Source of the DNA: Sipunculus nudus
Taxonomy: Eukaryota > Annelida > Sipuncula > Golfingiida > Sipunculidae
Reading direction: 5' to 3'
Length of the DNA: 64,000 bases
Assembly (NCBI GenBank): GCA_026874595.1
Contig: CM049318.1
Location: 51,116,750 to 51,180,749, forward strand
The notes under the pieces are model-generated. The model was not told the DNA's origin, made no database searches, and worked only from the letters and a program-made list of their open reading frames with translations. Positions 1 through 64,000 of this stretch are shown in pieces (positions within the stretch are counted from its first letter, which is position 1; each line of letters starts with the position of its first letter). Position numbers and translations under genes: made by a program.

Positions 1-20
1 ATGGTAGAAAGAACGATTAG
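1..20 (+). CDS. Last codons of an upstream TLCD3-like gene (partial)
   Basis: The window opens inside the final codons of a gene. Bases 3-20 read G-R-K-N-D-stop, in the frame matching the last codons (N-G-R-K-N-G-stop) of the complete TLCD3-like gene that ends at 23830. The match continues as DNA through the 3' flank for about 1.5 kb, so this is the 3' end of a tandem duplicate and not a chance match. Only five full codons plus the stop are visible, so nothing can be said about the rest of this copy or whether it is intact. The family assignment rests entirely on homology to the downstream copy. Confidence 0.7.
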
Positions 21-1045
21 ACTCATGAAACATTTTTATTCATGGTTTATAAAAATAACCCAAAACAAACAAAAGAAAAAGGTTTTGATGAAGAGTAAGA
101 AGATTACCATATCCAGATAAAATGTACAGTTTCACTTGCAATGGGGACACCAGTGTAAGCCAAATGGCAAAGAAGTCAAGAAGAAACAAAAAATCACGCT
201 GCATATTTCAGTTCAGGCCGATTTTTTTGTGTGTATGTTAAAATACGTTATGATTCAAATTGACATTGCTATCATGTAAAATTCAGAAAAAAGTTTAAAT
301 TAAGAATAGTGTATTTATTCCCTTCAATTGATGATTTAAACTACCATGCTTAATTCAGTAAAATATATAAATGTATTCCCTGATTTGAGATGCACTCAAG
401 GAAACAAGGGTCCCAAGGAAAGGTTCCAAATGGACACGTAAAGGTTTTTTAGACCCCACGAGCATTCCTTTATGGAACCTGTAAGGTTTTATCCATAACT
501 TATTAAAAGGTTCTGAGAAAACTCTTCAAGGTGGATTGAGTGGGTTCTTGGTGGAACCCATGCTGAAGGGTTTTTTATAGGACCTTCATTGAAGGTTTAT
601 TTCAGAATATAAATCAAGGAAGTCATTTGATAGACAATATGAAAAAGTCTAAAAGTATTCCTAAAAGTGGGGCATTGCAAGGATCATAGCAAAAGAAAAA
701 TCGTATTTCAAGCTTAGTTATATCCTGTATATATGATTCATCCTTGCAAATGCAAAGAAAACACGAATTTATGGGAAGCACATGTTTTCGTTTATTGGTT
801 TTATTTGTAAAGATTAACTTGTGAAACTGAACATCAACCGAAAAGCATTAGCAAGTTATACATGTATGCACCTAACTAATGTATTTTGGCATTGGTATAC
901 TGGCTAACATTTCCAAGTTGTGGTTTTGATGTATTATCTGCAACAATTGCTTTTAAATACTTTATATGAACCAAATCCTATTACATATTTGATTTAAAAC
1001 AAGGATAACTGCTCTTCAATTTTGACGGGATGTTCCAGGTTCACA

Positions 1046-1053
1046 TGACGTCA
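1046..1053. promoter_or_regulatory. CRE-like palindrome TGACGTCA, copy 1
   Basis: This is a perfect 8-base cyclic-AMP-response-element palindrome. It is kept unchanged in the duplicated block (24658-24665), within a stretch that is better conserved than its surroundings. Known factors for this site are CREB/ATF bZIP proteins. A regulatory role here is inference only. Confidence 0.3.
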
Positions 1054-1829
1054 ATCCCTCCTCTTTATTTCATATAAATTGTTGGTCATTCATGTGAAGA
1101 GAAAGTCTCCGCCTGAAGCATCTGTGAGGTGCGTACCTGTCACGGAATTAATATTTGCGTATTAAACTTTCAAAACGGGCTTACGCTGTATAATGTATAG
1201 AGTCTGATATATCTACATTATAAATTATGTAAACATTAACATAATATAGGTTCGGTAGGATAAAAACCGCTTCAAAGAGACAGGGATACAGGGATCCATT
1301 TTCAAGACAGAACAACTGTGAACATGTATTCCATACTTAAGGGAAGAAGGTTAGGGAAGTGGTGTCGTTTTCACACAAATTCAACGTAGGACTGATGTGA
1401 TACCGAGCTATGAACCGTGCAAAGAACTTTTTGTACAGTACTTGATAGGTTCAATATACACTATATATACTAGATATATATTGTATTGCATTATTCGTTG
1501 AGATACTGTACAAACTATTTAGTCCATGGGCTAGGAGGGGTCACCGTGCACCCCCTCTGCGACTATATGACATAGGTATATTTAGATCCCCAAGTATCTC
1601 CAGTTAAAGAATTTAGATGTTAACATTGATTATTTTGGGATACACATCCCTTTTAGGCCATTTAGAGACAACCGCCTCTTTACGCACACCACCCGCGGAC
1701 AGGTAGCCTTGATAAGGGGGTAGGGGTATGTGAATACTTATAGCTCGCTCAATATTTGACATATTCACTTCAAACTGCATTGCATATGCAAATACTTTAG
1801 AAATTCACTGATGAAAACAATTTGATCAG

Positions 1830-1834
<5 letters not shown>

Positions 1835-1925
<91 letters not shown>
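1835..1925. repeat. (TA)n microsatellite
   Basis: About 90 bases of alternating T and A with one AAA interruption near 1884. It is one of more than fifteen such tracts in the window. Confidence 0.95.
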
Positions 1926-1927
<2 letters not shown>

Positions 1928-3200
1928 TGATTAACAATTAATTACGATATTAATAGAATATCGTAAAAGAATATTAAATTGAAAACTTTTTCTTTATTTT
2001 TTCCCCAAACAATATTTTTCTTCGAGATGATGTTGACATTTATCAAATTCTAGTGCATAAATACATTAGTTCCTGTCACCTGTACACATACTTTTGATAA
2101 GATTATGAATATTTTGCCATTTGCACATGCAGTGAATGACCCATTGTCCATTCTAATGTCAGCGAAGAGTTAAAATCTGTAATATTTCTTCAGGATGTTT
2201 TATTAATATCATAATTGAATGGTTCATCACCAAAAACCTGTTAGAAATATATATGATTATATCTATCAGTGACTTTTCCGAATGTTTTGCAAATACAATA
2301 CAGTTTATTTTAAGTAAATATGTAAAATATTAAGCGGGCTTAAAGAATTTTATACCCCTTTCCCCGTAACAAGGCTACCAGTCCGCAGTTGTCGTGCATA
2401 ATAACGGTTTTTTTTTTCTATCTCAGTTCCAAAAAAGGGTTGTGTATCCTAAAATAATTAATTTGACCATCTTAATTCATTAATTGGACAGATTAAGGGA
2501 TTAAAAAATCGTATATAAAAAATTCCGAAAGGGGTGCACAGTGACCCTTCCTATATATTGGATTAAATATGATTATTTTTGTAAAATTATTATATGTAAA
2601 AAAATTCTCAAGAAAGGGTTTCCTTTAATTCTAAAACCAATAAACACGTTCATGTCCAGACAAATAACAATTCATAGTAACAAGGAAGTATCATGGTGAA
2701 AAATAAATGCATCAGGAGAGGAACATGAAACACCACATCCGTCTTATAAACAAGGGATACCATAAAATAGAATTAACAATTGGTCATTCATTGCAGGTGT
2801 ATATTGTCAAATATTCATACATTTTAAAACAGAATTTGTAGGAATGTCAGGAACTAATGTATTAATGCACTAGAAATTCAGAAATGCAACATCATCTCGA
2901 AAATAAACTGGGAAAATGGAAGAAAAAGCTCTTAAATTCAATTTTTTTATAACTATGTATATATGTATGTATTATATGTGTATAAGCATGTTATATGTTA
3001 AATGTTCAATTGCATTTATTTATTTATATTTGTACCATGGCCCACAGGGCCTTTTTGTATAATAAATTCTTATTATTATTATATATATTTAGATACCGGG
3101 GCTTTATGTTTCTTTTGAGATATAGACCAAGTATTAAAACTGCCATTAAAGTCTTATTATGTACATCATAGAAAGTACTGGTTGAATTTACCTTCAATCC

Positions 3201-3372
3201 AAAGAAATCTGCATTCTAATGAATGGAAGTCTCTGCCTTGTTGGGATCCCTGTTTTCCCTGTGCTCCCCGCCCCGTATTTTGCATTCACTTACTTAGCCT
3301 ATTATTCGTGCGTAAATGGCCGTACATTTTTTTTATATTCCTTGATGTTGTTTTTGGAACATGATTCATTTT
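3201..3372 (+). repeat. R1 dispersed repeat, 5' part only
   Basis: It begins with the family signature AAATCTGCATTCTAA and includes the GCATTCACTTA and TGGCCGTACATT blocks shared with the copies at 25808, 31150, 33958 and 47060. The 3' half is absent. Confidence 0.7.
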
Positions 3373-4127
3373 TTGTGTAATATAAATACTCACTCGTTTA
3401 GATAATTTATTTATTTACACAAAGATTAGTTGGTTATAATACAAACAATTGACTGAACATACTAAACAATTCTCCATTGTCCAGATCGCGGGGTGATATT
3501 GGTTATATATGCATAGCATAGGTACACATCTTGGTTCATCGGTAAACATCGCCAGAACATCGGATTACCATGCACGATGATATCCCGAAACCTGTCGATC
3601 CCTAAAGATATTCCTCGATTTGACGGCGATATCTCCATATTTATCTAGGAGCTCCCAGTCCTTTTTGTGTCCAACATGTTCCTGACCTCTCCAAGGCACA
3701 ACATATTCCGGTTCTTTATTATTACGCCTTCAGCGTAACAAGTTGAATCATATTCGGGGTCACGTCGGAACAACATATCGGGAATCATCTGTTCTTCCTA
3801 GGCTTAGTGTGAACAAGCTTTGAACCTTTATTAACTTCCAAAGACTACAACAAAACATACGTGACCGATATTTTTCATTCAAACAAAGACGTTGGCAATT
3901 TGAACCAAGATTCAATTTGTTTTTTAATGCCTGTTGTCATTAATAGATACAACTTATAGTTATATCTTATATTATATAGTGATACTTATATTATACATAA
4001 TACATTCATATGCTTATTGTTATCAGTGACTTTTCCCAACTATTTGCAAACATAATGCAGTTTCCATTGAAGAATGATAATTAACAATATAGGGGGTTTC
4101 CCGGGGAGGTCATTCTGTCTTCGCTGT

Positions 4128-5405
4128 CCTTGTTTAGAGGGAACCGTATGGCCAGTCAATGATCATGCGATTTACTAATAGGCCTTTAGTACAACTAAAA
4201 TATTTAACAACTAAAGAATGGTTGTCTGACTAATATCAAGCCAGACAAATAGTCACGCTCTGTTTTACATATTTGGTGACAAATATAATAACTAACGGCC
4301 TAACGGGTCAAACAGGCAACTTTGATGGATCATTTTAAGTGAGTCAAATCATTTTGCAAGAGTTGCCCAATTCACTCCACCAACTTTCACGCGCACGCAC
4401 ACACATGAAGGATATGTTGTTAAGCTCTCCTATTCTGATACGAAATAAATGTCCAAAACAGGTGGTGCAGTGAGCGGGGGCATCATTTTGTATTCTCCTA
4501 CCAACGTTCTATATATTTAATTATTGAAATTGTATTACTATATTTGCATTAAACATTCATAGACCTGAAAAGGCCTAATAACCAACATACATACACACAC
4601 ATACACAATTTAACATCACTTTATTTTGTACCAAATGCACTTGTTAAAATTACATTTTTCAGTTTGACCTGTTCTGTGTTTTTAAATGCGTTAAGAGTAT
4701 TTTCGCCACCTGTCGGCAGGGATTCATAACCATACCGAATGGTAGATATGAAATATTATGAAATCTTCTTATTGCTGCCACACGTAAATCATTAAAAATT
4801 CTGGCTAATATAACTCTGCTTCAGATAATTTTCTCAAAATATAATCGTAACTTATACGTGAAAATATGTATTCTGATTGTGAAGTGTGTATCACGGATGC
4901 AAAATATTCTCCGCACAGAGGATGTATTTATGTATAATGTCAAGGATAACCCTTACCAGTGGTCATCGAACCATTTTCAGTAGGAATATGTAAATTCCAC
5001 TTTTTAAATAAATAGAGGAAATATAGAGAATTTATTGAGAATATCCACTTCAAAGAAAACCAAAATAAAGGATTTGATATGTTAAAATATCAATATGAGT
5101 GTAATAAAATTTGCCCAGTTTCTGAATCCTAACATAGTGCCGAAGAGAATGTATGGAAAACATGAATAGTTTGCCCCTCCCCTTCCAGCGCCTCCTCGGC
5201 TATTGTTGAACAGCAGTAGACGCGTCATACCCGGGGCGCTTCCAGAATTTACAGAAAGGGAGGGGGTGGGGATGCCGGGGATGGAGGGGGGGGGGGTGCG
5301 AAAATACTTTCTGGCCATATATATATATGTGTGTGAGAGAGAGGATGTGCTTGTGTGTGTGCGCACGCGCGTGTGTGAGTGTTGGTGCGTATTTGCAAGA
5401 ATAAT
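4128..5405 (+). repeat. Inverted duplication, copy 1 (pairs with 26935-28022)
   Basis: The reverse complement of this block aligns to 26935-28022. Shared runs include CATGCGATTTACTAATAGGC at this end (as GTAAATCGCATGG in the partner), the stretch CCACCTGTCGGCAGG near 4710, and the run CCAAAATAAAGGATTTG near 5060. Copy 1 carries an extra G-rich insert at about 5170-5312 that the partner lacks. No coding frame is shared between the copies, so this is duplicated non-coding DNA. Confidence 0.8.
5170..5312. repeat. G-rich insert inside the inverted duplication
   Basis: This segment interrupts the alignment with 26935-28022. It contains the G-rich GCTTCCAGAATTTACAG...GGGG pattern also seen at 15537 and 57363, so it is probably a small mobile element that entered only this copy. 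A run of more than ten G lies near 5288. Confidence 0.5.
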
Positions 5406-6537
5406 CGCTCATATTAATTTGTAACTCTGGTGTTTTGAGGTGTCCGTCAGCGGTTATATTAGATGTGGGTTTGTTGTGTGTGTGGGGGGGGGGGGGGGAT
5501 GTCAGACGCCAAAACCTTTCTGAAGGGTTTCAGACCATTTCTGAATACCCCTTTTCCGGACAAGGGGCCCTTTATTTAGGATTAATAACTAATCCGCCTG
5601 ATTTTGACCCCGCCTTTTCCTAAATACAGGATCTGCCCCTGTTTATGCGTATATATATGCGCCTATTCGTCAACTCAGAGATTCAGGGTAACATGACGTC
5701 ACACCACGGGTGGGTTATAGGCTTTATCTCAGGACAACCTTGAGCTGAAGACCAGTCTCGAAGACCGAGTCTTGATAAGCCGATCAGGTTTCAGTATGCA
5801 AGACTATGAGAACAGTCGATAAATATTCGATTGTTTTGGTTACCAAAGGCAGGTCCCGGCCTGAATTGACAGAATTTTAGGGGAAGATTATAGTATTATA
5901 CCGGTTATTAAATAATGTATTACAATTATTAAATACTGTATCACCATACTTGAATAATCATGAGAGGAAGAGGGGTTGGGTGCCCCCTTCCAGGTGTAAT
6001 TTTTTTTTAAATGCAAGTTTTAATCGTGCAATCTGGGGTAGCTTAAATGCATTATATTATTTTTTGGTAAGGTCGAAAAGGCCCACCCCCAAGCCGCCCC
6101 TGGAGTCGTTCTCTTGTGAGTCCCAATCTGCACAGAGTGGCAAATTCACATAGAACCCAGTGTAGTTACCGAACGTTACGCTAGGGAGTGCTGCTGTATA
6201 CACTTCTAAACCTCCAAATCCCTGCAAATACTTCAGGGTATCACAGTTTTCGGTTTACCCAAAAGAAAATTGAACTTGACTTAAGATAAACCCCGGGGGT
6301 AGTCTGAGCGTAATTTCAGGTTTCCCCCGCACAGTTCAGATTACCTTCTCACTGACTGACCAAATGACGAATTCTTATGTTTAAACAGGTTATTTGAATA
6401 CACCAGGTAAAAGATGCTTGATTTAAAAGCTGAAATCAATCTATATAAATAAAAAATTATCGCAAAATGCTAATTAAATTGTTAATTATATTTCTGTTGA
6501 TTCATACTCTCCATCAAAGTGCATGACACGTAACATG

Positions 6538-6538
<1 letters not shown>
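5406..6538. other. Intergenic DNA with G-rich repeat debris
   Basis: A G-homopolymer at 5483-5498 is followed by a segment with CGGACAAGGGGCCC and AGGATCTGCCCCTG, reminiscent of the 15537 foldback family. A CRE-like TGACGTCA occurs at 5694-5701. Nothing looks like a gene. Confidence 0.5.
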
Positions 6539-6587
<49 letters not shown>

Positions 6588-6657
6588 CCTAAGTTGGTTC
6601 CAGTGTTTGCAGTATAGTGCTCGATACAGCTAAGGTAGAGCTAGGGAGTGCTGCTGT

Positions 6658-6728
<71 letters not shown>

Positions 6729-6783
6729 CCTAAGTTGGTTCCAGTGCTTGCAGTATAGTGCTCGATATAGCTAAGGTAGAGCA
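6539..6783 (+). repeat. 140-bp tandem duplication containing (AT)n tracts
   Basis: The unit is an (AT)n tract followed by ATTAACCTAAGTTGGTTCC and on to GCTAAGGTAGAG. It occurs at 6585-6645 and again at 6725-6783, with AT tracts at 6539-6585 and 6661-6724. The phrase CTAGGGAGTGCTGCTGTATA also occurs at 6181 and 6641. The pattern suggests slippage or retroelement-end duplication next to the Penelope-like relic. Confidence 0.8.
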
Positions 6784-6789
6784 GCTTAA

Positions 6790-7365
6790 CTAAACGTTAA
6801 GCACGCTGGAGCATCGTGTTATTACTCCGAGTTTCACGCCTGTGACGTTCACTGCGAAATGATTTATTTTGGTTGTTGTGCCGAGTTTTGAATGGGCCAC
6901 TTGCCAATCCGATGTACTGAGCGGTGGCAAGTGGCCCATTGAAAACTTGGTGCAACAACCACAACAAATCATTTCGCAGTGAACGTTACGAAAAGGAAAC
7001 GGAACTACCGAAGCACATTTGGACCCTGAAGAGAAAACAAATAAAATATTCTACCACCTGGGAAATAATCCAACCCTCTTACACAATGAAACGAACCTCG
7101 GACCAATGTAATCTCTGTATGGAGGAGAAATACAGCATACTGCACCTCAAAAGCGACTAGTCAATAATCCTATTAAACAGGCGAAGTGAATAAATTTCCA
7201 AATGCCCAGACCTGAAGCCACCGAACCGTGTAAAAAGAAAGTAACAGTTATTGCTTGGTCCCGAACAATCGTCAGTTACCTAATGATCGTCCGGGTGCCG
7301 ATACCGGCAACGGCGTGAAACTCGGAGTAATAACACGATGCTCCAGCGTGCTTAACGTTTAGTAT
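6790..7365 (+). mobile_element. Penelope-like retroelement relic with inverted ends
   Basis: The outer arms are inverted copies. ACGTTAAGCACGCTGGAGCA near 6795 reappears reversed near 7345, giving about 50 bp of near-perfect pairing. A second, inner inverted repeat (about 6842-6900 against 6927-6990, arms of roughly 60 bp around a 25-base loop) mirrors part of the coding region. Between the arms lies a decayed GIY-YIG endonuclease C-terminus. Penelope-like elements are known for inverted, truncated partial copies, which fits this layout. An (AT)n tract follows at 7361-7408. Confidence 0.7.
6924..7230 (+). pseudogene. GIY-YIG endonuclease C-terminus of a Penelope-like element (decayed)
   Basis: The frame reads WCNNHNKSFRSERYEKETEL, then PKHIWTLKRK, then a WEII stretch, and QCNLCMEEKYSIL. 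This is the order typical of the GIY-YIG endonuclease region of Penelope-like reverse transcriptases: N-H-x-KSF-R, T-EL-x-K-x-IW-LK, and the C-x-LC-x-EK motif. The frame runs from about 6924 to a stop at 7158-7160. Beyond it, remnants such as LNRRSE continue with another stop. The reverse-transcriptase domain and the GIY and YIG residues are missing upstream, where the sequence is replaced by an inverted copy. The fragment cannot be functional. I recognise the family from motif order only. Confidence 0.72.
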
Positions 7366-7410
<45 letters not shown>

Positions 7411-7440
7411 TAAATAAACATAAAGAAACAAATATTCTGA

Positions 7441-7915
7441 GGTGTTTATCTGAAACCGTAGGTTATGATCTAAAATTGATACAACGGATATCACCCCACT
7501 GAGCACACTTGGACCCACAAGAGTGCGACTCTGCTGTTGAGGGTTCTTGGGCGTCACAATCTGACCCCCCAAATGGCACTGCGGCTTTTACATACACCAG
7601 CGGTGTAGGTAAAATTGTTGTGCTTAGGGTAATGTAGTCCATTCAAGTATGTGAGATAAGAATTGTTTCAAGGCAACTTACATAAACATGGAGGTTTTTG
7701 AGGTAAGGAATTCACATAATAAGTAATGTTTTTTTAAACATACGCTTGTTAAATATAAATAAAAGATGTTTCCTTGAAATGTAACAAATTTTGATTTTAA
7801 AGTTAAACAGTTGAGACAAGTAGTCCAGGCCGTCACATAGTGCCTGTGAGGAAGAGGTTTGTTTTGAGTAGACGACCTCTGTCGGAAGGATGCGGTAACC
7901 ATTTCCAACCACGTA
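7441..7915. repeat. Dispersed repeat, copy 1 (pairs with 49940-50395)
   Basis: This block aligns in the same orientation to 49940-50395. Shared phrases include GTTGAGACAAGTAGTCC, TGTTTCCTTGAAAT and the pair ending ACGACCTCTG / ACGACCTCAT. Small open frames on the minus strand are not conserved between copies, so the unit is probably non-coding. The family is not recognised. Confidence 0.7.
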
Positions 7916-8066
7916 AAACGTACACACTGTAAATAACCTTACAGTTCGAAAGATTTTATTTTCTTATCAGAATCTGTTTAACCATCTATACACGAGATAT
8001 GATTTTATATTTTGTATCCTAGCAGACAGGCGATAATTTGTTTTGGGTTTTGGGTTTTATATGCAG

Positions 8067-8352
8067 AAGTAGCCCTATAAATCTGTCCACAAATGAGGTG
8101 TTTGTCAATGTCTCTTGTATTTCAGTAATGTCTTTACATATATTTTCTCTACGGATTTCTCATCTTTCTTTCGTACCTAATTTTCAGGATTGCTTGGACC
8201 CCTGTGGTCTTTTGCGGTACACAGAAAACGTGGGAATAACTCTGGCTGCGGTGCCTTTCACAATACCGTCACACTGTACCGTAGCAGTGGGCTTAGCGTA
8301 TATATTTAATTGTTACTGGATTTGTTTGATTATTTACCTCTCATCAGTCTGA
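8067..8352 (+). pseudogene. Diverged TLCD3-like terminal exon (relic or second paralog)
   Basis: The open frame ending in TGA at 8350-8352 aligns without gaps over about 40 residues to the last exon of the complete gene at 23558-23830. RYTENVGITLAAVPFTIP matches RYSQDTGLSLLQVPMTLP, and NCYWICLI matches NFFWLVSI. The YW-x-CL pattern also fits vertebrate TLCD3A as I remember it. Upstream in the same frame, NLSTNEVFVN followed by a hydrophobic stretch and LRIS fits NMKSHPLYVVN...FRIA. About 12 residues are inserted before RYT. An acceptor-like ...ATATGCAG precedes 8067; an alternative acceptor with a long pyrimidine tract precedes 8188. I could not find the first three exons upstream, so this may be a broken copy. 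The protein would stop soon after the last membrane segment. Confidence 0.6.
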
Positions 8353-8916
8353 CTGAAACAGTTTTTGCTGCCATCTGGTGTATGATATTAAAACTAGCTT
8401 TCGTTTTCTTTCAAAACGGTAGAAATTGCCAGGACATTTAATATAGAAAGAAAAGTTGAAGATTCCTGGACGTCCAGGCACAATGTCGGAGAGTCCCATC
8501 TGAGCATGAATCGCCCTAGTGGGAGAGTATATGTGAAATTAGATTTGTTTTTATTTTAAGTCATTATCGTATCATTATATGGTTAGAAAACGTGATATTA
8601 TATGATCACTTGATTACAGTGAAATGTCAGAGTCAGTTGTCAGCGCAGTGTCTATACAACTGACTGGTTTGTTAAGAGAGGCGACCATGATTTGTGACTG
8701 CTTCAAGGGCAATCTTTGATTATATCGGTCCTGCGGCCAGAAATTTGCGCGTCCAACAGGAAGCTTGGACCCCAAGAGCCTAGCGTCCAAAAGAGATTTA
8801 ATAGACTTCTTTACTTTAAATTGTGATGAAGTTCGCTGTACAAAAGATTACCTGTGATGGTTACATCTAACGTTGGTTATTTCGTTAAAATAAAGGTTTA
8901 TAAAAGCGTATTTACA

Positions 8917-8979
<63 letters not shown>

Positions 8980-9549
8980 AATTAAACCAAGGGTATAAAA
9001 AAAATAATGAAATAAGTTAATGATAAGATACATTTTTTTTTTTTATAATGACCAGCAAAGCTAAAACTGGAATTAAAGTTTCTTAAAAAAATTGTGTATC
9101 ATCTCAAGCTATAATTTCAAATTGGTTGAACACAAAGTTTTCCAGCAAAACCACCACAGCACATGGACTTATCATCTTAAATTCTTCCTTGAGAGTAAAC
9201 ATATTTTCAGTATGTCTGTTTACCATAAAAAGCCTGTGAGACCAGAAGTCTTGCGCATGGGCGATAATTCCCGAACAAAGAGAAGAGAATGAAAGGAGAA
9301 ACACCGGTTTAAAGCTAGAACAACTTTCGGACAGGCCCGTGCGACATCAGCCGGCTTCGCCGCAGTGGTGTTGTTCCTGCCGCGATCATCAGGCAACTCT
9401 GGTAAATTGCCTTGTAAGTCAATTGTGAAAATACGTAACTAACACATTTTGTTGCCAGAAAATGTGTAAGCAATGTGTTTTTACAATTAAAATAATAATT
9501 TCCATACCATGATGAGCACTTTGAAACGATTTCTTGAACAAACAAATTC

Positions 9550-9595
<46 letters not shown>

Positions 9596-9929
9596 TGTGT
9601 GTATATATAATATTCACATAAGAGCTCGTCCAAAGTGCAACTAATGAAACAAAATGCAACAAATCCTGACAAAAATGGTTGTTTCAGGTATCTCTTATTT
9701 TATGCGCAGGATTTTGCGTGGCATTCTGATTCGTTTTAGGCTCAAGCCATGTTCGTTGCTATGGGAACTGTACTTGTTGAACCCTGGCTTGTAGAGACGT
9801 GCTGCCCATTGAAGACTAGAAATTTCGGGTCTGTTCATGCGCCATGGGCGCGCGCATATTGTTGGGTTTGGAATGTTCTTGAATATGGAAGTTTCTGGGC
9901 TTCGGATGGAAAAAAAGCTATAAAAAGGG
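8353..9929. other. Intergenic DNA
   Basis: Two (AT)n tracts occur at 8920-8973 and 9553-9593. The open frames here are short and largely read through the AT tracts. A frame beginning at 9749 is cut by the LTR-like insertion at 9930 and does not resemble a known protein. Confidence 0.5.
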
Positions 9930-10783
9930 TGTTACGGAACCTAATATCAACAGATCACGTATGCGTGATGAACATAAATTTTGTCAAGGAGATACAAAAA
10001 TCAGATTCTGTAACATTAGGCAGCGTGAAATGTATGGGGAATGAATGAAGAAGTCAGTGTTTTTTTGTTAACAAATAACTATAATTTATTCTTAAAACAA
10101 CCCTAACATTACAATACACTAAATCCATACAATTACACAGTATAACAGCAGTATAACAACAAATCAATACAATCACACAGTAAAATAAACTAAGTGCACA
10201 GTACCTGGATACCACCACCGTCACAGCAATATGTCCTTTAAAATGTATAAGCCGGACGAACAGCTCACCCGAATTCTCTCGGAGAATAACAGTCCAATGT
10301 AAAGCTCTTGAAACAATCCCGAAAGTAAACTGAAGACCAAATAAGATTCGTCACAAATCCAGAAGAAAATCTGAAGAAAATCTATAATTGCCGCACTTAT
10401 CGGAATAGGTCCCACTAACTGACATACACGTTTCCGTGTCCGCTGGAATATTCTCTCGCCTCTCTCTCGGCTTTAAAACACAGCCTCTTCATATAACTTT
10501 TCACCCCAAGCCGAGAATTTTCCATTTCTCGAACAATCTAACGAACCTAACATAATAAACACGCTCAAAGAACATACTAGAACAAGGAACACCGTGTATC
10601 TACACGCCAGGGTTTAACCGTTAGCCGGCCCGGCCCGGCCCGGCCAGGTGAAAATAACCCAGACTAGCATGACAAAGAGAGTTCAACCAGTACGGATTAA
10701 ACTGAGAGTGCAACACGCGGCCAGGCGAGGCCGCTACAGCACGAGTTACGCCCGTTCACACAATAAAAAGGGCACCTGTAACA
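9930..10783. mobile_element. Solo-LTR-like element, copy A
   Basis: The element begins TGTTACGGAACC and ends CACCTGTAACA, with TG...CA termini. It is flanked by a 4-bp target duplication, AGGG, at 9926-9929 and 10784-10787. It is about 850 bp, has no protein, and is shared with copies at 15986 and 34180. It contains TATA-like and AATAAA-like strings (CAATAAAAAG just before the 3' end). An LTR left after recombination of a Ty3/Gypsy-type retrotransposon is the simplest reading. A non-autonomous DNA element with 4-bp target duplications is the alternative. Confidence 0.75.
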
Positions 10784-12879
10784 AGGGGCTGTGTTTTGAG
10801 CCGGCAGAGAGGAAAATACTAGCGGACACGGAAGAGTGTGACTCTCCCGTCAGATTTTTGCGGCCTATTCCTATAACTGCAGAACTTACACATATTCTAA
10901 GGACTTTGTAACAGATTTTATTCGGATTGTCTCCAGTCTGATTCAGTTTAAAACAAATCTGAATAAAAACATCCTTGAAATACATTCTCATAATGATAGT
11001 GAAAAATGCCCCCCCCCCCCCTTAGCATGCAGCATTCATAACGCGCTTAGTAAATTGATCATTTTCTTTATTGTTTATTATTATTTGTGTCTATTCCCCG
11101 CTGATGCTTATAATTTAAAGGTGAGTCAAAATGGAATTAATGGTAGACTGGTCCCTTACCCATTGAAACTCGTTAACTGATACTAAGAGAGCTTGCTGAT
11201 GTATTTTACATATTTCGGTTGTTAATTATTCTGTATGATACATGTAACTTTTCTAGACAATGTGCGAGCATGAACAAATCTATAACATTCCTAGGCACAT
11301 ACAGAGTTCCATGAAGTATGAAGTTATAATATAATAATAAGCGCGCACTCCCTGTTTAAAGTAACTTTCGAAATCCGATAAGAAACCTCGCACCTTGGTT
11401 TGAAACCCGGTTCGGGTGGGTCCTGACGCCAGAGCACTCGCAGTCTCGTTCACAGTCTGACCGCTTGGAGTAACATAAATGACAAAATAGATCTTCCCTA
11501 TTTGTTACACTCGGATTGACAGTGGATACTAACATCAATAATATACACACTTTATAAACTATGTTGACATATTTTAAATAAAATTTGTCTAGATATCCTA
11601 GCTTTTTCAATGATACTAAGATCATGACGTATACTATCGGCTAACGAGATTAAAGAAGCAATGGTCCTGTTTTCACTGACCCGGATGCCTGTGTTTAAAA
11701 ACACCATTTCTCGTTTGCCCGAAAAGATTCCAGCATCATACAAAGGGCAATCGCACCCTATATAACATTGCTTTTTGGAATAAAATAGGCTCTTAAAAGG
11801 ATATTTCGGATAACCGTAATGTTGACCATGCCGTATGGGCAATTCGCCTAGTAAATAGCTAGGGTAGTAAAGAGACAGATAAAGTTAAGCGCCGGCGAGG
11901 CTTAGTAGCCAGCAACTCTGCGTCTCTGTTGCAGAGCACTTACCCAAGGACTAGCAGTATGATTGTCTTCGGCAAATTAATAATAATCATTCTAAATTTC
12001 AACAGATCAAATTCCTGCTTTGCTGTAATTTATTAGTGGGAGAAATCAAACAAATGACATAGAACGCTTAGGAAGCAAGGTCTCAGCTAACCCGAGCTCA
12101 ACATCTTTCTCCCAGGAAGATGAGACGAAACTGACAAATATCTTGTACCTTACAGAGAGCACAGTACAGGTTGTAAAATCGGAATATTTTTTTTAACATC
12201 AGTAAAGAAATACACTTATAACCATTCATTTCACACTATCCTCTTTAAGCTGTCTCTTTATGGTACATCAAAATATTCTTTCCAGAATTATTATTTCACA
12301 GATTATTCTGTTTATCTTTCATGGTCCCATCAGTCAAGGATGTCATTTGATCAGTATAGGAGACACTTTAAGATATGTTATAAATGCATCAAAATTAAAA
12401 AAAAAAAAAAAAGTTTTAAAAATGATGACACCACTTTTGTTAAATAACCGTAGGCCTTAAAATCTCAATAGATTACGCTTTTTTATACTAATATAAAGTC
12501 ATTAACAAATTGGGGAATTTTGCCTGAACTCTTCCTGCGTCATATATTTCGGGCATCGCCGTGAATCTGATCTTGAGTGGCGTGAACAATAGCCATGAAT
12601 GAGTGATGATGGGTGTACTTACAGGAATGGGTTTTGTACTCTGTTATTTACCATATTTTATTACAAATATCATTCTTATTTTTATATAAACGTCTAAAAT
12701 TATTGTTATGCTACTCTAATAGTATTTACAGTGGAAGTTGTAAAATCTATGATCATCTTATCATGACTAACCAATCACATACCGCTTGGCGTGTCATATG
12801 ATTCAAGTCAGCTTTAAACAGCCACAAGGTAACGCTAACCTAAGACTACAATCATACTTTTAATGGCAATTTTTTATGC
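10784..12879. other. Intergenic DNA without recognisable genes
   Basis: A poly-C tract lies near 11009-11020 and an A-homopolymer near 12398. Frames are short and unsupported by splice signals or homology. Confidence 0.5.
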
Positions 12880-13090
12880 ATTAACTAAATATAGCACATT
12901 GTGAAAGAGTACCTCCAATTGAATTTTCATTTGCGTCTCACTGGATGTCTTCTAGCTTGGCACACATAAAGCTGCATTCACTACCGCCAAGAGCAAGTTT
13001 TATTTAATAGCATTAGCTAAATACGGCACATTGTGAAAGAGTACCTTCAATTAAATATTCAGTTAGGCTTCACTGGTTGTGCTGGAAGAT
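12880..13090 (+). repeat. Two-copy tandem repeat, about 132-bp period
   Basis: TAGCACATTGTGAAAGAGTA at about 12890 recurs as CGGCACATTGTGAAAGAGTA at about 13024. Flanking similarity on both sides covers most of the period. Confidence 0.7.
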
Positions 13091-13379
13091 GCTGCACTAA
13101 TTTGCAAAAATAAATTAACTTTCAGTTACGATATACATATCCCATTATGCATAGTAGCTGATGTAATCAAGTCAACTGTGATGATAAAAACATAATTATC
13201 TGATTAACCCTGTCTTAATATTTGCTACCAAAATTATATACATTATGTGAAAAAGGCAAACTAATATGATTTAAAGACCAAAACAAATATTTCTTGATGA
13301 AAGCCCATTACTAAATGCTTTATTATTTATTTACAAGGAGAGTATAAATAGTTATTATAACTAATCATGGCATTCTCAA

Positions 13380-13720
13380 TATATTTTCTCGCCTGATTTC
13401 TCTTTTAGGCAAATATCACGCATATTTAATGAGGTCAGAAGTCACGATGTGGTTTCGCCGCGATAACTTACAAGAAATATAACGCTTTTAATGAAACTGT
13501 TACATGAAATATCAACCCATATAATATCTCGAATAAGTTCAATTCCTGACAAAACGTTTGCATATTTAATCAGGTCAGGGGTCACCATGATGGCTTACTA
13601 AAATTCTGATGCATTTTCATGAAACTCATCTTAAATATTTACCTATATAGTTTCTCACTTGAATTAAATTTTCGGCAAAAAAATAATTTAATGAGGAAAA
13701 GGAGGTCACAAGAAATACGA
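13380..13720 (+). repeat. Degenerate tandem repeat carrying AGGTCA half-sites
   Basis: Three degenerate units with a period of about 130-140 bp share the phrase CATATTTAAT-x-AGGTCA. In the first two the half-sites form DR1-type pairs: AGGTCAGAAGTCA at 13432-13444 and AGGTCAGGGGTCA at 13572-13584. The third keeps only one AGGTCA at 13703-13708. DR1 elements are the known target of RXR heterodimers and HNF4. The array lies 0.5-0.8 kb upstream of the TLCD3-like start, so a regulatory role is possible but unproven. Confidence 0.55.
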
Positions 13721-14237
13721 CGGGCGTATAATGCACCCTTGCGGTGCTTAGTTTTCTGAATGCCCTGTACTTCTTAACTCAATTGTCGTCAGACTACTTG
13801 TATACTATAAAACTATAATGCACGGACACGCGCAACCTAGGGGCCCTGCGCGGGCTGAAAACAATGTAATCCGCACCCGTTACGCATCACAGACTATCAA
13901 TCCTTAATTAAAGAAAACATATTTAGCCAAGCCCTGTGGTTTCTATAATTCTTTTCCCCGAACCCGCCCCGATATTTCAAGACAGCAAATTAGCTATATA
14001 ACAGGGCCGCGTACCCCAAATGATCATGTCAGCGGAACAGCTCCCCGGTACCCTTTTCTTCATACTTATAGATGCATGTCGAAATTCACGAGTCGATGAA
14101 ATGGTCGGCGAATCAACCCTAGCACGCACCGTGTTACAAATAGGTTACTCCAGAGCGTCAGTGCAACGGGAATTCCTGAGGGATGCTCATATAGTTTCAC
14201 CAGTCGCTCATGTCCATGGTGCCAAATATTTTTTACA

Positions 14238-14410
14238 ATGGTGGCCTGCGCTGTTTTATTCGGAATATTCGCTCTTTATCATGTGGCGGTCACGTGGTTT
14301 TTCAGCCGGCTGGTTCTTTGGATGTACCCCAAGACCGAAATGTCGTCAAGTTTGTTCTTCAGCGGCAAGTATGTTGTTATCAAATTTCATGCTCTGATTT
14401 CTTATGAATG
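14238..14410 (+). CDS. TLCD3-like exon 1 (start codon)
   Basis: The ATG at 14238 sits in an acceptable context (ACAATGG) and opens a hydrophobic segment, MVACAVLFGIFALYHVAV. The exon ends in phase 2 at either of two donors. CAA|GTATGT after 14368 is the better splice sequence. ATG|GTTATA after 14410 keeps the FHALIS stretch that resembles the family's conserved helix, and I prefer it for that reason. The longer overlapping frame beginning at 14020 is out of phase and is a shadow. Confidence 0.7.
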
Positions 14411-14618
14411 GTTATATATCTATTTCTTATATAAAGTTTTCTAACCATTTTAAATAAGTTGGTTACAAAAATTAAAAATACTGACGAAACTGACATAATC
14501 TTTCCGGAATTATCACTTTAATGAATTTTATCTAACAAAAAAGTTTTAAATTTAATCTTTTTTGTTATTGCATTGAGATAACTTAAATTTGCATTAAAAT
14601 TTAAAAAAATCACCTACT

Positions 14619-14682
<64 letters not shown>

Positions 14683-15430
14683 TACTACTACTTCTACAAC
14701 TATTACTACTAGTATTTCTACTGTAACTACTAAGACTACTACTACTACAACTACTACTTGTATTTATAATAATAATTATTATTATAATAATATTAATATT
14801 ACTTGTGGTCTTACCGTCGCAGTAAATTATCCAGTCTAAACGGTTCAGAATTTTTTTTTAACTTTCATTATGCGCTGCAGATACTTTTCCTTCTGTTGCA
14901 TGCATTTCGGGGCCCGTCTCAATCATGGTACATAACAGAATGATAACATAAGATGAAACAATAAATATATGATAAATAATGGGGAAACATGGAAATAAAA
15001 ATAATTGTGGTAGTAATACTACTGCTTACAAGAAGGTTAACAGTCCTTGCTGCTTATATTAACCAGATAAACCCTAGATATGGTCTCATGTTCCCTTTCG
15101 CATCAACTCATTGGTTTTGCTTAACACGCGCAGTTGGAAGGGTATGTTTGATTGCGTTTTGTTTAATATGTTGTTTAACTTCCCATTAAGTGACAGAGTC
15201 TCTTGCTTTAAACACTTTAAAAAGATCTGCACAAGTATGACAAAACTGCTATTGTGGCCATGTCACTAATCAATGATGTGTGACAAAACCAGAGTAATGC
15301 TCTGACGACCCTGTCACCATCCGGCCATGAATTAAAAATCACATCGTGCGGCAGGCAGCTAGTCAATGATTATTGCTAGCACCAATGTATAGTGAATGCG
15401 AAATTGCAAAGTTCAAGTTTGTTGTGTTCT

Positions 15431-15527
<97 letters not shown>

Positions 15528-18163
15528 TATACATCAGGGGCGGATCCAGGATAGGAAAAGGGTGTGGGGGTTGGGGGTGGGGGGTCCAACGCAGAAGGAC
15601 TAATGATAAACCTAAAATAAAGGTCCCCGGGTTCGGAAATGGGGGGGGGGGGGGGAGGGGGTCCCGGATCCGCCTTTGCATATTTAAATACAGTGTTCAT
15701 ATATCTATAAATCTATACATACATGCATGTACATATTTATAAACATGCATCCGTTACACATTATGTAAAATATATTAGGTTAGTATATACAAATATCAAA
15801 TATGTATTATTTATTTAGTTAGAAAATAAAAGTACATTATAATATAATAATAAAAATAAATAATATTAATATTGAAATATACATTGCTGTGGGAAGGAAA
15901 ATTGGTGTATGCGGGGGGGGGGGGGGGGTTCATTACCCCCTCTCTGTGTCTCTGTTTAGTTTGTTCCTATTTTGAATATCAATATTGTTACGGAACCTAA
16001 TATCAACAGATCACGTATGTGTAATGAACATAAATTTTGCAATGGAGAAAAAAAAATCAGATTCTGTGAAATATCTAGGGGAATGAATAAAGAAGTCAGT
16101 GTTTTTTTGTTAACAAATAACTATAATTTATTCTTAAAACAACCCTAACATTACAGCTAGTACACCAAATCAATACAATTGCACAGTACAACAACAGTAT
16201 AACAGCGAATCAATATAATCACACTGCCTAATAAACAAAGTGCACAGTACCTGGATACTACCACTGTCACAGCGACAAGCCCTTTAAAATGTATAAGCCG
16301 GATGAATAGTTCACCCCAATTCTCTCGGAGAATAACAGTCCAATGTAAAGCTCTTGTAACAATCCCGAAAGTAAACTGAAGACCAAATAAGATTCGTCAC
16401 AAATCCAGAAGAAAATCTATAATTGCCGCACTTATCAGAATAGGTCCAACCAAGGAGTTTACAGGGATGGAGTATCAAGTGAGAGTCTGGCCGTGTCGGA
16501 TGTTGCTGACGGGGGTCATATAACTCGCTGCTCAATGGCACACAGAGATGCCGCTGATAAGCCCGGCGCTAATTGATTCAGCGCGAGAGACCACCCTTCG
16601 GCGTGACTTCGGAACAGCTCGTTAGTTCCCGGAGACCACCAATGTGAACTAACGCGAAATTTATCTCCGGTAATACTTAATATAAATATTTAAACAATCA
16701 TAAGTTTGAACACCATATTTCCATATGTGTGGGAAACGTGTGTGAAGGTTTCGTTGCTAATGACGCCTGAGCTATAGCTTGGCTGCGGTACATATGGGCG
16801 ATAATAAAAGAACAACGCCGTCAGTGACAGAGCGGACAATGGCTCGCTGTTATCCATCAAAATGAAAGTCATCCGAGCATAAGCTAAAAATTTTTTTTTA
16901 TCGTCGGAATACTATTATACATGGCCAATTATTAATATAAGTCAGAAGTGTGGGAACTGATGGAATTGTTTATAATTCCGAAGTTATTCAGGGAAAGTAA
17001 GGTTTACACTTACCAGTCGTCCGTCATGAATCACGGCATAAGTTGATGTAGAGTGTCCACATCTATCCAAAAATTGGTCAAGTGATTCCTCAACACGAGA
17101 CCTCTCTAGATATATTTGATGCGCATAATTCTTGGCAAAACAAACCATTTGCGCATTCATAATTCCGGTCAATGTTATTCCAGTGATTTACTGCTCAGTT
17201 ACTGGATATATAGCTCTCCGCTTCAGCGAGCTACAGCGGACCGCAGAAGTAACATCTAGCAGGCTCGCTAGACACCGCGGCACAATAGGCGTACAATAGA
17301 GTTAATGGGCTTATCATGTCTTAATTGCAATTAGCGCACGACTGACACTCGCGACCTGGCAGGGCTTCTGACAGTTGTTACTCCAGTCCTGTAAACTCCT
17401 TGGTCCAACAAACAAACTGTACGCTGGAATATTCTCTCACCTCCCTCTTGGCTTGGCTTTAAAACACAGCCTCTTTATATAAATTTTCACCTCAAGCCGA
17501 ATAACTAAAGAACCTAACATAATAAACACGCTCAAAGAATAAACTAGAACAAAGAATATTCTGTATCTACACGCCAGGGTTCAAAATGCGAATTAAACCG
17601 AGCCTGCAACATCCGGCCAGGCGAGGCCGCTACAACACGAGCTACGCGTGGCACACAAACCAAATGTCAACAACGCATGGAGCACCCCTGCGCACAATAA
17701 AAGAAAAACATGCAATACCTCTGCACACAATAAAAAGGGCACCTGTAACAATATCTAAAATGTCCCAATTGTATTGATAGCTTTCTGGTTACTGTCAAGA
17801 GACTTTGAAAATGCCAAAACCATAGGTATTGGCGGATGTGTGCGCTCTTTAAGTGCCTTTTGTTTGTATATCTATTTACAGGATTCTCGCCTGCCTGCAC
17901 GGCATCGTTTCTTCCACAGCTGGCGCCATGATTATCATGGAATGTAATCACGATACATTAAACGCCAGGTGAGTTCATCTCTATATTTCACTGTTGTAGA
18001 CTAGAAATCTGCATACTAAGGAATGCTAACCTCCGCCATGTGAGGGGTCCCTGTTGGAAGATGCAGCCAAAACCGTGTTTGCAATCAATTATTCGGCCCA
18101 TATTCCGAGGTTCATTGGTTCATAATGGAATAATTTATGAACATTACCAAAATCTAGTCGATT

Positions 18164-18220
<57 letters not shown>

Positions 18221-21200
18221 CATATTTAATAGGATGCAGTAAAAAAAGTAAACTGTTTAGATGTTACAGAAGGTACTTAATTCAGTCCTCCTCTGAATAA
18301 ATTGTATTCCTTAGAAAAATACATTGGGTTCTTAAATTGTATACGTATTGTTTAACTCTTTGAGGCGTTTCAAAGGGGTCCAATTATTTCAGGTATTAAC
18401 GTTTAATTATACCAATAAAAGCCTTTAAAAGTATTTTATTTTATGATCAGAGGTTTGACAGAATTGCAAATTTGGTGTGTCCATTCTTAGAAATAGGAAC
18501 TACTATTATCAGTGTATATTTCAAGGTTCAGTTTACCACAATTATGACAGTTGTAAACGAAAATGTGCAGTTGTAATTTTGGATCTGTGCAGTATCAAAA
18601 TTTAATTTTTAACGCTGTCACAGAGTGAAAAACACGACTCCTTTATCCCTACCAATAAATTGAAATGACCGACAGATAGACAGACAGAACATATTGTCGG
18701 TATATTATGGATTATATGATTTTCAGAACGATAGCTGGGAAGTTGTGGCCTGTAGAATGACATACATCATTCAAATGAACAAGCAAGCAGACAAAGGTGA
18801 CAGCAACAGACAAACATAATGGCACCTTGAAACATCTGAGATAATGGATTAGTAGAAAATCTTAAGAAGAAGTTAGAGATGAACAAAATTAGCTATAGTT
18901 TATGTAGGTAAGGTTTCGAGATATGGCCATAAAATATGTTATGTTGTATTTTTTGAGTGCAGCGCCCCCTAGTGGCCATTTCCCAGGAAAAAAAATAATA
19001 ATAATTTCGAGAAATCAGTGAAGGACATAAAATATTTCAGTTTCAAGACATGTCCTGCAAACTTGTGGAATATAGGGCATCTTTAAATGAAATCTCTCAA
19101 AATCTCGTTTGACGAGATATTATGCAAAATTTTGCGAGACTTATGATAAAATCTTAAATCATTAATAAAATGCAACCAGATACAAAAACTAGTCCTCTCT
19201 AGCTTTAAAACTGACAAAGTTAGAAAAATAAGACCCATTGGTTTCGAATATTATGAATTTTCCCCACAAATGCGTTATCTTGGTTACAGCAGATTTGAAT
19301 TTGCTACGCATCAGAAGAAAGGCCATGGAATGAGAAAAATAGCTTTAGGTTTTCTTGACAATTATAGACAAAAGATATGACGAAAATAAAATTATGATGT
19401 TTATGGATGACCTTGACCTTTGACTTACATTGACCACAAATAAAGGGCTTCTAGGACTTTGATTGTCGATCAGTTGTATAAGTTTGAAAGCGATTGCTGC
19501 AAAATCGTGGCTTGGTGAGTGGAGACAGACAGACAGACAGACATAGAAATAGACAGGCATACGCAACTTACCAGCATGCTTGCCGAAATCGAATATTTCC
19601 GGCAAGCAGTAAGGCTATTCACTATACAATTGGCTCTGGTGTGAATTCGCAAACATTAATATATATCTGTAATGATAAAAAAAATTTTGTCATAGTTTCT
19701 CTCATGATCCATTATAATCATATTATATAAATAACCTATAAATACAAACTTGAAATCAACCAACAATGGTTAAACCTAAAAATTAAAAAAAGTTTTGTCT
19801 CTGATATAATCGGTCCCCAGCCCTTCAACTGCTTAGAGTTTGGCTGACGGTGACTTTGTTTATTAATAGTTCTAAAATGTTCATAAATCATACCCTGCAT
19901 TTTATCATAACTATATGAATGAGCAGAATGCCAGCCACATGATCATGTCAGTGGAACTACTCACCCGGTACCCTTGCACCTCCGTGGGTGCACGGATGCA
20001 TAACAAAATCATACTTACAAACCAACAGAGCTTAGATACCAGGTATTTTAATTTCAAAGGAGACACCAACCCTGCAGTTATCAATATATGCAAATTATAA
20101 AGTGCACCTCAGTGCTCTAATTAGTAGGGCTGGGCAACATTATCGATATATCGGTTTATCGGATACGGTGTTTCGAATATTGCCTATCGCGATACAGTTT
20201 TAAAATATCGATATTTCACGATATCTGCTAAACATGTCTAAAACTGATTTTGAAGTAAAAATAATGTTTCTGTTGAAAAAAAATGAGACATCTGAAGACT
20301 TCTGAATAGGTTTGTATTATTGACATACAGGCTTAAAGTGAAAATCGCCTCCCAAACGTTTAAGTAGGCCTGATAATCCAAAGACAAAATATACGTCCCA
20401 GGAAATTTGTATGTCTGTTTGATGACTTATAATATACGAGAATATTTCTATACAACAAAAAGAAGGTCGCAATAAATAATTTGTCATTTATATTCTCTCC
20501 TCACATCTAATTTTAACTGCCAAAGTCAAGTAAACAGTACTAACCGTTGTTTGAGAACTTCATAATAAGTTTATGTTTAAGAACTTGATATGTGGTACGC
20601 GGCTGTGAATGTAACACTACCTCTACCTCTCCCCGCTACCCCATAGCCTAGAAATCTCCCATTGGCGAGTTATTTGCACACGTAAACCGTTCTTTGAGTA
20701 CTATCAAATACCCTGTATTATATACCAATCAGCGTTTAGAAAAAGACAAGTTTGAGTGATGGCTAAATTTACGAACATTGGCGAAGCAAGCTCAGTTGGT
20801 CTAGGGCGGGGGTCCATGGGCGGACTATAACACTATACTATACACACACGTGATGAGTCCACTTTTATTGAGCTCTTAGATATACTTAATTATGTAGGAA
20901 TTATTATTTACAACGGTCTTTTATCAGTGGGTAAACATGCTAAGGGTAAAATGGTAAAGGTTTTAAAGCGATATTAATGTTTATTTTTAACTATCATCGT
21001 ATAAACCATCTTTGAATAACTCTCCGAAAATTCGCCGTGGACTCCCGTCTCCCCGTGGATTCTCCGAATTTTAAGCCCGCCTTACACGATGCAACTTGTT
21101 CTACGACATGTCGCTCAACATGATCAGTTCATACACACAGCGATATGTGCTGCAACATGCCCTGCAAAACTATGATAAAAACTACATGCATCTAACATAA

Positions 21201-23830
21201 CTTTCAGGATTCTACCATTTTTCTGACTTGTAACTTTATATTAATTAATATTTGTGTGTGTGAGGAAGATGTATTCTGCGTAGGACATATTCTATCTCAT
21301 TTTTCTTTAATAGTATAGAGTTATAAGAAAAAAGGCATGGTTCCTTTTGAATAGCTATACTTCTTCTGAGCTTCTGAGTTGACCCTGCAAAACACATGGC
21401 ACCCTCCTCAGACACGGTGAAACCATGGACAGTCACTTTATCACAGGACAACATGACCAATCATAATAATCGTTGACCGTTTCCCCGAAGCTTGGCCTGA
21501 TGTCGCTCGACAAGTCGCACCGTTTATGGCGGACTTTAGACAGACCCATTAAACTGGAATAACTTGAATGTGCACTGCGACCTTGACTTCGCAATTCGCA
21601 ATCACGTATGGGTCATAGTCATGTCAATCAGTTGGTTATATTATAATACTATGCGTTCTAGTATGCTAACGTTCACAATTATTGTATTTTGTCTTTCAGG
21701 AGTTGGTTGACAATGCCGATCTTATATTTCTCCATCGTGTATTTCCTTCACGACCTCTGGGCCAAAATCCAGGTTACGGTACACATGGAGTGCTCCACCG
21801 GCAAAAGAACGTTACTGGAAGCTGCCATGGTTACCGCCAAGTCCGATTACCTTGTATTCGCTCACCATATAGCATTCGCCTTATTCTTTCTGCCAGTGAC
21901 GGTGGTAGGTATTTTGTTATGCCACGAAACACAATAATAATAATTTTAAAATTTATATTTATGTTAAAATCTATAACAGATTATCTTTGATAAGTTGTTT
22001 ATGGAAAAATGACAATACGACGGTACCTGAATTATAGTTCAAAAGAAAGTGATATACATTAATGATCTCATTTTAACAAACCAGGTATTATTCATGCTTC
22101 ATTGTATATCTGAATGACATTAATACGCATCTGTCATCAGAACAAAAAATAATCAGAGATGCATGATTCAGCGACCCTCTTTGGTGCCTATTTGATGAAT
22201 AACGGATTATTAAATCCCAACCTGCCACTCAAATCCGAGGAATAAGATGCAAACAACACTTTTCACACGCCGTCTGTACAAAACACGGGACAGGCTAAGT
22301 TATCGATGGCAACGCTAAACGTTTGGTAAAAACATCGCACCAGACGTCCGCGTAAAACAAGTGTACGCCGGTCATTTAATTGGTTCAATTGCCTTATTCA
22401 TTATTCATGAAATAAACACCAGAGGGGATCAAGGAAACAAGGTCTGTGAAAGCGTAGCCTCATACTTGGTAGTATGGAGAGATTTAGTTTTGAATTCATG
22501 CTAACAATGCTGCATATTTTTAATTAAATATAAATCCACAGGATCACTAACTGATGCCCAGAAAGTGTCTTGATTATAAGATAAAATCAACATTTTCACA
22601 TTTCTAGGCCATCGATAGACTTCACTATTACGTGGGCTGTATGCTTTTACTGGAAGTAATAATGCCAGGTCTGAGCATTAGAAAAATTCTCATAAAGGTG
22701 AGTTTCTGTGTACACTTGATATTCTTTAATATTCTGTTTGTCCTCTACGTGTTAGTCCATCCACCTGTTTTTACGTTTACCTGTTTGTCCGTCAACCTGT
22801 TTGTTCATATACACCTGTGTGTCTACTACCATATACCTTTTTCTCCCTCTAACCGTTTGTCCGTCTACATGATTGTCCGTCTACCTGTTTCTACGTCTAA
22901 CTGTTTTTCAGTCTAACGGTTTGTCCGTCTATTCCTGTTTCTCTGTCTTCCTGTTTCTTCGTATATTTGTTTATACGTCTAAAAGGTTGGCTGTCTACCT
23001 GTTTCTCCGTCTACCTGTTTGTCCGGCTACCTGTTTTTCTGTCTTCATTTTGTCCGTTTTCCTGTTTGTCAAATTATTTATTAGTTCGTCTACCCGTTTG
23101 GCAATCTACCTTTTTGTCCGTCTTCTCCTTTGTTTACATAAATAAGTCTTCAGTTTTTTCCGTCCATACGTTTGTCAGTCTATAAGTTTGTCCATCTATA
23201 TGTTTGTCCGTCTACCAATAAATCGGCCTTTATACCAGTTTGTAACTACAGTTACCGAAGTTTTAAACCAGCTGTAGGAGCCATTGGAGTTAAAGGGTAT
23301 TTTGACGTATACAGGTCAGGAGGAGTAACATTGTTAAACCTGACCGTCTGGTTCGTATGCACGAGGATAATTTTTTAATTTTAATTACATCTTGTGAAGA
23401 AATGTGGAACTTGTGCATTTTTTAATTTTAACATTATATATATCTAAATATAGAGTGAGTATGGAGTGCAAATGTTTGCAATCTTAAAGTGTGTTCAACT
23501 GTAGAAGAGACACTTCAATAGGGAATCTTTTAAACATCATTTGCTTTGTCGTTGTAGTTGAATATGAAGAGCCACCCACTGTATGTCGTCAATATTGCTA
23601 TTCTGGTCGTTACGTTTCTGGTATTCCGGATAGCCATCTTGCCGGCGATGTATGTACGATACAGTCAAGACACTGGTCTCTCGCTGCTACAGGTCCCGAT
23701 GACGCTACCTCTCCACGTCAACGTTGGCTTTTTTATTGTTCCTCCTATGAACTTCTTTTGGCTCGTTTCCATTGTCAAATGCACTATTTCGGATATGAAA
23801 AACAGAAACAATGGTCGAAAGAACGGTTAG
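14238..23830 (+). CDS. TLC-domain protein of the TLCD3 (FAM57) family, four exons
   Basis: The spliced model is 14238-14410, 21700-21904, 22608-22697 and 23558-23830, giving 246 codons; vertebrate TLCD3A is about 257. TLC-domain proteins are multi-span ER/Golgi membrane proteins linked to ceramide and membrane-lipid metabolism, and TLCD3B has been reported to have ceramide-synthase-related activity. Visible signatures include a hydrophobic N-terminal helix (residues 5-22), FHALIS (51-56), YFLHDLWA (72-79, the family's YF-x-YD), and the paired histidines FAHH (111-114). These are followed by VGCMLLLEVIMPG (135-147), RIAILPAMY (180-188) and GLSLLQVP (196-203), the last essentially identical to vertebrate TLCD3A. 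All internal junction phases agree. Compared with the vertebrate proteins, about 17 residues between FHALIS and SWLT are missing, so a short exon in the 7.3-kb first intron may have been overlooked. Family assignment is strong; orthology to TLCD3A or TLCD3B is not resolved. Confidence 0.88.
14619..14765. repeat. (TAA)n and degenerate (TAC)n microsatellites in intron 1
   Basis: About 20 TAA triplets (14619-14682) are followed by an imperfect run of TACTACTAC-type triplets. Confidence 0.9.
15434..15532. repeat. Compound (CT)n(AT)n microsatellite in intron 1
   Basis: CT dinucleotides (15434-15470) pass directly into AT dinucleotides (15471-15532). The open frames across it are translated repeats (SLSL, IYIY). 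Confidence 0.95.
15537..15679. mobile_element. Small G-rich foldback element
   Basis: The left end GGGGCGGATCCAGG is inverted at the right end as CCCGGATCCGCC. The interior is G-rich with a run of more than 14 G. It has no coding capacity. Related debris lies at 5170, 26456, 38505 and 57363. Confidence 0.6.
16451..17402. mobile_element. 952-bp TIR element nested in LTR copy B
   Basis: The perfect 15-bp terminal inverted repeats CAAGGAGTTTACAGG (16451-16465) and its complement (17388-17402) extend imperfectly to about 25 bp. The target duplication is GTCCAAC (16444-16450 and 17403-17409), 7 bp as seen. A hAT-like element would normally give 8 bp, so the superfamily is open. The interior is richer in GC than the surroundings and holds a short minus-strand open frame with a good splice donor. 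Confidence 0.75.
17014..17172 (-). CDS. Exon-like open frame inside the nested TIR element
   Basis: The minus-strand frame starts MTGIMNAQMVCFAKNYAH and continues through VEESLDQFLDRCGHSTST to HDGRL, where a consensus donor CTG|GTAAGT follows. Codon choice looks coding-like. A second open stretch further along the same strand (16690-16872, acceptor-like TTTTTAG near 16886) is not in compatible phase with this donor. It could be the first exon of the element's own decayed transposase or a captured host exon. I do not recognise it. Confidence 0.3.
18001..18216 (+). repeat. R1 dispersed repeat (5' part) ending in an (AT)n tract
   Basis: CTAGAAATCTGCATACTAAG, the AACCTCCGCCATG signature and the AACCGTGTTTGCA block identify it. 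The copy breaks into (AT)n at 18166-18216. Confidence 0.75.
18940..19620. repeat. Probable old interspersed repeat in intron 1
   Basis: The segment runs from AGCGCCCCCTAGTGGCC (18961) through TGACCTTGACCTTTGAC (19408) to a (GACA)n stretch at 19524. Phrases of this kind are common at the ends of dispersed animal repeats. I cannot name the family. Confidence 0.4.
20117..20225. repeat. Fragment with GGGCTGGGCAAC end and CGATAT-rich body
   Basis: TAGGGCTGGGCAACATTATC is followed by repeated CGATAT/ATATCG. Many animal DNA-transposon or retroelement ends look like this. The other end was not found. Confidence 0.4.
21070..21539. mobile_element. Foldback (MITE-like) element, about 470 bp
   Basis: The left arm TTTAAGCCCGCCTTACACG...ACTTGTTCTACGACATG is matched by the inverted right arm (CTAAAGTCCGCCATAAACGG...ACTTGTCGAGCGACAT when complemented). 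The pairing extends over about 45 bases with mismatches. It lies directly before TLCD3-like exon 2. There is no coding capacity. Confidence 0.6.
21700..21904 (+). CDS. TLCD3-like exon 2 (paired-histidine exon)
   Basis: The acceptor is TTTTGTCTTTCAG|G and the donor GTG|GTAGGT. The exon enters in phase 2 and leaves in phase 0. It encodes YFLHDLWA and the FAHHIAFALFF segment, which carry the aspartate and histidine pair conserved in TLC proteins. Confidence 0.88.
22608..22697 (+). CDS. TLCD3-like exon 3
   Basis: Thirty complete codons lie between CACATTTCTAG and AAG|GTGAGT. VGCMLLLEVIMPG and IRKIL match the VGC...ELSTPF...R-IL block of the family, but the usual STPF is replaced by IMPG. Confidence 0.88.
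22745..23215 (+). repeat. 16-bp minisatellite in intron 3
   Basis: Degenerate units of TGTCCGTCTACCTGTT fill about 470 bases between exons 3 and 4. The long frames across it (VYLFLRL... patterns) are translations of the repeat. Confidence 0.9.
23558..23830 (+). CDS. TLCD3-like terminal exon
   Basis: It starts after TTGTCGTTGTAG in phase 0 and ends at TAG 23828-23830. It encodes YVVN, RIAILPAMY, GLSLLQVPMTLPLHVNV and a last membrane segment ending in a short polar tail (NRNNGRKNG). This exon supplies the strongest family match. Confidence 0.9.
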   Translation: MNMKSHPLYVVNIAILVVTFLVFRIAILPAMYVRYSQDTGLSLLQVPMTLPLHVNVGFFIVPPMNFFWLVSIVKCTISDMKNRNNGRKNG

Positions 23831-23864
23831 ACTCATTAAAAAACTATATATACCATGCATTATG

Positions 23865-23870
23865 AATAAA
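23865..23870 (+). terminator. Possible polyadenylation signal AATAAA
   Basis: AATAAA lies 35 bases after the TLCD3-like stop. The 3' UTR would be unusually short, so other signals further down may be the real ones. Confidence 0.35.
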
Positions 23871-24657
23871 AAAGGCAAAAATGATTTGATTAAGAGTAAG
23901 AAGATTTAAATGTCCAAAGAAAATGTACAATTTCACTTGGGACACGAATGTATGCCAAATGGCAAAGGAGTCATGATGAAAGTGAAAAATCACGTTGCGT
24001 TGAACCTTTAAGGTGATTTTGGACCTCTCGAAGGATCCTTTATGGACCTGTTAGGTTTTATCCAGAACTTATTCAAAGGTTCTGAGAAGAAATCTTCAAG
24101 GTTCTTCACGGTAGAATGAGTGTGTTCTTGGTTGAACCCATGCGGAAGAGTTTTTTTTATAAAACCTTCAGTGAAGGTTTATTTAAGAATAATAGTCATA
24201 TCTTACGCTTAATATAAATTCTGTTTCTATTCAGAACAAACTGATTTGACAGACAATATGAAGAAGTCTAAAAGTATTCTTCATAAAATGTGGGTAATTG
24301 CAAGGACCATAGCAAAAAAGCGTATTTCTAGTTTAGTTATTTGTTGTATATATGATAAATCCTTGAACATGCAAAAAAAAAAAACCCAGATGTAAAGGAA
24401 ACACATGTTTTCATTTATTTGTAGCGATCATCTTGTGAAACTGAACATTAACTAAAAACCATTAGGAAGATTTATATGTATGCACCTAACTAATATATTT
24501 TGGCGTTTGTATAGTGACACGCAGTTCCAAGTTGTGGTTTTGATTTATTATCTGCATCAATTGCATTTCAATAATTCTATGAACCAAACGTTATTACACA
24601 TATGATTTAAAACAATGATGACTGTTCTTGAATTTTACGTGATGTTTCAGGTTCACA

Positions 24658-24665
24658 TGACGTCA
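24658..24665. promoter_or_regulatory. CRE-like palindrome TGACGTCA, copy 2
   Basis: The duplicate of the site at 1046-1053 is preserved without change in an otherwise diverged flank. Confidence 0.3.
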
Positions 24666-25153
24666 ATCCCTCCTCTATATTTCATTTTAATTGGTGGTCG
24701 TTCATGTGAAAAAAAGTCTACGCCTGTAGCATCTGTGAGGTGCGTACCTGTCACGGACTTTGCGCATTTGCGTACTAAACTTTCCAAACGGGTTTATAAA
24801 CGTATCATATATCACGTCTGATATAGCAACATTATAAATTATGTAAACATTAAAATAATATATGTTTGGTGGGATAACAACCGCTTCGAAGAAACAGGGA
24901 TACAGGGATGCATTTCAAGACAGAATAATTCAGAACATGTAGTCCAGACCTAAGGGAAGAAGGTTGGGGAAGTTGTGTAATTTACACAGAATTTCGACGT
25001 AACATTGATGTGATACCGAGCTATGAACCGTGGAAAGAAGGGGATTGTGGGTAGGTCAGGTTGTGTACAGACTGGTTACGTATGAAATTAATAAGCCGTC
25101 AGTGTCGTGCAAAGCTTTTGTACAGGTTCGATATATATATATTAACTAGATAT

Positions 25154-25200
<47 letters not shown>

Positions 25201-25358
25201 ATATATATATATATTGCATTGCATTATGCGTTGTGGTACTGCACAAACCATTGTGCTTGCAGCAAATGTCATTTTGGTGTCGAAAGCGGCTAATTTGATT
25301 TTATTGCAGATGGTTATGCGCCATGCAATATTTTATTATGTATGCCATGTATACTTTT

Positions 25359-25364
<6 letters not shown>

Positions 25365-25405
<41 letters not shown>
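25365..25405. repeat. (TA)n microsatellite
   Basis: About 40 bases of TA dinucleotides lie just beyond the end of the duplicated 3' flank. Confidence 0.9.
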
Positions 25406-25407
<2 letters not shown>

Positions 25408-25807
25408 TACTGTATTAGGTGTGATGTTTATACTTTATGTTATTCATATTTTATTTGAGCAATTTGGCCATTTTTTGGAAAATGCGCAATATAAGTCCTG
25501 ATAATATTTTAGTCCTATAATTCGCTGTCATAGAAAAAGCCTACGTTTAGTAGAGGAAAAGGTAGGTTTTCGGCGTATCGAGAGATGTTAAGGTCTCGTG
25601 TCACTTCTGTTGTTACTATCTAAAATTAGCGCTATGAAAGACCATGAGTGTTTCCAAAATTGCGCATGCGCAAATTCGAAAAATTAAATCAATTGTGTTT
25701 CAACCACGTTTTTTTTATTTTTTTGTATACAAATGTGTATACGAAAAATATTAAATTGAACTGCCTTTCAAGTGAGAGATTCCCATCGTTTTATTGCATA
25801 ATAAACA

Positions 25808-26150
25808 AGAAATCTACATTCTAAGGATTGCAATCCTCCGCCATGGGGGAGGGGGTCCACATTGTATTATGCTTCCAAAATTGTATTTGCATTCACTTAT
25901 TTGGGCTATATTCCAATGTGTATCAGTGCATACGTGACAGTACATTTGTGAATATACCTTAATGACTTTCCTGAATCCGGGTCATGTGCGGGTCCACACC
26001 AAAATCTAATCGAATTTTTCAATGGCCCGAATGTTCCTGAAATTTCATGAGATTCAGTTCATTATTGCGTGAGTGATTTTGAGAACAAACACTAAAACAC
26101 ATAAAAAAGCACACACGAACGAGCTGAACGCATAATCTCCTGGCGACAGC
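25808..26150 (+). repeat. R1 dispersed repeat, nearly full length
   Basis: It runs from GAAATCTACATTCTAAGG through CCTCCGCCATGG, GGGTCCACACCAAAATCTAA and AATGGCCCGAATG to CTCCTGGCGACAGC. This is the best unbroken copy for defining the unit, about 340 bp. No protein is encoded. Confidence 0.8.
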
Positions 26151-26934
26151 ACCAAAATATGTTTCCACCTTCATGTTAACCCGTATGCGGAGAGATTCGT
26201 TCTAACATCTAGATTATAAATTGTTTATATCATGCACACGTCAGCGAACCATTGTGCTTGGCATTTTTCATAGATTGGCTCAATAAACTGGTGCATAGCG
26301 GTCGGGTCACCGTTATGGTTCATGGTATCACCTTGACCTCGGTGTTCACACATGGAAACGTGCAGTGTGGTACCGCTTGGCATGGTTTAACTGAGCGACT
26401 ACAAATATACCAGGAGATACACGACTGATACTAGGAGATTCGTATGGTGTATGCAGGGGCGTAATGGGGGTACTGCAGGTAGGCACGCCCCTCCTCCCCC
26501 CTCCCCCATCCGACTTTGCATATAATATTGATGACAAAATTACCAGACACTAGAAAAACCATAGCATGAAAATAATTAAAAAAATGAAAATAGCAAGTTT
26601 TATTTCTTTGCACTTTCATCTGCAACAATGTAGGCATAAAGGTCTATAATTAGGACATTATTTCTGAAACTGTCATGAGATAGTGAAGAAATCAGCGATA
26701 AGGAATCATGGATCCCAAACTAATAATTAATGTGTTGATTTTTATAGTTGACTCTTTTTCCCTCATTCCCAATTTTCATTAATACTCTGGAAATTTTTTC
26801 TCTTTTTGTGTAATAACGTTATCAGAATATCGATATTATAAGTTGACTCTTGGCAGAATCTAAGTTTTTCTTTGTTTCAATCTCGACTTCTCATACAAAC
26901 ATACATTTTTTACACACCCGCCCACCCGCACACA
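26151..26934. other. Intergenic DNA
   Basis: A short G/C-rich fragment near 26456-26515 (CAGGGGCGTAATGG...CACGCCCCTCC) resembles the small foldback family. Otherwise nothing is recognised. Confidence 0.5.
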
Positions 26935-28022
26935 CAGACACACCCGCACTCACTCGCACCAATACTCACACGCGCGAGCGCACACGCACACACTTACACA
27001 TAAACCTATATGCGCAGAAGGTATTTTTGCAGCATTGTAACATCCCAAATCCTTTATTTTGGTTTCATATGAATTGGATTGCGCTTGAAGTGGATATTGT
27101 CTATAATTACTCTATATTTGCTCTGTTTACTTAAATATTATACTTTACATATCCCTACGCAAAATAGTTCGATGCCCGCTCGCAACCGTTATCCTTGACA
27201 TTATACCAAAATACATACTCTGTGCGGAGAATGTTTGCATCCATGATACACACTTCACATAAAAGAATACATATTTTCACGTATAAATAACGATTTTATA
27301 TTGAGAAAATTATCTGAAGACAAAGAAATATGAGCCTGAATTTCTAATGGTTGTCATGTGGGGGCAATATGAAGATTTCATAATGTTTCATAACCGCGAT
27401 TCGGTACGGTTATGAATCCTGCCGACAGGTGGCGACAATACCCGTCACGTACTTAAAATCACCAGATAAAACCGAAAAAAAATGTAATTTTAATAGTGCA
27501 TTTAGTATAATATGGAAGTGATGTTAAATTGTTGTGTACGTGTGTGTAGGTTGGTTATTAGGCCATATATGAATGTTTAATGCAAATATAAAAAAAAAAT
27601 TTAAATAATTCAATATATAGAGCGTTGGTAGGAGAATACAAAATGATTCCCCGCTCACTGCACCAGCTGGTTTGGACATTTATTTCGTATCCGATAGGAG
27701 GGCTTAACAACATTCCCTCATGTGTGTTCGTGACCGTTCATGTGTACACATATCACCGACCTATGATATTTGGTGGAGTGAATCGGGTAACTCATAGAAA
27801 ATGATTTGCCTCACTTAAAAAGATCTCTAAAAGTTGTCTCTTCGGCCCGTGAGGCCGCTAGTTATTATATTTGCAACTTAAAAATGTGAAACAGAGCGTG
27901 GTCATACGTCTGAATGGATGTTGGTGAGACAGACATTCTTTAGTTGTTAAAACTTTTAGTTGTACTTAAGGCCCATTAGTAAATCGCATGGTCACTGACT
28001 GGCCTGACGTTTCCGTCTAATG
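26935..28022 (-). repeat. Inverted duplication, copy 2 (pairs with 4128-5405)
   Basis: It is homologous to 4128-5405 in opposite orientation. It lies 3.1-4.2 kb after the stop of the complete gene, against 4.1-5.4 kb after the stop of the upstream copy. It lacks the G-rich insert. Confidence 0.8.
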
Positions 28023-31000
28023 AGCAAACTAATACGTTATGCTTTAGATCAAGGATCTCGCAGCAAAATATATAACTCATTTATTGCCACAGACTTGTAT
28101 AACTGTAATAATTTAATTCATAATTTATTCATATTTTATAACCTGTACATACAAACTCAGGATCAGCTGGATTGGTTCAACTTTATAATTGAAAGGCCTC
28201 TTATCTCTGATAACCCTGGTCCCTTGGCCCTCAGATGCTTTATGGGTTGATCATTTATGGTGATGTGGAATGCTCTAGAAGTTCCTTAAAATATACCCTG
28301 CTATAAAATAACCCTGATCCTGTACATGCAAGCCTAAAATCTCGGTGAGGCCTGGTAAGTTAATAACAACGTTTCTCTTTTATCATATATGGTTACTTTT
28401 CATTCGCGTTCAATAGAAACTGACATGTTTTATAAAACTAAACCTAAGCTTGATCGGTATTCCGTTTCGCAGTTTAAAAAAAATACGAAAATTGCGAAGA
28501 ATGTACATCATTTTTGCCGAAACTTTATTTCACATACAGAGCACCAGATGGCGCTACTCATCAACTGAGGTACGCTTTTCCGTGACTGTGTGGCATTTTA
28601 TATTTTAATTCGTGCGCCTGGATTAGTAATTAGTGCGCACGGATTAGTAAAGCAGGCGCATGAATTATTAAATTTATTTACCATGTCGTCTCCCGGGGTC
28701 CGTAGGAGTTGACATGTCAATTATTTTTATATTGATTCGATTCTTCCAACCGAAGTAAATTCGAAGCAATTTAATTAAAGGTTGAGATGATTTAATATAG
28801 GACTAGACGATTGAAAAAACTCAAAATTTGACACATTAAAACACAGCCATTTAATTGTTAATTCTGTAAAATGGTCGATATTTTAGGTATAAATTTATTC
28901 TTTCACCTGATATGACCACAAAATATTAAACAAATTTTGTATTCACCAAGGCCATTTTGTTTCCTGTGACTCCAAAACACATTTTCGATGCTTCAGCGGT
29001 TATAAATGTTACGCCAGTTTGATGAATCAGCTCAAACTGAGAATAACAAAGTACAGCAAAACAATGATGGATAATTGATTCTAAAATGTCACAACAGAAA
29101 ATCTGCTGGAACTACATTAAGTGACTACTTTCACCGTTCCTGTTTATTCAACATTGGATACCTTGTAACTGGTAAAGGATAAAACAAATTCAATATTTCC
29201 CCTACATTCGGTTGGAATCAGCATAAGTAAGTGACATTTTTTTAAAATTTTGTTAAATTTTCAATCGGACAAAATCATTTTCATTCAACCAATTATATAA
29301 AACCAGTTCATAAAATACAGAAATGATCATTACTTGGATATATATCATGTACTGGGTATACTGGATATATCAGTACAAAAAAAAATCGTTTGGTCACCTG
29401 ATATACCAGCAAAGATAATTAGGTGGTCAATAGTACGTCGGTGCCAATAACAAGCTGGTCACGTGATATACCAATAAAGATAACTATATTAAGTGTGAAA
29501 TTCTGGAGTAATGATTCTAAGAGTAGGAGGTTGTGTCTTCACCCCTGTTTGTTTTTGTTTATTGGTTTGTTTGATGTTTCTTAGAAGGAGAACGTAAAAT
29601 CATTGAAGCGATTTCCACGAAATTTTATGTTTAAGAAGAGGACATGGGCCATGGAAAGAGTTTTAGATTTAAGTGTGGATCAGAAGACACACGAGGACCC
29701 AGTCGGACTTTTAAATATCTGAATTGCACGCACCTACTGCCCTCTGTCAGATGATTGAGATACTAAACGTAGAGCGACGGGATATGGACAAGGGAAGGCC
29801 TTATTAAATATTTGCGCGGATTCACTAGTATTGTTTTCCCGTAGGGAGTAATAAGTTTCAATCTACTTGTTGAGATGACCTGAGATGATGAGACCTGAGA
29901 TGGAAGGAGAATTAAGATATAAATGTGATGAAAACCTTAAATGGGCCCAATCACCTATAATAGGCTATAAAGCATGTTGAATAAAGACGAAAAATGGTTT
30001 CTTCCCTTTAAAATAAACCCGTACTTGCCAAAATATTGTCTTGAATGCGTTTGCTTACCTCTGTGAACGAGTGTTAAAAACAAAGGACCGGGCGCGATCA
30101 CAGGTGTCAACATAAACACAGCGCGTGGGGCCTAGTGCCTCGCGGAGCCACAGCATATGTCAACCAGGAGATGCCCTGACTGACTTGGCCCAAAATAATA
30201 TAACAGATGTTCCGGCTGGGTGAAACACCGCGTGTTGATGCACATAATCGGACCTCCGGTTACGCGACCTTGTTATTGTAAACAGACACCCGTCGACTGT
30301 GTTTACAAACACGCAGAGTCACAACAAGATGTTAATACATCCGTATGCAAGATATTGACACTGTGTGCTGGAATGGTTTTGCTGGGAAACTTTTGCATAA
30401 AGCAAAATTGCACTGATAATGTAAAATAGGCATAATATTGCTCCTGATTATGTCCCTTTAATGACTTGAAAAAAAAACAGTTGTTGCAACTTTCAGGCCC
30501 CCGTAGTCAGCAAATCCCTATTGGACATATTTAATAATGTTCTCGAATATTCATAACACTAGAAAGCGAATCAACAGGGACCAGTATTCATATCTAGTAT
30601 TCATTTACCTTAACGGATTGGGAATCAATTAATTCTTCTTCTTCTCCTTATTATTATTATTATTATTATAATTTTTTTTATTACTATTACTATTTCTGTC
30701 ACACTTTGCCAGTTATTTTTTTTTTTCCACTTTCATTTCAGGTAATAACGCTTACCCCTCATTCTTTCATTACTACTCACGCTTAACGCGTATACAAATA
30801 TATTTTATGCCTGAATGCGCGTGTGCGTATGACTAATATTTCAGTGATTTATGGAGATTCTTAATAACCCGTTATTAAGCCTACACACGTTCAATCAAAA
30901 TCAATTACTTTTTTGGCGATTTATTGATTGTCCTGCTTTATTTTCAATTAATTTCCGAGATCGTTCGGCTTGTCACCTCTGGACAAGCTCCATCAATATT

Positions 31001-31149
31001 GTGACGCTTGGGTTACCAACTCTTAACGACTATGACCCTGGCCATGCGCGTGCTGTTTGACCCATAAGCAGGCTGTTACGTTACGTGTCCGGCCCCCCTC
31101 AAGGTGTCCCGACTGCCGGTATCGGTACTTATCGGTTCTTATTACATAC
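28023..31149. other. Intergenic DNA without recognisable genes
   Basis: It contains a CTCF-like motif (28551) and a somewhat GC-richer stretch at 30060-30430, whose open frame resembles nothing known. A TTATTATTATT run lies near 30650. A degenerate segment at 29520-29720 (CATGGGCCATGGAAAGAG) looks like old repeat. Confidence 0.5.
28551..28567 (+). promoter_or_regulatory. CTCF-like motif
   Basis: GCACCAGATGGCGCTAC closely follows the bilaterian CTCF core (CCACCAG-x-xGGCGCTA). Occupancy is not implied. Confidence 0.35.
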
Positions 31150-31378
31150 TAGAAACTAGAATTCTCCATTCTAAGGAATGCAACCCTCCTTCATGTGCAC
31201 GTGTGTGTGTGTGGGGGGGTGGGGGTCCCCTATTATGGGATGCTCCCAAAACCGTGTTTGCATTCACTTAATCAGCCTATATTCCCTGGTTAATTCGTGC
31301 ATAAATGTCTTAACATTTGTGAATATTCCTTGAATCCGGATCATGTACCGGATCTACAACAAAATACTCGAGTGAATG
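31150..31378 (+). repeat. R1 dispersed repeat, 5' part
   Basis: CTCCATTCTAAGGAATGCAA, a GTGTG/GGGG interruption, then AACCGTGTTTGCATTCACTT and TTGAATCCGGATCATGT. The 3' half is absent. Confidence 0.75.
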
Positions 31379-31667
31379 TACCTATGAAGCGTACCAACAA
31401 AGACAAAAATGCTGAAAACTATTAATATTTTACTACTGTGCATCAGTGTGAAAAGACTGAATACCTTTTTAAAATTGGTGGATTGCGTGTTCCGGCCAAA
31501 CTTGTAAAGTTTCAGCATGGGTGATAAATTCAGTATTGATTTGCTTGTGGCATGCTAGAAGCATCACGTGTTTTGTATTACCGAACTTTAGGTTAATAAT
31601 TTATAGATAGGGATGTATTGTTATCATTCAAGGTCGTACACACAGGTTGATAAACGATGAATCTGCT

Positions 31668-31708
<41 letters not shown>

Positions 31709-31730
31709 GGAGAGAGGGAGAGAGAGAGGA
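31668..31730. repeat. (GA)n microsatellite
   Basis: GAGA dinucleotides with GGGA interruptions; the minus-strand SLSL frame is a translation of the repeat. Confidence 0.9.
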
Positions 31731-32064
31731 TATTGTACTGATAGATACCATTTTATTAAATAATTTGTGCTGATTGGAGAAAATGTATAAATTTGCATTG
31801 AATGAATGTATTGCATTGAATCTAATTTAGGTAAAAAAATAATAAAAAGGTTGCGTACCGTCAACACATTTTTTTTTAATCGGCGAATAAACAAATCACG
31901 TGTAAACGGATATGTACATATATGAGATTTAATGCTAATAGCTAGGTGACTGCACCTCTCGATGTATCATTATCTGTCTGTCCGATTTCCCCCCGGTCTC
32001 TCTCTCACTTTTTATTCTCTCTCTCGCTTTTTCTTTCTCTGTCTCTATTTAACACACACACACA

Positions 32065-32195
32065 CACATATGGTATAGCCGTGTTAGTCTGTAGTCGACG
32101 TGTAGGTAAAGAGAAAGGGTGACACCTTTTCGATAGACTAACTTGTTAATAATAAACAAGTTTGTCTATCGAAAATGCGTCACTCTTTCTCTTTA

Positions 32196-32288
<93 letters not shown>
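32065..32288. repeat. 44-bp hairpin next to a long (AT)n tract
   Basis: AGGTAAAGAGAAAGGGTGAC... (32104-32147) is inverted at 32153-32199 with about five mismatches in 44 and a 5-base loop. It is preceded by GTATAGCCGTGTTAGTCTG and followed by about 90 bases of (AT)n. The GTGTTAGTC / AAAGGGTGACACC wording resembles widespread animal retroelement ends, possibly Penelope-like, but this cannot be confirmed here. Confidence 0.65.
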
Positions 32289-32291
<3 letters not shown>

Positions 32292-32604
32292 TCCAGTTGA
32301 CGGATACGTGATCTCCTTCTCGCTTTTCCGGTCAATGCGTTTTCAGAGCCAACTCTTAACCATTAACGTGGGTTCCAAAAATCTACAGCATCAATAAAAC
32401 GACTATATTTTGCCCTTGCTGCAGTAACTACGGTGATAGCATTACCACAGGAAGCTCTATAAAATATTCAGATAACATCTTTTTTTACTTTAACACAACG
32501 TTAACGCGAACATCTAGTCACAGAATATTTCTGAAAGGCTCAGATGCAGAATTGCTGTTGCTGTTGCTAAGGTACAGTCCATATGTAACTATGCTCAGAT
32601 CTTT

Positions 32605-32830
32605 ATCTCCGCAAGGAGGTTAAGCATTCATCCTCTTTCGTCTGTGTGTGCGTGTGTGTTTTCACAATACAACTCACTCAGTCATGAAAGGAATCTCATG
32701 AAATTTTCAGGGAGTTTCGGGAATGGGCCATTGAAAAATTGATTAGATATTGAATCAGCACATGATCCGGATACAGGAACGTCATCAAGGAATATTCACA
32801 AACTATATACATATGCACGAGTAAACCTTT
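32605..32830 (-). repeat. R1 dispersed repeat, 3' part, reverse orientation
   Basis: GGGAATGGGCCATTGAAAAA and CATGATCCGGATACAGGAAC are reverse complements of the R1 core. Confidence 0.7.
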
Positions 32831-33824
32831 GGCATATGGATCGAATACTGAATTGCCAAAGGTTACATTCATTAGAACTTAATTTTCTTGTTTTCTATGT
32901 ATACGTTGCCTGTAAAAATTACGAAAATGAACTTAGTCTCTTGAACATAGTTCTTAATATTAAAACAAAGTCTATATCATGTGCAAGGGGCTAATTTAAT
33001 AAGGTGAAGGCGAAAATGCCCTACTATATATATATATTAGTGCACACAGTAGTTTAGAATACCAATTACTTGTTCTCTGTTAATGTCAAGCCTTATATAA
33101 CTGTAATTATTACAATTTCTCCGGTAGACATTTTCCCAAACATTAGGTACAGTCTTTGTAAATATTCATCCGGTTATCGGCAATGACATTCTGACAACGA
33201 TGACGCAGCAATTTGCTAAAAAAATAAACGGGTTGTATAAATCAAGACTGCATCGATTTATACACATACGCACATTACGGCAACGTCGTGGACCGAGGAA
33301 CAAACCATCTGCCGTTCCCGCAAAAATCGTTTGATGCCATGCACTTTTATAAAATGACGTAACTGCCATCTAGAATGGACATCCTTTCCAAAGTACTATC
33401 AATAAGACCGCACATAGATGACCCAAAATAGAAAGTATATGCTTAAAAATAAAAAAAAATAATAACTCATTTCTTCACAGGATTCATTAGCTTCTTTTCT
33501 TCTTCATCATGTCAGCACGGTAATTTAAGTCAAGACTATATAATAAGAAAGATTTCGTCGTTCTCAAAGTCCATCCTTATTAAAAAAAAGGAGACCGATT
33601 TGGCCGTTGTTCATAATTGTCGGTGTCGGATAGATGGCTGACTGTGTAAGTTCACATTTTGTAAAAACACTGAACCCGGACACTGAGTACATCAGTCGGT
33701 GCTGAAAGGTGTTGCTCTCCTTCAAGAGAAAGGATTTATATTCTCAAACTCCCCCCTCTGACCTTCAAAAGGTACACTCATTAAAATATAATTCATATCG
33801 TTACCTTCATCCCCTTGCAATATG

Positions 33825-33842
33825 CAGCGCCACCTTCTGACC
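33825..33842 (-). promoter_or_regulatory. CTCF-like motif, minus strand
   Basis: The complement reads GGTCAGAAGGTGGCGCTG, close to the CTCF core. It faces the site at 28551. Confidence 0.3.
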
Positions 33843-33957
33843 AAGGGCCTGTCCTTAAAAAAAGGATGCGCACAAGTACGCATACGATACGTATCAGGTG
33901 TTGTCAAAGACAATTATGTCTCTTAAAAGGATAGTCATGTTGAAAAGTAAATATCCA

Positions 33958-33996
33958 ACTAGAAACCAGTATTTCTGGTGCATGCAAGCCTCCGCC

Positions 33997-34027
<31 letters not shown>

Positions 34028-35107
34028 GTGTCACTATATTGGGATGCTATCAAATACGATTTTTCATTCACTTATACGGCACATATGGTCAGATTCATTC
34101 GTGTATAAGTGACTGTACATTTCTAAATATTCCTTGATGATGTTCCTGTATCCGGATCCGGGCCCACACGAAAATATATTGTTACGGAACCTAATATAAA
34201 CAGATCACGTATGCGTAATGAACACAAATTTTGTAATGGAGATAAAAACAAATCAGATTCTGTAACACTAGGCAGCGGGAAATGTCTAGGGGGATGAATA
34301 AAGAAGTCAGTGTTTTTTCGTTAAAAAATAACTATAATGTATTCTTAAAACAACCTTAACATTACAATGTACTAAATCAATACAATTAAACAGTAAAACA
34401 GCGGTATAGCAACAAGTCAATACAATCACAGAGAAAATAATGTCCGCAGTACCACCACAACGGTAAATCCTTTAAATGCAAACTCTCGGAGAATGACAGT
34501 CCTCTGGAAAGTTTTTGCAACGACCCGGAAAGTAAACTGAAGTCCAAAATGCATAAAATCCAGGAGAAAGTCTTTGAAAATGTATAATTGCCGCATTCGT
34601 CGGATAAGGTCCTAGAATCTGACACACGCTTCTGCGTCTGCTGAAATCTTCTTTGCTCTCTGACCCCTGGTTCTAAAAAACAGCCCCTTTATATACATTC
34701 ACAGCCCAAGCCGGGAATTTTCCATTTCTCGAACAGTCTATAAGGACCCTACCCAACAGTAAACACGCGTTTCAGGAATTCTCTAGAAAAACAGCGCTGT
34801 GTGTCTCCACACACCATGGTGTACACGTGACTCACGACCAAGCAAGCAGGACAACAAGAGTTCAACCGGTACGGATTAAACATAGAATGTAACAAGCGGC
34901 CAGGCAAGAGCGCTACAACATGAGTTACGCCCGTGTCACACAATAAAAAGAGCACCTGTAACAATATTCGATACTTCATTGGCCCATTCCCGAAATGCCA
35001 CAACATTTTAAAGAGATTTCGTTCATCATTGCGTGAGTAATGTTATTAACCAACACAGAAACACACACGAACGTGGATGAACGCATTCCATCTTGGCGGA
35101 GGCAATT
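33958..35107 (+). repeat. R1 dispersed repeat split by an LTR-like insertion
   Basis: The 5' part (33958-34179) and 3' part (34964-35107) join cleanly once the insertion at 34180-34963 and one ATAT are removed. The joined sequence restores the CACACxAAAAT...TCGATxCTTCATTGGCCC block. This dates the LTR-like insertion as younger than the R1 copy. Confidence 0.8.
34180..34963. mobile_element. Solo-LTR-like element, copy C
   Basis: It has termini TGTTACGGAACC and CACCTGTAACA with target duplication ATAT (34176-34179 and 34964-34967), 784 bp. It diverges from copies A and B internally by small deletions. Confidence 0.8.
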
Positions 35108-37522
35108 ACAGAAGGAGAAAAAACACTATTCACAGTGTGGAGTATACCATAGAGCGTTCCTTGATTCATTGAGTAGGATCCAAATGTAATTGTCCTGTGA
35201 ATGAACAAGAAGGAGAGTAAGTAACTAGAAGCAGGACACCTTAATTCTAGAATAATAATTGTAACAATCCTTCAAAACATGAACAAGAATTCATTAATAC
35301 CCATGAATTGATCGAGTCGGAATAAACTAGGGGACGGGTATCGATTTGCTAGGCAAACACAGGAGGTTGCACCTTATGAAGTCCGGGCCCTATTTATTAT
35401 TTTTCAAGCATATCCGGAAGTAGAATTACCTCACTTCCGCTTTGGATTGATTCGCAGCAATATACAAACGCCAGGCTGCAGCGGCCAAGGCAAAGATAAC
35501 CAAATCGAAGCACTCACAATGCAATGTCTGTAATACCCACGCATCACTGATCACAAGTGAATCTACTATGGTCACACAATCGAACTTCCTTCCCTCGCTT
35601 TGTAAAAGAGCTTTCTTTTAAGGTGAGAATGAGGTCAGGTAAAGCCACGCCATATAAATAAATCGTTCCACGGAATTTTAGTTTTCCCAGTGAAAATTCA
35701 CTGGTCGAGACTAAATAAGTGACTGTTTTTACGATTTACAAGAGGAAAACAAAAACAGTGGGACAGATATTGAAATGGTGCAAATAAACAACACACAGTA
35801 AAATTCAATTTTCAATTATATCCTTTATGAATATTAATTTTGCATTAATATTCACGTAATTATTGTTTAAAGGAATTAAGACAAGCGTAGTAGTTAGCAA
35901 CATAATACGGAAGACTCGGTGCTTACTAAATTGATAATTGTGAAAAATAAAACCAAGCTTCCATTGAACAATAATTTTGTTTGTGTGGCCTATAAGAATT
36001 CTCAGCGGCCCGCCTTCAAATGTCCAATTAGGAGGATCGTGTTGATTCAGAGTGTGTTAAAAAATAGCAATGAAACATACCGTGTTTACTCAACCACTAA
36101 GTGCGAAACGCCTGGAGAAGGTTCGATAATAATGCGGGAACCAATCAATTTTGTGTTTCTGCTTCAAGAGGTATGCATACAAAAAATGCCGTTTTCGCAC
36201 ACCTGTCACAAAGCCGGTCGCTTAAGAAAAATACGTAAGGTTCATCTAAAAACGTTGATATATTATTTTAGTATTTTTTTTACCAGACAGGTCTTTTGTT
36301 ACTGAAGTCCAATATATAAGCCAGAATATTTCATTTGATATTCAAAAACCGTGCCACTTTTAAAACATATTTATTTATCTCATCACAAAGGATAGGATAC
36401 GAAATAATTTCTTATTATCTTATAAAATAATAACCTTTACTATTATTTTAAAATATAATTACATTTTAAACAGAGAAATGTCTTTTATTCAGACTTAGAT
36501 TATATATTGAACTCGAGTTGGCGTTGTTTCTAGATCAGCTATCAGGAGGAACATTTTATTCCCATAAAACAATTTGTGAACGCGTTTCAACATAAAAAAC
36601 ATAAAATATTGTCTATACCATTTAAATGAACAGACTTAAATATGATTTGAACTTAAGAAGATACGAACAAAACACTTAAGTGGGGACAAAATCAGTTTCT
36701 AATTTGTAACATGAATATATGCAACATATTGCATGTATTTTATGTTAGATTCAGTGTATGAGGGGTCAGGACGGTGTGCAAGAATGTTTTTTTTTCAACA
36801 CCCTAATTTTCTTGTTTTGTGATGCAAAACAGATGATCACAACCAGCTTGGTTTTCCAAGATTTATGCTTAACGTATGACGTGTCACCTCTTTTTCATAC
36901 CGAGTTAATCAACATAACCACCCCCCCCCCCCCCCCCCGCCCCCCTCCCCCCACCCTAAGAGAATCATGTGTCCCTTACTTTAACAATGGCCGATGTATA
37001 CGACCCGCCCAGGCCGTTGAGATTCATTTCCACCACGTATTTTGCCATGATTGATATTATAACGGGACCCTCTCACCTTACACCGTAGCAATTTGGCCGC
37101 CATATGATTTCAAATTCACTGTTTAAATATGTATGGTCATAATAAAACCGTTAAACTCAGGAAAGCAAAATTTACAGCCCATCTCCGATACGTGCCATCA
37201 AACATAACATAAAGTGGCTTTATAATTCTGTAAAACGCTCTGATTATCCATATGTGGTGTTTAATTGCCGGAGAAAATAAAACAACTGACAAGCACAGTT
37301 GGATAATCGATATATATCCCGTGTCAATGAAAATCTGACAATGAACTCGGTACATTCAAGCACAAGCAGGATATACAATGTAGTAATAGCAAATCGGCAT
37401 CCATGTGGTGATTAATAGCAGCAACGCGAATGCAGGTACGTTTAGCACGAAGTTTTAACGGTCCTGCTTGCATTTATCAAAATATATCTGCTCTTTTTTC
37501 TTTTACAAGGGTTATATTTCAT

Positions 37523-37529
<7 letters not shown>
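35108..37529. other. Intergenic DNA
   Basis: A 128-codon open frame (35919-36305) has no recognisable domain and is within chance expectation. A C-rich tract lies at 36919-36955. Confidence 0.45.
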
Positions 37530-37568
<39 letters not shown>

Positions 37569-37818
37569 TTACGCGCTTTCTCTCTCTCTCTTATTCTTAC
37601 ACGCTTTCTCTCTCTCTCTCATTCTTACACTGTTTTGCTCTATATCTGTCAGCATGTCCCTCTCTGCTTATATTTGTCTCGTATCCACTCACACACAGCC
37701 TCCGTTCTCCCAAAATGCGCTTGTTCTCTCTCTCTCTCTGCTTCTTCATCTGCTTTTTTTCCACCCCTTTCTCTCCTTTTCTGTTGTTCATTCTGTTTTC
37801 TCTCACTTTAATTCATAC

Positions 37819-37875
<57 letters not shown>
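37530..37875. repeat. (CT)n-rich low-complexity region
   Basis: Several CTCT blocks are separated by phrases such as TTCTTACACGCTTT. The 151-codon frame across it is low-complexity SLSL translation and is not a gene. Confidence 0.9.
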
Positions 37876-37876
<1 letters not shown>

Positions 37877-38869
37877 AGACCTATTCTGTTAGAAATATCG
37901 TGATATCAAAATTCAGGTATTGAATGTTAACATATTATCATGCGGTTACCAGACAACATAACATATCAATATATCAACGTATCCCATGTAAGCGGCGAAA
38001 ATATAGTAAATGAAATGGGCGTGGGGCGTTTTTTTTACACTGTGTTAAAAATAACGCTTTTAGTTGTTAATGCTCTCATGTATTCCCATAGCTACGGCTA
38101 AATGACATTAGGTGCAAATTAATTCAAAGCAGCCATGCTTAGGGACATTAACCCTGACTAAAAAGCTTCTACAAATAACCTATGGGCATAAGTACATATT
38201 AGTAACCATTGAGCGTTGCCCTGGTCGCCTCTTCAAGTTTGCATATATGATTGAGCTACATCATAAAGAGAATAAATATTTTTTCGCCGCTCTTTTCGCA
38301 GATAATTTTTTTATGTGTAAAGCACTTAGTCCTAAAGGGACCTTCATTAACGACCTTAAATGTGGGAAATAGTACAATAGGCTCTTAATACAGAGCTTAA
38401 TTCATATTATGAAGCGTGATGATTTAAATTACCTCAGATAGCGCCATTACAAGCAGTCTAAATTTCCGAAACGTTTCTACACCATGTGAAGGGATAACCC
38501 CCTTCCTTAACGTCCCCCTCTGCGCCCCTATACTCACACCCTGGAGCCGCCCCTGCAATCGTTAATGTTGTTAATAATGGCTCTTGTCTTATCTTTTCAA
38601 AGTATTCTAAATGGTAATATGGACAATTTTCTAAAACTTTTGTTGTTTTGACGCACATTTCATGAACTGACGTATATTTCTGCTTTCTTATTGCAGTTTA
38701 GTCTCGAAATTGAAGAAAAAATTAACTCTCGCCAGCATGATGGGAATTTTTAATATCATTTTGAAGTTCGTAGAACAATTTATTATTCCCCTGTGGCCAA
38801 ACCGTATATTGTGTCTAAATCTCTGCATGCATTCACGACTGTTACAGAGATAGGGAGGGAGATATAGGA

Positions 38870-38881
38870 AGACAGAGAGAC

Positions 38882-38946
<65 letters not shown>

Positions 38947-38965
38947 TAGAGATAGACAGAGAGAG
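38870..38965. repeat. (GA)n/(GACA)n microsatellite
   Basis: Mixed GAGA and GACA units. Confidence 0.9.
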
Positions 38966-39277
38966 AAGACTTTGGAAGACATAAATATCTCAGAAGTCCA
39001 GGATTCCTTCATTTGTTATTACAACTATGAGCTTTGAATATGTACCTTAACGATTTAAATATGTGCTTTGTGTTTTAAGTATTCTTGTGATTATATACAG
39101 ATATATATTGATAATACATAAAAAATCATCATATAATATTCAACCCAGGAAAATGATCAAAAGAAACATACATAAAGAAGAATTTTAAATTCTGGCAGCT
39201 GGTTCAATAAACTACATTGCATAAAATCATTCTTCGCTCGACTATCAGCCCATAGTATATATTATACAATATATAAT

Positions 39278-39280
<3 letters not shown>

Positions 39281-39323
<43 letters not shown>
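39281..39323. repeat. (AT)n microsatellite
   Basis: About 42 bases of AT dinucleotides. Confidence 0.9.
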
Positions 39324-39327
<4 letters not shown>

Positions 39328-39777
39328 GAGCGTTGAACTTACAGTTCTTGGGTTTAGTAGCACTTGACTTCGGCATAACGTGACAGCCACCGCCAAATTG
39401 GGTTACAGGTGTGTAGCACCACATGAACATTTACCTGAATGTGTATAGTGGTCACCACACAAAATGGTTATTAAGTCTTTATGTCCATCCTTCATCAATT
39501 ATTTGAAAGTCAAATGGAAATTCTACTGCTGATATTAATAAATGGCATGTCACCTGAAGGCTTGATTCACCATCAGCCGTTCCAGATGAAAGTTTTGCGT
39601 GTTTAACGAAATGTCTAACATTTACATTCTAACAAGATTCTAAGGGGGTCTAAAATTTAACTTCAATTTTAGTCCGACAATTTTTTATTTTTTTTGTCGA
39701 CTGTGAAGAAGGTTATTAAAACGGATTTACTTTTCATACCTGTTGTAACATGTTTCAAATTTAATTTAGGTACTGGC

Positions 39778-42242
39778 ATGAACACAGGCGACATCCTTGA
39801 ACTCAATGTTGGACATCATCTATGCGATAATGCATTTTTGTATTGGTGAGTGCATCCATGTGGAATAGGTTTTCAGGTACATTTGCATTATCACCTATAA
39901 GGACCTGTCTAATGGAAGCTGGCATATATCAAACCGGGTATCAGTATTTTATATTTCATTGTAATTGACCAATTCCACACAGCCCATATGCTCCGCCCTT
40001 TTAACCTAATTATTATAATGAGCCCCCAAAACGCTCCTACACAGGTCTTCCATGCCCATGGTTGCTAGTGCTGTTTACAAGACAATCAACTTGATTCGTT
40101 GTTCTCCATTGATGAATATATTGCAGTCATTGTGAACTGTCTTGCCATATTTTGGATTATTTGTCTCATACGAATTACGTGCCAGGTAAGACATTATTAT
40201 TCACTAGGTATTCGATGGAATGGCTCCTGCAACCTATGGCCTAGAACTTTTTATACTGTCTCCTTTGTATAAAAAAATCCCGGAAAACATGCCGATATGG
40301 GTACTGGTACAGACTACACGTGTCCTGTTTGACAGAACTCTGTCAAATTATGCAAAATTTGTGCTTGTCAGATGATTGACGGTTTACATTGCCAACAGTC
40401 ACTTGATTGGTTGCTCGTTAGTCTGATGCATAGGATTATTCATTGAATGAATTTGCGATTAAGGTCACAGTTCATGGGTAGATAAATTATCGTGAGGAAT
40501 ATCGGAATACCGGTATTGTGCATATTTGTGTGTGTTTCATCTCATGAATTTGCCTCCGCCAGGAAGATATGCATTCATCCCCGTTAGTGTGTGTGTTTGT
40601 GTGTGTTTGTTTGTTTACAACATAACTCACACAGTCAAGAACAGAATCTCATGAATTTTTCAGGGCATTTTAGGAACGGGCCAATCAAGAATCGATTAGA
40701 TTTTGGTGTGGATCCGGCATTGGTGTGGATTCGTTATCAAAGAATATTCACAAATGTACAGCATCTTATGCATATCTTAAGAAATCAGGGATGTCAAGAG
40801 TCACACGTAGCAGACATATATTCCCGGGAATTTTCACGCAAAAGTCCAGAAATTCCGAGTCTATGGGTTATAACAAAAACGAGTTTATTTCTCAGAACGT
40901 CACAAATGGCTTTCGCCCACCATTGACTGGTTCCAGTCTCACAAACAGTACTCCAGAATACACAGTTCTCTGGTTTTCGCCCGCCGTTAACTGGCTCCAA
41001 ATACAATTCTTGAACACACAAAGTATTCCTTGGCCCTGCTCCGCTAAACATAAAACTCCAGGACCAATATTCGTCCTCTCGCGGAATTTATCAACACACT
41101 CCGCTTGGTGCCAATATACACCTGACAACACATCGATTCTACACACGGAATAACTTCCACGGCCTTGGAACCGGCCTTTATGTATACCTCCTGCAAAGAA
41201 ACTTTGGGAAAGTTCTGTTCAACGAATGTTCCGAAGCTATCTACATGGAAATTAACAGTTAAACCTCCAGAATGTTCAGTCAGCCAATTTTAACAAATCG
41301 TAGTACCGTAAGTTTAATCAATAAATTCATATAGAAACCAATCAGCTGATCAACACAACTAATGATAAAGATATTATTAACTATATTTTTCTGACTATAT
41401 ATTATTTTCCTTTGGGGCTTCCATAAAACATGACTTGACCTGGTGATACATTTGTGACGAAAGAATATGGGCCTAATAAGTGAATGCAAGCACGGTTTTG
41501 GGGCATCCATTCATAGGGACCCCATCATGGTGGAGGCTTGCATTCCTAAGAATGCAGATTTCTAGTTATTTTGTACATTTTACGCGGCAGCCCATAACAG
41601 AAGGAGATGTTCTCTGTGCTTGTTGCAAAATATAATTAATATCTCGAACTACATGGCAATACAAATAAATGAAATACAGTTTGCAGAATATAATAAACGA
41701 CATTCAAAGATATATAAGCTTTTAGCATTCTCCAGTTGCATAAAAACAGCTGTTCTGATCACGTGCGTGTTTTTTCATCTTATTAAGTTCATATCCTCTA
41801 GTAAACCTTGTGTCTGAAATATTAGTCAGACAGTTTAAATTGAATGCTATTTTCATAACCTGGTGTGGGAAGGAAATAAGTGGCTTCGGTGTAATACGTC
41901 GTCATTTTCAAAAGCTATTTCGTCGTGTTCAAGTGCGTTGTTTTGAGCCATGATGTAGCTGATGCCGAGTTGCTGCTGTGTGTGTAAACAACAGATTACC
42001 CGCGTCCGACGCACAGATATACCACAAACGTTCATTTTTTGGCCAGTTGAGCACCTGGGGCCCAAAGTGGTTGGGCGAAGGGGTTACTTCTTAGAACTCA
42101 AGAGTCTCGAGGCAGCTTCGTATTTCAGTAAATCTTTACCAAACTAAATGAAGGCAACAAATAAGTATATCATAAGAAAACAGTAATCCTCTGGATATGC
42201 AGATTAATTTATACTATAGTAGGTATATGCAAAAAGAAGAGA

Positions 42243-42289
<47 letters not shown>

Positions 42290-44517
42290 CATGTTTATAT
42301 AGAACCCTTTTCACTGAAAGAGTGTCCAAAATTGCATTATAATGTACATTATAAACATACCCATACATAGTTGATTTTCAAACTACAGGTTACACGATAA
42401 CTAAGTCTTATGTGGTATAAACAGTTGAAACATTAAAAATACGAGGAGATTTGAAAATTTTCTACTAGACAAGAGTTACTTCAAAATAAAAGTATTGAGA
42501 CAGAATTCTTTCTCCCTGATAAAAGTAAGAATTAAGAATACTGGGATAGAGGTAAAAGTTAAAACGTTTGAAAAATTTATAAAATCACTTGTGTACAACT
42601 ATATAAAGCGGAAAGCATATCAAGCAAGAAATATGCATTCTAAGGAATGCAAGCCTCCGGCATGTTGGGCAAAAAATTCTTAATGACGTTTCTGAATCAG
42701 GATCAAGTGCCGGATCCACACCAAAATCTGATCGATTCTTCATTGGCCCAAATTGTCTTCAATGGCCTGAACATTTCTTGAGATTTCTTTCATGATTGCG
42801 TGAGTATTGTTGTGAAAAAAAAACCATACACACACTTTGCAGTCATCATTGAATCAATATCCTCGTTTCTGGTCTGTGTTACAGTTTCTGCCTGGAAGCA
42901 GATGAAGATCAGGTTATGGCCTCATCTGAAAATTTTATAGCTAAGGTAAAATTATATTTCTAGCTATTCACTTTTTGTCTCCTCTAATTTCCACTGCCTT
43001 ACTTTTCATAATTTCCTGTTACATGTATGTAACTTATTTAATTCTCTGTCTCTAAAACTGTTATTCATTGATATAGTGTATTCCTTACTTTCTACATTAG
43101 AAGAACATTGTTGTTTCGTTTCTCAAGTTAACGTTTTATGCTGTTACCGATAATACACTGTGCAGTTTGATAAAAAAATACTGAGAGAGAGAGATAGAGA
43201 GAGAGAGAGGAGCGCTCGTATCGGTAGTCTGTGCGTGCGTGTGTGTGTGGGGGGGGAGCTGTATAAGTATGACTCTGTGTGTAGATGTGTGTTTTGCCCA
43301 ACTAAAAAACAGTATGGAACCAAAAATCTCAATGGTAAGCAATGGTATAGTGGATAGTTTGGGGCTACCTTTATCGTCAGGTATTAGGAAGCACTGAAAC
43401 CATCAATGACCATGGACACTAAACTCCTCATGCAGCGGTTATGCACTGCAGTCGTTCCATAGCCCCTTCGTTTTAACGATTATATAACTTTAAAGTTGTT
43501 CATTGTCATACACGGATAGGCTTGTCTGCATTCATATTTGTTTGTATATTCCTTTTTGCAGCTAGGAAATAGCTAGCAAACCCCGCAACGGTTGATAATA
43601 TGACTAAGTATAGGCCTATTAATTCCGATGTGACAAAAAATATTGATGCATAGTTAACCACCTGAAACTGATCGCGCCGGATAATGGCTCCTGTTGAATC
43701 ATGCCTGAGGTGTGAAAATTAGGGTGCACTTCTGGAACATATTATATCTGCCATGGGAATAAATATGCGCTGTGAGGTGAAGGTTGTATTTTATGGTTGT
43801 ATTGTTATTTATTTGTATGGTAATTCTTTCCTGTTAAGGGGTGATAAGTCTCAGAGCTTGTTTGTCAAGCTTTTCTCGCGTGGAGCGCTGTAAGCCAAAT
43901 AGTTAAGGCTGAAGGTACCCATTAAACTATAGGTCCAATTACGCTTTAACTTTTGACATTAAAGATGTATACATACGCAGTAATACAAAAGCAATTTTTG
44001 GCCATTGCCGGACATATCGGACGGCTAAATTCTTATATTATGACGTCATTACTACTATGCACGGGCGTCCTTGCCCAGCAGTGTAGTGTAAAGGACACTG
44101 AGATGCCCCGAAAAGGCTGAATACCGGCTAAAGGGGTTAATCAAAGTAATACAGAGAACTGCTGTATAGATACACGATAATTTAATGTAAATCACTTTTT
44201 ATTTCCAAAAAGTTAATGGAAAAAATAAAAAAAAAAATCCTTTCTGTCTAAGTCTTTGATGAATAAATTGGACCCACTATATATCATTTTACCTATTCAT
44301 CTTGTCGGCACAGCAAAGGCAATATTTAGAAGGATATCATCCCCTTGATGTCCATTGTAATGAACAAAACACGTGCGATTTTACCTCCGATTTTTATTTT
44401 GTCGGATTCAAATGTATACACCCCAAACGCATGTCGCTGTCGTCGCCCTTGCTGTTGGGTTTATCACTGCGGGATACACGTATGAATGTGTACATATTTC
44501 ACACCCAGGACCCGTAG
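39778..44517 (+). CDS. Tentative three-exon gene, unrecognised
   Basis: Three open pieces join in phase: 39778-39845 (ATG start, donor TTG|GTGAG), 42885-42945 (acceptor GTGTTACAG, donor AAG|GTAAAA) and 44314-44517 (acceptor GGCACAG, stop TAG). The sum is 333 bases, 110 codons plus stop. AATAAA follows at 44626. The product would start MNTGDILELNVGHHLCDNAF, continue CLEADEDQVMASSENFIAK, and contain a cysteine-bearing stretch CNEQNTCDFTSDF. I do not recognise it. Against the model, exon 3 also has a plausible second frame, introns 1 and 2 contain R1 repeats, and each exon is short. Phase agreement alone happens by chance one time in three at each junction. Confidence 0.3.
40550..41575 (-). repeat. 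R1 dispersed repeat, reverse orientation, with about 690-bp insertion
   Basis: The R1 ends (TTTGCCTCCGCCAGGAAG near 40549 and GGTGGAGGCTTGCATTCCTA near 41530) surround an unrelated segment at about 40770-41455. That insert contains a two-fold repeat, TTCGCCCACCATTGACTGG and TTCGCCCGCCGTTAACTGG, about 60 bases apart. Its exact ends and target duplication were not resolved. Confidence 0.7.
42244..42288. repeat. (ATT)n microsatellite
   Basis: About fifteen ATT triplets. Confidence 0.95.
42625..42835 (+). repeat. R1 dispersed repeat with internal deletion
   Basis: GCATTCTAAGGAATGCAAGC is followed directly by the TAATGACGTTTCTGAATC block, so about 100 bases of the middle are missing. Confidence 0.8.
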
Positions 44518-44561
44518 AAACTGTACACCGAGAAATGGTTATGCAGGCGAGTCTATAGTAC
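44412..44561 (+). CDS. Alternative small open frame with one membrane-like helix
   Basis: A frame from ATG 44412 encodes MYTPQTHVAVVALAVGFITA, then YECVHISHPGPVETVHREM, and stops within 44556-44558. It overlaps the last tentative exon of 39778-44517 in another phase, so at most one of the two is real. No homology is recognised. Confidence 0.15.
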
Positions 44562-44625
44562 AAAGCCTGGCGTTGCCTTATTAGCTCAGATTCTACGGAT
44601 TAACATTGTACTTAATTAATCCGGC

Positions 44626-44631
44626 AATAAA
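44626..44631 (+). terminator. Possible polyadenylation signal AATAAA
   Basis: It lies 109 bases after the TAG at 44515-44517, in support of a 3' end here. Confidence 0.3.
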
Positions 44632-44879
44632 ATAATTCCGGCGATTACCTCAGCCCACGAAAAAATATAAGTAGCCGTGCATTGGACAGGCAAACGTACT
44701 TCTCAGCAATATGAAAATATTTTTCTGTTTCTTCAATTTTTCATATGGCAAATAATAATTTTTTCTTTTGACAAGTGAACCCTAGCAACATTAACCCGGC
44801 CTTAATTAAATAATATACACGTTTCCTATATCTTCGCATGTTCCTGATGAAAATATGGATGATGCACTGGGTCACTGAT

Positions 44880-45499
44880 AGAAATGGCTACAGCACTTGA
44901 CCGCTGGAGTGAGTGTGGCGGCGGCGGCGGAGAACAATTCTACACGTTATCGAGGATAAAAGTATGGCGAGCACGTCCGCAGTGTCTGTTCCGGTCAATC
45001 GTATATGCTGACCGGCCTGCCACCAGAACTCAATTTAAACCTGTAGCACTTTGATATAATCTAAACATGGCCCCCGCATTGCTTTACAGTCATCTCGAGA
45101 TGTCACGTACAGCCTCTCCAGTCAACACACGATAGCTATCAGAACATCGTTTGTTGCCGGCTTCGCTAGGCCCAGCAATGTTTGGATCTGTTTTCATTGG
45201 CGCACTTCCACAAACGACACAAAGCGAAAGCGGACGGACTTCCTAACCAAGCTCTCCTGTTCTATCGATTACTCCACCGTCGCTTCTGAAATCAGGAGAA
45301 ATTAATACTTCGGAACCGGTTACTGTTAATTGCACAAGTGGGCTCTGCAATGTCGTGAGCGTCAGACTTGTCAGTCGTGTCTCAAAGTATTACGCTAAGG
45401 TTTGGCTTTACTTGGCAGAAGAAATATCGGCTTTTCTGTGAGGACATTACTTTAAAGCACTGGTGATGGTGCATCTACCTGGTTTGTCAAGTTGGATGG
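44880..45499 (+). promoter_or_regulatory. GC-richer stretch, possible promoter and 5' exon
   Basis: Between 44900 and 45480 the base composition rises well above that of the flanks, with GGCGGCGGCGGCGG at about 44918. It ends in ATGGTGCATCTACCTGG... and a consensus donor ATG|GTAAGT after 45499. That is what a first exon with 5' UTR would look like. A short upstream open frame starts at 45006. Confidence 0.3.
45467..45499 (+). CDS. Tentative first coding exon
   Basis: It encodes MVHLPGLSSWM and ends in phase 0 at GTAAGTTAG. It is compatible in phase with the exon at 52646 and also with 57097. Eleven codons are far too few to recognise a family. Confidence 0.25.
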
Positions 45500-45719
45500 T
45501 AAGTTAGAAAGTATTTTTTGTCAAAAGCAACTTGGAATTACTAAATATTCTTTTAAATTTTTATAACAATTAATCATTTGACTAAGTATATAAAAAGAAA
45601 TAGTCATAACTATTTAAAACTTTCTCAAAACAATGTGGATTAGAAAAAGTTAAATGAAATATTAAAAAATTTATATACATTGTATGTTCAAATATTGTCA
45701 TATAGTAATAGTGTCGATA

Positions 45720-46999
45720 TCCGGGTATTGAATTTTCATTAAAGTTCCAACAATTTTACAATACTATAAAACAAATTGGCAGTTCTGTGCGTTCCATTTT
45801 TATGTCCTAAAATGTGTCCTAAGCATTAAAAATAACACAAGAGTATTGAACATGTTAACTTCTTAATTGTATCAGGGACAGTATAAGCAGTCAATCCGGG
45901 GTCAGAGGAGAACGAAGCGATCCATCTTGTGGCTGTCGAAACGCTTAGAACAAGGACCCAGTTCTGCCAAAACGTGACATGCGTTGCTTTACGTTTAACT
46001 AGCCCGATTTAATCGAACTCAGTATTATTAGGCCCTGCTATGAGTCCGATTAAATCGGGCTACGTTTTAACGATCTTAATGGTTGAAATTTAGGAGTCAT
46101 TTGCGAAAATTACCGTTACTTTGACAGGGCGGCAGTATTTCTGATGATAGTTGAGCTGTTTGAATGATTGTCCAATTCAATCAAGCATAAAGAATGTACG
46201 AGGACTAAAAAGGGACGCGGCGTAAACCGTGGGGTTTAAGGTTTAAGGACCTTAAGACACGGCCAGCAGAGAGCAGGTGTCTTTATTATCCATCACCGAT
46301 ATACACATTTTTATTTTTCCTGTCGAAGTATCCGCATTAGCCTTTCTACATCCAGAGAATTATATTAATTATAATTATATTACTACGCAGAAGTTTAATA
46401 TTTCCTCGGATTACCCATTTGCTTATATACACGTTGGACATTTCCATGTAAGCATGGACTTACCGCTCTATCACATCAGTTTTGCTACCATTCTTAATAA
46501 GAAGTGTCTGTTAACCAGCGTTTGAAGTAATATAACAGGAACAGTTTAAACACAGATTTATATAAATATTTTTAAAGAGTGCTAGATGAAAAAAACGAAT
46601 GACTTCAATAAAATTAGACTGTTAGTTCCTTGACTGAGATCTAATTTAAATTTGCTGAACTTTCCTTGGATAAGTTATATGAAAAAATAAGCATGACGTT
46701 CCTATATTCTTTTCATTCTTTTCCGTCAACACCTGTGTGGTTTCCCTTTTTCCTTTTAACCGTTCGTCTGTTTGATATTTCAAATGTATTGTATCTAGAA
46801 TGTTCATATAGAGAATGAAGGATTCCTTAATGATCATTATTTTCTTTTTTTTTTTGGGGGGGGGGGGGGGTATTCAAGGCAATGAATAATAGTCTTGGGT
46901 ATTTTAAAAGCTAGACGACACGATATAATGACAGATTTATTTAGCCGGTGTCCCTTTAAAGGTAATAAAAAGCCGGCGCTGTCGGAGGCACGCGCTCTC
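45720..46999. other. Intron-like or intergenic DNA
   Basis: It holds the perfect-stem hairpin at 46000-46062 and a G homopolymer near 46856-46870. The open frame at 46277-46525 was compared with TLCD3 and rejected. Confidence 0.4.
46000..46062. repeat. 22-bp-stem hairpin
   Basis: TAGCCCGATTTAATCG-A-ACTCA (46000-46021) pairs with its inverted copy at 46041-46062 with one mismatch and a 19-base loop. A transcript would form a strong stem; as DNA it could be a minimal foldback element. Confidence 0.7.
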
Positions 47000-47059
47000 T
47001 ATGAACTATCTATTTCGTTCAGGTCTTACCTGAAATTATAAAAAGAACAAAATTTTAAC

Positions 47060-47355
47060 CAGAATTCTGCATTCTAAGAAATACAAGCCTCCGCCATGTG
47101 GGAACTCAAATATTCAGCCCATATTCAAAGGTTCGTGCATAAGTACCTGTACATTTGTGAGTTTCCTTGATGACATTCCAGAATCTGGACCATGTGCGGA
47201 TCCACACCAAAATCTAATCGATTCTTTCTTGGCCTATACACAAAATGTCCTGAAAATTTTGTGAGATTCCGTCCATGATTGCGGGTGTTAAAATGTGAAC
47301 AAGCACAAGCACACACACAAACGGTGATGAACGCATCCCCTCCTGGCGGCGGTAA
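47060..47355 (+). repeat. R1 dispersed repeat, nearly full length
   Basis: TTCTGCATTCTAAGAAATAC, CCTCCGCCATGTGGG, GGATCCACACCAAAATCTAA and CCTCCTGGCGGCGG mark both ends and the core. Confidence 0.8.
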
Positions 47356-47999
47356 TGGTGCTTCTCGTTTCTTTTAGTCTGGCGGAAATGATCGGTTAAT
47401 GTATTCGTTAGAATAGTCCATACATGCTTGTTCTATGTTGTATTTATTCCTTGCTTGTATGTCACATACGTCGATGTCAATCGGTAAAAATTCCCGACGC
47501 TTGGTCACATCTAGAGGAACTGGGAACAAGAAACCTATTCTTTCCCTGAATAAGGAATCCAGTCAGGTAGGAATCTTACTTCGGGGCCATTTCAGTGGAA
47601 TTAATTGACCATTGAATTCTATTAGACTACCTTGTATGTTTGTCCTCTGATATTCTCTCGGGAGCCTTACACATTCTATCAATACAACAAGTGGTAACAG
47701 CTGTTAAATAAAGGAATGCAGTATACGGGTCGCCGGAAAAAAAAAACGAAACCAGGGGAAAATACTTTATTCATTGTAGCAACAAAAGGTGATCTCTGTC
47801 TATAACGGAACACTTGATTTCCCGGATATTTATAATGAAAGGTACGTCCTAGATATGTATGTCTTTTTAATACGGCGGAAGGAAAACTGACCAATATGGG
47901 ATATCATTAACCCCCCCCCCCCGGCCGAATTATGGGGATATAAATATAAAAGTATTTATTTTACATGGAATGTACAAATAGTTATTAAACTAATCAAGC

Positions 48000-48175
48000 C
48001 ACTCTCCATGGCTCAGCTGATGGCGTTCAGTAGAATGTAGGGGTAGAGGAAACCGGAGAACCCGGAGAAAACCACTACGGGTAAATACAAATCACTCTCA
48101 TGGCCACACCGGGGATCGAACCCGGATCGTCAGCGGAGAGAGCCGAGCGTTTTACCTCTCAGCTATCCAGGCCTC
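48000..48175 (-). mobile_element. tRNA-headed SINE
   Basis: On the minus strand the head (48173 down to 48100) has an A box, TAGCTGAGAGGT, and a B box, GGGTTCGATCCC, with T-arm CCGGG/CCCGG. The acceptor stem pairs only at its first four positions and position 33 of the anticodon loop is C, so this is not a working tRNA. The body continues with GTGGTTTTCTCCGGG and TTCTCCGGTTTCC, a phrase found in many animal SINEs. The tail was not delimited. Confidence 0.75.
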
Positions 48176-48894
48176 TCCTTCTTCTGATAATTATCCGTTT
48201 GTGTAAACCTCCAACACGGCTGATTTTGAAAAGCTAATATTTTGGCAATATAAATCCTAGGTCACAGATTTGGACCGGATATTTCTTTTTGATCATATCC
48301 AAGGTCGTTCACTCCAATACCGGTTTCTCATTATCGCTCAGGCTTCCAGTATTCGCTTGATGGCGTTTGGAATCTGATTTCTTGCATCCTTGCAAAAAAA
48401 AAAAATCTCATAAGCTATAGACTGGATGCCGTAAAAGCGTCAGAGGTTGAGATAATATTTCTGATAAGACACACCCAGGAATCGTAGTGAGGGGTTTACA
48501 CCCTTTACATCTATGTCAAATGCCTTAATCAAAAGCTAATGAATTTTGAGGTTTTTCCGTTTGGTTATCAGTGTTGAATATTTTGACAGCTTGTTAGGGC
48601 CGAGTGCCCTGCCAGCACCGGGGCAGCCATATTAGGTTACGTGAAGTGACCGCTACTTTAGTGTGATGAATCTGAATCAGCTTCGCTCACCCATGGTCAG
48701 TCTGCTTGTTCAGCGGTAATGTCTTTTAAACATTTAGTAAAAGTGGTGTGGCCTGTACCTTGAAGTGATGCAACAATATAACAAGCAAAGAAAAATCTTT
48801 TCAAATGATTATACAGTGCTTTGAAATACAAAATATATCCTAAAAACCAGGTTATACTTGCACCTATTCACTGGAGACAAGACGTTCAGATTGA

Positions 48895-49450
48895 TATCCT
48901 GGCCAAAGACGCGTGGCCTCTTACCTGTCGCCGTTGGATTTTCAACATGTTAAAAATTCAAAGCGACAGCTTGTTTGACGCCAATTAGCACAGCCTATCT
49001 TCTACTCGCGAAGGTGCTGTCGTAGGCTGTCGCCAGGCGACGTGGGTTGTCGTAGGTCCTGTCGTAGGCTGTCGCCAGATGACGATTGTTTTCGTAGGTC
49101 CTGTCGTGGGCTGGTGTACTTGTTACAGGGCCCATCCTTGTCTCCATCTCCTCACATAGCACAGGATAGAGACTCGTCGAAGCTTGTCGCGGGTGGACGT
49201 ACCATGAATTCTGGTGTCGTAGGTTGTCGCCAGTGTAGTCGTTAGTTGTCGTAGATGTGGCCGTAGGATGTCGTAGGTGATTGTTCTTTGTCACGGCGAT
49301 TATGTCGCCGGTTATCGGCAGCTTGTTGTCAGACAGTCGTCAGCCTGTTGTAGCTTGTCGTAGCCTATTGTAGTAGCGGAGGTCCTGTCGCCTATTTTTC
49401 GGCGACCATGAGGCGACAGCCTGGTCTCCTGAAGTCGCCTGTAGAGTCGC
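48895..49450. repeat. GTCGTAG-rich element with 42-bp tandem units
   Basis: Units such as GTCGTAGGCTGTCGCCAG recur with a 42-base period between about 49018 and 49110, then decay into scattered TGTCGTAG and GTTGTCG words up to 49400. Because 42 is divisible by three, the minus strand shows a 14-residue peptide repeat (RxLATAYDRTY), which is a by-product. Composition resembles the 53495 foldback element. Confidence 0.65.
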
Positions 49451-49939
49451 TTTAGAGGACAGCCCCAATACATCGCAGTGGCTTTCCATCATGTTGTATT
49501 CATATGGTTAACAACCAACATAATCATAACATTAGGTTATGAATGATGAATTAACACAAGAGAATAACTCACAACCAGACTAAAACTCCGTGTCTATTTT
49601 AACGAGTCATTTCCTGTACCGCGTACAAGTTGGCTGCGTCCAGTAACCAGTGCTAGCCATGCTTGTATTCATGCGGTCAGAAATTTCACAAACACCGGGA
49701 GGGATTTACTAATATGCTGAGTTAAATCGGAATTTTTCCCGCTCATGTTAGGTGTTGTTAGAAAGTACATTGACATTAATAAAGCTAATGTTTGGTCTGG
49801 TTTATGCCAGTAAGCCATTAGGCGTTGTCAGAAATGACGAAAATATTTGTATCCTTGTTGAGCCTTAAAATGCGTTCCTCGCTGAAGGTTGTAACGGCAC
49901 TCTGAGAGCAAGTACGCTGGTCGTACACCATCTAATGTC

Positions 49940-50395
49940 AGAGGGCCGAAATGGCGCTACTACATACAGGCAGACGGGAGAATCGGTCTCACAAAAAGAA
50001 CGACTCCTCTGTTTGGAGTTTGTGAGCTCTGCGGCCCAGATGCACCGGGCTTTCTACATATACAGATGGCGTAGGTATTAATATAGGGATAGGGTACTGT
50101 AGTTTGTTCAAGTACGTTAGATAAGAAATGTTTCCAGGCAAATAACAAAAACATTGGTGTTTTTATTGGGAGACTTAGAATAACGAGGAATAAACAATAT
50201 TGTTTAATCATGCACAAAAGAATAATGTGTTTCCTTGAAATATGAACAATTCTGATTTTAATGTTTGACTGTTGAGACAAGTAGTCCCGGCTGTAGATTG
50301 GTGTATGACTGGAAGAAGTTCGTTTTTCATTCGAAAACGACCTCATGCGCGCGGAAGGGTGTTAATTATCTCCGGTGTCCTCCTTTCTCGTCGTG
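49940..50395. repeat. Dispersed repeat, copy 2 (pairs with 7441-7915)
   Basis: TGTTTCCTTGAAATATGAAC and GTTGAGACAAGTAGTCCCGG are shared with the first copy. The 128-codon minus-strand frame is not conserved in copy 1. Confidence 0.7.
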
Positions 50396-50690
50396 AACTA
50401 AATATCTATGGATTGTTATAGTCTTTTCTTTATGGTACATAAAGACTCGGTGATGATTTAAGTTGATAAATATCTAGATACAGTTGTTTTTTTTAAGATT
50501 TTATTTTAAAACCCAAGTTGAGTCGTTTCTATCAGCTCTTTTTTATGCATAACTTGTTTTGCTTTATAGTCATCAATCGAGTAACGTTAGAATTTATAGT
50601 TTCTTTGAATTTCGCATTTTTTGTCTACCGGATGTACATTACAAAAAATAATATGATCCTCTGAATCTGATATAAATATATAACCTGTTT

Positions 50691-50825
50691 ACTATTGCAT
50701 GATAGTAAACAATTAAGATAATATTCAATCAATTAATTGCTGTATAAATATATATAAGTATATAGCTGTTAACTATTGCATGATAGTGAACAGGTTAGAT
50801 GATATTTAATCAATTAATTGATTAA
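50691..50825 (+). repeat. Two-copy tandem repeat, about 82-bp period
   Basis: ACTATTGCATGATAGTAAAC at about 50691 and ACTATTGCATGATAGTGAAC at about 50773, each followed by a TCAATTAATTG stretch. Each unit also contains a short TTTACTAT / ATAGTAAA dyad. Confidence 0.75.
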
Positions 50826-50842
50826 ATTGAATTAATTAAATT

Positions 50843-50881
50843 GAAAGTAGCCAAATACGAATGACGTGTTCATTTCGCTTT

Positions 50882-50940
<59 letters not shown>

Positions 50941-50983
50941 GTTGAAAGCGATATGAGCAGGACATTTGTGTTTGGCTACTTTC
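50843..50983. repeat. (AT)n tract at the apex of a 42-bp inverted repeat
   Basis: GAAAGTAGCCAAATACGAAT... (50843-50884) is inverted at 50942-50983 with about six mismatches in 42; between the arms lies (AT)n (50885-50937). The whole is a very strong cruciform or hairpin. Confidence 0.85.
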
Positions 50984-51590
50984 GTCAATAGAAACACACC
51001 GGGGACAAGCTTTAATCAACGTAGCAGGCCCTTTATCTCACACTTTCGTATGAACCTGCAAATAACCATCCAACCTATCATGTTCCTTGTCTCTTTGTTG
51101 ATTCAAATTGTCCTCCTTAAAAGCTAATTCACCAGAGAACATTGTAAGATTAATATTTAATGTGGATGCGGCCTGAGACACGAATGTCCTTTTGTAACAT
51201 CACTTCATGTTGGATAATTAACCACGCAACAGTAGGCCTCTGTTTACTGAATAAAAATGAATGTTTCTTTCGCACGCGAACAAAAAAAAAAGAAATACGG
51301 AAAACTGTCAGATCGTGTCGTCAGCCATGACAAATTGATAAAGAAGCGCGGCAGATCGGGAGGTTTATATTACAACTGACAATACTGTGTGAATAACATG
51401 ACTCATGTCCGGCGTTAAACAGAAATAATATATAGTCAACATGTAATCGTTTGAATAATTTAAAATGTTTTTGAAAACAGTAACTTTCTGATTACGGATA
51501 CGTTTTACAGTGTTGTCATAGTGAATAATGATTTAATAAATTTCTACCATTAAAACCGCCCTGTTAGATGGGTTGTCGGATACAGGCTTA

Positions 51591-51592
<2 letters not shown>

Positions 51593-51649
<57 letters not shown>
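51593..51649. repeat. (TA)n microsatellite
   Basis: About 56 bases of TA dinucleotides, ending shortly before the 17-bp minisatellite. Confidence 0.95.
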
Positions 51650-51654
<5 letters not shown>

Positions 51655-51714
51655 CTGGAGAAAAACTACACTCAAAATTCATAACAGTCTATTTCACGGA
51701 TGCGTTGCGTTGGC

Positions 51715-52136
51715 GCAACCACCCTGATGACACAACAACCCTAATGACACAAACATCCCGATAGCACAACCACTCTGATAACACAATCACCCTGATAACA
51801 TAACCACCCCGATAGCAAGATCACCCAGATAACACAAACACCCTGATAACACAACCACCCCGATCACACAACCACCCTGATAACACAACCACCCCGATAA
51901 CACAACATCCCGATAGCACAACCACTCTGATAACACAATCACCCTGATAACATAACCACCCCGATAGCAAGATCACCCAGATAACACAACAACCCTGATA
52001 ACACAACCACCCCGATCACACAACCACCCTGATAACACAACCACCCCGATAACACAACACCTCGATAGCAAAACCATCCTGATAACACGAAAACCCCGAT
52101 AACATAACCACCCCGATAGCACGATCACCCTAACAA
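51715..52136 (+). repeat. 17-bp minisatellite with higher-order duplication
   Basis: About 24 units of CACAACCACCCTGATAA and variants occur. A nine-unit block beginning CATCCCGATAGCACAACCAC at 51754 is repeated 152 bases later at 51906 with almost no change, so the array grew by block duplication. The period is not divisible by three. Confidence 0.92.
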
Positions 52137-52645
52137 TCCTCCATGAAGAACATAATTTTTAATCCCCGTATGTCACTAATCGCCAAAACAACTGGATACC
52201 CGAAAGCGGTCTTGTTAGCGGGTTTAACAGCATTGTCTGGCTGCATTTTTAATACTGAAATGGGCCCCTCTGACGAACAAAAAATATATTTATTTTGCAT
52301 TTCTATATTTATCTTAAACAAACACTCTCCATAAAATGATACATACCTACAGGTACTTTAACTAGTGTATCTATTAAGTATTGACCTTTATCAAATACAT
52401 TAACAATTAACCTTATGATGTTATATATTCAATGACTGACATAAGCATTGTCAAGTGGCCAGGATATCGTGCAAGTGGTTAGAAAGTGTCTTACCACACG
52501 TTCCCATCCACCTAATCCCTATCTGAATGAAGAATATAGCTACAGCTCTTATTTCGCTAGGTTAGGTGGATCCTCGCGAGCATGCTCAGACTAATGATGT
52601 AACCTGACTTGTTGGAAAGTGTTCTTTGTTTTATATTGATTGTAG

Positions 52646-52837
52646 CTGTACCATCACGGCATGGCCTTATGCGTGGGGCATGCCAAGGAATGCTGCCGCG
52701 TCGTTGAAAAGTTATTTAAGAACATCCAGCAAAAAGGGGATCTGTCTTTTTTACATAACATATACATGGTGCAGAGTGATTCAGCACGGATTAGGAGCAA
52801 ACTAGACAATAGTCAGAGACCGCAAACCTTCGCATAG
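52646..52837 (+). CDS. Probable terminal exon of an unrecognised gene
   Basis: After TATATTGATTGTAG a frame of 63 codons runs to TAG at 52835-52837. It encodes LYHHGMALCVGHAKECCRVV, then EKLFKNIQQKGDLSFLHNIY and a polar tail ending SQRPQTFA. Composition is charged and balanced, unlike the low-complexity chance frames nearby, and the exon is GC-richer than its flanks. AATAAA lies 240 bases downstream (53079). A likely upstream partner is the phase-0 exon at 45467-45499, which would give 74 residues if nothing lies between. The region from CRVVEKLF to RIRSKL looks helical. I do not recognise the family. Confidence 0.45.
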   Translation: MYHHGMALCVGHAKECCRVVEKLFKNIQQKGDLSFLHNIYMVQSDSARIRSKLDNSQRPQTFA

Positions 52838-53078
52838 GTTCTTAATCAAACGGTTCACGAAAGCCATGGTTTGATCACAGTTCCGCTCCAAAACAAAGGA
52901 GGCTCCCAACACAAGTGATTGGCCCTGAAACTCCTTGAGGATAGCGCAATTTCACAATTGCACACTAGTAGAGAATTCTTTAAATTAAACCATATTATGG
53001 TAATCTTGTTTCTAACAGACAAGCCGATCGATTGACCAACAATAAGAAGGCAATAGCTCGCCACCTGGCGGAGATATA

Positions 53079-53084
53079 AATAAA
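53079..53084 (+). terminator. Possible polyadenylation signal AATAAA
   Basis: It is followed within 30 bases by a T-rich stretch (ATGTTTTTTTTTTC), the usual arrangement for cleavage and polyadenylation. Confidence 0.35.
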
Positions 53085-53494
53085 TTTATCCAATGAGCAT
53101 ATATGTTTTTTTTTTCAAATAAATCTAAACCTTTGGGAAAGATTTCCCGATATTGTCAAAGTTCCCCTTTGTCAGACATGTTTCTATTTTGTTATATTTC
53201 ATTCGTTTTATTTTCAAAACAATACGAATGGTCATCAAAGCTATGTCTTAAGGTATCGAGGGTCCACGTGTTATCTATGTAATGCGTGCACTTGAGATAC
53301 TACCGTGTACAACACTGTACTATATATAGCTTTTTATTGTGTTCTCCGTGATTAAAGCCCCGCAAACAGCCTTTCTAAAACTCATATCTGTCGGTCATTT
53401 GGTAATTTGTGTACAAGCGATACACTGGTTGATGCCAACGGACACCGGACGCTTCGGTTTCGTGAATGGGTAACCCTGAGTTGATGTTTCAGAT

Positions 53495-55004
53495 TAATGC
53501 CCCGTTCCCACTATCACGAATTTGACGCCGAATCGCCACGATGTTGAATTCGTGGCGATTCGTGGCAAATCGGCCTGACGAGTGATAAAAATTCCTTTAC
53601 GACCACGATATTGTACGAAAGGAGTACGATGCCAGTACGATTGGCTACGACAGTGACACGAAGCCAGCGCGATATGACAGGACACTTTTAAGGATGTTCA
53701 CGGCTCCGTGACGACGTCTAAGATACTGGTACGATATTTCCACGATTGATCTGCGACTTGTGGACGATACTCCTACGATCATTCAATTTTGCTACGGATT
53801 GTTAGAAAGCTATATATGTGATATATAGCTATTGTAATGTCACAAAGAATACGATATGAATAAAAGGACACCATAACAACACTTTACTCAACTTCTCCAG
53901 ATATTTTAATTTGACAAAAGTTATCCCTTTTAAAACACTGATAATATATGTCTCAATTGATTTGGGTAATTAGACAATTACGACTTATTTATGTGGTGGC
54001 AAATACGACGTTAACTTCTTTAAGTCCAAGTAGACGACCGTCTTAATCGGATGTAAAATATCTGTATTCACAAAATATTGGTTAAAATATCTTATTGATT
54101 CAGCTCTCAATGTAATATAAGATTATGTTAATATCAATTTGTGTTAGGCTCAGTTTATTCTTTCATGGTAAAATAGGAAATTCATAATTTATTATATTGA
54201 CCATATGTTTAAGTATGACGAAACTGTATAATATATTCAGCTTCTTTAAACTGTTTTGGTTCAAATTTATTTTGTCAAACAATATCCACGATAAAAAAAA
54301 TTTCTTTAAAACAAATTAACGAAACTACATGGTTTATTCACTGCAAAAACTTCCTTGTTTGTTTACAAAGAAGTTACAAATTACAAAGGAAACGTAATTT
54401 GATTCAACTTCTTCAAATTATTTTAGTTCAAATTTAGTTGGAACCAATAACCACAATACAAATCTTCTTTAAAACCAATTTACAAATCTACACAGAGTTC
54501 TTACTTCTAAACCTTATTCCTCATTGGTTTGTGAGAAGTTAAAAATCACTAAGAAAATAAAATATCCGTCACATTATGATGTCAGTTCTTGACGATTTGT
54601 CACCAAATTCGTGGAAGTAGGAAGGGGCTTTATGAACGTGACTCTCTCTTGAGAGGTTCTTGTGGTAGTCGTATTGTAGTCGTGTTGAAGTAGTGTGGAT
54701 GTCATTGTCCTTCGCGAGCATTCGTGACATTGTTTTATATCACGAATTTACAAGAATTATGAAGACTCTCATACGACTTATCAAGAAACTGTTACGACTT
54801 AGCTACGACTTGTGACGACAAAGCTTAATTTTTGAACATTTCAAAAATAGCGCCACGAATTCTGAGTGCTCAAGACCTCGCTACGAACATTACCGAATGT
54901 TCAAGACATCATCTACGACACTCCCACGACGTCTCTACGAATTTTAATGATGTAAGTTCGTGGCGATTCGGCGTCAAATTCGTGAAAGTGGGAACGGGGC
55001 TTTA
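53495..55004. mobile_element. Long foldback element, about 1.5 kb
   Basis: The left end reads TAATGCCCCGTTCCCACTA and then CACGAATTTGACGCCGAATC; the right end is its inverted copy with about two mismatches in 47 bases. Next to each end lie imperfect (C)TACGA- and CGTGG-rich repeats. The centre contains a two-fold repeat with a 167-base period (54241 and 54408). There is no coding capacity. A TA or TTA target duplication is possible but ambiguous. Confidence 0.85.
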
Positions 55005-56978
55005 GTCAAAACCTGATGGTTTTCTGAAAATCATACTCAAAAGTTGAGTTTAATAAGCGTTTATTGGAGTGACAGACAGATATACGAATAGCACCCTAAT
55101 GCAGGGTCTAAAACATTTAGTGTCTTGTCAAAACACTTCATTATTAACAACTGAACCCACAGCCAGACCATGTGTGTAAATTCCACGCGGGTGTTGATAT
55201 TTTACATTTACAATATGTCAACATTCCTGTATAGCCCCGTATGACGCTATAACACATTATTTGTCTTAATTAATTTGGTAAATATTCCCGGAACATCAAA
55301 AATATTAAATCATCAGCCGTGCTTAAGAGCCAAGTTTGCCAAAACAGTTTTGCTTCTGGAAAATTTTGAAAACCCCATTTGTCCACTGGTATCTATTGCC
55401 ATTATCACAGTCAGCCCAATCCCTCCCTGTTATTCGGATCAATACTCGTTTTATGGATATATGGACTAACTTTACCTCTTTTATGGATGACAATCAAATA
55501 TAGAATACACTACCGAACTAAATGCGAGACGAACAAATCAATGTGTGAGTGCTTTTAAATCATTCATTGTTTTCTGCTTCAGTGTAATCGGAAAAGGGTT
55601 TCATTAAAACGTGAAAATATAATTTTACCACCAACAATTACACGTAATGTCAGCATCAGATCAAGGGTATGAATAAACGTTTAATCGTTGACTGGAACTT
55701 TCGTAAAAATATTTAAATTGTTCCTAAGATTACGTAAGTATATTTTAATACGTGGACCGTATGTTCACAATTAAGAGTTTCTATCAATTCGACAGTTTGA
55801 TGCTTATAGGCTGTAATATCTAATTGTTCAACAAGGTAGATTTTTTATGCTAACACAGCTAAGCAGATATATCTAACAGGTCATTTGTATTGAATGAAAT
55901 TTGTTTTTTTTTCCAATCTTTAAATCTTTAGTTTTACCATTATTTTATTTTTTATTTTATATTTTCCATCTTAAGCTGAATTAAGGTATAATAATGCAGA
56001 GTATTTTAACTTAAAATATGACTTCCTCATGCTTGAAATAGTTCATTTCCCCGTTTAATATTTAAACAATAATAGCCAATTATCTACACTACTCATGCAG
56101 GCCAGTTCTGTTACATATAACATCACTCATAGATCGCAGACATTTTATACTGATGTAGCGGTATATTCCGACATCTGACTAACAACATTCACGTTTTCCA
56201 TTGAGTGAGTTCCCCTGCTTGAACAATACACGTATTATACAGATAGACGGTGCTTGTATAGCCCTTGTGTAATAATTTTTAAATTGCACAAGATTTTATT
56301 TAGAAAACTATGTCCTTATGAAAAACGCTGAAACCTGTGTTATGAGACCACCTGTGGGAATTGCCAAAAGTGGTCTTAATTCACAGGTGGTCTTGTTAGA
56401 TAGGTCAGTTGTAATCAGTCTGAATGCTTTCGCTTCACCATAGAGCGGTCTTAAGAGACATGTAGTGCTACTAGATAGGTGCCACTGTACTTAGCCTCGA
56501 TTCAGACTGTTCAATAGCAAAAAAAAAAAAAACAACAGCATTTCTGAGGCTTGGCCACAGAGGAATTCAGTGACAAAGGTCAAGCGCCACCACCGTCAGT
56601 CATGATATAGATTTTAATATATTGAACAAGCAAAGTTGCTCAACTTTTTCCTAACAGCCATATCGTCAAGGTTCTAAGTAAACCTGGCCTCACAGGGGAA
56701 AAATCTGAACAATAGTACTTTTTCCTGAATATGTCGGTGATATGAACCTATTGGTGTCATGTACATTTTTCCGCTGTCCGCAGTTCATTGAGAGAGTTAT
56801 TGTTTTCCATGAGGTGCGTAGTCACAGACTTTCGATTACGCGTCAGCTTTCACTAACAGGTCTTAATGGCAGGGCCTCGGGGAAGTATAGCATGGAGTAC
56901 TAGTTGTTTGTTCAATGACAGGTGATATAGCAGACAAAAAAATCCGATTTCATTAAAAAAATCCTTTTCCATTATCAG
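55005..56978. other. Intergenic or intronic DNA
   Basis: AT-rich, with an A-homopolymer near 56520. No supported exon or repeat family. Confidence 0.5.
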
Positions 56979-57079
56979 GTGCAATGGTCTGGGAGGATAT
57001 TCTGTGTTTTCTGTCTATAATACCACCAGCGTTTGATCGTCTGAAATCGACTGTTCTCGCTATGAATATCGTCTGCTAA
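56979..57079 (+). CDS. Exon-like open stretch, unrecognised
   Basis: After TTTTCCATTATCAG the frame reads AMVWEDILCFLSIIPPAFDR, then LKSTVLAMNIVC and stop at 57077-57079. It needs a phase-1 upstream donor. It lies only 17 bases from the next acceptor, so both cannot be spliced together. If real they would be alternative last exons. Confidence 0.2.
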
Positions 57080-57096
57080 AAAGTGTTTTATTTCAG

Positions 57097-57201
57097 TTAT
57101 CTAAGTACAAATATCGAGAGAAGAAACTAATTTCAGCTGGAGCATTGATCAAACTGAGTTTGTACAATATCCGTGATCTGTGTGTGAAAAATTTATTGTA
57201 A
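57097..57201 (+). CDS. Exon-like open stretch, unrecognised
   Basis: After AGTGTTTTATTTCAG a 34-codon frame LSKYKYREKKLISAGALIKL...NIRDLCVKNLL ends at TAA 57199-57201. Alternatively a weak donor ATCC|GTGATC after 57165 would leave phase 1 and join correctly to 58427. It is compatible with a phase-0 exon upstream, for example 45467-45499. Confidence 0.25.
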   Translation, partial: LSKYKYREKKLISAGALIKLSLYNIRDLCVKNLL

Positions 57202-57362
57202 CTAAGGGCAAATAGAAATGAAATCTATTGACTTATTCAATGAACGAGCAGGAAGAAATGATTTATTTTCACGCAAGGACGGCTTTAATGGTTAAACAGG
57301 TCTGTTTTATCTGAAATATTGGACAATCCAGTAGCATTTGTTTGATTTTTATGAATGAAACT

Positions 57363-57480
57363 ATCAGGAGCGTTGCCAGGATTTACGGAGAGGGGGAAGG
57401 GGGGTGGGTGAGTGGGTGGGGGGGGGGGGGTGCCGGAGTTGGGGGAGGGGGGCGAATAGTGCAGAATGCAGATACACCTG
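57363..57480. repeat. G-rich foldback-family debris
   Basis: GCGTTGCCAGGATTTACGGA is followed by GGGTGGGTGAGTGGGTGGGG. It resembles the insert at 5170 and the element at 15537, and has several G-runs able to form quadruplexes. Confidence 0.5.
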
Positions 57481-57502
57481 CTGTGCACATGTTACCCTTG
57501 CA

Positions 57503-57505
<3 letters not shown>

Positions 57506-57572
<67 letters not shown>

Positions 57573-57740
57573 CAGGGTTGGGTCCTATTACAGGAGTTCT
57601 GTTACTATAACTTTACTTCCTAATGCTTCTAATACTATTACTATTATTATTACAACATTTTTTATCTATTACTATTACTATTACTATTAGTATTACTATA
57701 CTTGGCTTCTATTGCTATTACTGTTACTATTACTTTACTT
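57506..57740. repeat. (AT)n tract followed by (TTACTA)n
   Basis: AT dinucleotides at 57506-57570, then imperfect TATTACTATTAC hexamers to 57740. The same AT/TTACTA wording recurs in the reverse order at 59350-59514. Confidence 0.85.
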
Positions 57741-58426
57741 TCAAAAAGTGATCTTAGCATATTCTGACCTTGCCCTCTACATTACCCCCACCTCATTCCC
57801 TGTGGCTGGAACCTTAACGTGTTCATATATCTAAATTGTAATTCTTGTTATTGTTGTCCTTCATTAAAAATGAAAATTAAATAGATTTAAATCCTTTAGT
57901 ATAAATGAGGTTTTGTCGCTATTAATAAGCACAATTTGGGTAAGTTCAGCATTTTTTAAAGAACGTTCACTAACAGTACAACATATATCCAGTTCATATT
58001 GACCATAGTGAAAGACCGTGTCACACGTTTCACACAATGTTAAATAGAAATTTAAATAAAAAAAAACTTCATGTTAAGTACGGTTGAAAAAGAAAAAGGG
58101 TAAGGTTTAAATAATTCTGAAACACAAAAAAAAAATTAAACAAAGGTTTAATATACATTGTAATCAAGTATGATCAGTTCCAGCTAAACACAACATAAAT
58201 CAAGTAATAAAAACCTATATCTGTATGCTTAGTATAGTTTAATTATAGATTATACAATGTGCATATAGTCCTTGCTTGTATCATTCATATTCAACCTGTT
58301 CATTTTCAACAAGACCCGAAGTTGTGTGTCCATACCACAAATATATTAAATCATTTTTTATTAGTCCATTTTAATTTAGGCTGTTGCTATATTTAATTTT
58401 AATTGTAGACTTTCTTCAACTTTCAG

Positions 58427-58521
58427 AATACGCAGTAGACCCTGAGATCTGCAAATTTACCAATGAATTTTCATCAAATGTGACAGAAGAACTTCTTGAT
58501 TTTAAATTGACCATGACCTAA
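58427..58521 (+). CDS. Possible terminal exon of an unrecognised gene
   Basis: A strong acceptor (GACTTTCTTCAACTTTCAG) opens a frame YAVDPEICKFTNEFSSNVTE, ELLDFKLTMT, stop at 58519-58521. It enters in phase 1. AATAAA lies 90 bases later at 58611. Thirty codons are too few for family recognition. Composition and flanking signals are gene-like, but such combinations also arise by chance. Confidence 0.33.
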
Positions 58522-58610
58522 AGAAGTTTATAGCATGTGTAGGCCTATTCACAGATTAATGTTTAAACTAAAAACCTATATAAATATATATTCATTGTTG
58601 ATAAGTTTGA

Positions 58611-58616
58611 AATAAA
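58611..58616 (+). terminator. Possible polyadenylation signal AATAAA
   Basis: It lies 90 bases after the TAA at 58519-58521. Confidence 0.3.
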
Positions 58617-58639
58617 GTCCATATATAATTTTTCATGAC

Positions 58640-59481
58640 AATATAATAAGGCTCCCTCCCCATGTTAAGAAATTATTGAAAAGTTATTAATATAATGGGC
58701 TTTATTAATAAATTTCTATTTGCATGTACCATGTATCTTTAATGTGTATCCTAAAACTGCCTAGAGTATTACTCATAATGCTGATGTTTGTATGTACTTC
58801 TTGCCTGACTTAGTCCGGACCTTTAGTTCTGGGGCGATGTGGTTGTGTCCGGAGATCTAGAGACTTCGTTTAATTTATCTTGAACAGGTGTTTATTACAC
58901 ATGATAAACATTAGATTTTCAAAAAACACTGGATTTGTCCAAGCTGTAGTACCTAGACATGGTAAGTACAAACAGGGCCAGATTCGAATTCTCTCTCTGT
59001 GGCACCACTAACTTTAACTCATCAGAGGTTATGACAATTAGACTGTCTACTCAATCATCAGCAGTTCTGTCTAGCCTCAGCTGACAGTATCATGTCCCAC
59101 ATAATGTTTAAGCTGGCCAAGGACTACTGCAATGTTTACTGACCATGCCTGATTAATGAATCTGCAAACAAACCCAGGGTTGATCTAATTGGTTATCATC
59201 TCAAGCCTGAACCTGATGCCCTGTGCCAACCTGGACCATGACAGCATCTTGCATGAACTAATCACAAAACAACTCCTCTCTTAGTATAGTCACACAAATG
59301 CTCCACCCCTAAACCTGTCCTATTCAAGGGTTGTAATAGCTATAATACTTGGGGTTCTTTTACTATTACTATTACTATTACAGGTTAAAATTTCTTGTAT
59401 ATTACTATTACTATTACTTTGAAAACATGTAATTTTCTCTTACTATTACTATTACTATTACATATTACTATTATCCAATTC

Positions 59482-59516
<35 letters not shown>

Positions 59517-60840
59517 TTTGAATCTAAGGTAACTATATATTCTGTTGAGAATCAGCCTAGAACTTCTGTAACATATTTAATACTCGAAACACTTGTCATA
59601 ACAATGAAAGAAATTCAGTATTGATGTAAAATAATTTAAGTTACAACATTCAACATATTTATCATTTGTTTAGGATACGTGACTTTTTCTCTGAAATAAC
59701 GTAAACATGACTGATCTGTTTCATTTTCTTAAAATCACTTTCACACTATAATTTTCAAAGCAGACAGTTAGTGTCCAGAAAGTTTATCCGCAATATTACA
59801 TGCAAAATCAGATGGGGCGGGGGGGGGGGGGGGGCGCCCTGCGGCTACCCCGGAATACGCCACTGAGGCGTTCTTGCATGTACCATGTCTTTCCATGGGC
59901 ATTTTATTTTTGTGTCACATTTGAGTTCATTTTTTTCAGTATTATTACTGTTCGGGTCTTATACAAATTTTATCTTCGTCACAATCTTTTATATTTATCT
60001 GATTGAAGCCAAGATTTCGCTTAGTGCAGGTTTTACCAAAATGTTACCAATCAATATATTTTTCAATATAGAAATATATTTTGACAATTAGCATTTAAAA
60101 TGATAAATATTAGCAATAGATACCTTCAAAATGGGAGAACAGAGGTTCTGTATTTAAATGTCTGCATTCTACTTTAACCTCCCCAGCTATTTCTTTTAAA
60201 GGCGTCTATTCCCATACCTGACGTCTATAAACTAAAGATAATCCCTTGAACATTTAAAAAATGAAACGCCGAGGAGCAAACACCACATATAGTTTGTTCG
60301 TTTTGTTTTTATATCCTCAACAATTGTACAACAATTCTGGGCTGACCAAAATAATCCAAATACATTCAACAAGGACATCTGTCGGTAAGACAGGCGAACC
60401 AGAGTTTTCCAATGGCCATTTTGCATTAGTGACCTTTCAACTTACGCATATATGCAACCAACCACCTAACTATACATGTTTTTTTTGGTTTTGTCAACAT
60501 TGCTTAAACATCCATCACAGACGCGTTGTATTAACTTTTTAGGAACTAACTTGAGTTGTTTATTAATGAGTATGCAGAGTAATCATGAAAGCACATAAAA
60601 TATGTAGATCAGGTAGATGAATAGCTACCTTTAAATTATCCTTATGCATCTCATCTAAGTTTTACGTGTCCATTACGGAATTTGCCTGTGCTTCAGTAAA
60701 ATAATCAAGCTCTTACCACCATCTGCAGTGTCAATATAATTTTTCTAACTTTCAGTTTAAATCAACAGTTCGGGCCACTCTTACTTAAGCCACCATTGAT
60801 TTCACCCAACATTGTGAAAAACGGAAATCACAATGAAATG
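58640..60840. other. Intergenic DNA
   Basis: (TTACTA)n at 59350-59470, (AT)n at 59484-59514 and a G homopolymer at 59818-59834 followed by GCGCCCTGCGGCTACCCCGG. Open frames at 59800-60542 have no recognisable content. Confidence 0.5.
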
Positions 60841-60850
60841 TGATACATAC

Positions 60851-60866
60851 GCCACTAGGGGGCGTG
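60851..60866 (+). promoter_or_regulatory. CTCF-like motif
   Basis: GCCACTAGGGGGCGTG is close to the CTCF core. The related AGCGCCCCCTAGTGGCC at 18961 is in the opposite orientation and sits in probable repeat DNA. Confidence 0.35.
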
Positions 60867-62408
60867 ACGTGTACTCATTTCCTTGGCATTACCAAGCTAC
60901 GCAAACAGACATATTGTTCCCTAAAACATCCACAAGCAGAGCTAGGGCCCGCCTGGATACCAAATATTTTTGCTTGAAAATTTCTTCACTATCAATTATT
61001 TTTGTTTAATTCAATATAGATGGTGTGCGTGTTTTCTTTATATTGATCGAACTCTCGGCGCGTCAAACTAAATATTTGTACATCTTCCAGCGTGCAAACA
61101 AATCACTAGCGATAGGGAAAAAGTTGGATTTTTTATGTAAACATCAACAAAGGGTGTGCGAAACGAACAAGGTATCGTGAGACAATACGTGGCGTGGACT
61201 TACCAACTTACCATTAGAAGCCCCTGCATACGTCTGATTAACACATTTACCAGTTCCTGATGCGGGTCCTGTAACTATGGCCTTACGTCTGACTAATTCA
61301 TTATCTAGGCTAATCGTTCTTGTGACATTTAAAATTTTAAAACTAAATCGTGTTTTTTTTTTTTCTTAGGATTTTAACTATACAGTCTAAATACTGACTA
61401 TGTAAAGATCTGGGCTGAATTCCTTGTGAGAGATATGAGACTTGTCTTAAACGGAATTGTTGGGAGGATGTTGGGAGAGCACCTTACATTAAGACTTCGA
61501 CTATAAACTCATGTTCGCATTGATCTTTACATTCTGGCGAAACAGTACTTTTCAGTTCCGTGCCAAAGGTAAAGTAGTACAGAGAACTTCGTTACATTTA
61601 CTTTTATTTTCTCGGGTCAACTCCTCATTAATCACAAATACATTATTGGTAAGAACTATATTTTCTTTGGTCATATTTGGCATAAATCGACAAAAAGTAA
61701 TTAATCTATATTTGTACGCTCCCAAGGCAGCGGAAATCTTGCGCTTCTAAAGAAGCAACTGACGATATTAGGTAAAGCGCTGTGTAAAGAGCGTACTAGA
61801 TTTGCTACACTATTATTACAGCCAGCTTTTCACCTGCCTTATGTGTAGAGTTTATGTGATTTCTGGGTAAGTCTGCATACACACTATTGAACTGTTAGGT
61901 ATTTCCTACAAAGAAAGGTTCTTATAATGTCCCTGTGACGGATGTATATGAGGTTGTTTTATCTACAACTGTTATCAAAAACGTTACATGTGCCCATGTT
62001 GACAAACAAAAAAAAACATGAAACTCATGGTGGTTGGTTGCATATGTGCGGAGGCCGAAATGTCGCTTGTTAATAATCGTGCTTTGCAAAACTGACTTGC
62101 CTTCAGATGGCCTTGTTTAATGTGTTCGGATTATTTTGGCATGTCCATCTCTCTTTATAAACACGTGGGTAAAAAAAAAATGAACCGCCTGTGTACGGTA
62201 GGATCAGTCTTTTCTGACTTATTTTTATTAAATGTTCACGATAAAATGTGTAGTTAATAAACGTCCGATATTGGAATAGGCACCTTTAATCATAATTGTC
62301 ATTAAGATTCGAAATTTCAACCTGGATTGACATTCTTAGTCACAAACAGCTCCACCTGCATGTTTTACGACCTGATATTTGCATATTTCTATGGCACAAA
62401 GGTTCTTG

Positions 62409-62750
62409 CTAGCTGGCGATCCTTCTCATTTGCATATTGGTATAACAAGTTTTAGAGATAACCGATGTCTTTGCTACGATGAGGGCAATAGCGATCCACA
62501 GAGTACGTAATGAATAAATGACCCACTCTAGTTTAGCGAGCGAAATTCTGGGAATAACCTCAAATGTATACGTCACCTGCAAACTCTCAGTTCCGCCAAA
62601 CGGAAGCAAGAAGCATTGCCCACGCGTACGATTTACTTGCATTATGTCATCACCACCGATTTTCAAGATTACTTCCAATGATGATATATTCGTAATCGGG
62701 AAGTTTCGTATGATTAAATGATTGTACATGTACCTGTCGTATTTACACAT
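62409..62750 (-). CDS. Open frame with a membrane-like segment, unrecognised
   Basis: The minus-strand frame of 113 codons includes FPITNISSLEVILKIGGDD, then QCFLLPFGGTESLQVTYTF, and a hydrophobic stretch WVIYSLRTLWIAIALIVA near its end. Base composition is less AT-rich than the flanks. A possible acceptor (TACGACAG at about 62732) and a possible donor (CAG|GTGACG at about 62577) would make part of it an internal exon. The plus strand is also open over 62518-62721, so one strand's openness is misleading. No family is recognised. Confidence 0.3.
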   Translation of the reverse strand: MCKYDRYMYNHLIIRNFPITNISSLEVILKIGGDDIMQVNRTRGQCFLLPFGGTESLQVTYTFEVIPRISLAKLEWVIYSLRTLWIAIALIVAKTSVISKTCYTNMQMRRIAS

Positions 62751-63320
62751 GCAAATTATTATTTTTAACTCGTCTTGATGATATTACTGACAGTGTAGGA
62801 CAGAGGCTATGGGTAAAAGGGAAATTTCAAGAGAATAAGTAGTCTCCATCAAACTACAGCCGCATTTGAGTAGTCGTGTATTTTCAAAGCTAGAAAACCC
62901 GAAAACAGACTTATGTAAATGGTTATAAAGAAAACATTTTATCACCTATTGGGATAGAAAATCCGGTTGCTTTTCTTAATGGGACAGTGGTGTCCACTGA
63001 ACCAATCCTCCCATGCTCTTTTGAAAAAAAACTGGGTGAAATAAAAATCAAGTAATTTCGTTGATTAAGAATAGCAAACAATGATTTGAACCAGTGTCAC
63101 CTATTGGCGACCACTGACAATGCGAGTTCAGGTTTTGTGCGTCGATTAGAAAGAACGGATTAAGTCTTAATTACACTTGGTGAGTAAAAACCAAATATTT
63201 CAATAAAAATAATATTTAACTGTGTTCCCTGACACACCCCTCAAGACTGACTCTTTGAGTCGGACGTAGAGGCCGCATGCTCTTTGAAAAGATATTTCAA
63301 TATTTACTCTTTTTTTGCAG

Positions 63321-63366
63321 ATGTTTGTGGTTCTTGGTTCACTGTCCAGAATAACGCTACAGTCAG
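63321..63366 (+). CDS. Possible first coding exon at the right edge
   Basis: A pyrimidine-rich acceptor (TTTACTCTTTTTTTGCAG) is followed directly by an ATG frame, MFVVLGSLSRITLQS, and a consensus donor CAG|GTAAGC. The rest of any gene would lie beyond 64000. Splice signals are good; the coding content is too short to judge. Confidence 0.3.
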
Positions 63367-63431
63367 GTAAGCCCAAGCCTTTATTTGTTAATAAAATTTT
63401 TCGAACCTCACAAAGTTAATTAAATTAGATT

Positions 63432-63437
63432 ATATAT

Positions 63438-63478
<41 letters not shown>
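63432..63478. repeat. (TA)n microsatellite
   Basis: TA dinucleotides with one AA interruption. Confidence 0.9.
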
Positions 63479-64000
63479 ATGTATCGTATATAGTTAGTTT
63501 TCTACTTCATGCACGCCTGAACTGTTTCTTGAGTACAGCTTTTTTTGCATGTTTCGATAAAAAGTCATATGATCAGGGAAAAGCATGAAAATAACAGGGT
63601 TTTTTTGCTAAAAAGGTAAAAGCACTACATAAAAAAGGAACCCGTATCAGTTTTGTATTATTTTATCTTCTTGAAAGATGAAAATCAAAATAAAGATGTT
63701 TGATGAGGGGGTTAAAATTGACGCGGGCGGTGCCGGAGAACCATCCCTTTTAATTTTTGGTGGGGCCTAATAGTTTGGCTAGCTTCTGTTAAATGGCTAG
63801 CTCAAAGCTTGTTTAAAATGATTGTAGGGGTTTCACTGGATTCAGGCCAGAATTGTGTGAAAAGAATATAAAAGATGTGCAAGAATATCCGAATTTAATT
63901 TTTATATTTATAAGTCCACTTCGGACACAATTGAAATCATTCTCAACAGTTAAAGTGCAAAAACGGCATTTTCTAGCCGTGGCCAAGGAGGTTATGCATG

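Follow-up and report, generated by a model that had tools for sequence, protein, structure and literature searches.

The locus analyzed here in the annelid Sipunculus nudus raises the question of whether several pieces of one TLC gene family, all in the same orientation, form a tandem array that grew by local duplication, and where such an array would sit within the family. The window, a stretch of 64,000 nucleotides (GCA_026874595.1, CM049318.1, positions 51,116,750 to 51,180,749 of the forward strand), is carried by a 70.9-Mb contig (C13) of a 1.43-Gb genome. It sits within a same-orientation tandem cluster of related TLC genes, of which three look intact and two are broken (Table 1).

Table 1. 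Coordinates of the features of the TLC cluster within the window
Feature	Window positions	Strand	Evidence
Gene A exon 5 end (last codons and stop)	1-20	+	Remaining gene A upstream at C13:51105379-51116749
Gene A 3' flank	21-1519	+	Duplicated as gene C 3' flank 23831-25252
First duplication unit, distal end	4134-5389	+	Counterpart 26955-28020 inverted; K2P 0.18 over 4134-5088
Tandem duplication junction	5387-5389	.	Gene A flank (GT-rich tract) joins sequence from just past P1 exon 3
5'-truncated P1 duplicate (3' part of gene and flank)	5387-8920	+	Collinear blocks with C13:51089744-51098222, 77-95% identity
Broken terminal-exon remnant of P1 duplicate	8132-8334	+	Frame-aware score, Pfam, collinearity with P1
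Gene C exon 1	14238-14368	+	Exon model, GT-AG
TG...CA insertion private to gene C intron 1	15986-17748	+	Short duplicated target at edges; empty site in gene A intron 1
Gene C exon 2	17882-17968	+	Exon model, GT-AG
Gene C exon 3 (D91, H128, H129)	21700-21904	+	Exon model, GT-AG, alignment
Gene C exon 4 (E157)	22608-22697	+	Exon model, GT-AG, alignment
Gene C exon 5 with stop (R195, GLSLLQVP)	23558-23830	+	Exon model, GT-AG, alignment
Gene C 3' flank, distal portion of second duplication unit	23831-28020	+	Similarity blocks

Gene content of the cluster

Gene C (14238-23830) is intact, with five exons encoding 261 aa and GT-AG boundaries at all introns. The initial annotation had rightly described this gene as complete, with the paired histidines of TLC proteins and a GLSLLQVP block, both of which are present, but had divided it into four exons instead of five. 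Residues 44-245 matched the Pfam TLC domain (PF03798) at 67.5 bits, against a curated cut-off of 24.6, placing gene C in the TLC family. The first 20 bases of the window, previously read as the last codons of another family copy, proved to be the end of gene A. The upstream extension that had been proposed as a check, with an absence of TLC exons counting against an array, recovered five exons with GT-AG sites at C13:51105379-51116769, encoding 261 aa. The window itself shows just 20 coding bases of this upstream copy, which would fit a copying of the 3' end and flank without any upstream gene; with all five exons of gene A found and their splice sites intact, the probability of such an event is negligible. 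Genes A and C share 229 of 261 residues (88%), and the TLC assignment of gene A was made through this identity rather than through a Pfam scan of the whole protein. Further upstream lie two more genes: P0, which is older and intact, and P1, which is broken and whose exon 3 ends at C13:51089683. Exons 2, 3 and 4 have equal lengths in A, C and P0 (87, 205 and 90, respectively). Exon 5 of P0 by itself scored 29.5 bits to Pfam TLC in a genome-wide search, which returned at least five matches and undercounts the family, since genes A and C are absent from its list.

A 244-kb scan located five TLC terminal exons and four copies of exon 3, every one on the + strand inside 79 kb, bearing out the tandem array and local expansion that had been suggested and revealing them to be wider than the window showed. 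The nine array exon copies scored 82-485, whereas the remaining listed places scored at most 76, similar to what reversed sequence, used as the null, reached at best (61-76). Leftover places slightly above their own reversed null (68 versus 61, 72 versus 66, and 69 versus 67) were treated as noise, every named copy scoring at least 82. P0, A and C, intact paralogues on one strand that their divergence shows not to be alleles, constitute a tandem gene array. A genome search with gene C as the query returned at least 16 matches, with the array and a gene on another contig (the C7 gene) the only loci among the matches listed. An IMG/VR scan, which reaches close relatives only, confirmed no relative, and sequence comparison with solved structures gave no match at E values up to 1.

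Weaker candidates elsewhere in the window were rejected. An exon-5-like match at 47395, at the expected spacing of 23.8 kb, scored 52 against a best of 57 among 60 shuffles, and an exon-1-like match at 42632-42510 on the - strand (tblastn E, 0.001) and an exon-3-like match at about 62009 on the - strand were equalled by 4 and 3 of 60 shuffled queries, respectively. Scanning long stop-masked translations against Pfam (1-8351 on the + strand; 24001-63692 on both strands) gave no TLC match; since this approach overlooked even the exons of gene C, which is intact, its negative results carry no information on TLC exons.

Duplication junction and the truncated P1 copy

Collinear blocks connected the sequence from C13:51089744 through window position 1519 with window positions 5387-25252. 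At the junction, the sequence resembles the gene C flank up to 5389 and P1 (C13:51089744) from 5387 onwards. P0 and P1 would have arisen as a pair in an older duplication event, and a later tandem duplication took a unit from just past P1 exon 3, across gene A, to approximately 5.4 kb past gene A (about 32 kb at its present size), the 3' part of P1 plus gene A being copied to give the fragment plus gene C. Two observations count against this account: the distal block at 4134-5389 is inverted between the two duplication units, therefore requiring one additional rearrangement, and the flank blocks are separated by stretches of approximately 2.6 kb and 1.7 kb that cannot be aligned.

Because the duplication break fell inside P1, the copied fragment is without exons 1-3 and incapable of working. 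The piece at 8067-8352, annotated at first as a diverged terminal exon of the family, does carry terminal-exon homology, confined to about 8132-8334, but belongs to a broken P1 fragment and not to a diverged member. Its frame-aware score was 116, compared with maxima of 66 for the reversed window and 77 for 60 shuffled queries. With an X placed at the frame break, it matched Pfam TLC positions 133-197 at an E value of 0.016, under the curated cut-off, and the open frame as it stands had no match in Pfam. An open frame at 8023-8352 and clear exon-5 homology could be taken as signs of a working, strongly diverged family member, a reading that we consider very unlikely: the piece is a collinear copy of the P1 3' end; a deletion has removed the body of exon 4, all of intron 4 and the beginning of exon 5, alongside one further frame break; and the open frame continues from non-coding sequence in a different frame. 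The remnant is a dead, truncated 3' fragment of P1, neither a gene nor an exon in use.

Divergence and selection between genes A and C

The resemblance of A and C in gene structure and flanks might also be expected if the tandem copies were assembly haplotypes of one locus misplaced side by side, a possibility named at the outset as one that would refute the array. The aligned non-coding sequences of A and C diverge by 14% over 5328 bases, with 66 indel events, and the copies are not haplotypes because of this divergence. Pooled over the 10 blocks used (5328 bases in total), the non-coding K2P distance was 0.155, with a range of 0.109-0.241, and the 3' flanks gave 0.17 over 447-1426 and 0.26 over 1-202. 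Divergence of this size far exceeds usual allelic divergence. The 1.76-kb insertion private to gene C, the position of the P1 fragment between the A and C copies, and the placement of all copies on a single contig likewise make misplaced haplotypes extremely improbable.

Coding comparison of A and C yielded a dN of 0.067 and a dS of 0.25-0.27 (three methods). The two proteins differ by 32 amino-acid changes, whereas none of 1000 neutral simulations gave fewer than 45, and no coding indel was observed where 9.7 were expected. Both genes have thus been under purifying selection, which shows only that both were kept; the lineage-specific specialisation suggested in the initial annotation would be a further step.

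Placement within the TLC family

The comparison covered provisional reference sequences of three human proteins, TLCD3A, TLCD3B and TLCD4. By BLASTP, gene C matched reference TLCD3B (E, 1e-31) and TLCD3A (8e-29) far better than reference TLCD4 (0.005). Its likeness to TLCD3A/TLCD3B (FAM57A/FAM57B) consists of the TLC domain, a GLSLLQVP-type block, common to gene C and reference TLCD3A, and the D/HH/E/R residues. The differences are low aligned identity to the TLCD3A/B references (25-28% for A and C, 22-23% for P0) and the residue at position 50. Here A, C and P0 have H, as does reference TLCD4, whereas P1, the C7 gene and both TLCD3 references have Q. H50 of gene C presumably corresponds to H54 of TLCD1. 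The C7 gene of the same genome shared 39.5% and 36.3% identity with reference TLCD3A/B. Because it is nearer to these references than A and C are, the array genes are not orthologues of vertebrate TLCD3 and would instead form a divergent side branch that is TLCD3-like.

The position-50 histidine could instead point to a TLC subfamily of its own, closer to TLCD4 or to some other member, and both trees that combined reference TLCD4 with the correct C7 gene model placed TLCD4 beside the array, though weakly supported (62 and 80), as did another tree built with a wrong join of C7 exons 1 and 2 (support 67). With the BLASTP contrast and the GLSLLQVP block opposing it, we regard this placement as unlikely. 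On sequence comparison with the three human references, the array genes appear to lie closest to TLCD3 while forming their own branch; the TLCD3 label of the initial annotation would therefore hold only loosely, with the C7 gene the closer one. Taken as a whole, the cluster is very probably a TLCD3-like side branch whose array grew through local duplication. A TLC-family expansion is also reported in the bivalve Pinna nobilis, where Table 3 of PMC13093298 gives an expansion of TLC domain-containing protein 4-like; it differs in its TLCD label and is not known to involve an array.

Conserved residues and predicted function

D91, H128, H129, E157 and R195 of gene C are kept in the C7 gene and in A, P0 and even the broken P1. 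The D, HH, E and R positions lined up across the whole comparison of eight sequences, of which three were the provisional human references and one was the broken P1, the paired histidines and D/E/R residues being those of the TLC family. The intact array proteins are predicted to be multi-pass membrane acyltransferases. By analogy with the published mechanisms of CerS6 (ping-pong; PMC11919693) and TLCD1 (PMC11838012), an acyl group would pass from acyl-CoA to the conserved histidine pair and then to a lipid acceptor. Gene C shares the TLC domain and double histidine with CerS1-6 but is without the DxRSDxE motif, found only in CerS according to PMC8789539, and by that definition is not a CerS. 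Of the TLCD1/FLD-1 lysophospholipid acyltransferases, TLCD1 has a D, an H and an E singled out in PMC11838012, and gene C has apparent counterparts of all three; the first H and the E are 28 residues apart in TLCD1 (H117 to E145) and 29 in gene C. For the TLCD3 proteins, CerS activity is reported for TLCD3B (PMC10387349), at odds with PMC8789539, in which FAM57B had no direct ceramide production. We consider it unlikely that the array is a separate, fast-evolving TLC acyltransferase branch, distinct from TLCD3 proper, whose intact genes, with His at position 50 in place of the Gln of more typical TLCD3 proteins, use a different acyl acceptor suited to the lipids of this lineage.

Implications

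The cluster is real, and its growth is of an ordinary kind for gene families; the array alone leaves the picture of TLC biology unchanged. It is a clean example of how a lipid-enzyme cluster grows, in which one duplication, with its break inside a neighbouring gene, produced a putatively working copy and a dead fragment together. The paralogues A/C and P0 would allow a comparison of acceptor specificity among poorly understood TLC proteins.

Organization of the TLC gene array

The complete TLC gene proposed in the initial annotation (gene C) proved complete and open, with five exons rather than four, GT-AG introns throughout, and a 261-aa product from the chosen splice combination, one of four giving an open frame. 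The Pfam TLC domain (PF03798) matched residues 44-245 at 67.5 bits (cut-off, 24.6), and hydropathy indicated several membrane spans. Intron 4 contains a decayed tandem repeat (window 22834-23123; 16-base unit, ~18 copies).

Coordinates of TLC genes in the source assembly (153 contigs; 1,426,538,692 bases; the window corresponds to C13:51116750-51180749)
Feature	Position	Strand	Description
Gene C exon 1	window 14238-14368	+	
Gene C exon 2	window 17882-17968	+	
Gene C exon 3	window 21700-21904	+	
Gene C exon 4	window 22608-22697	+	
Gene C exon 5	window 23558-23830	+	
Gene A	C13:51105379-51116769 (end, window base 20)	+	found by search with gene C
P0	C13:51061814-51067645	+	five exons, 261 aa, intact
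P1	about C13:51088170-51097615	+	broken gene
C7 gene	C7:13236701-13243960		five exons

The last codons at the window start had been read as a further copy, and a gene C query upstream of base 1 indeed recovered all five exons of an intact gene A, identical at 229 of 261 residues. Farther upstream lie P0, older and intact, and P1, which is broken: exon 3 has 173 bases versus 205 in P0, a difference not divisible by three, and the 91-base exon 4 reads into a stop. P0 and P1 share 64% identity over aligned residues; the identity of either one to A and C is 28-32%. Exons 3 and 5 from both P0 and C served as queries in a frame-aware scan of a 244,250-base region around the window, with reversed sequence as the null; exon 3 was recovered four times and exon 5 five times, always on the + strand (scores, 82-485). 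The remaining listed places scored ≤76, with nulls peaking at 61-76; a few slightly exceeded their own reversed null and, at such scores, were treated as noise.

The diverged terminal exon annotated at 8067-8352 retained its exon-5 homology (frame-aware score 116 against exon 5 of C; best reversed window, 66; best of 60 shuffled queries, 77), but it is a deleted, frame-broken copy of the P1 3' end. Its plain open frame gave no Pfam match; with X at the break, it matched TLC positions 133-197 (E = 0.016, below the curated cut-off), compared with positions 132-198 at 2e-5 for intact exon 5. Window 5387-8920 is collinear with P1 blocks (C13:51089744 to 51098222), and the piece is a copy of P1 at the DNA level. 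Similarity to P1 begins only 61 bases beyond its exon 3, so the fragment lacks exons 1-3. Deletions have also removed the exon 4 body, intron 4, and the beginning of exon 5, and there is one additional frame break.

A single tandem duplication

Two stretches are collinear: one begins at C13:51089744 and takes in gene A with its flank, the other begins at window 5387 and takes in gene C with its flank. Similarity changes over from the flank of C to P1 at window 5387-5389, the duplication junction. One duplication of the 3' part of P1, gene A, and flank generated the P1 fragment, gene C, and flank; the units now span ~32.4 kb and ~22.6 kb. The far block (window 4134-5389) has the opposite orientation in the second unit, and since far and near flanks are equally diverged (K2P, 0.180 and 0.173), it was likely inverted locally after or during the duplication. 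Non-coding identity was 86.0% (K2P, 0.155; ten blocks, 5328 bases; range, 0.109-0.241), and K2P for the stop plus the first 200 flank bases was 0.260 over 187 bases. A 1.76-kb insertion in intron 1 of gene C (window 15986-17748), absent from gene A, resembles a solo long terminal repeat: its ends are TG...CA, and it is accompanied by a short target duplication. Partial relatives occur at window 9930-10784 and 34180-34964.

Both A and C have been retained. Their 79 coding differences alter 32 residues, versus 45-65 in neutral simulations (n = 1000), 895 of which contained a stop; dN was 0.067 and dS 0.25-0.27 (three methods). No coding indels were seen versus 9.7 expected at the non-coding rate (66 events in 5328 bases).

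Family placement and predicted function

Against provisional human reference sequences, gene C matched TLCD3B (E = 1e-31), TLCD3A (8e-29), and TLCD4 (0.005), the three human TLCD proteins that the comparison covered. The array would represent a TLCD3-like side branch rather than TLCD3 orthologues, because the C7 gene, on another contig, is nearer to these human TLCD3A (39.5%) and TLCD3B (36.3%) sequences and the array genes form their own branch (support, 96-100 in three trees and 86 in another). The placement of TLCD4 next to this branch is weak (support, 62 and 80 in two trees, 67 in another). Further TLC-domain loci occur at C13:18456081 (L001, CerS-like by eye), C17:24655468 (L002, which looks TLCD4-like), and C4:77056778 (L003, with a stop within the TLC match). 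Elsewhere in the window are a 152-base higher-order repeat of 17-base units (51716-52131; 2.7 copies at 93%) and a - strand tRNA-Arg match (48101-48173), possibly inside a tRNA-derived short interspersed element (SINE).

Gene C residues D91, H128, H129, E157, and R195 aligned with identical residues in 7/7 other sequences (three of them the provisional human references, one broken). At residue 50, in exon 2, A, C, P0, and the TLCD4 reference have histidine, where P1, the C7 gene, and the TLCD3A/B references have glutamine. Judged from conserved residues only, the array proteins are likely membrane enzymes that move acyl groups from acyl-CoA onto a lipid. In published work, CerS6 carries the acyl group on the first histidine of the pair (PMC11919693), and TLCD1 is reported to be acylated at H117 and to lose its products when D98 and E145 are changed (PMC11838012). 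Unlike ceramide synthases, gene C lacks the DxRSDxE motif, as defined in PMC8789539. For TLCD3B, two papers conflict, one reporting CerS activity (PMC10387349) and the other that ceramide synthesis is not direct (PMC8789539).

The portions of the literature searched contained no description of a TLCD3 array; an excerpt on the bivalve Pinna nobilis lists expansion of a 'TLC domain-containing protein 4-like' family (PMC13093298), and several titles report mollusc gene families growing by tandem copying.
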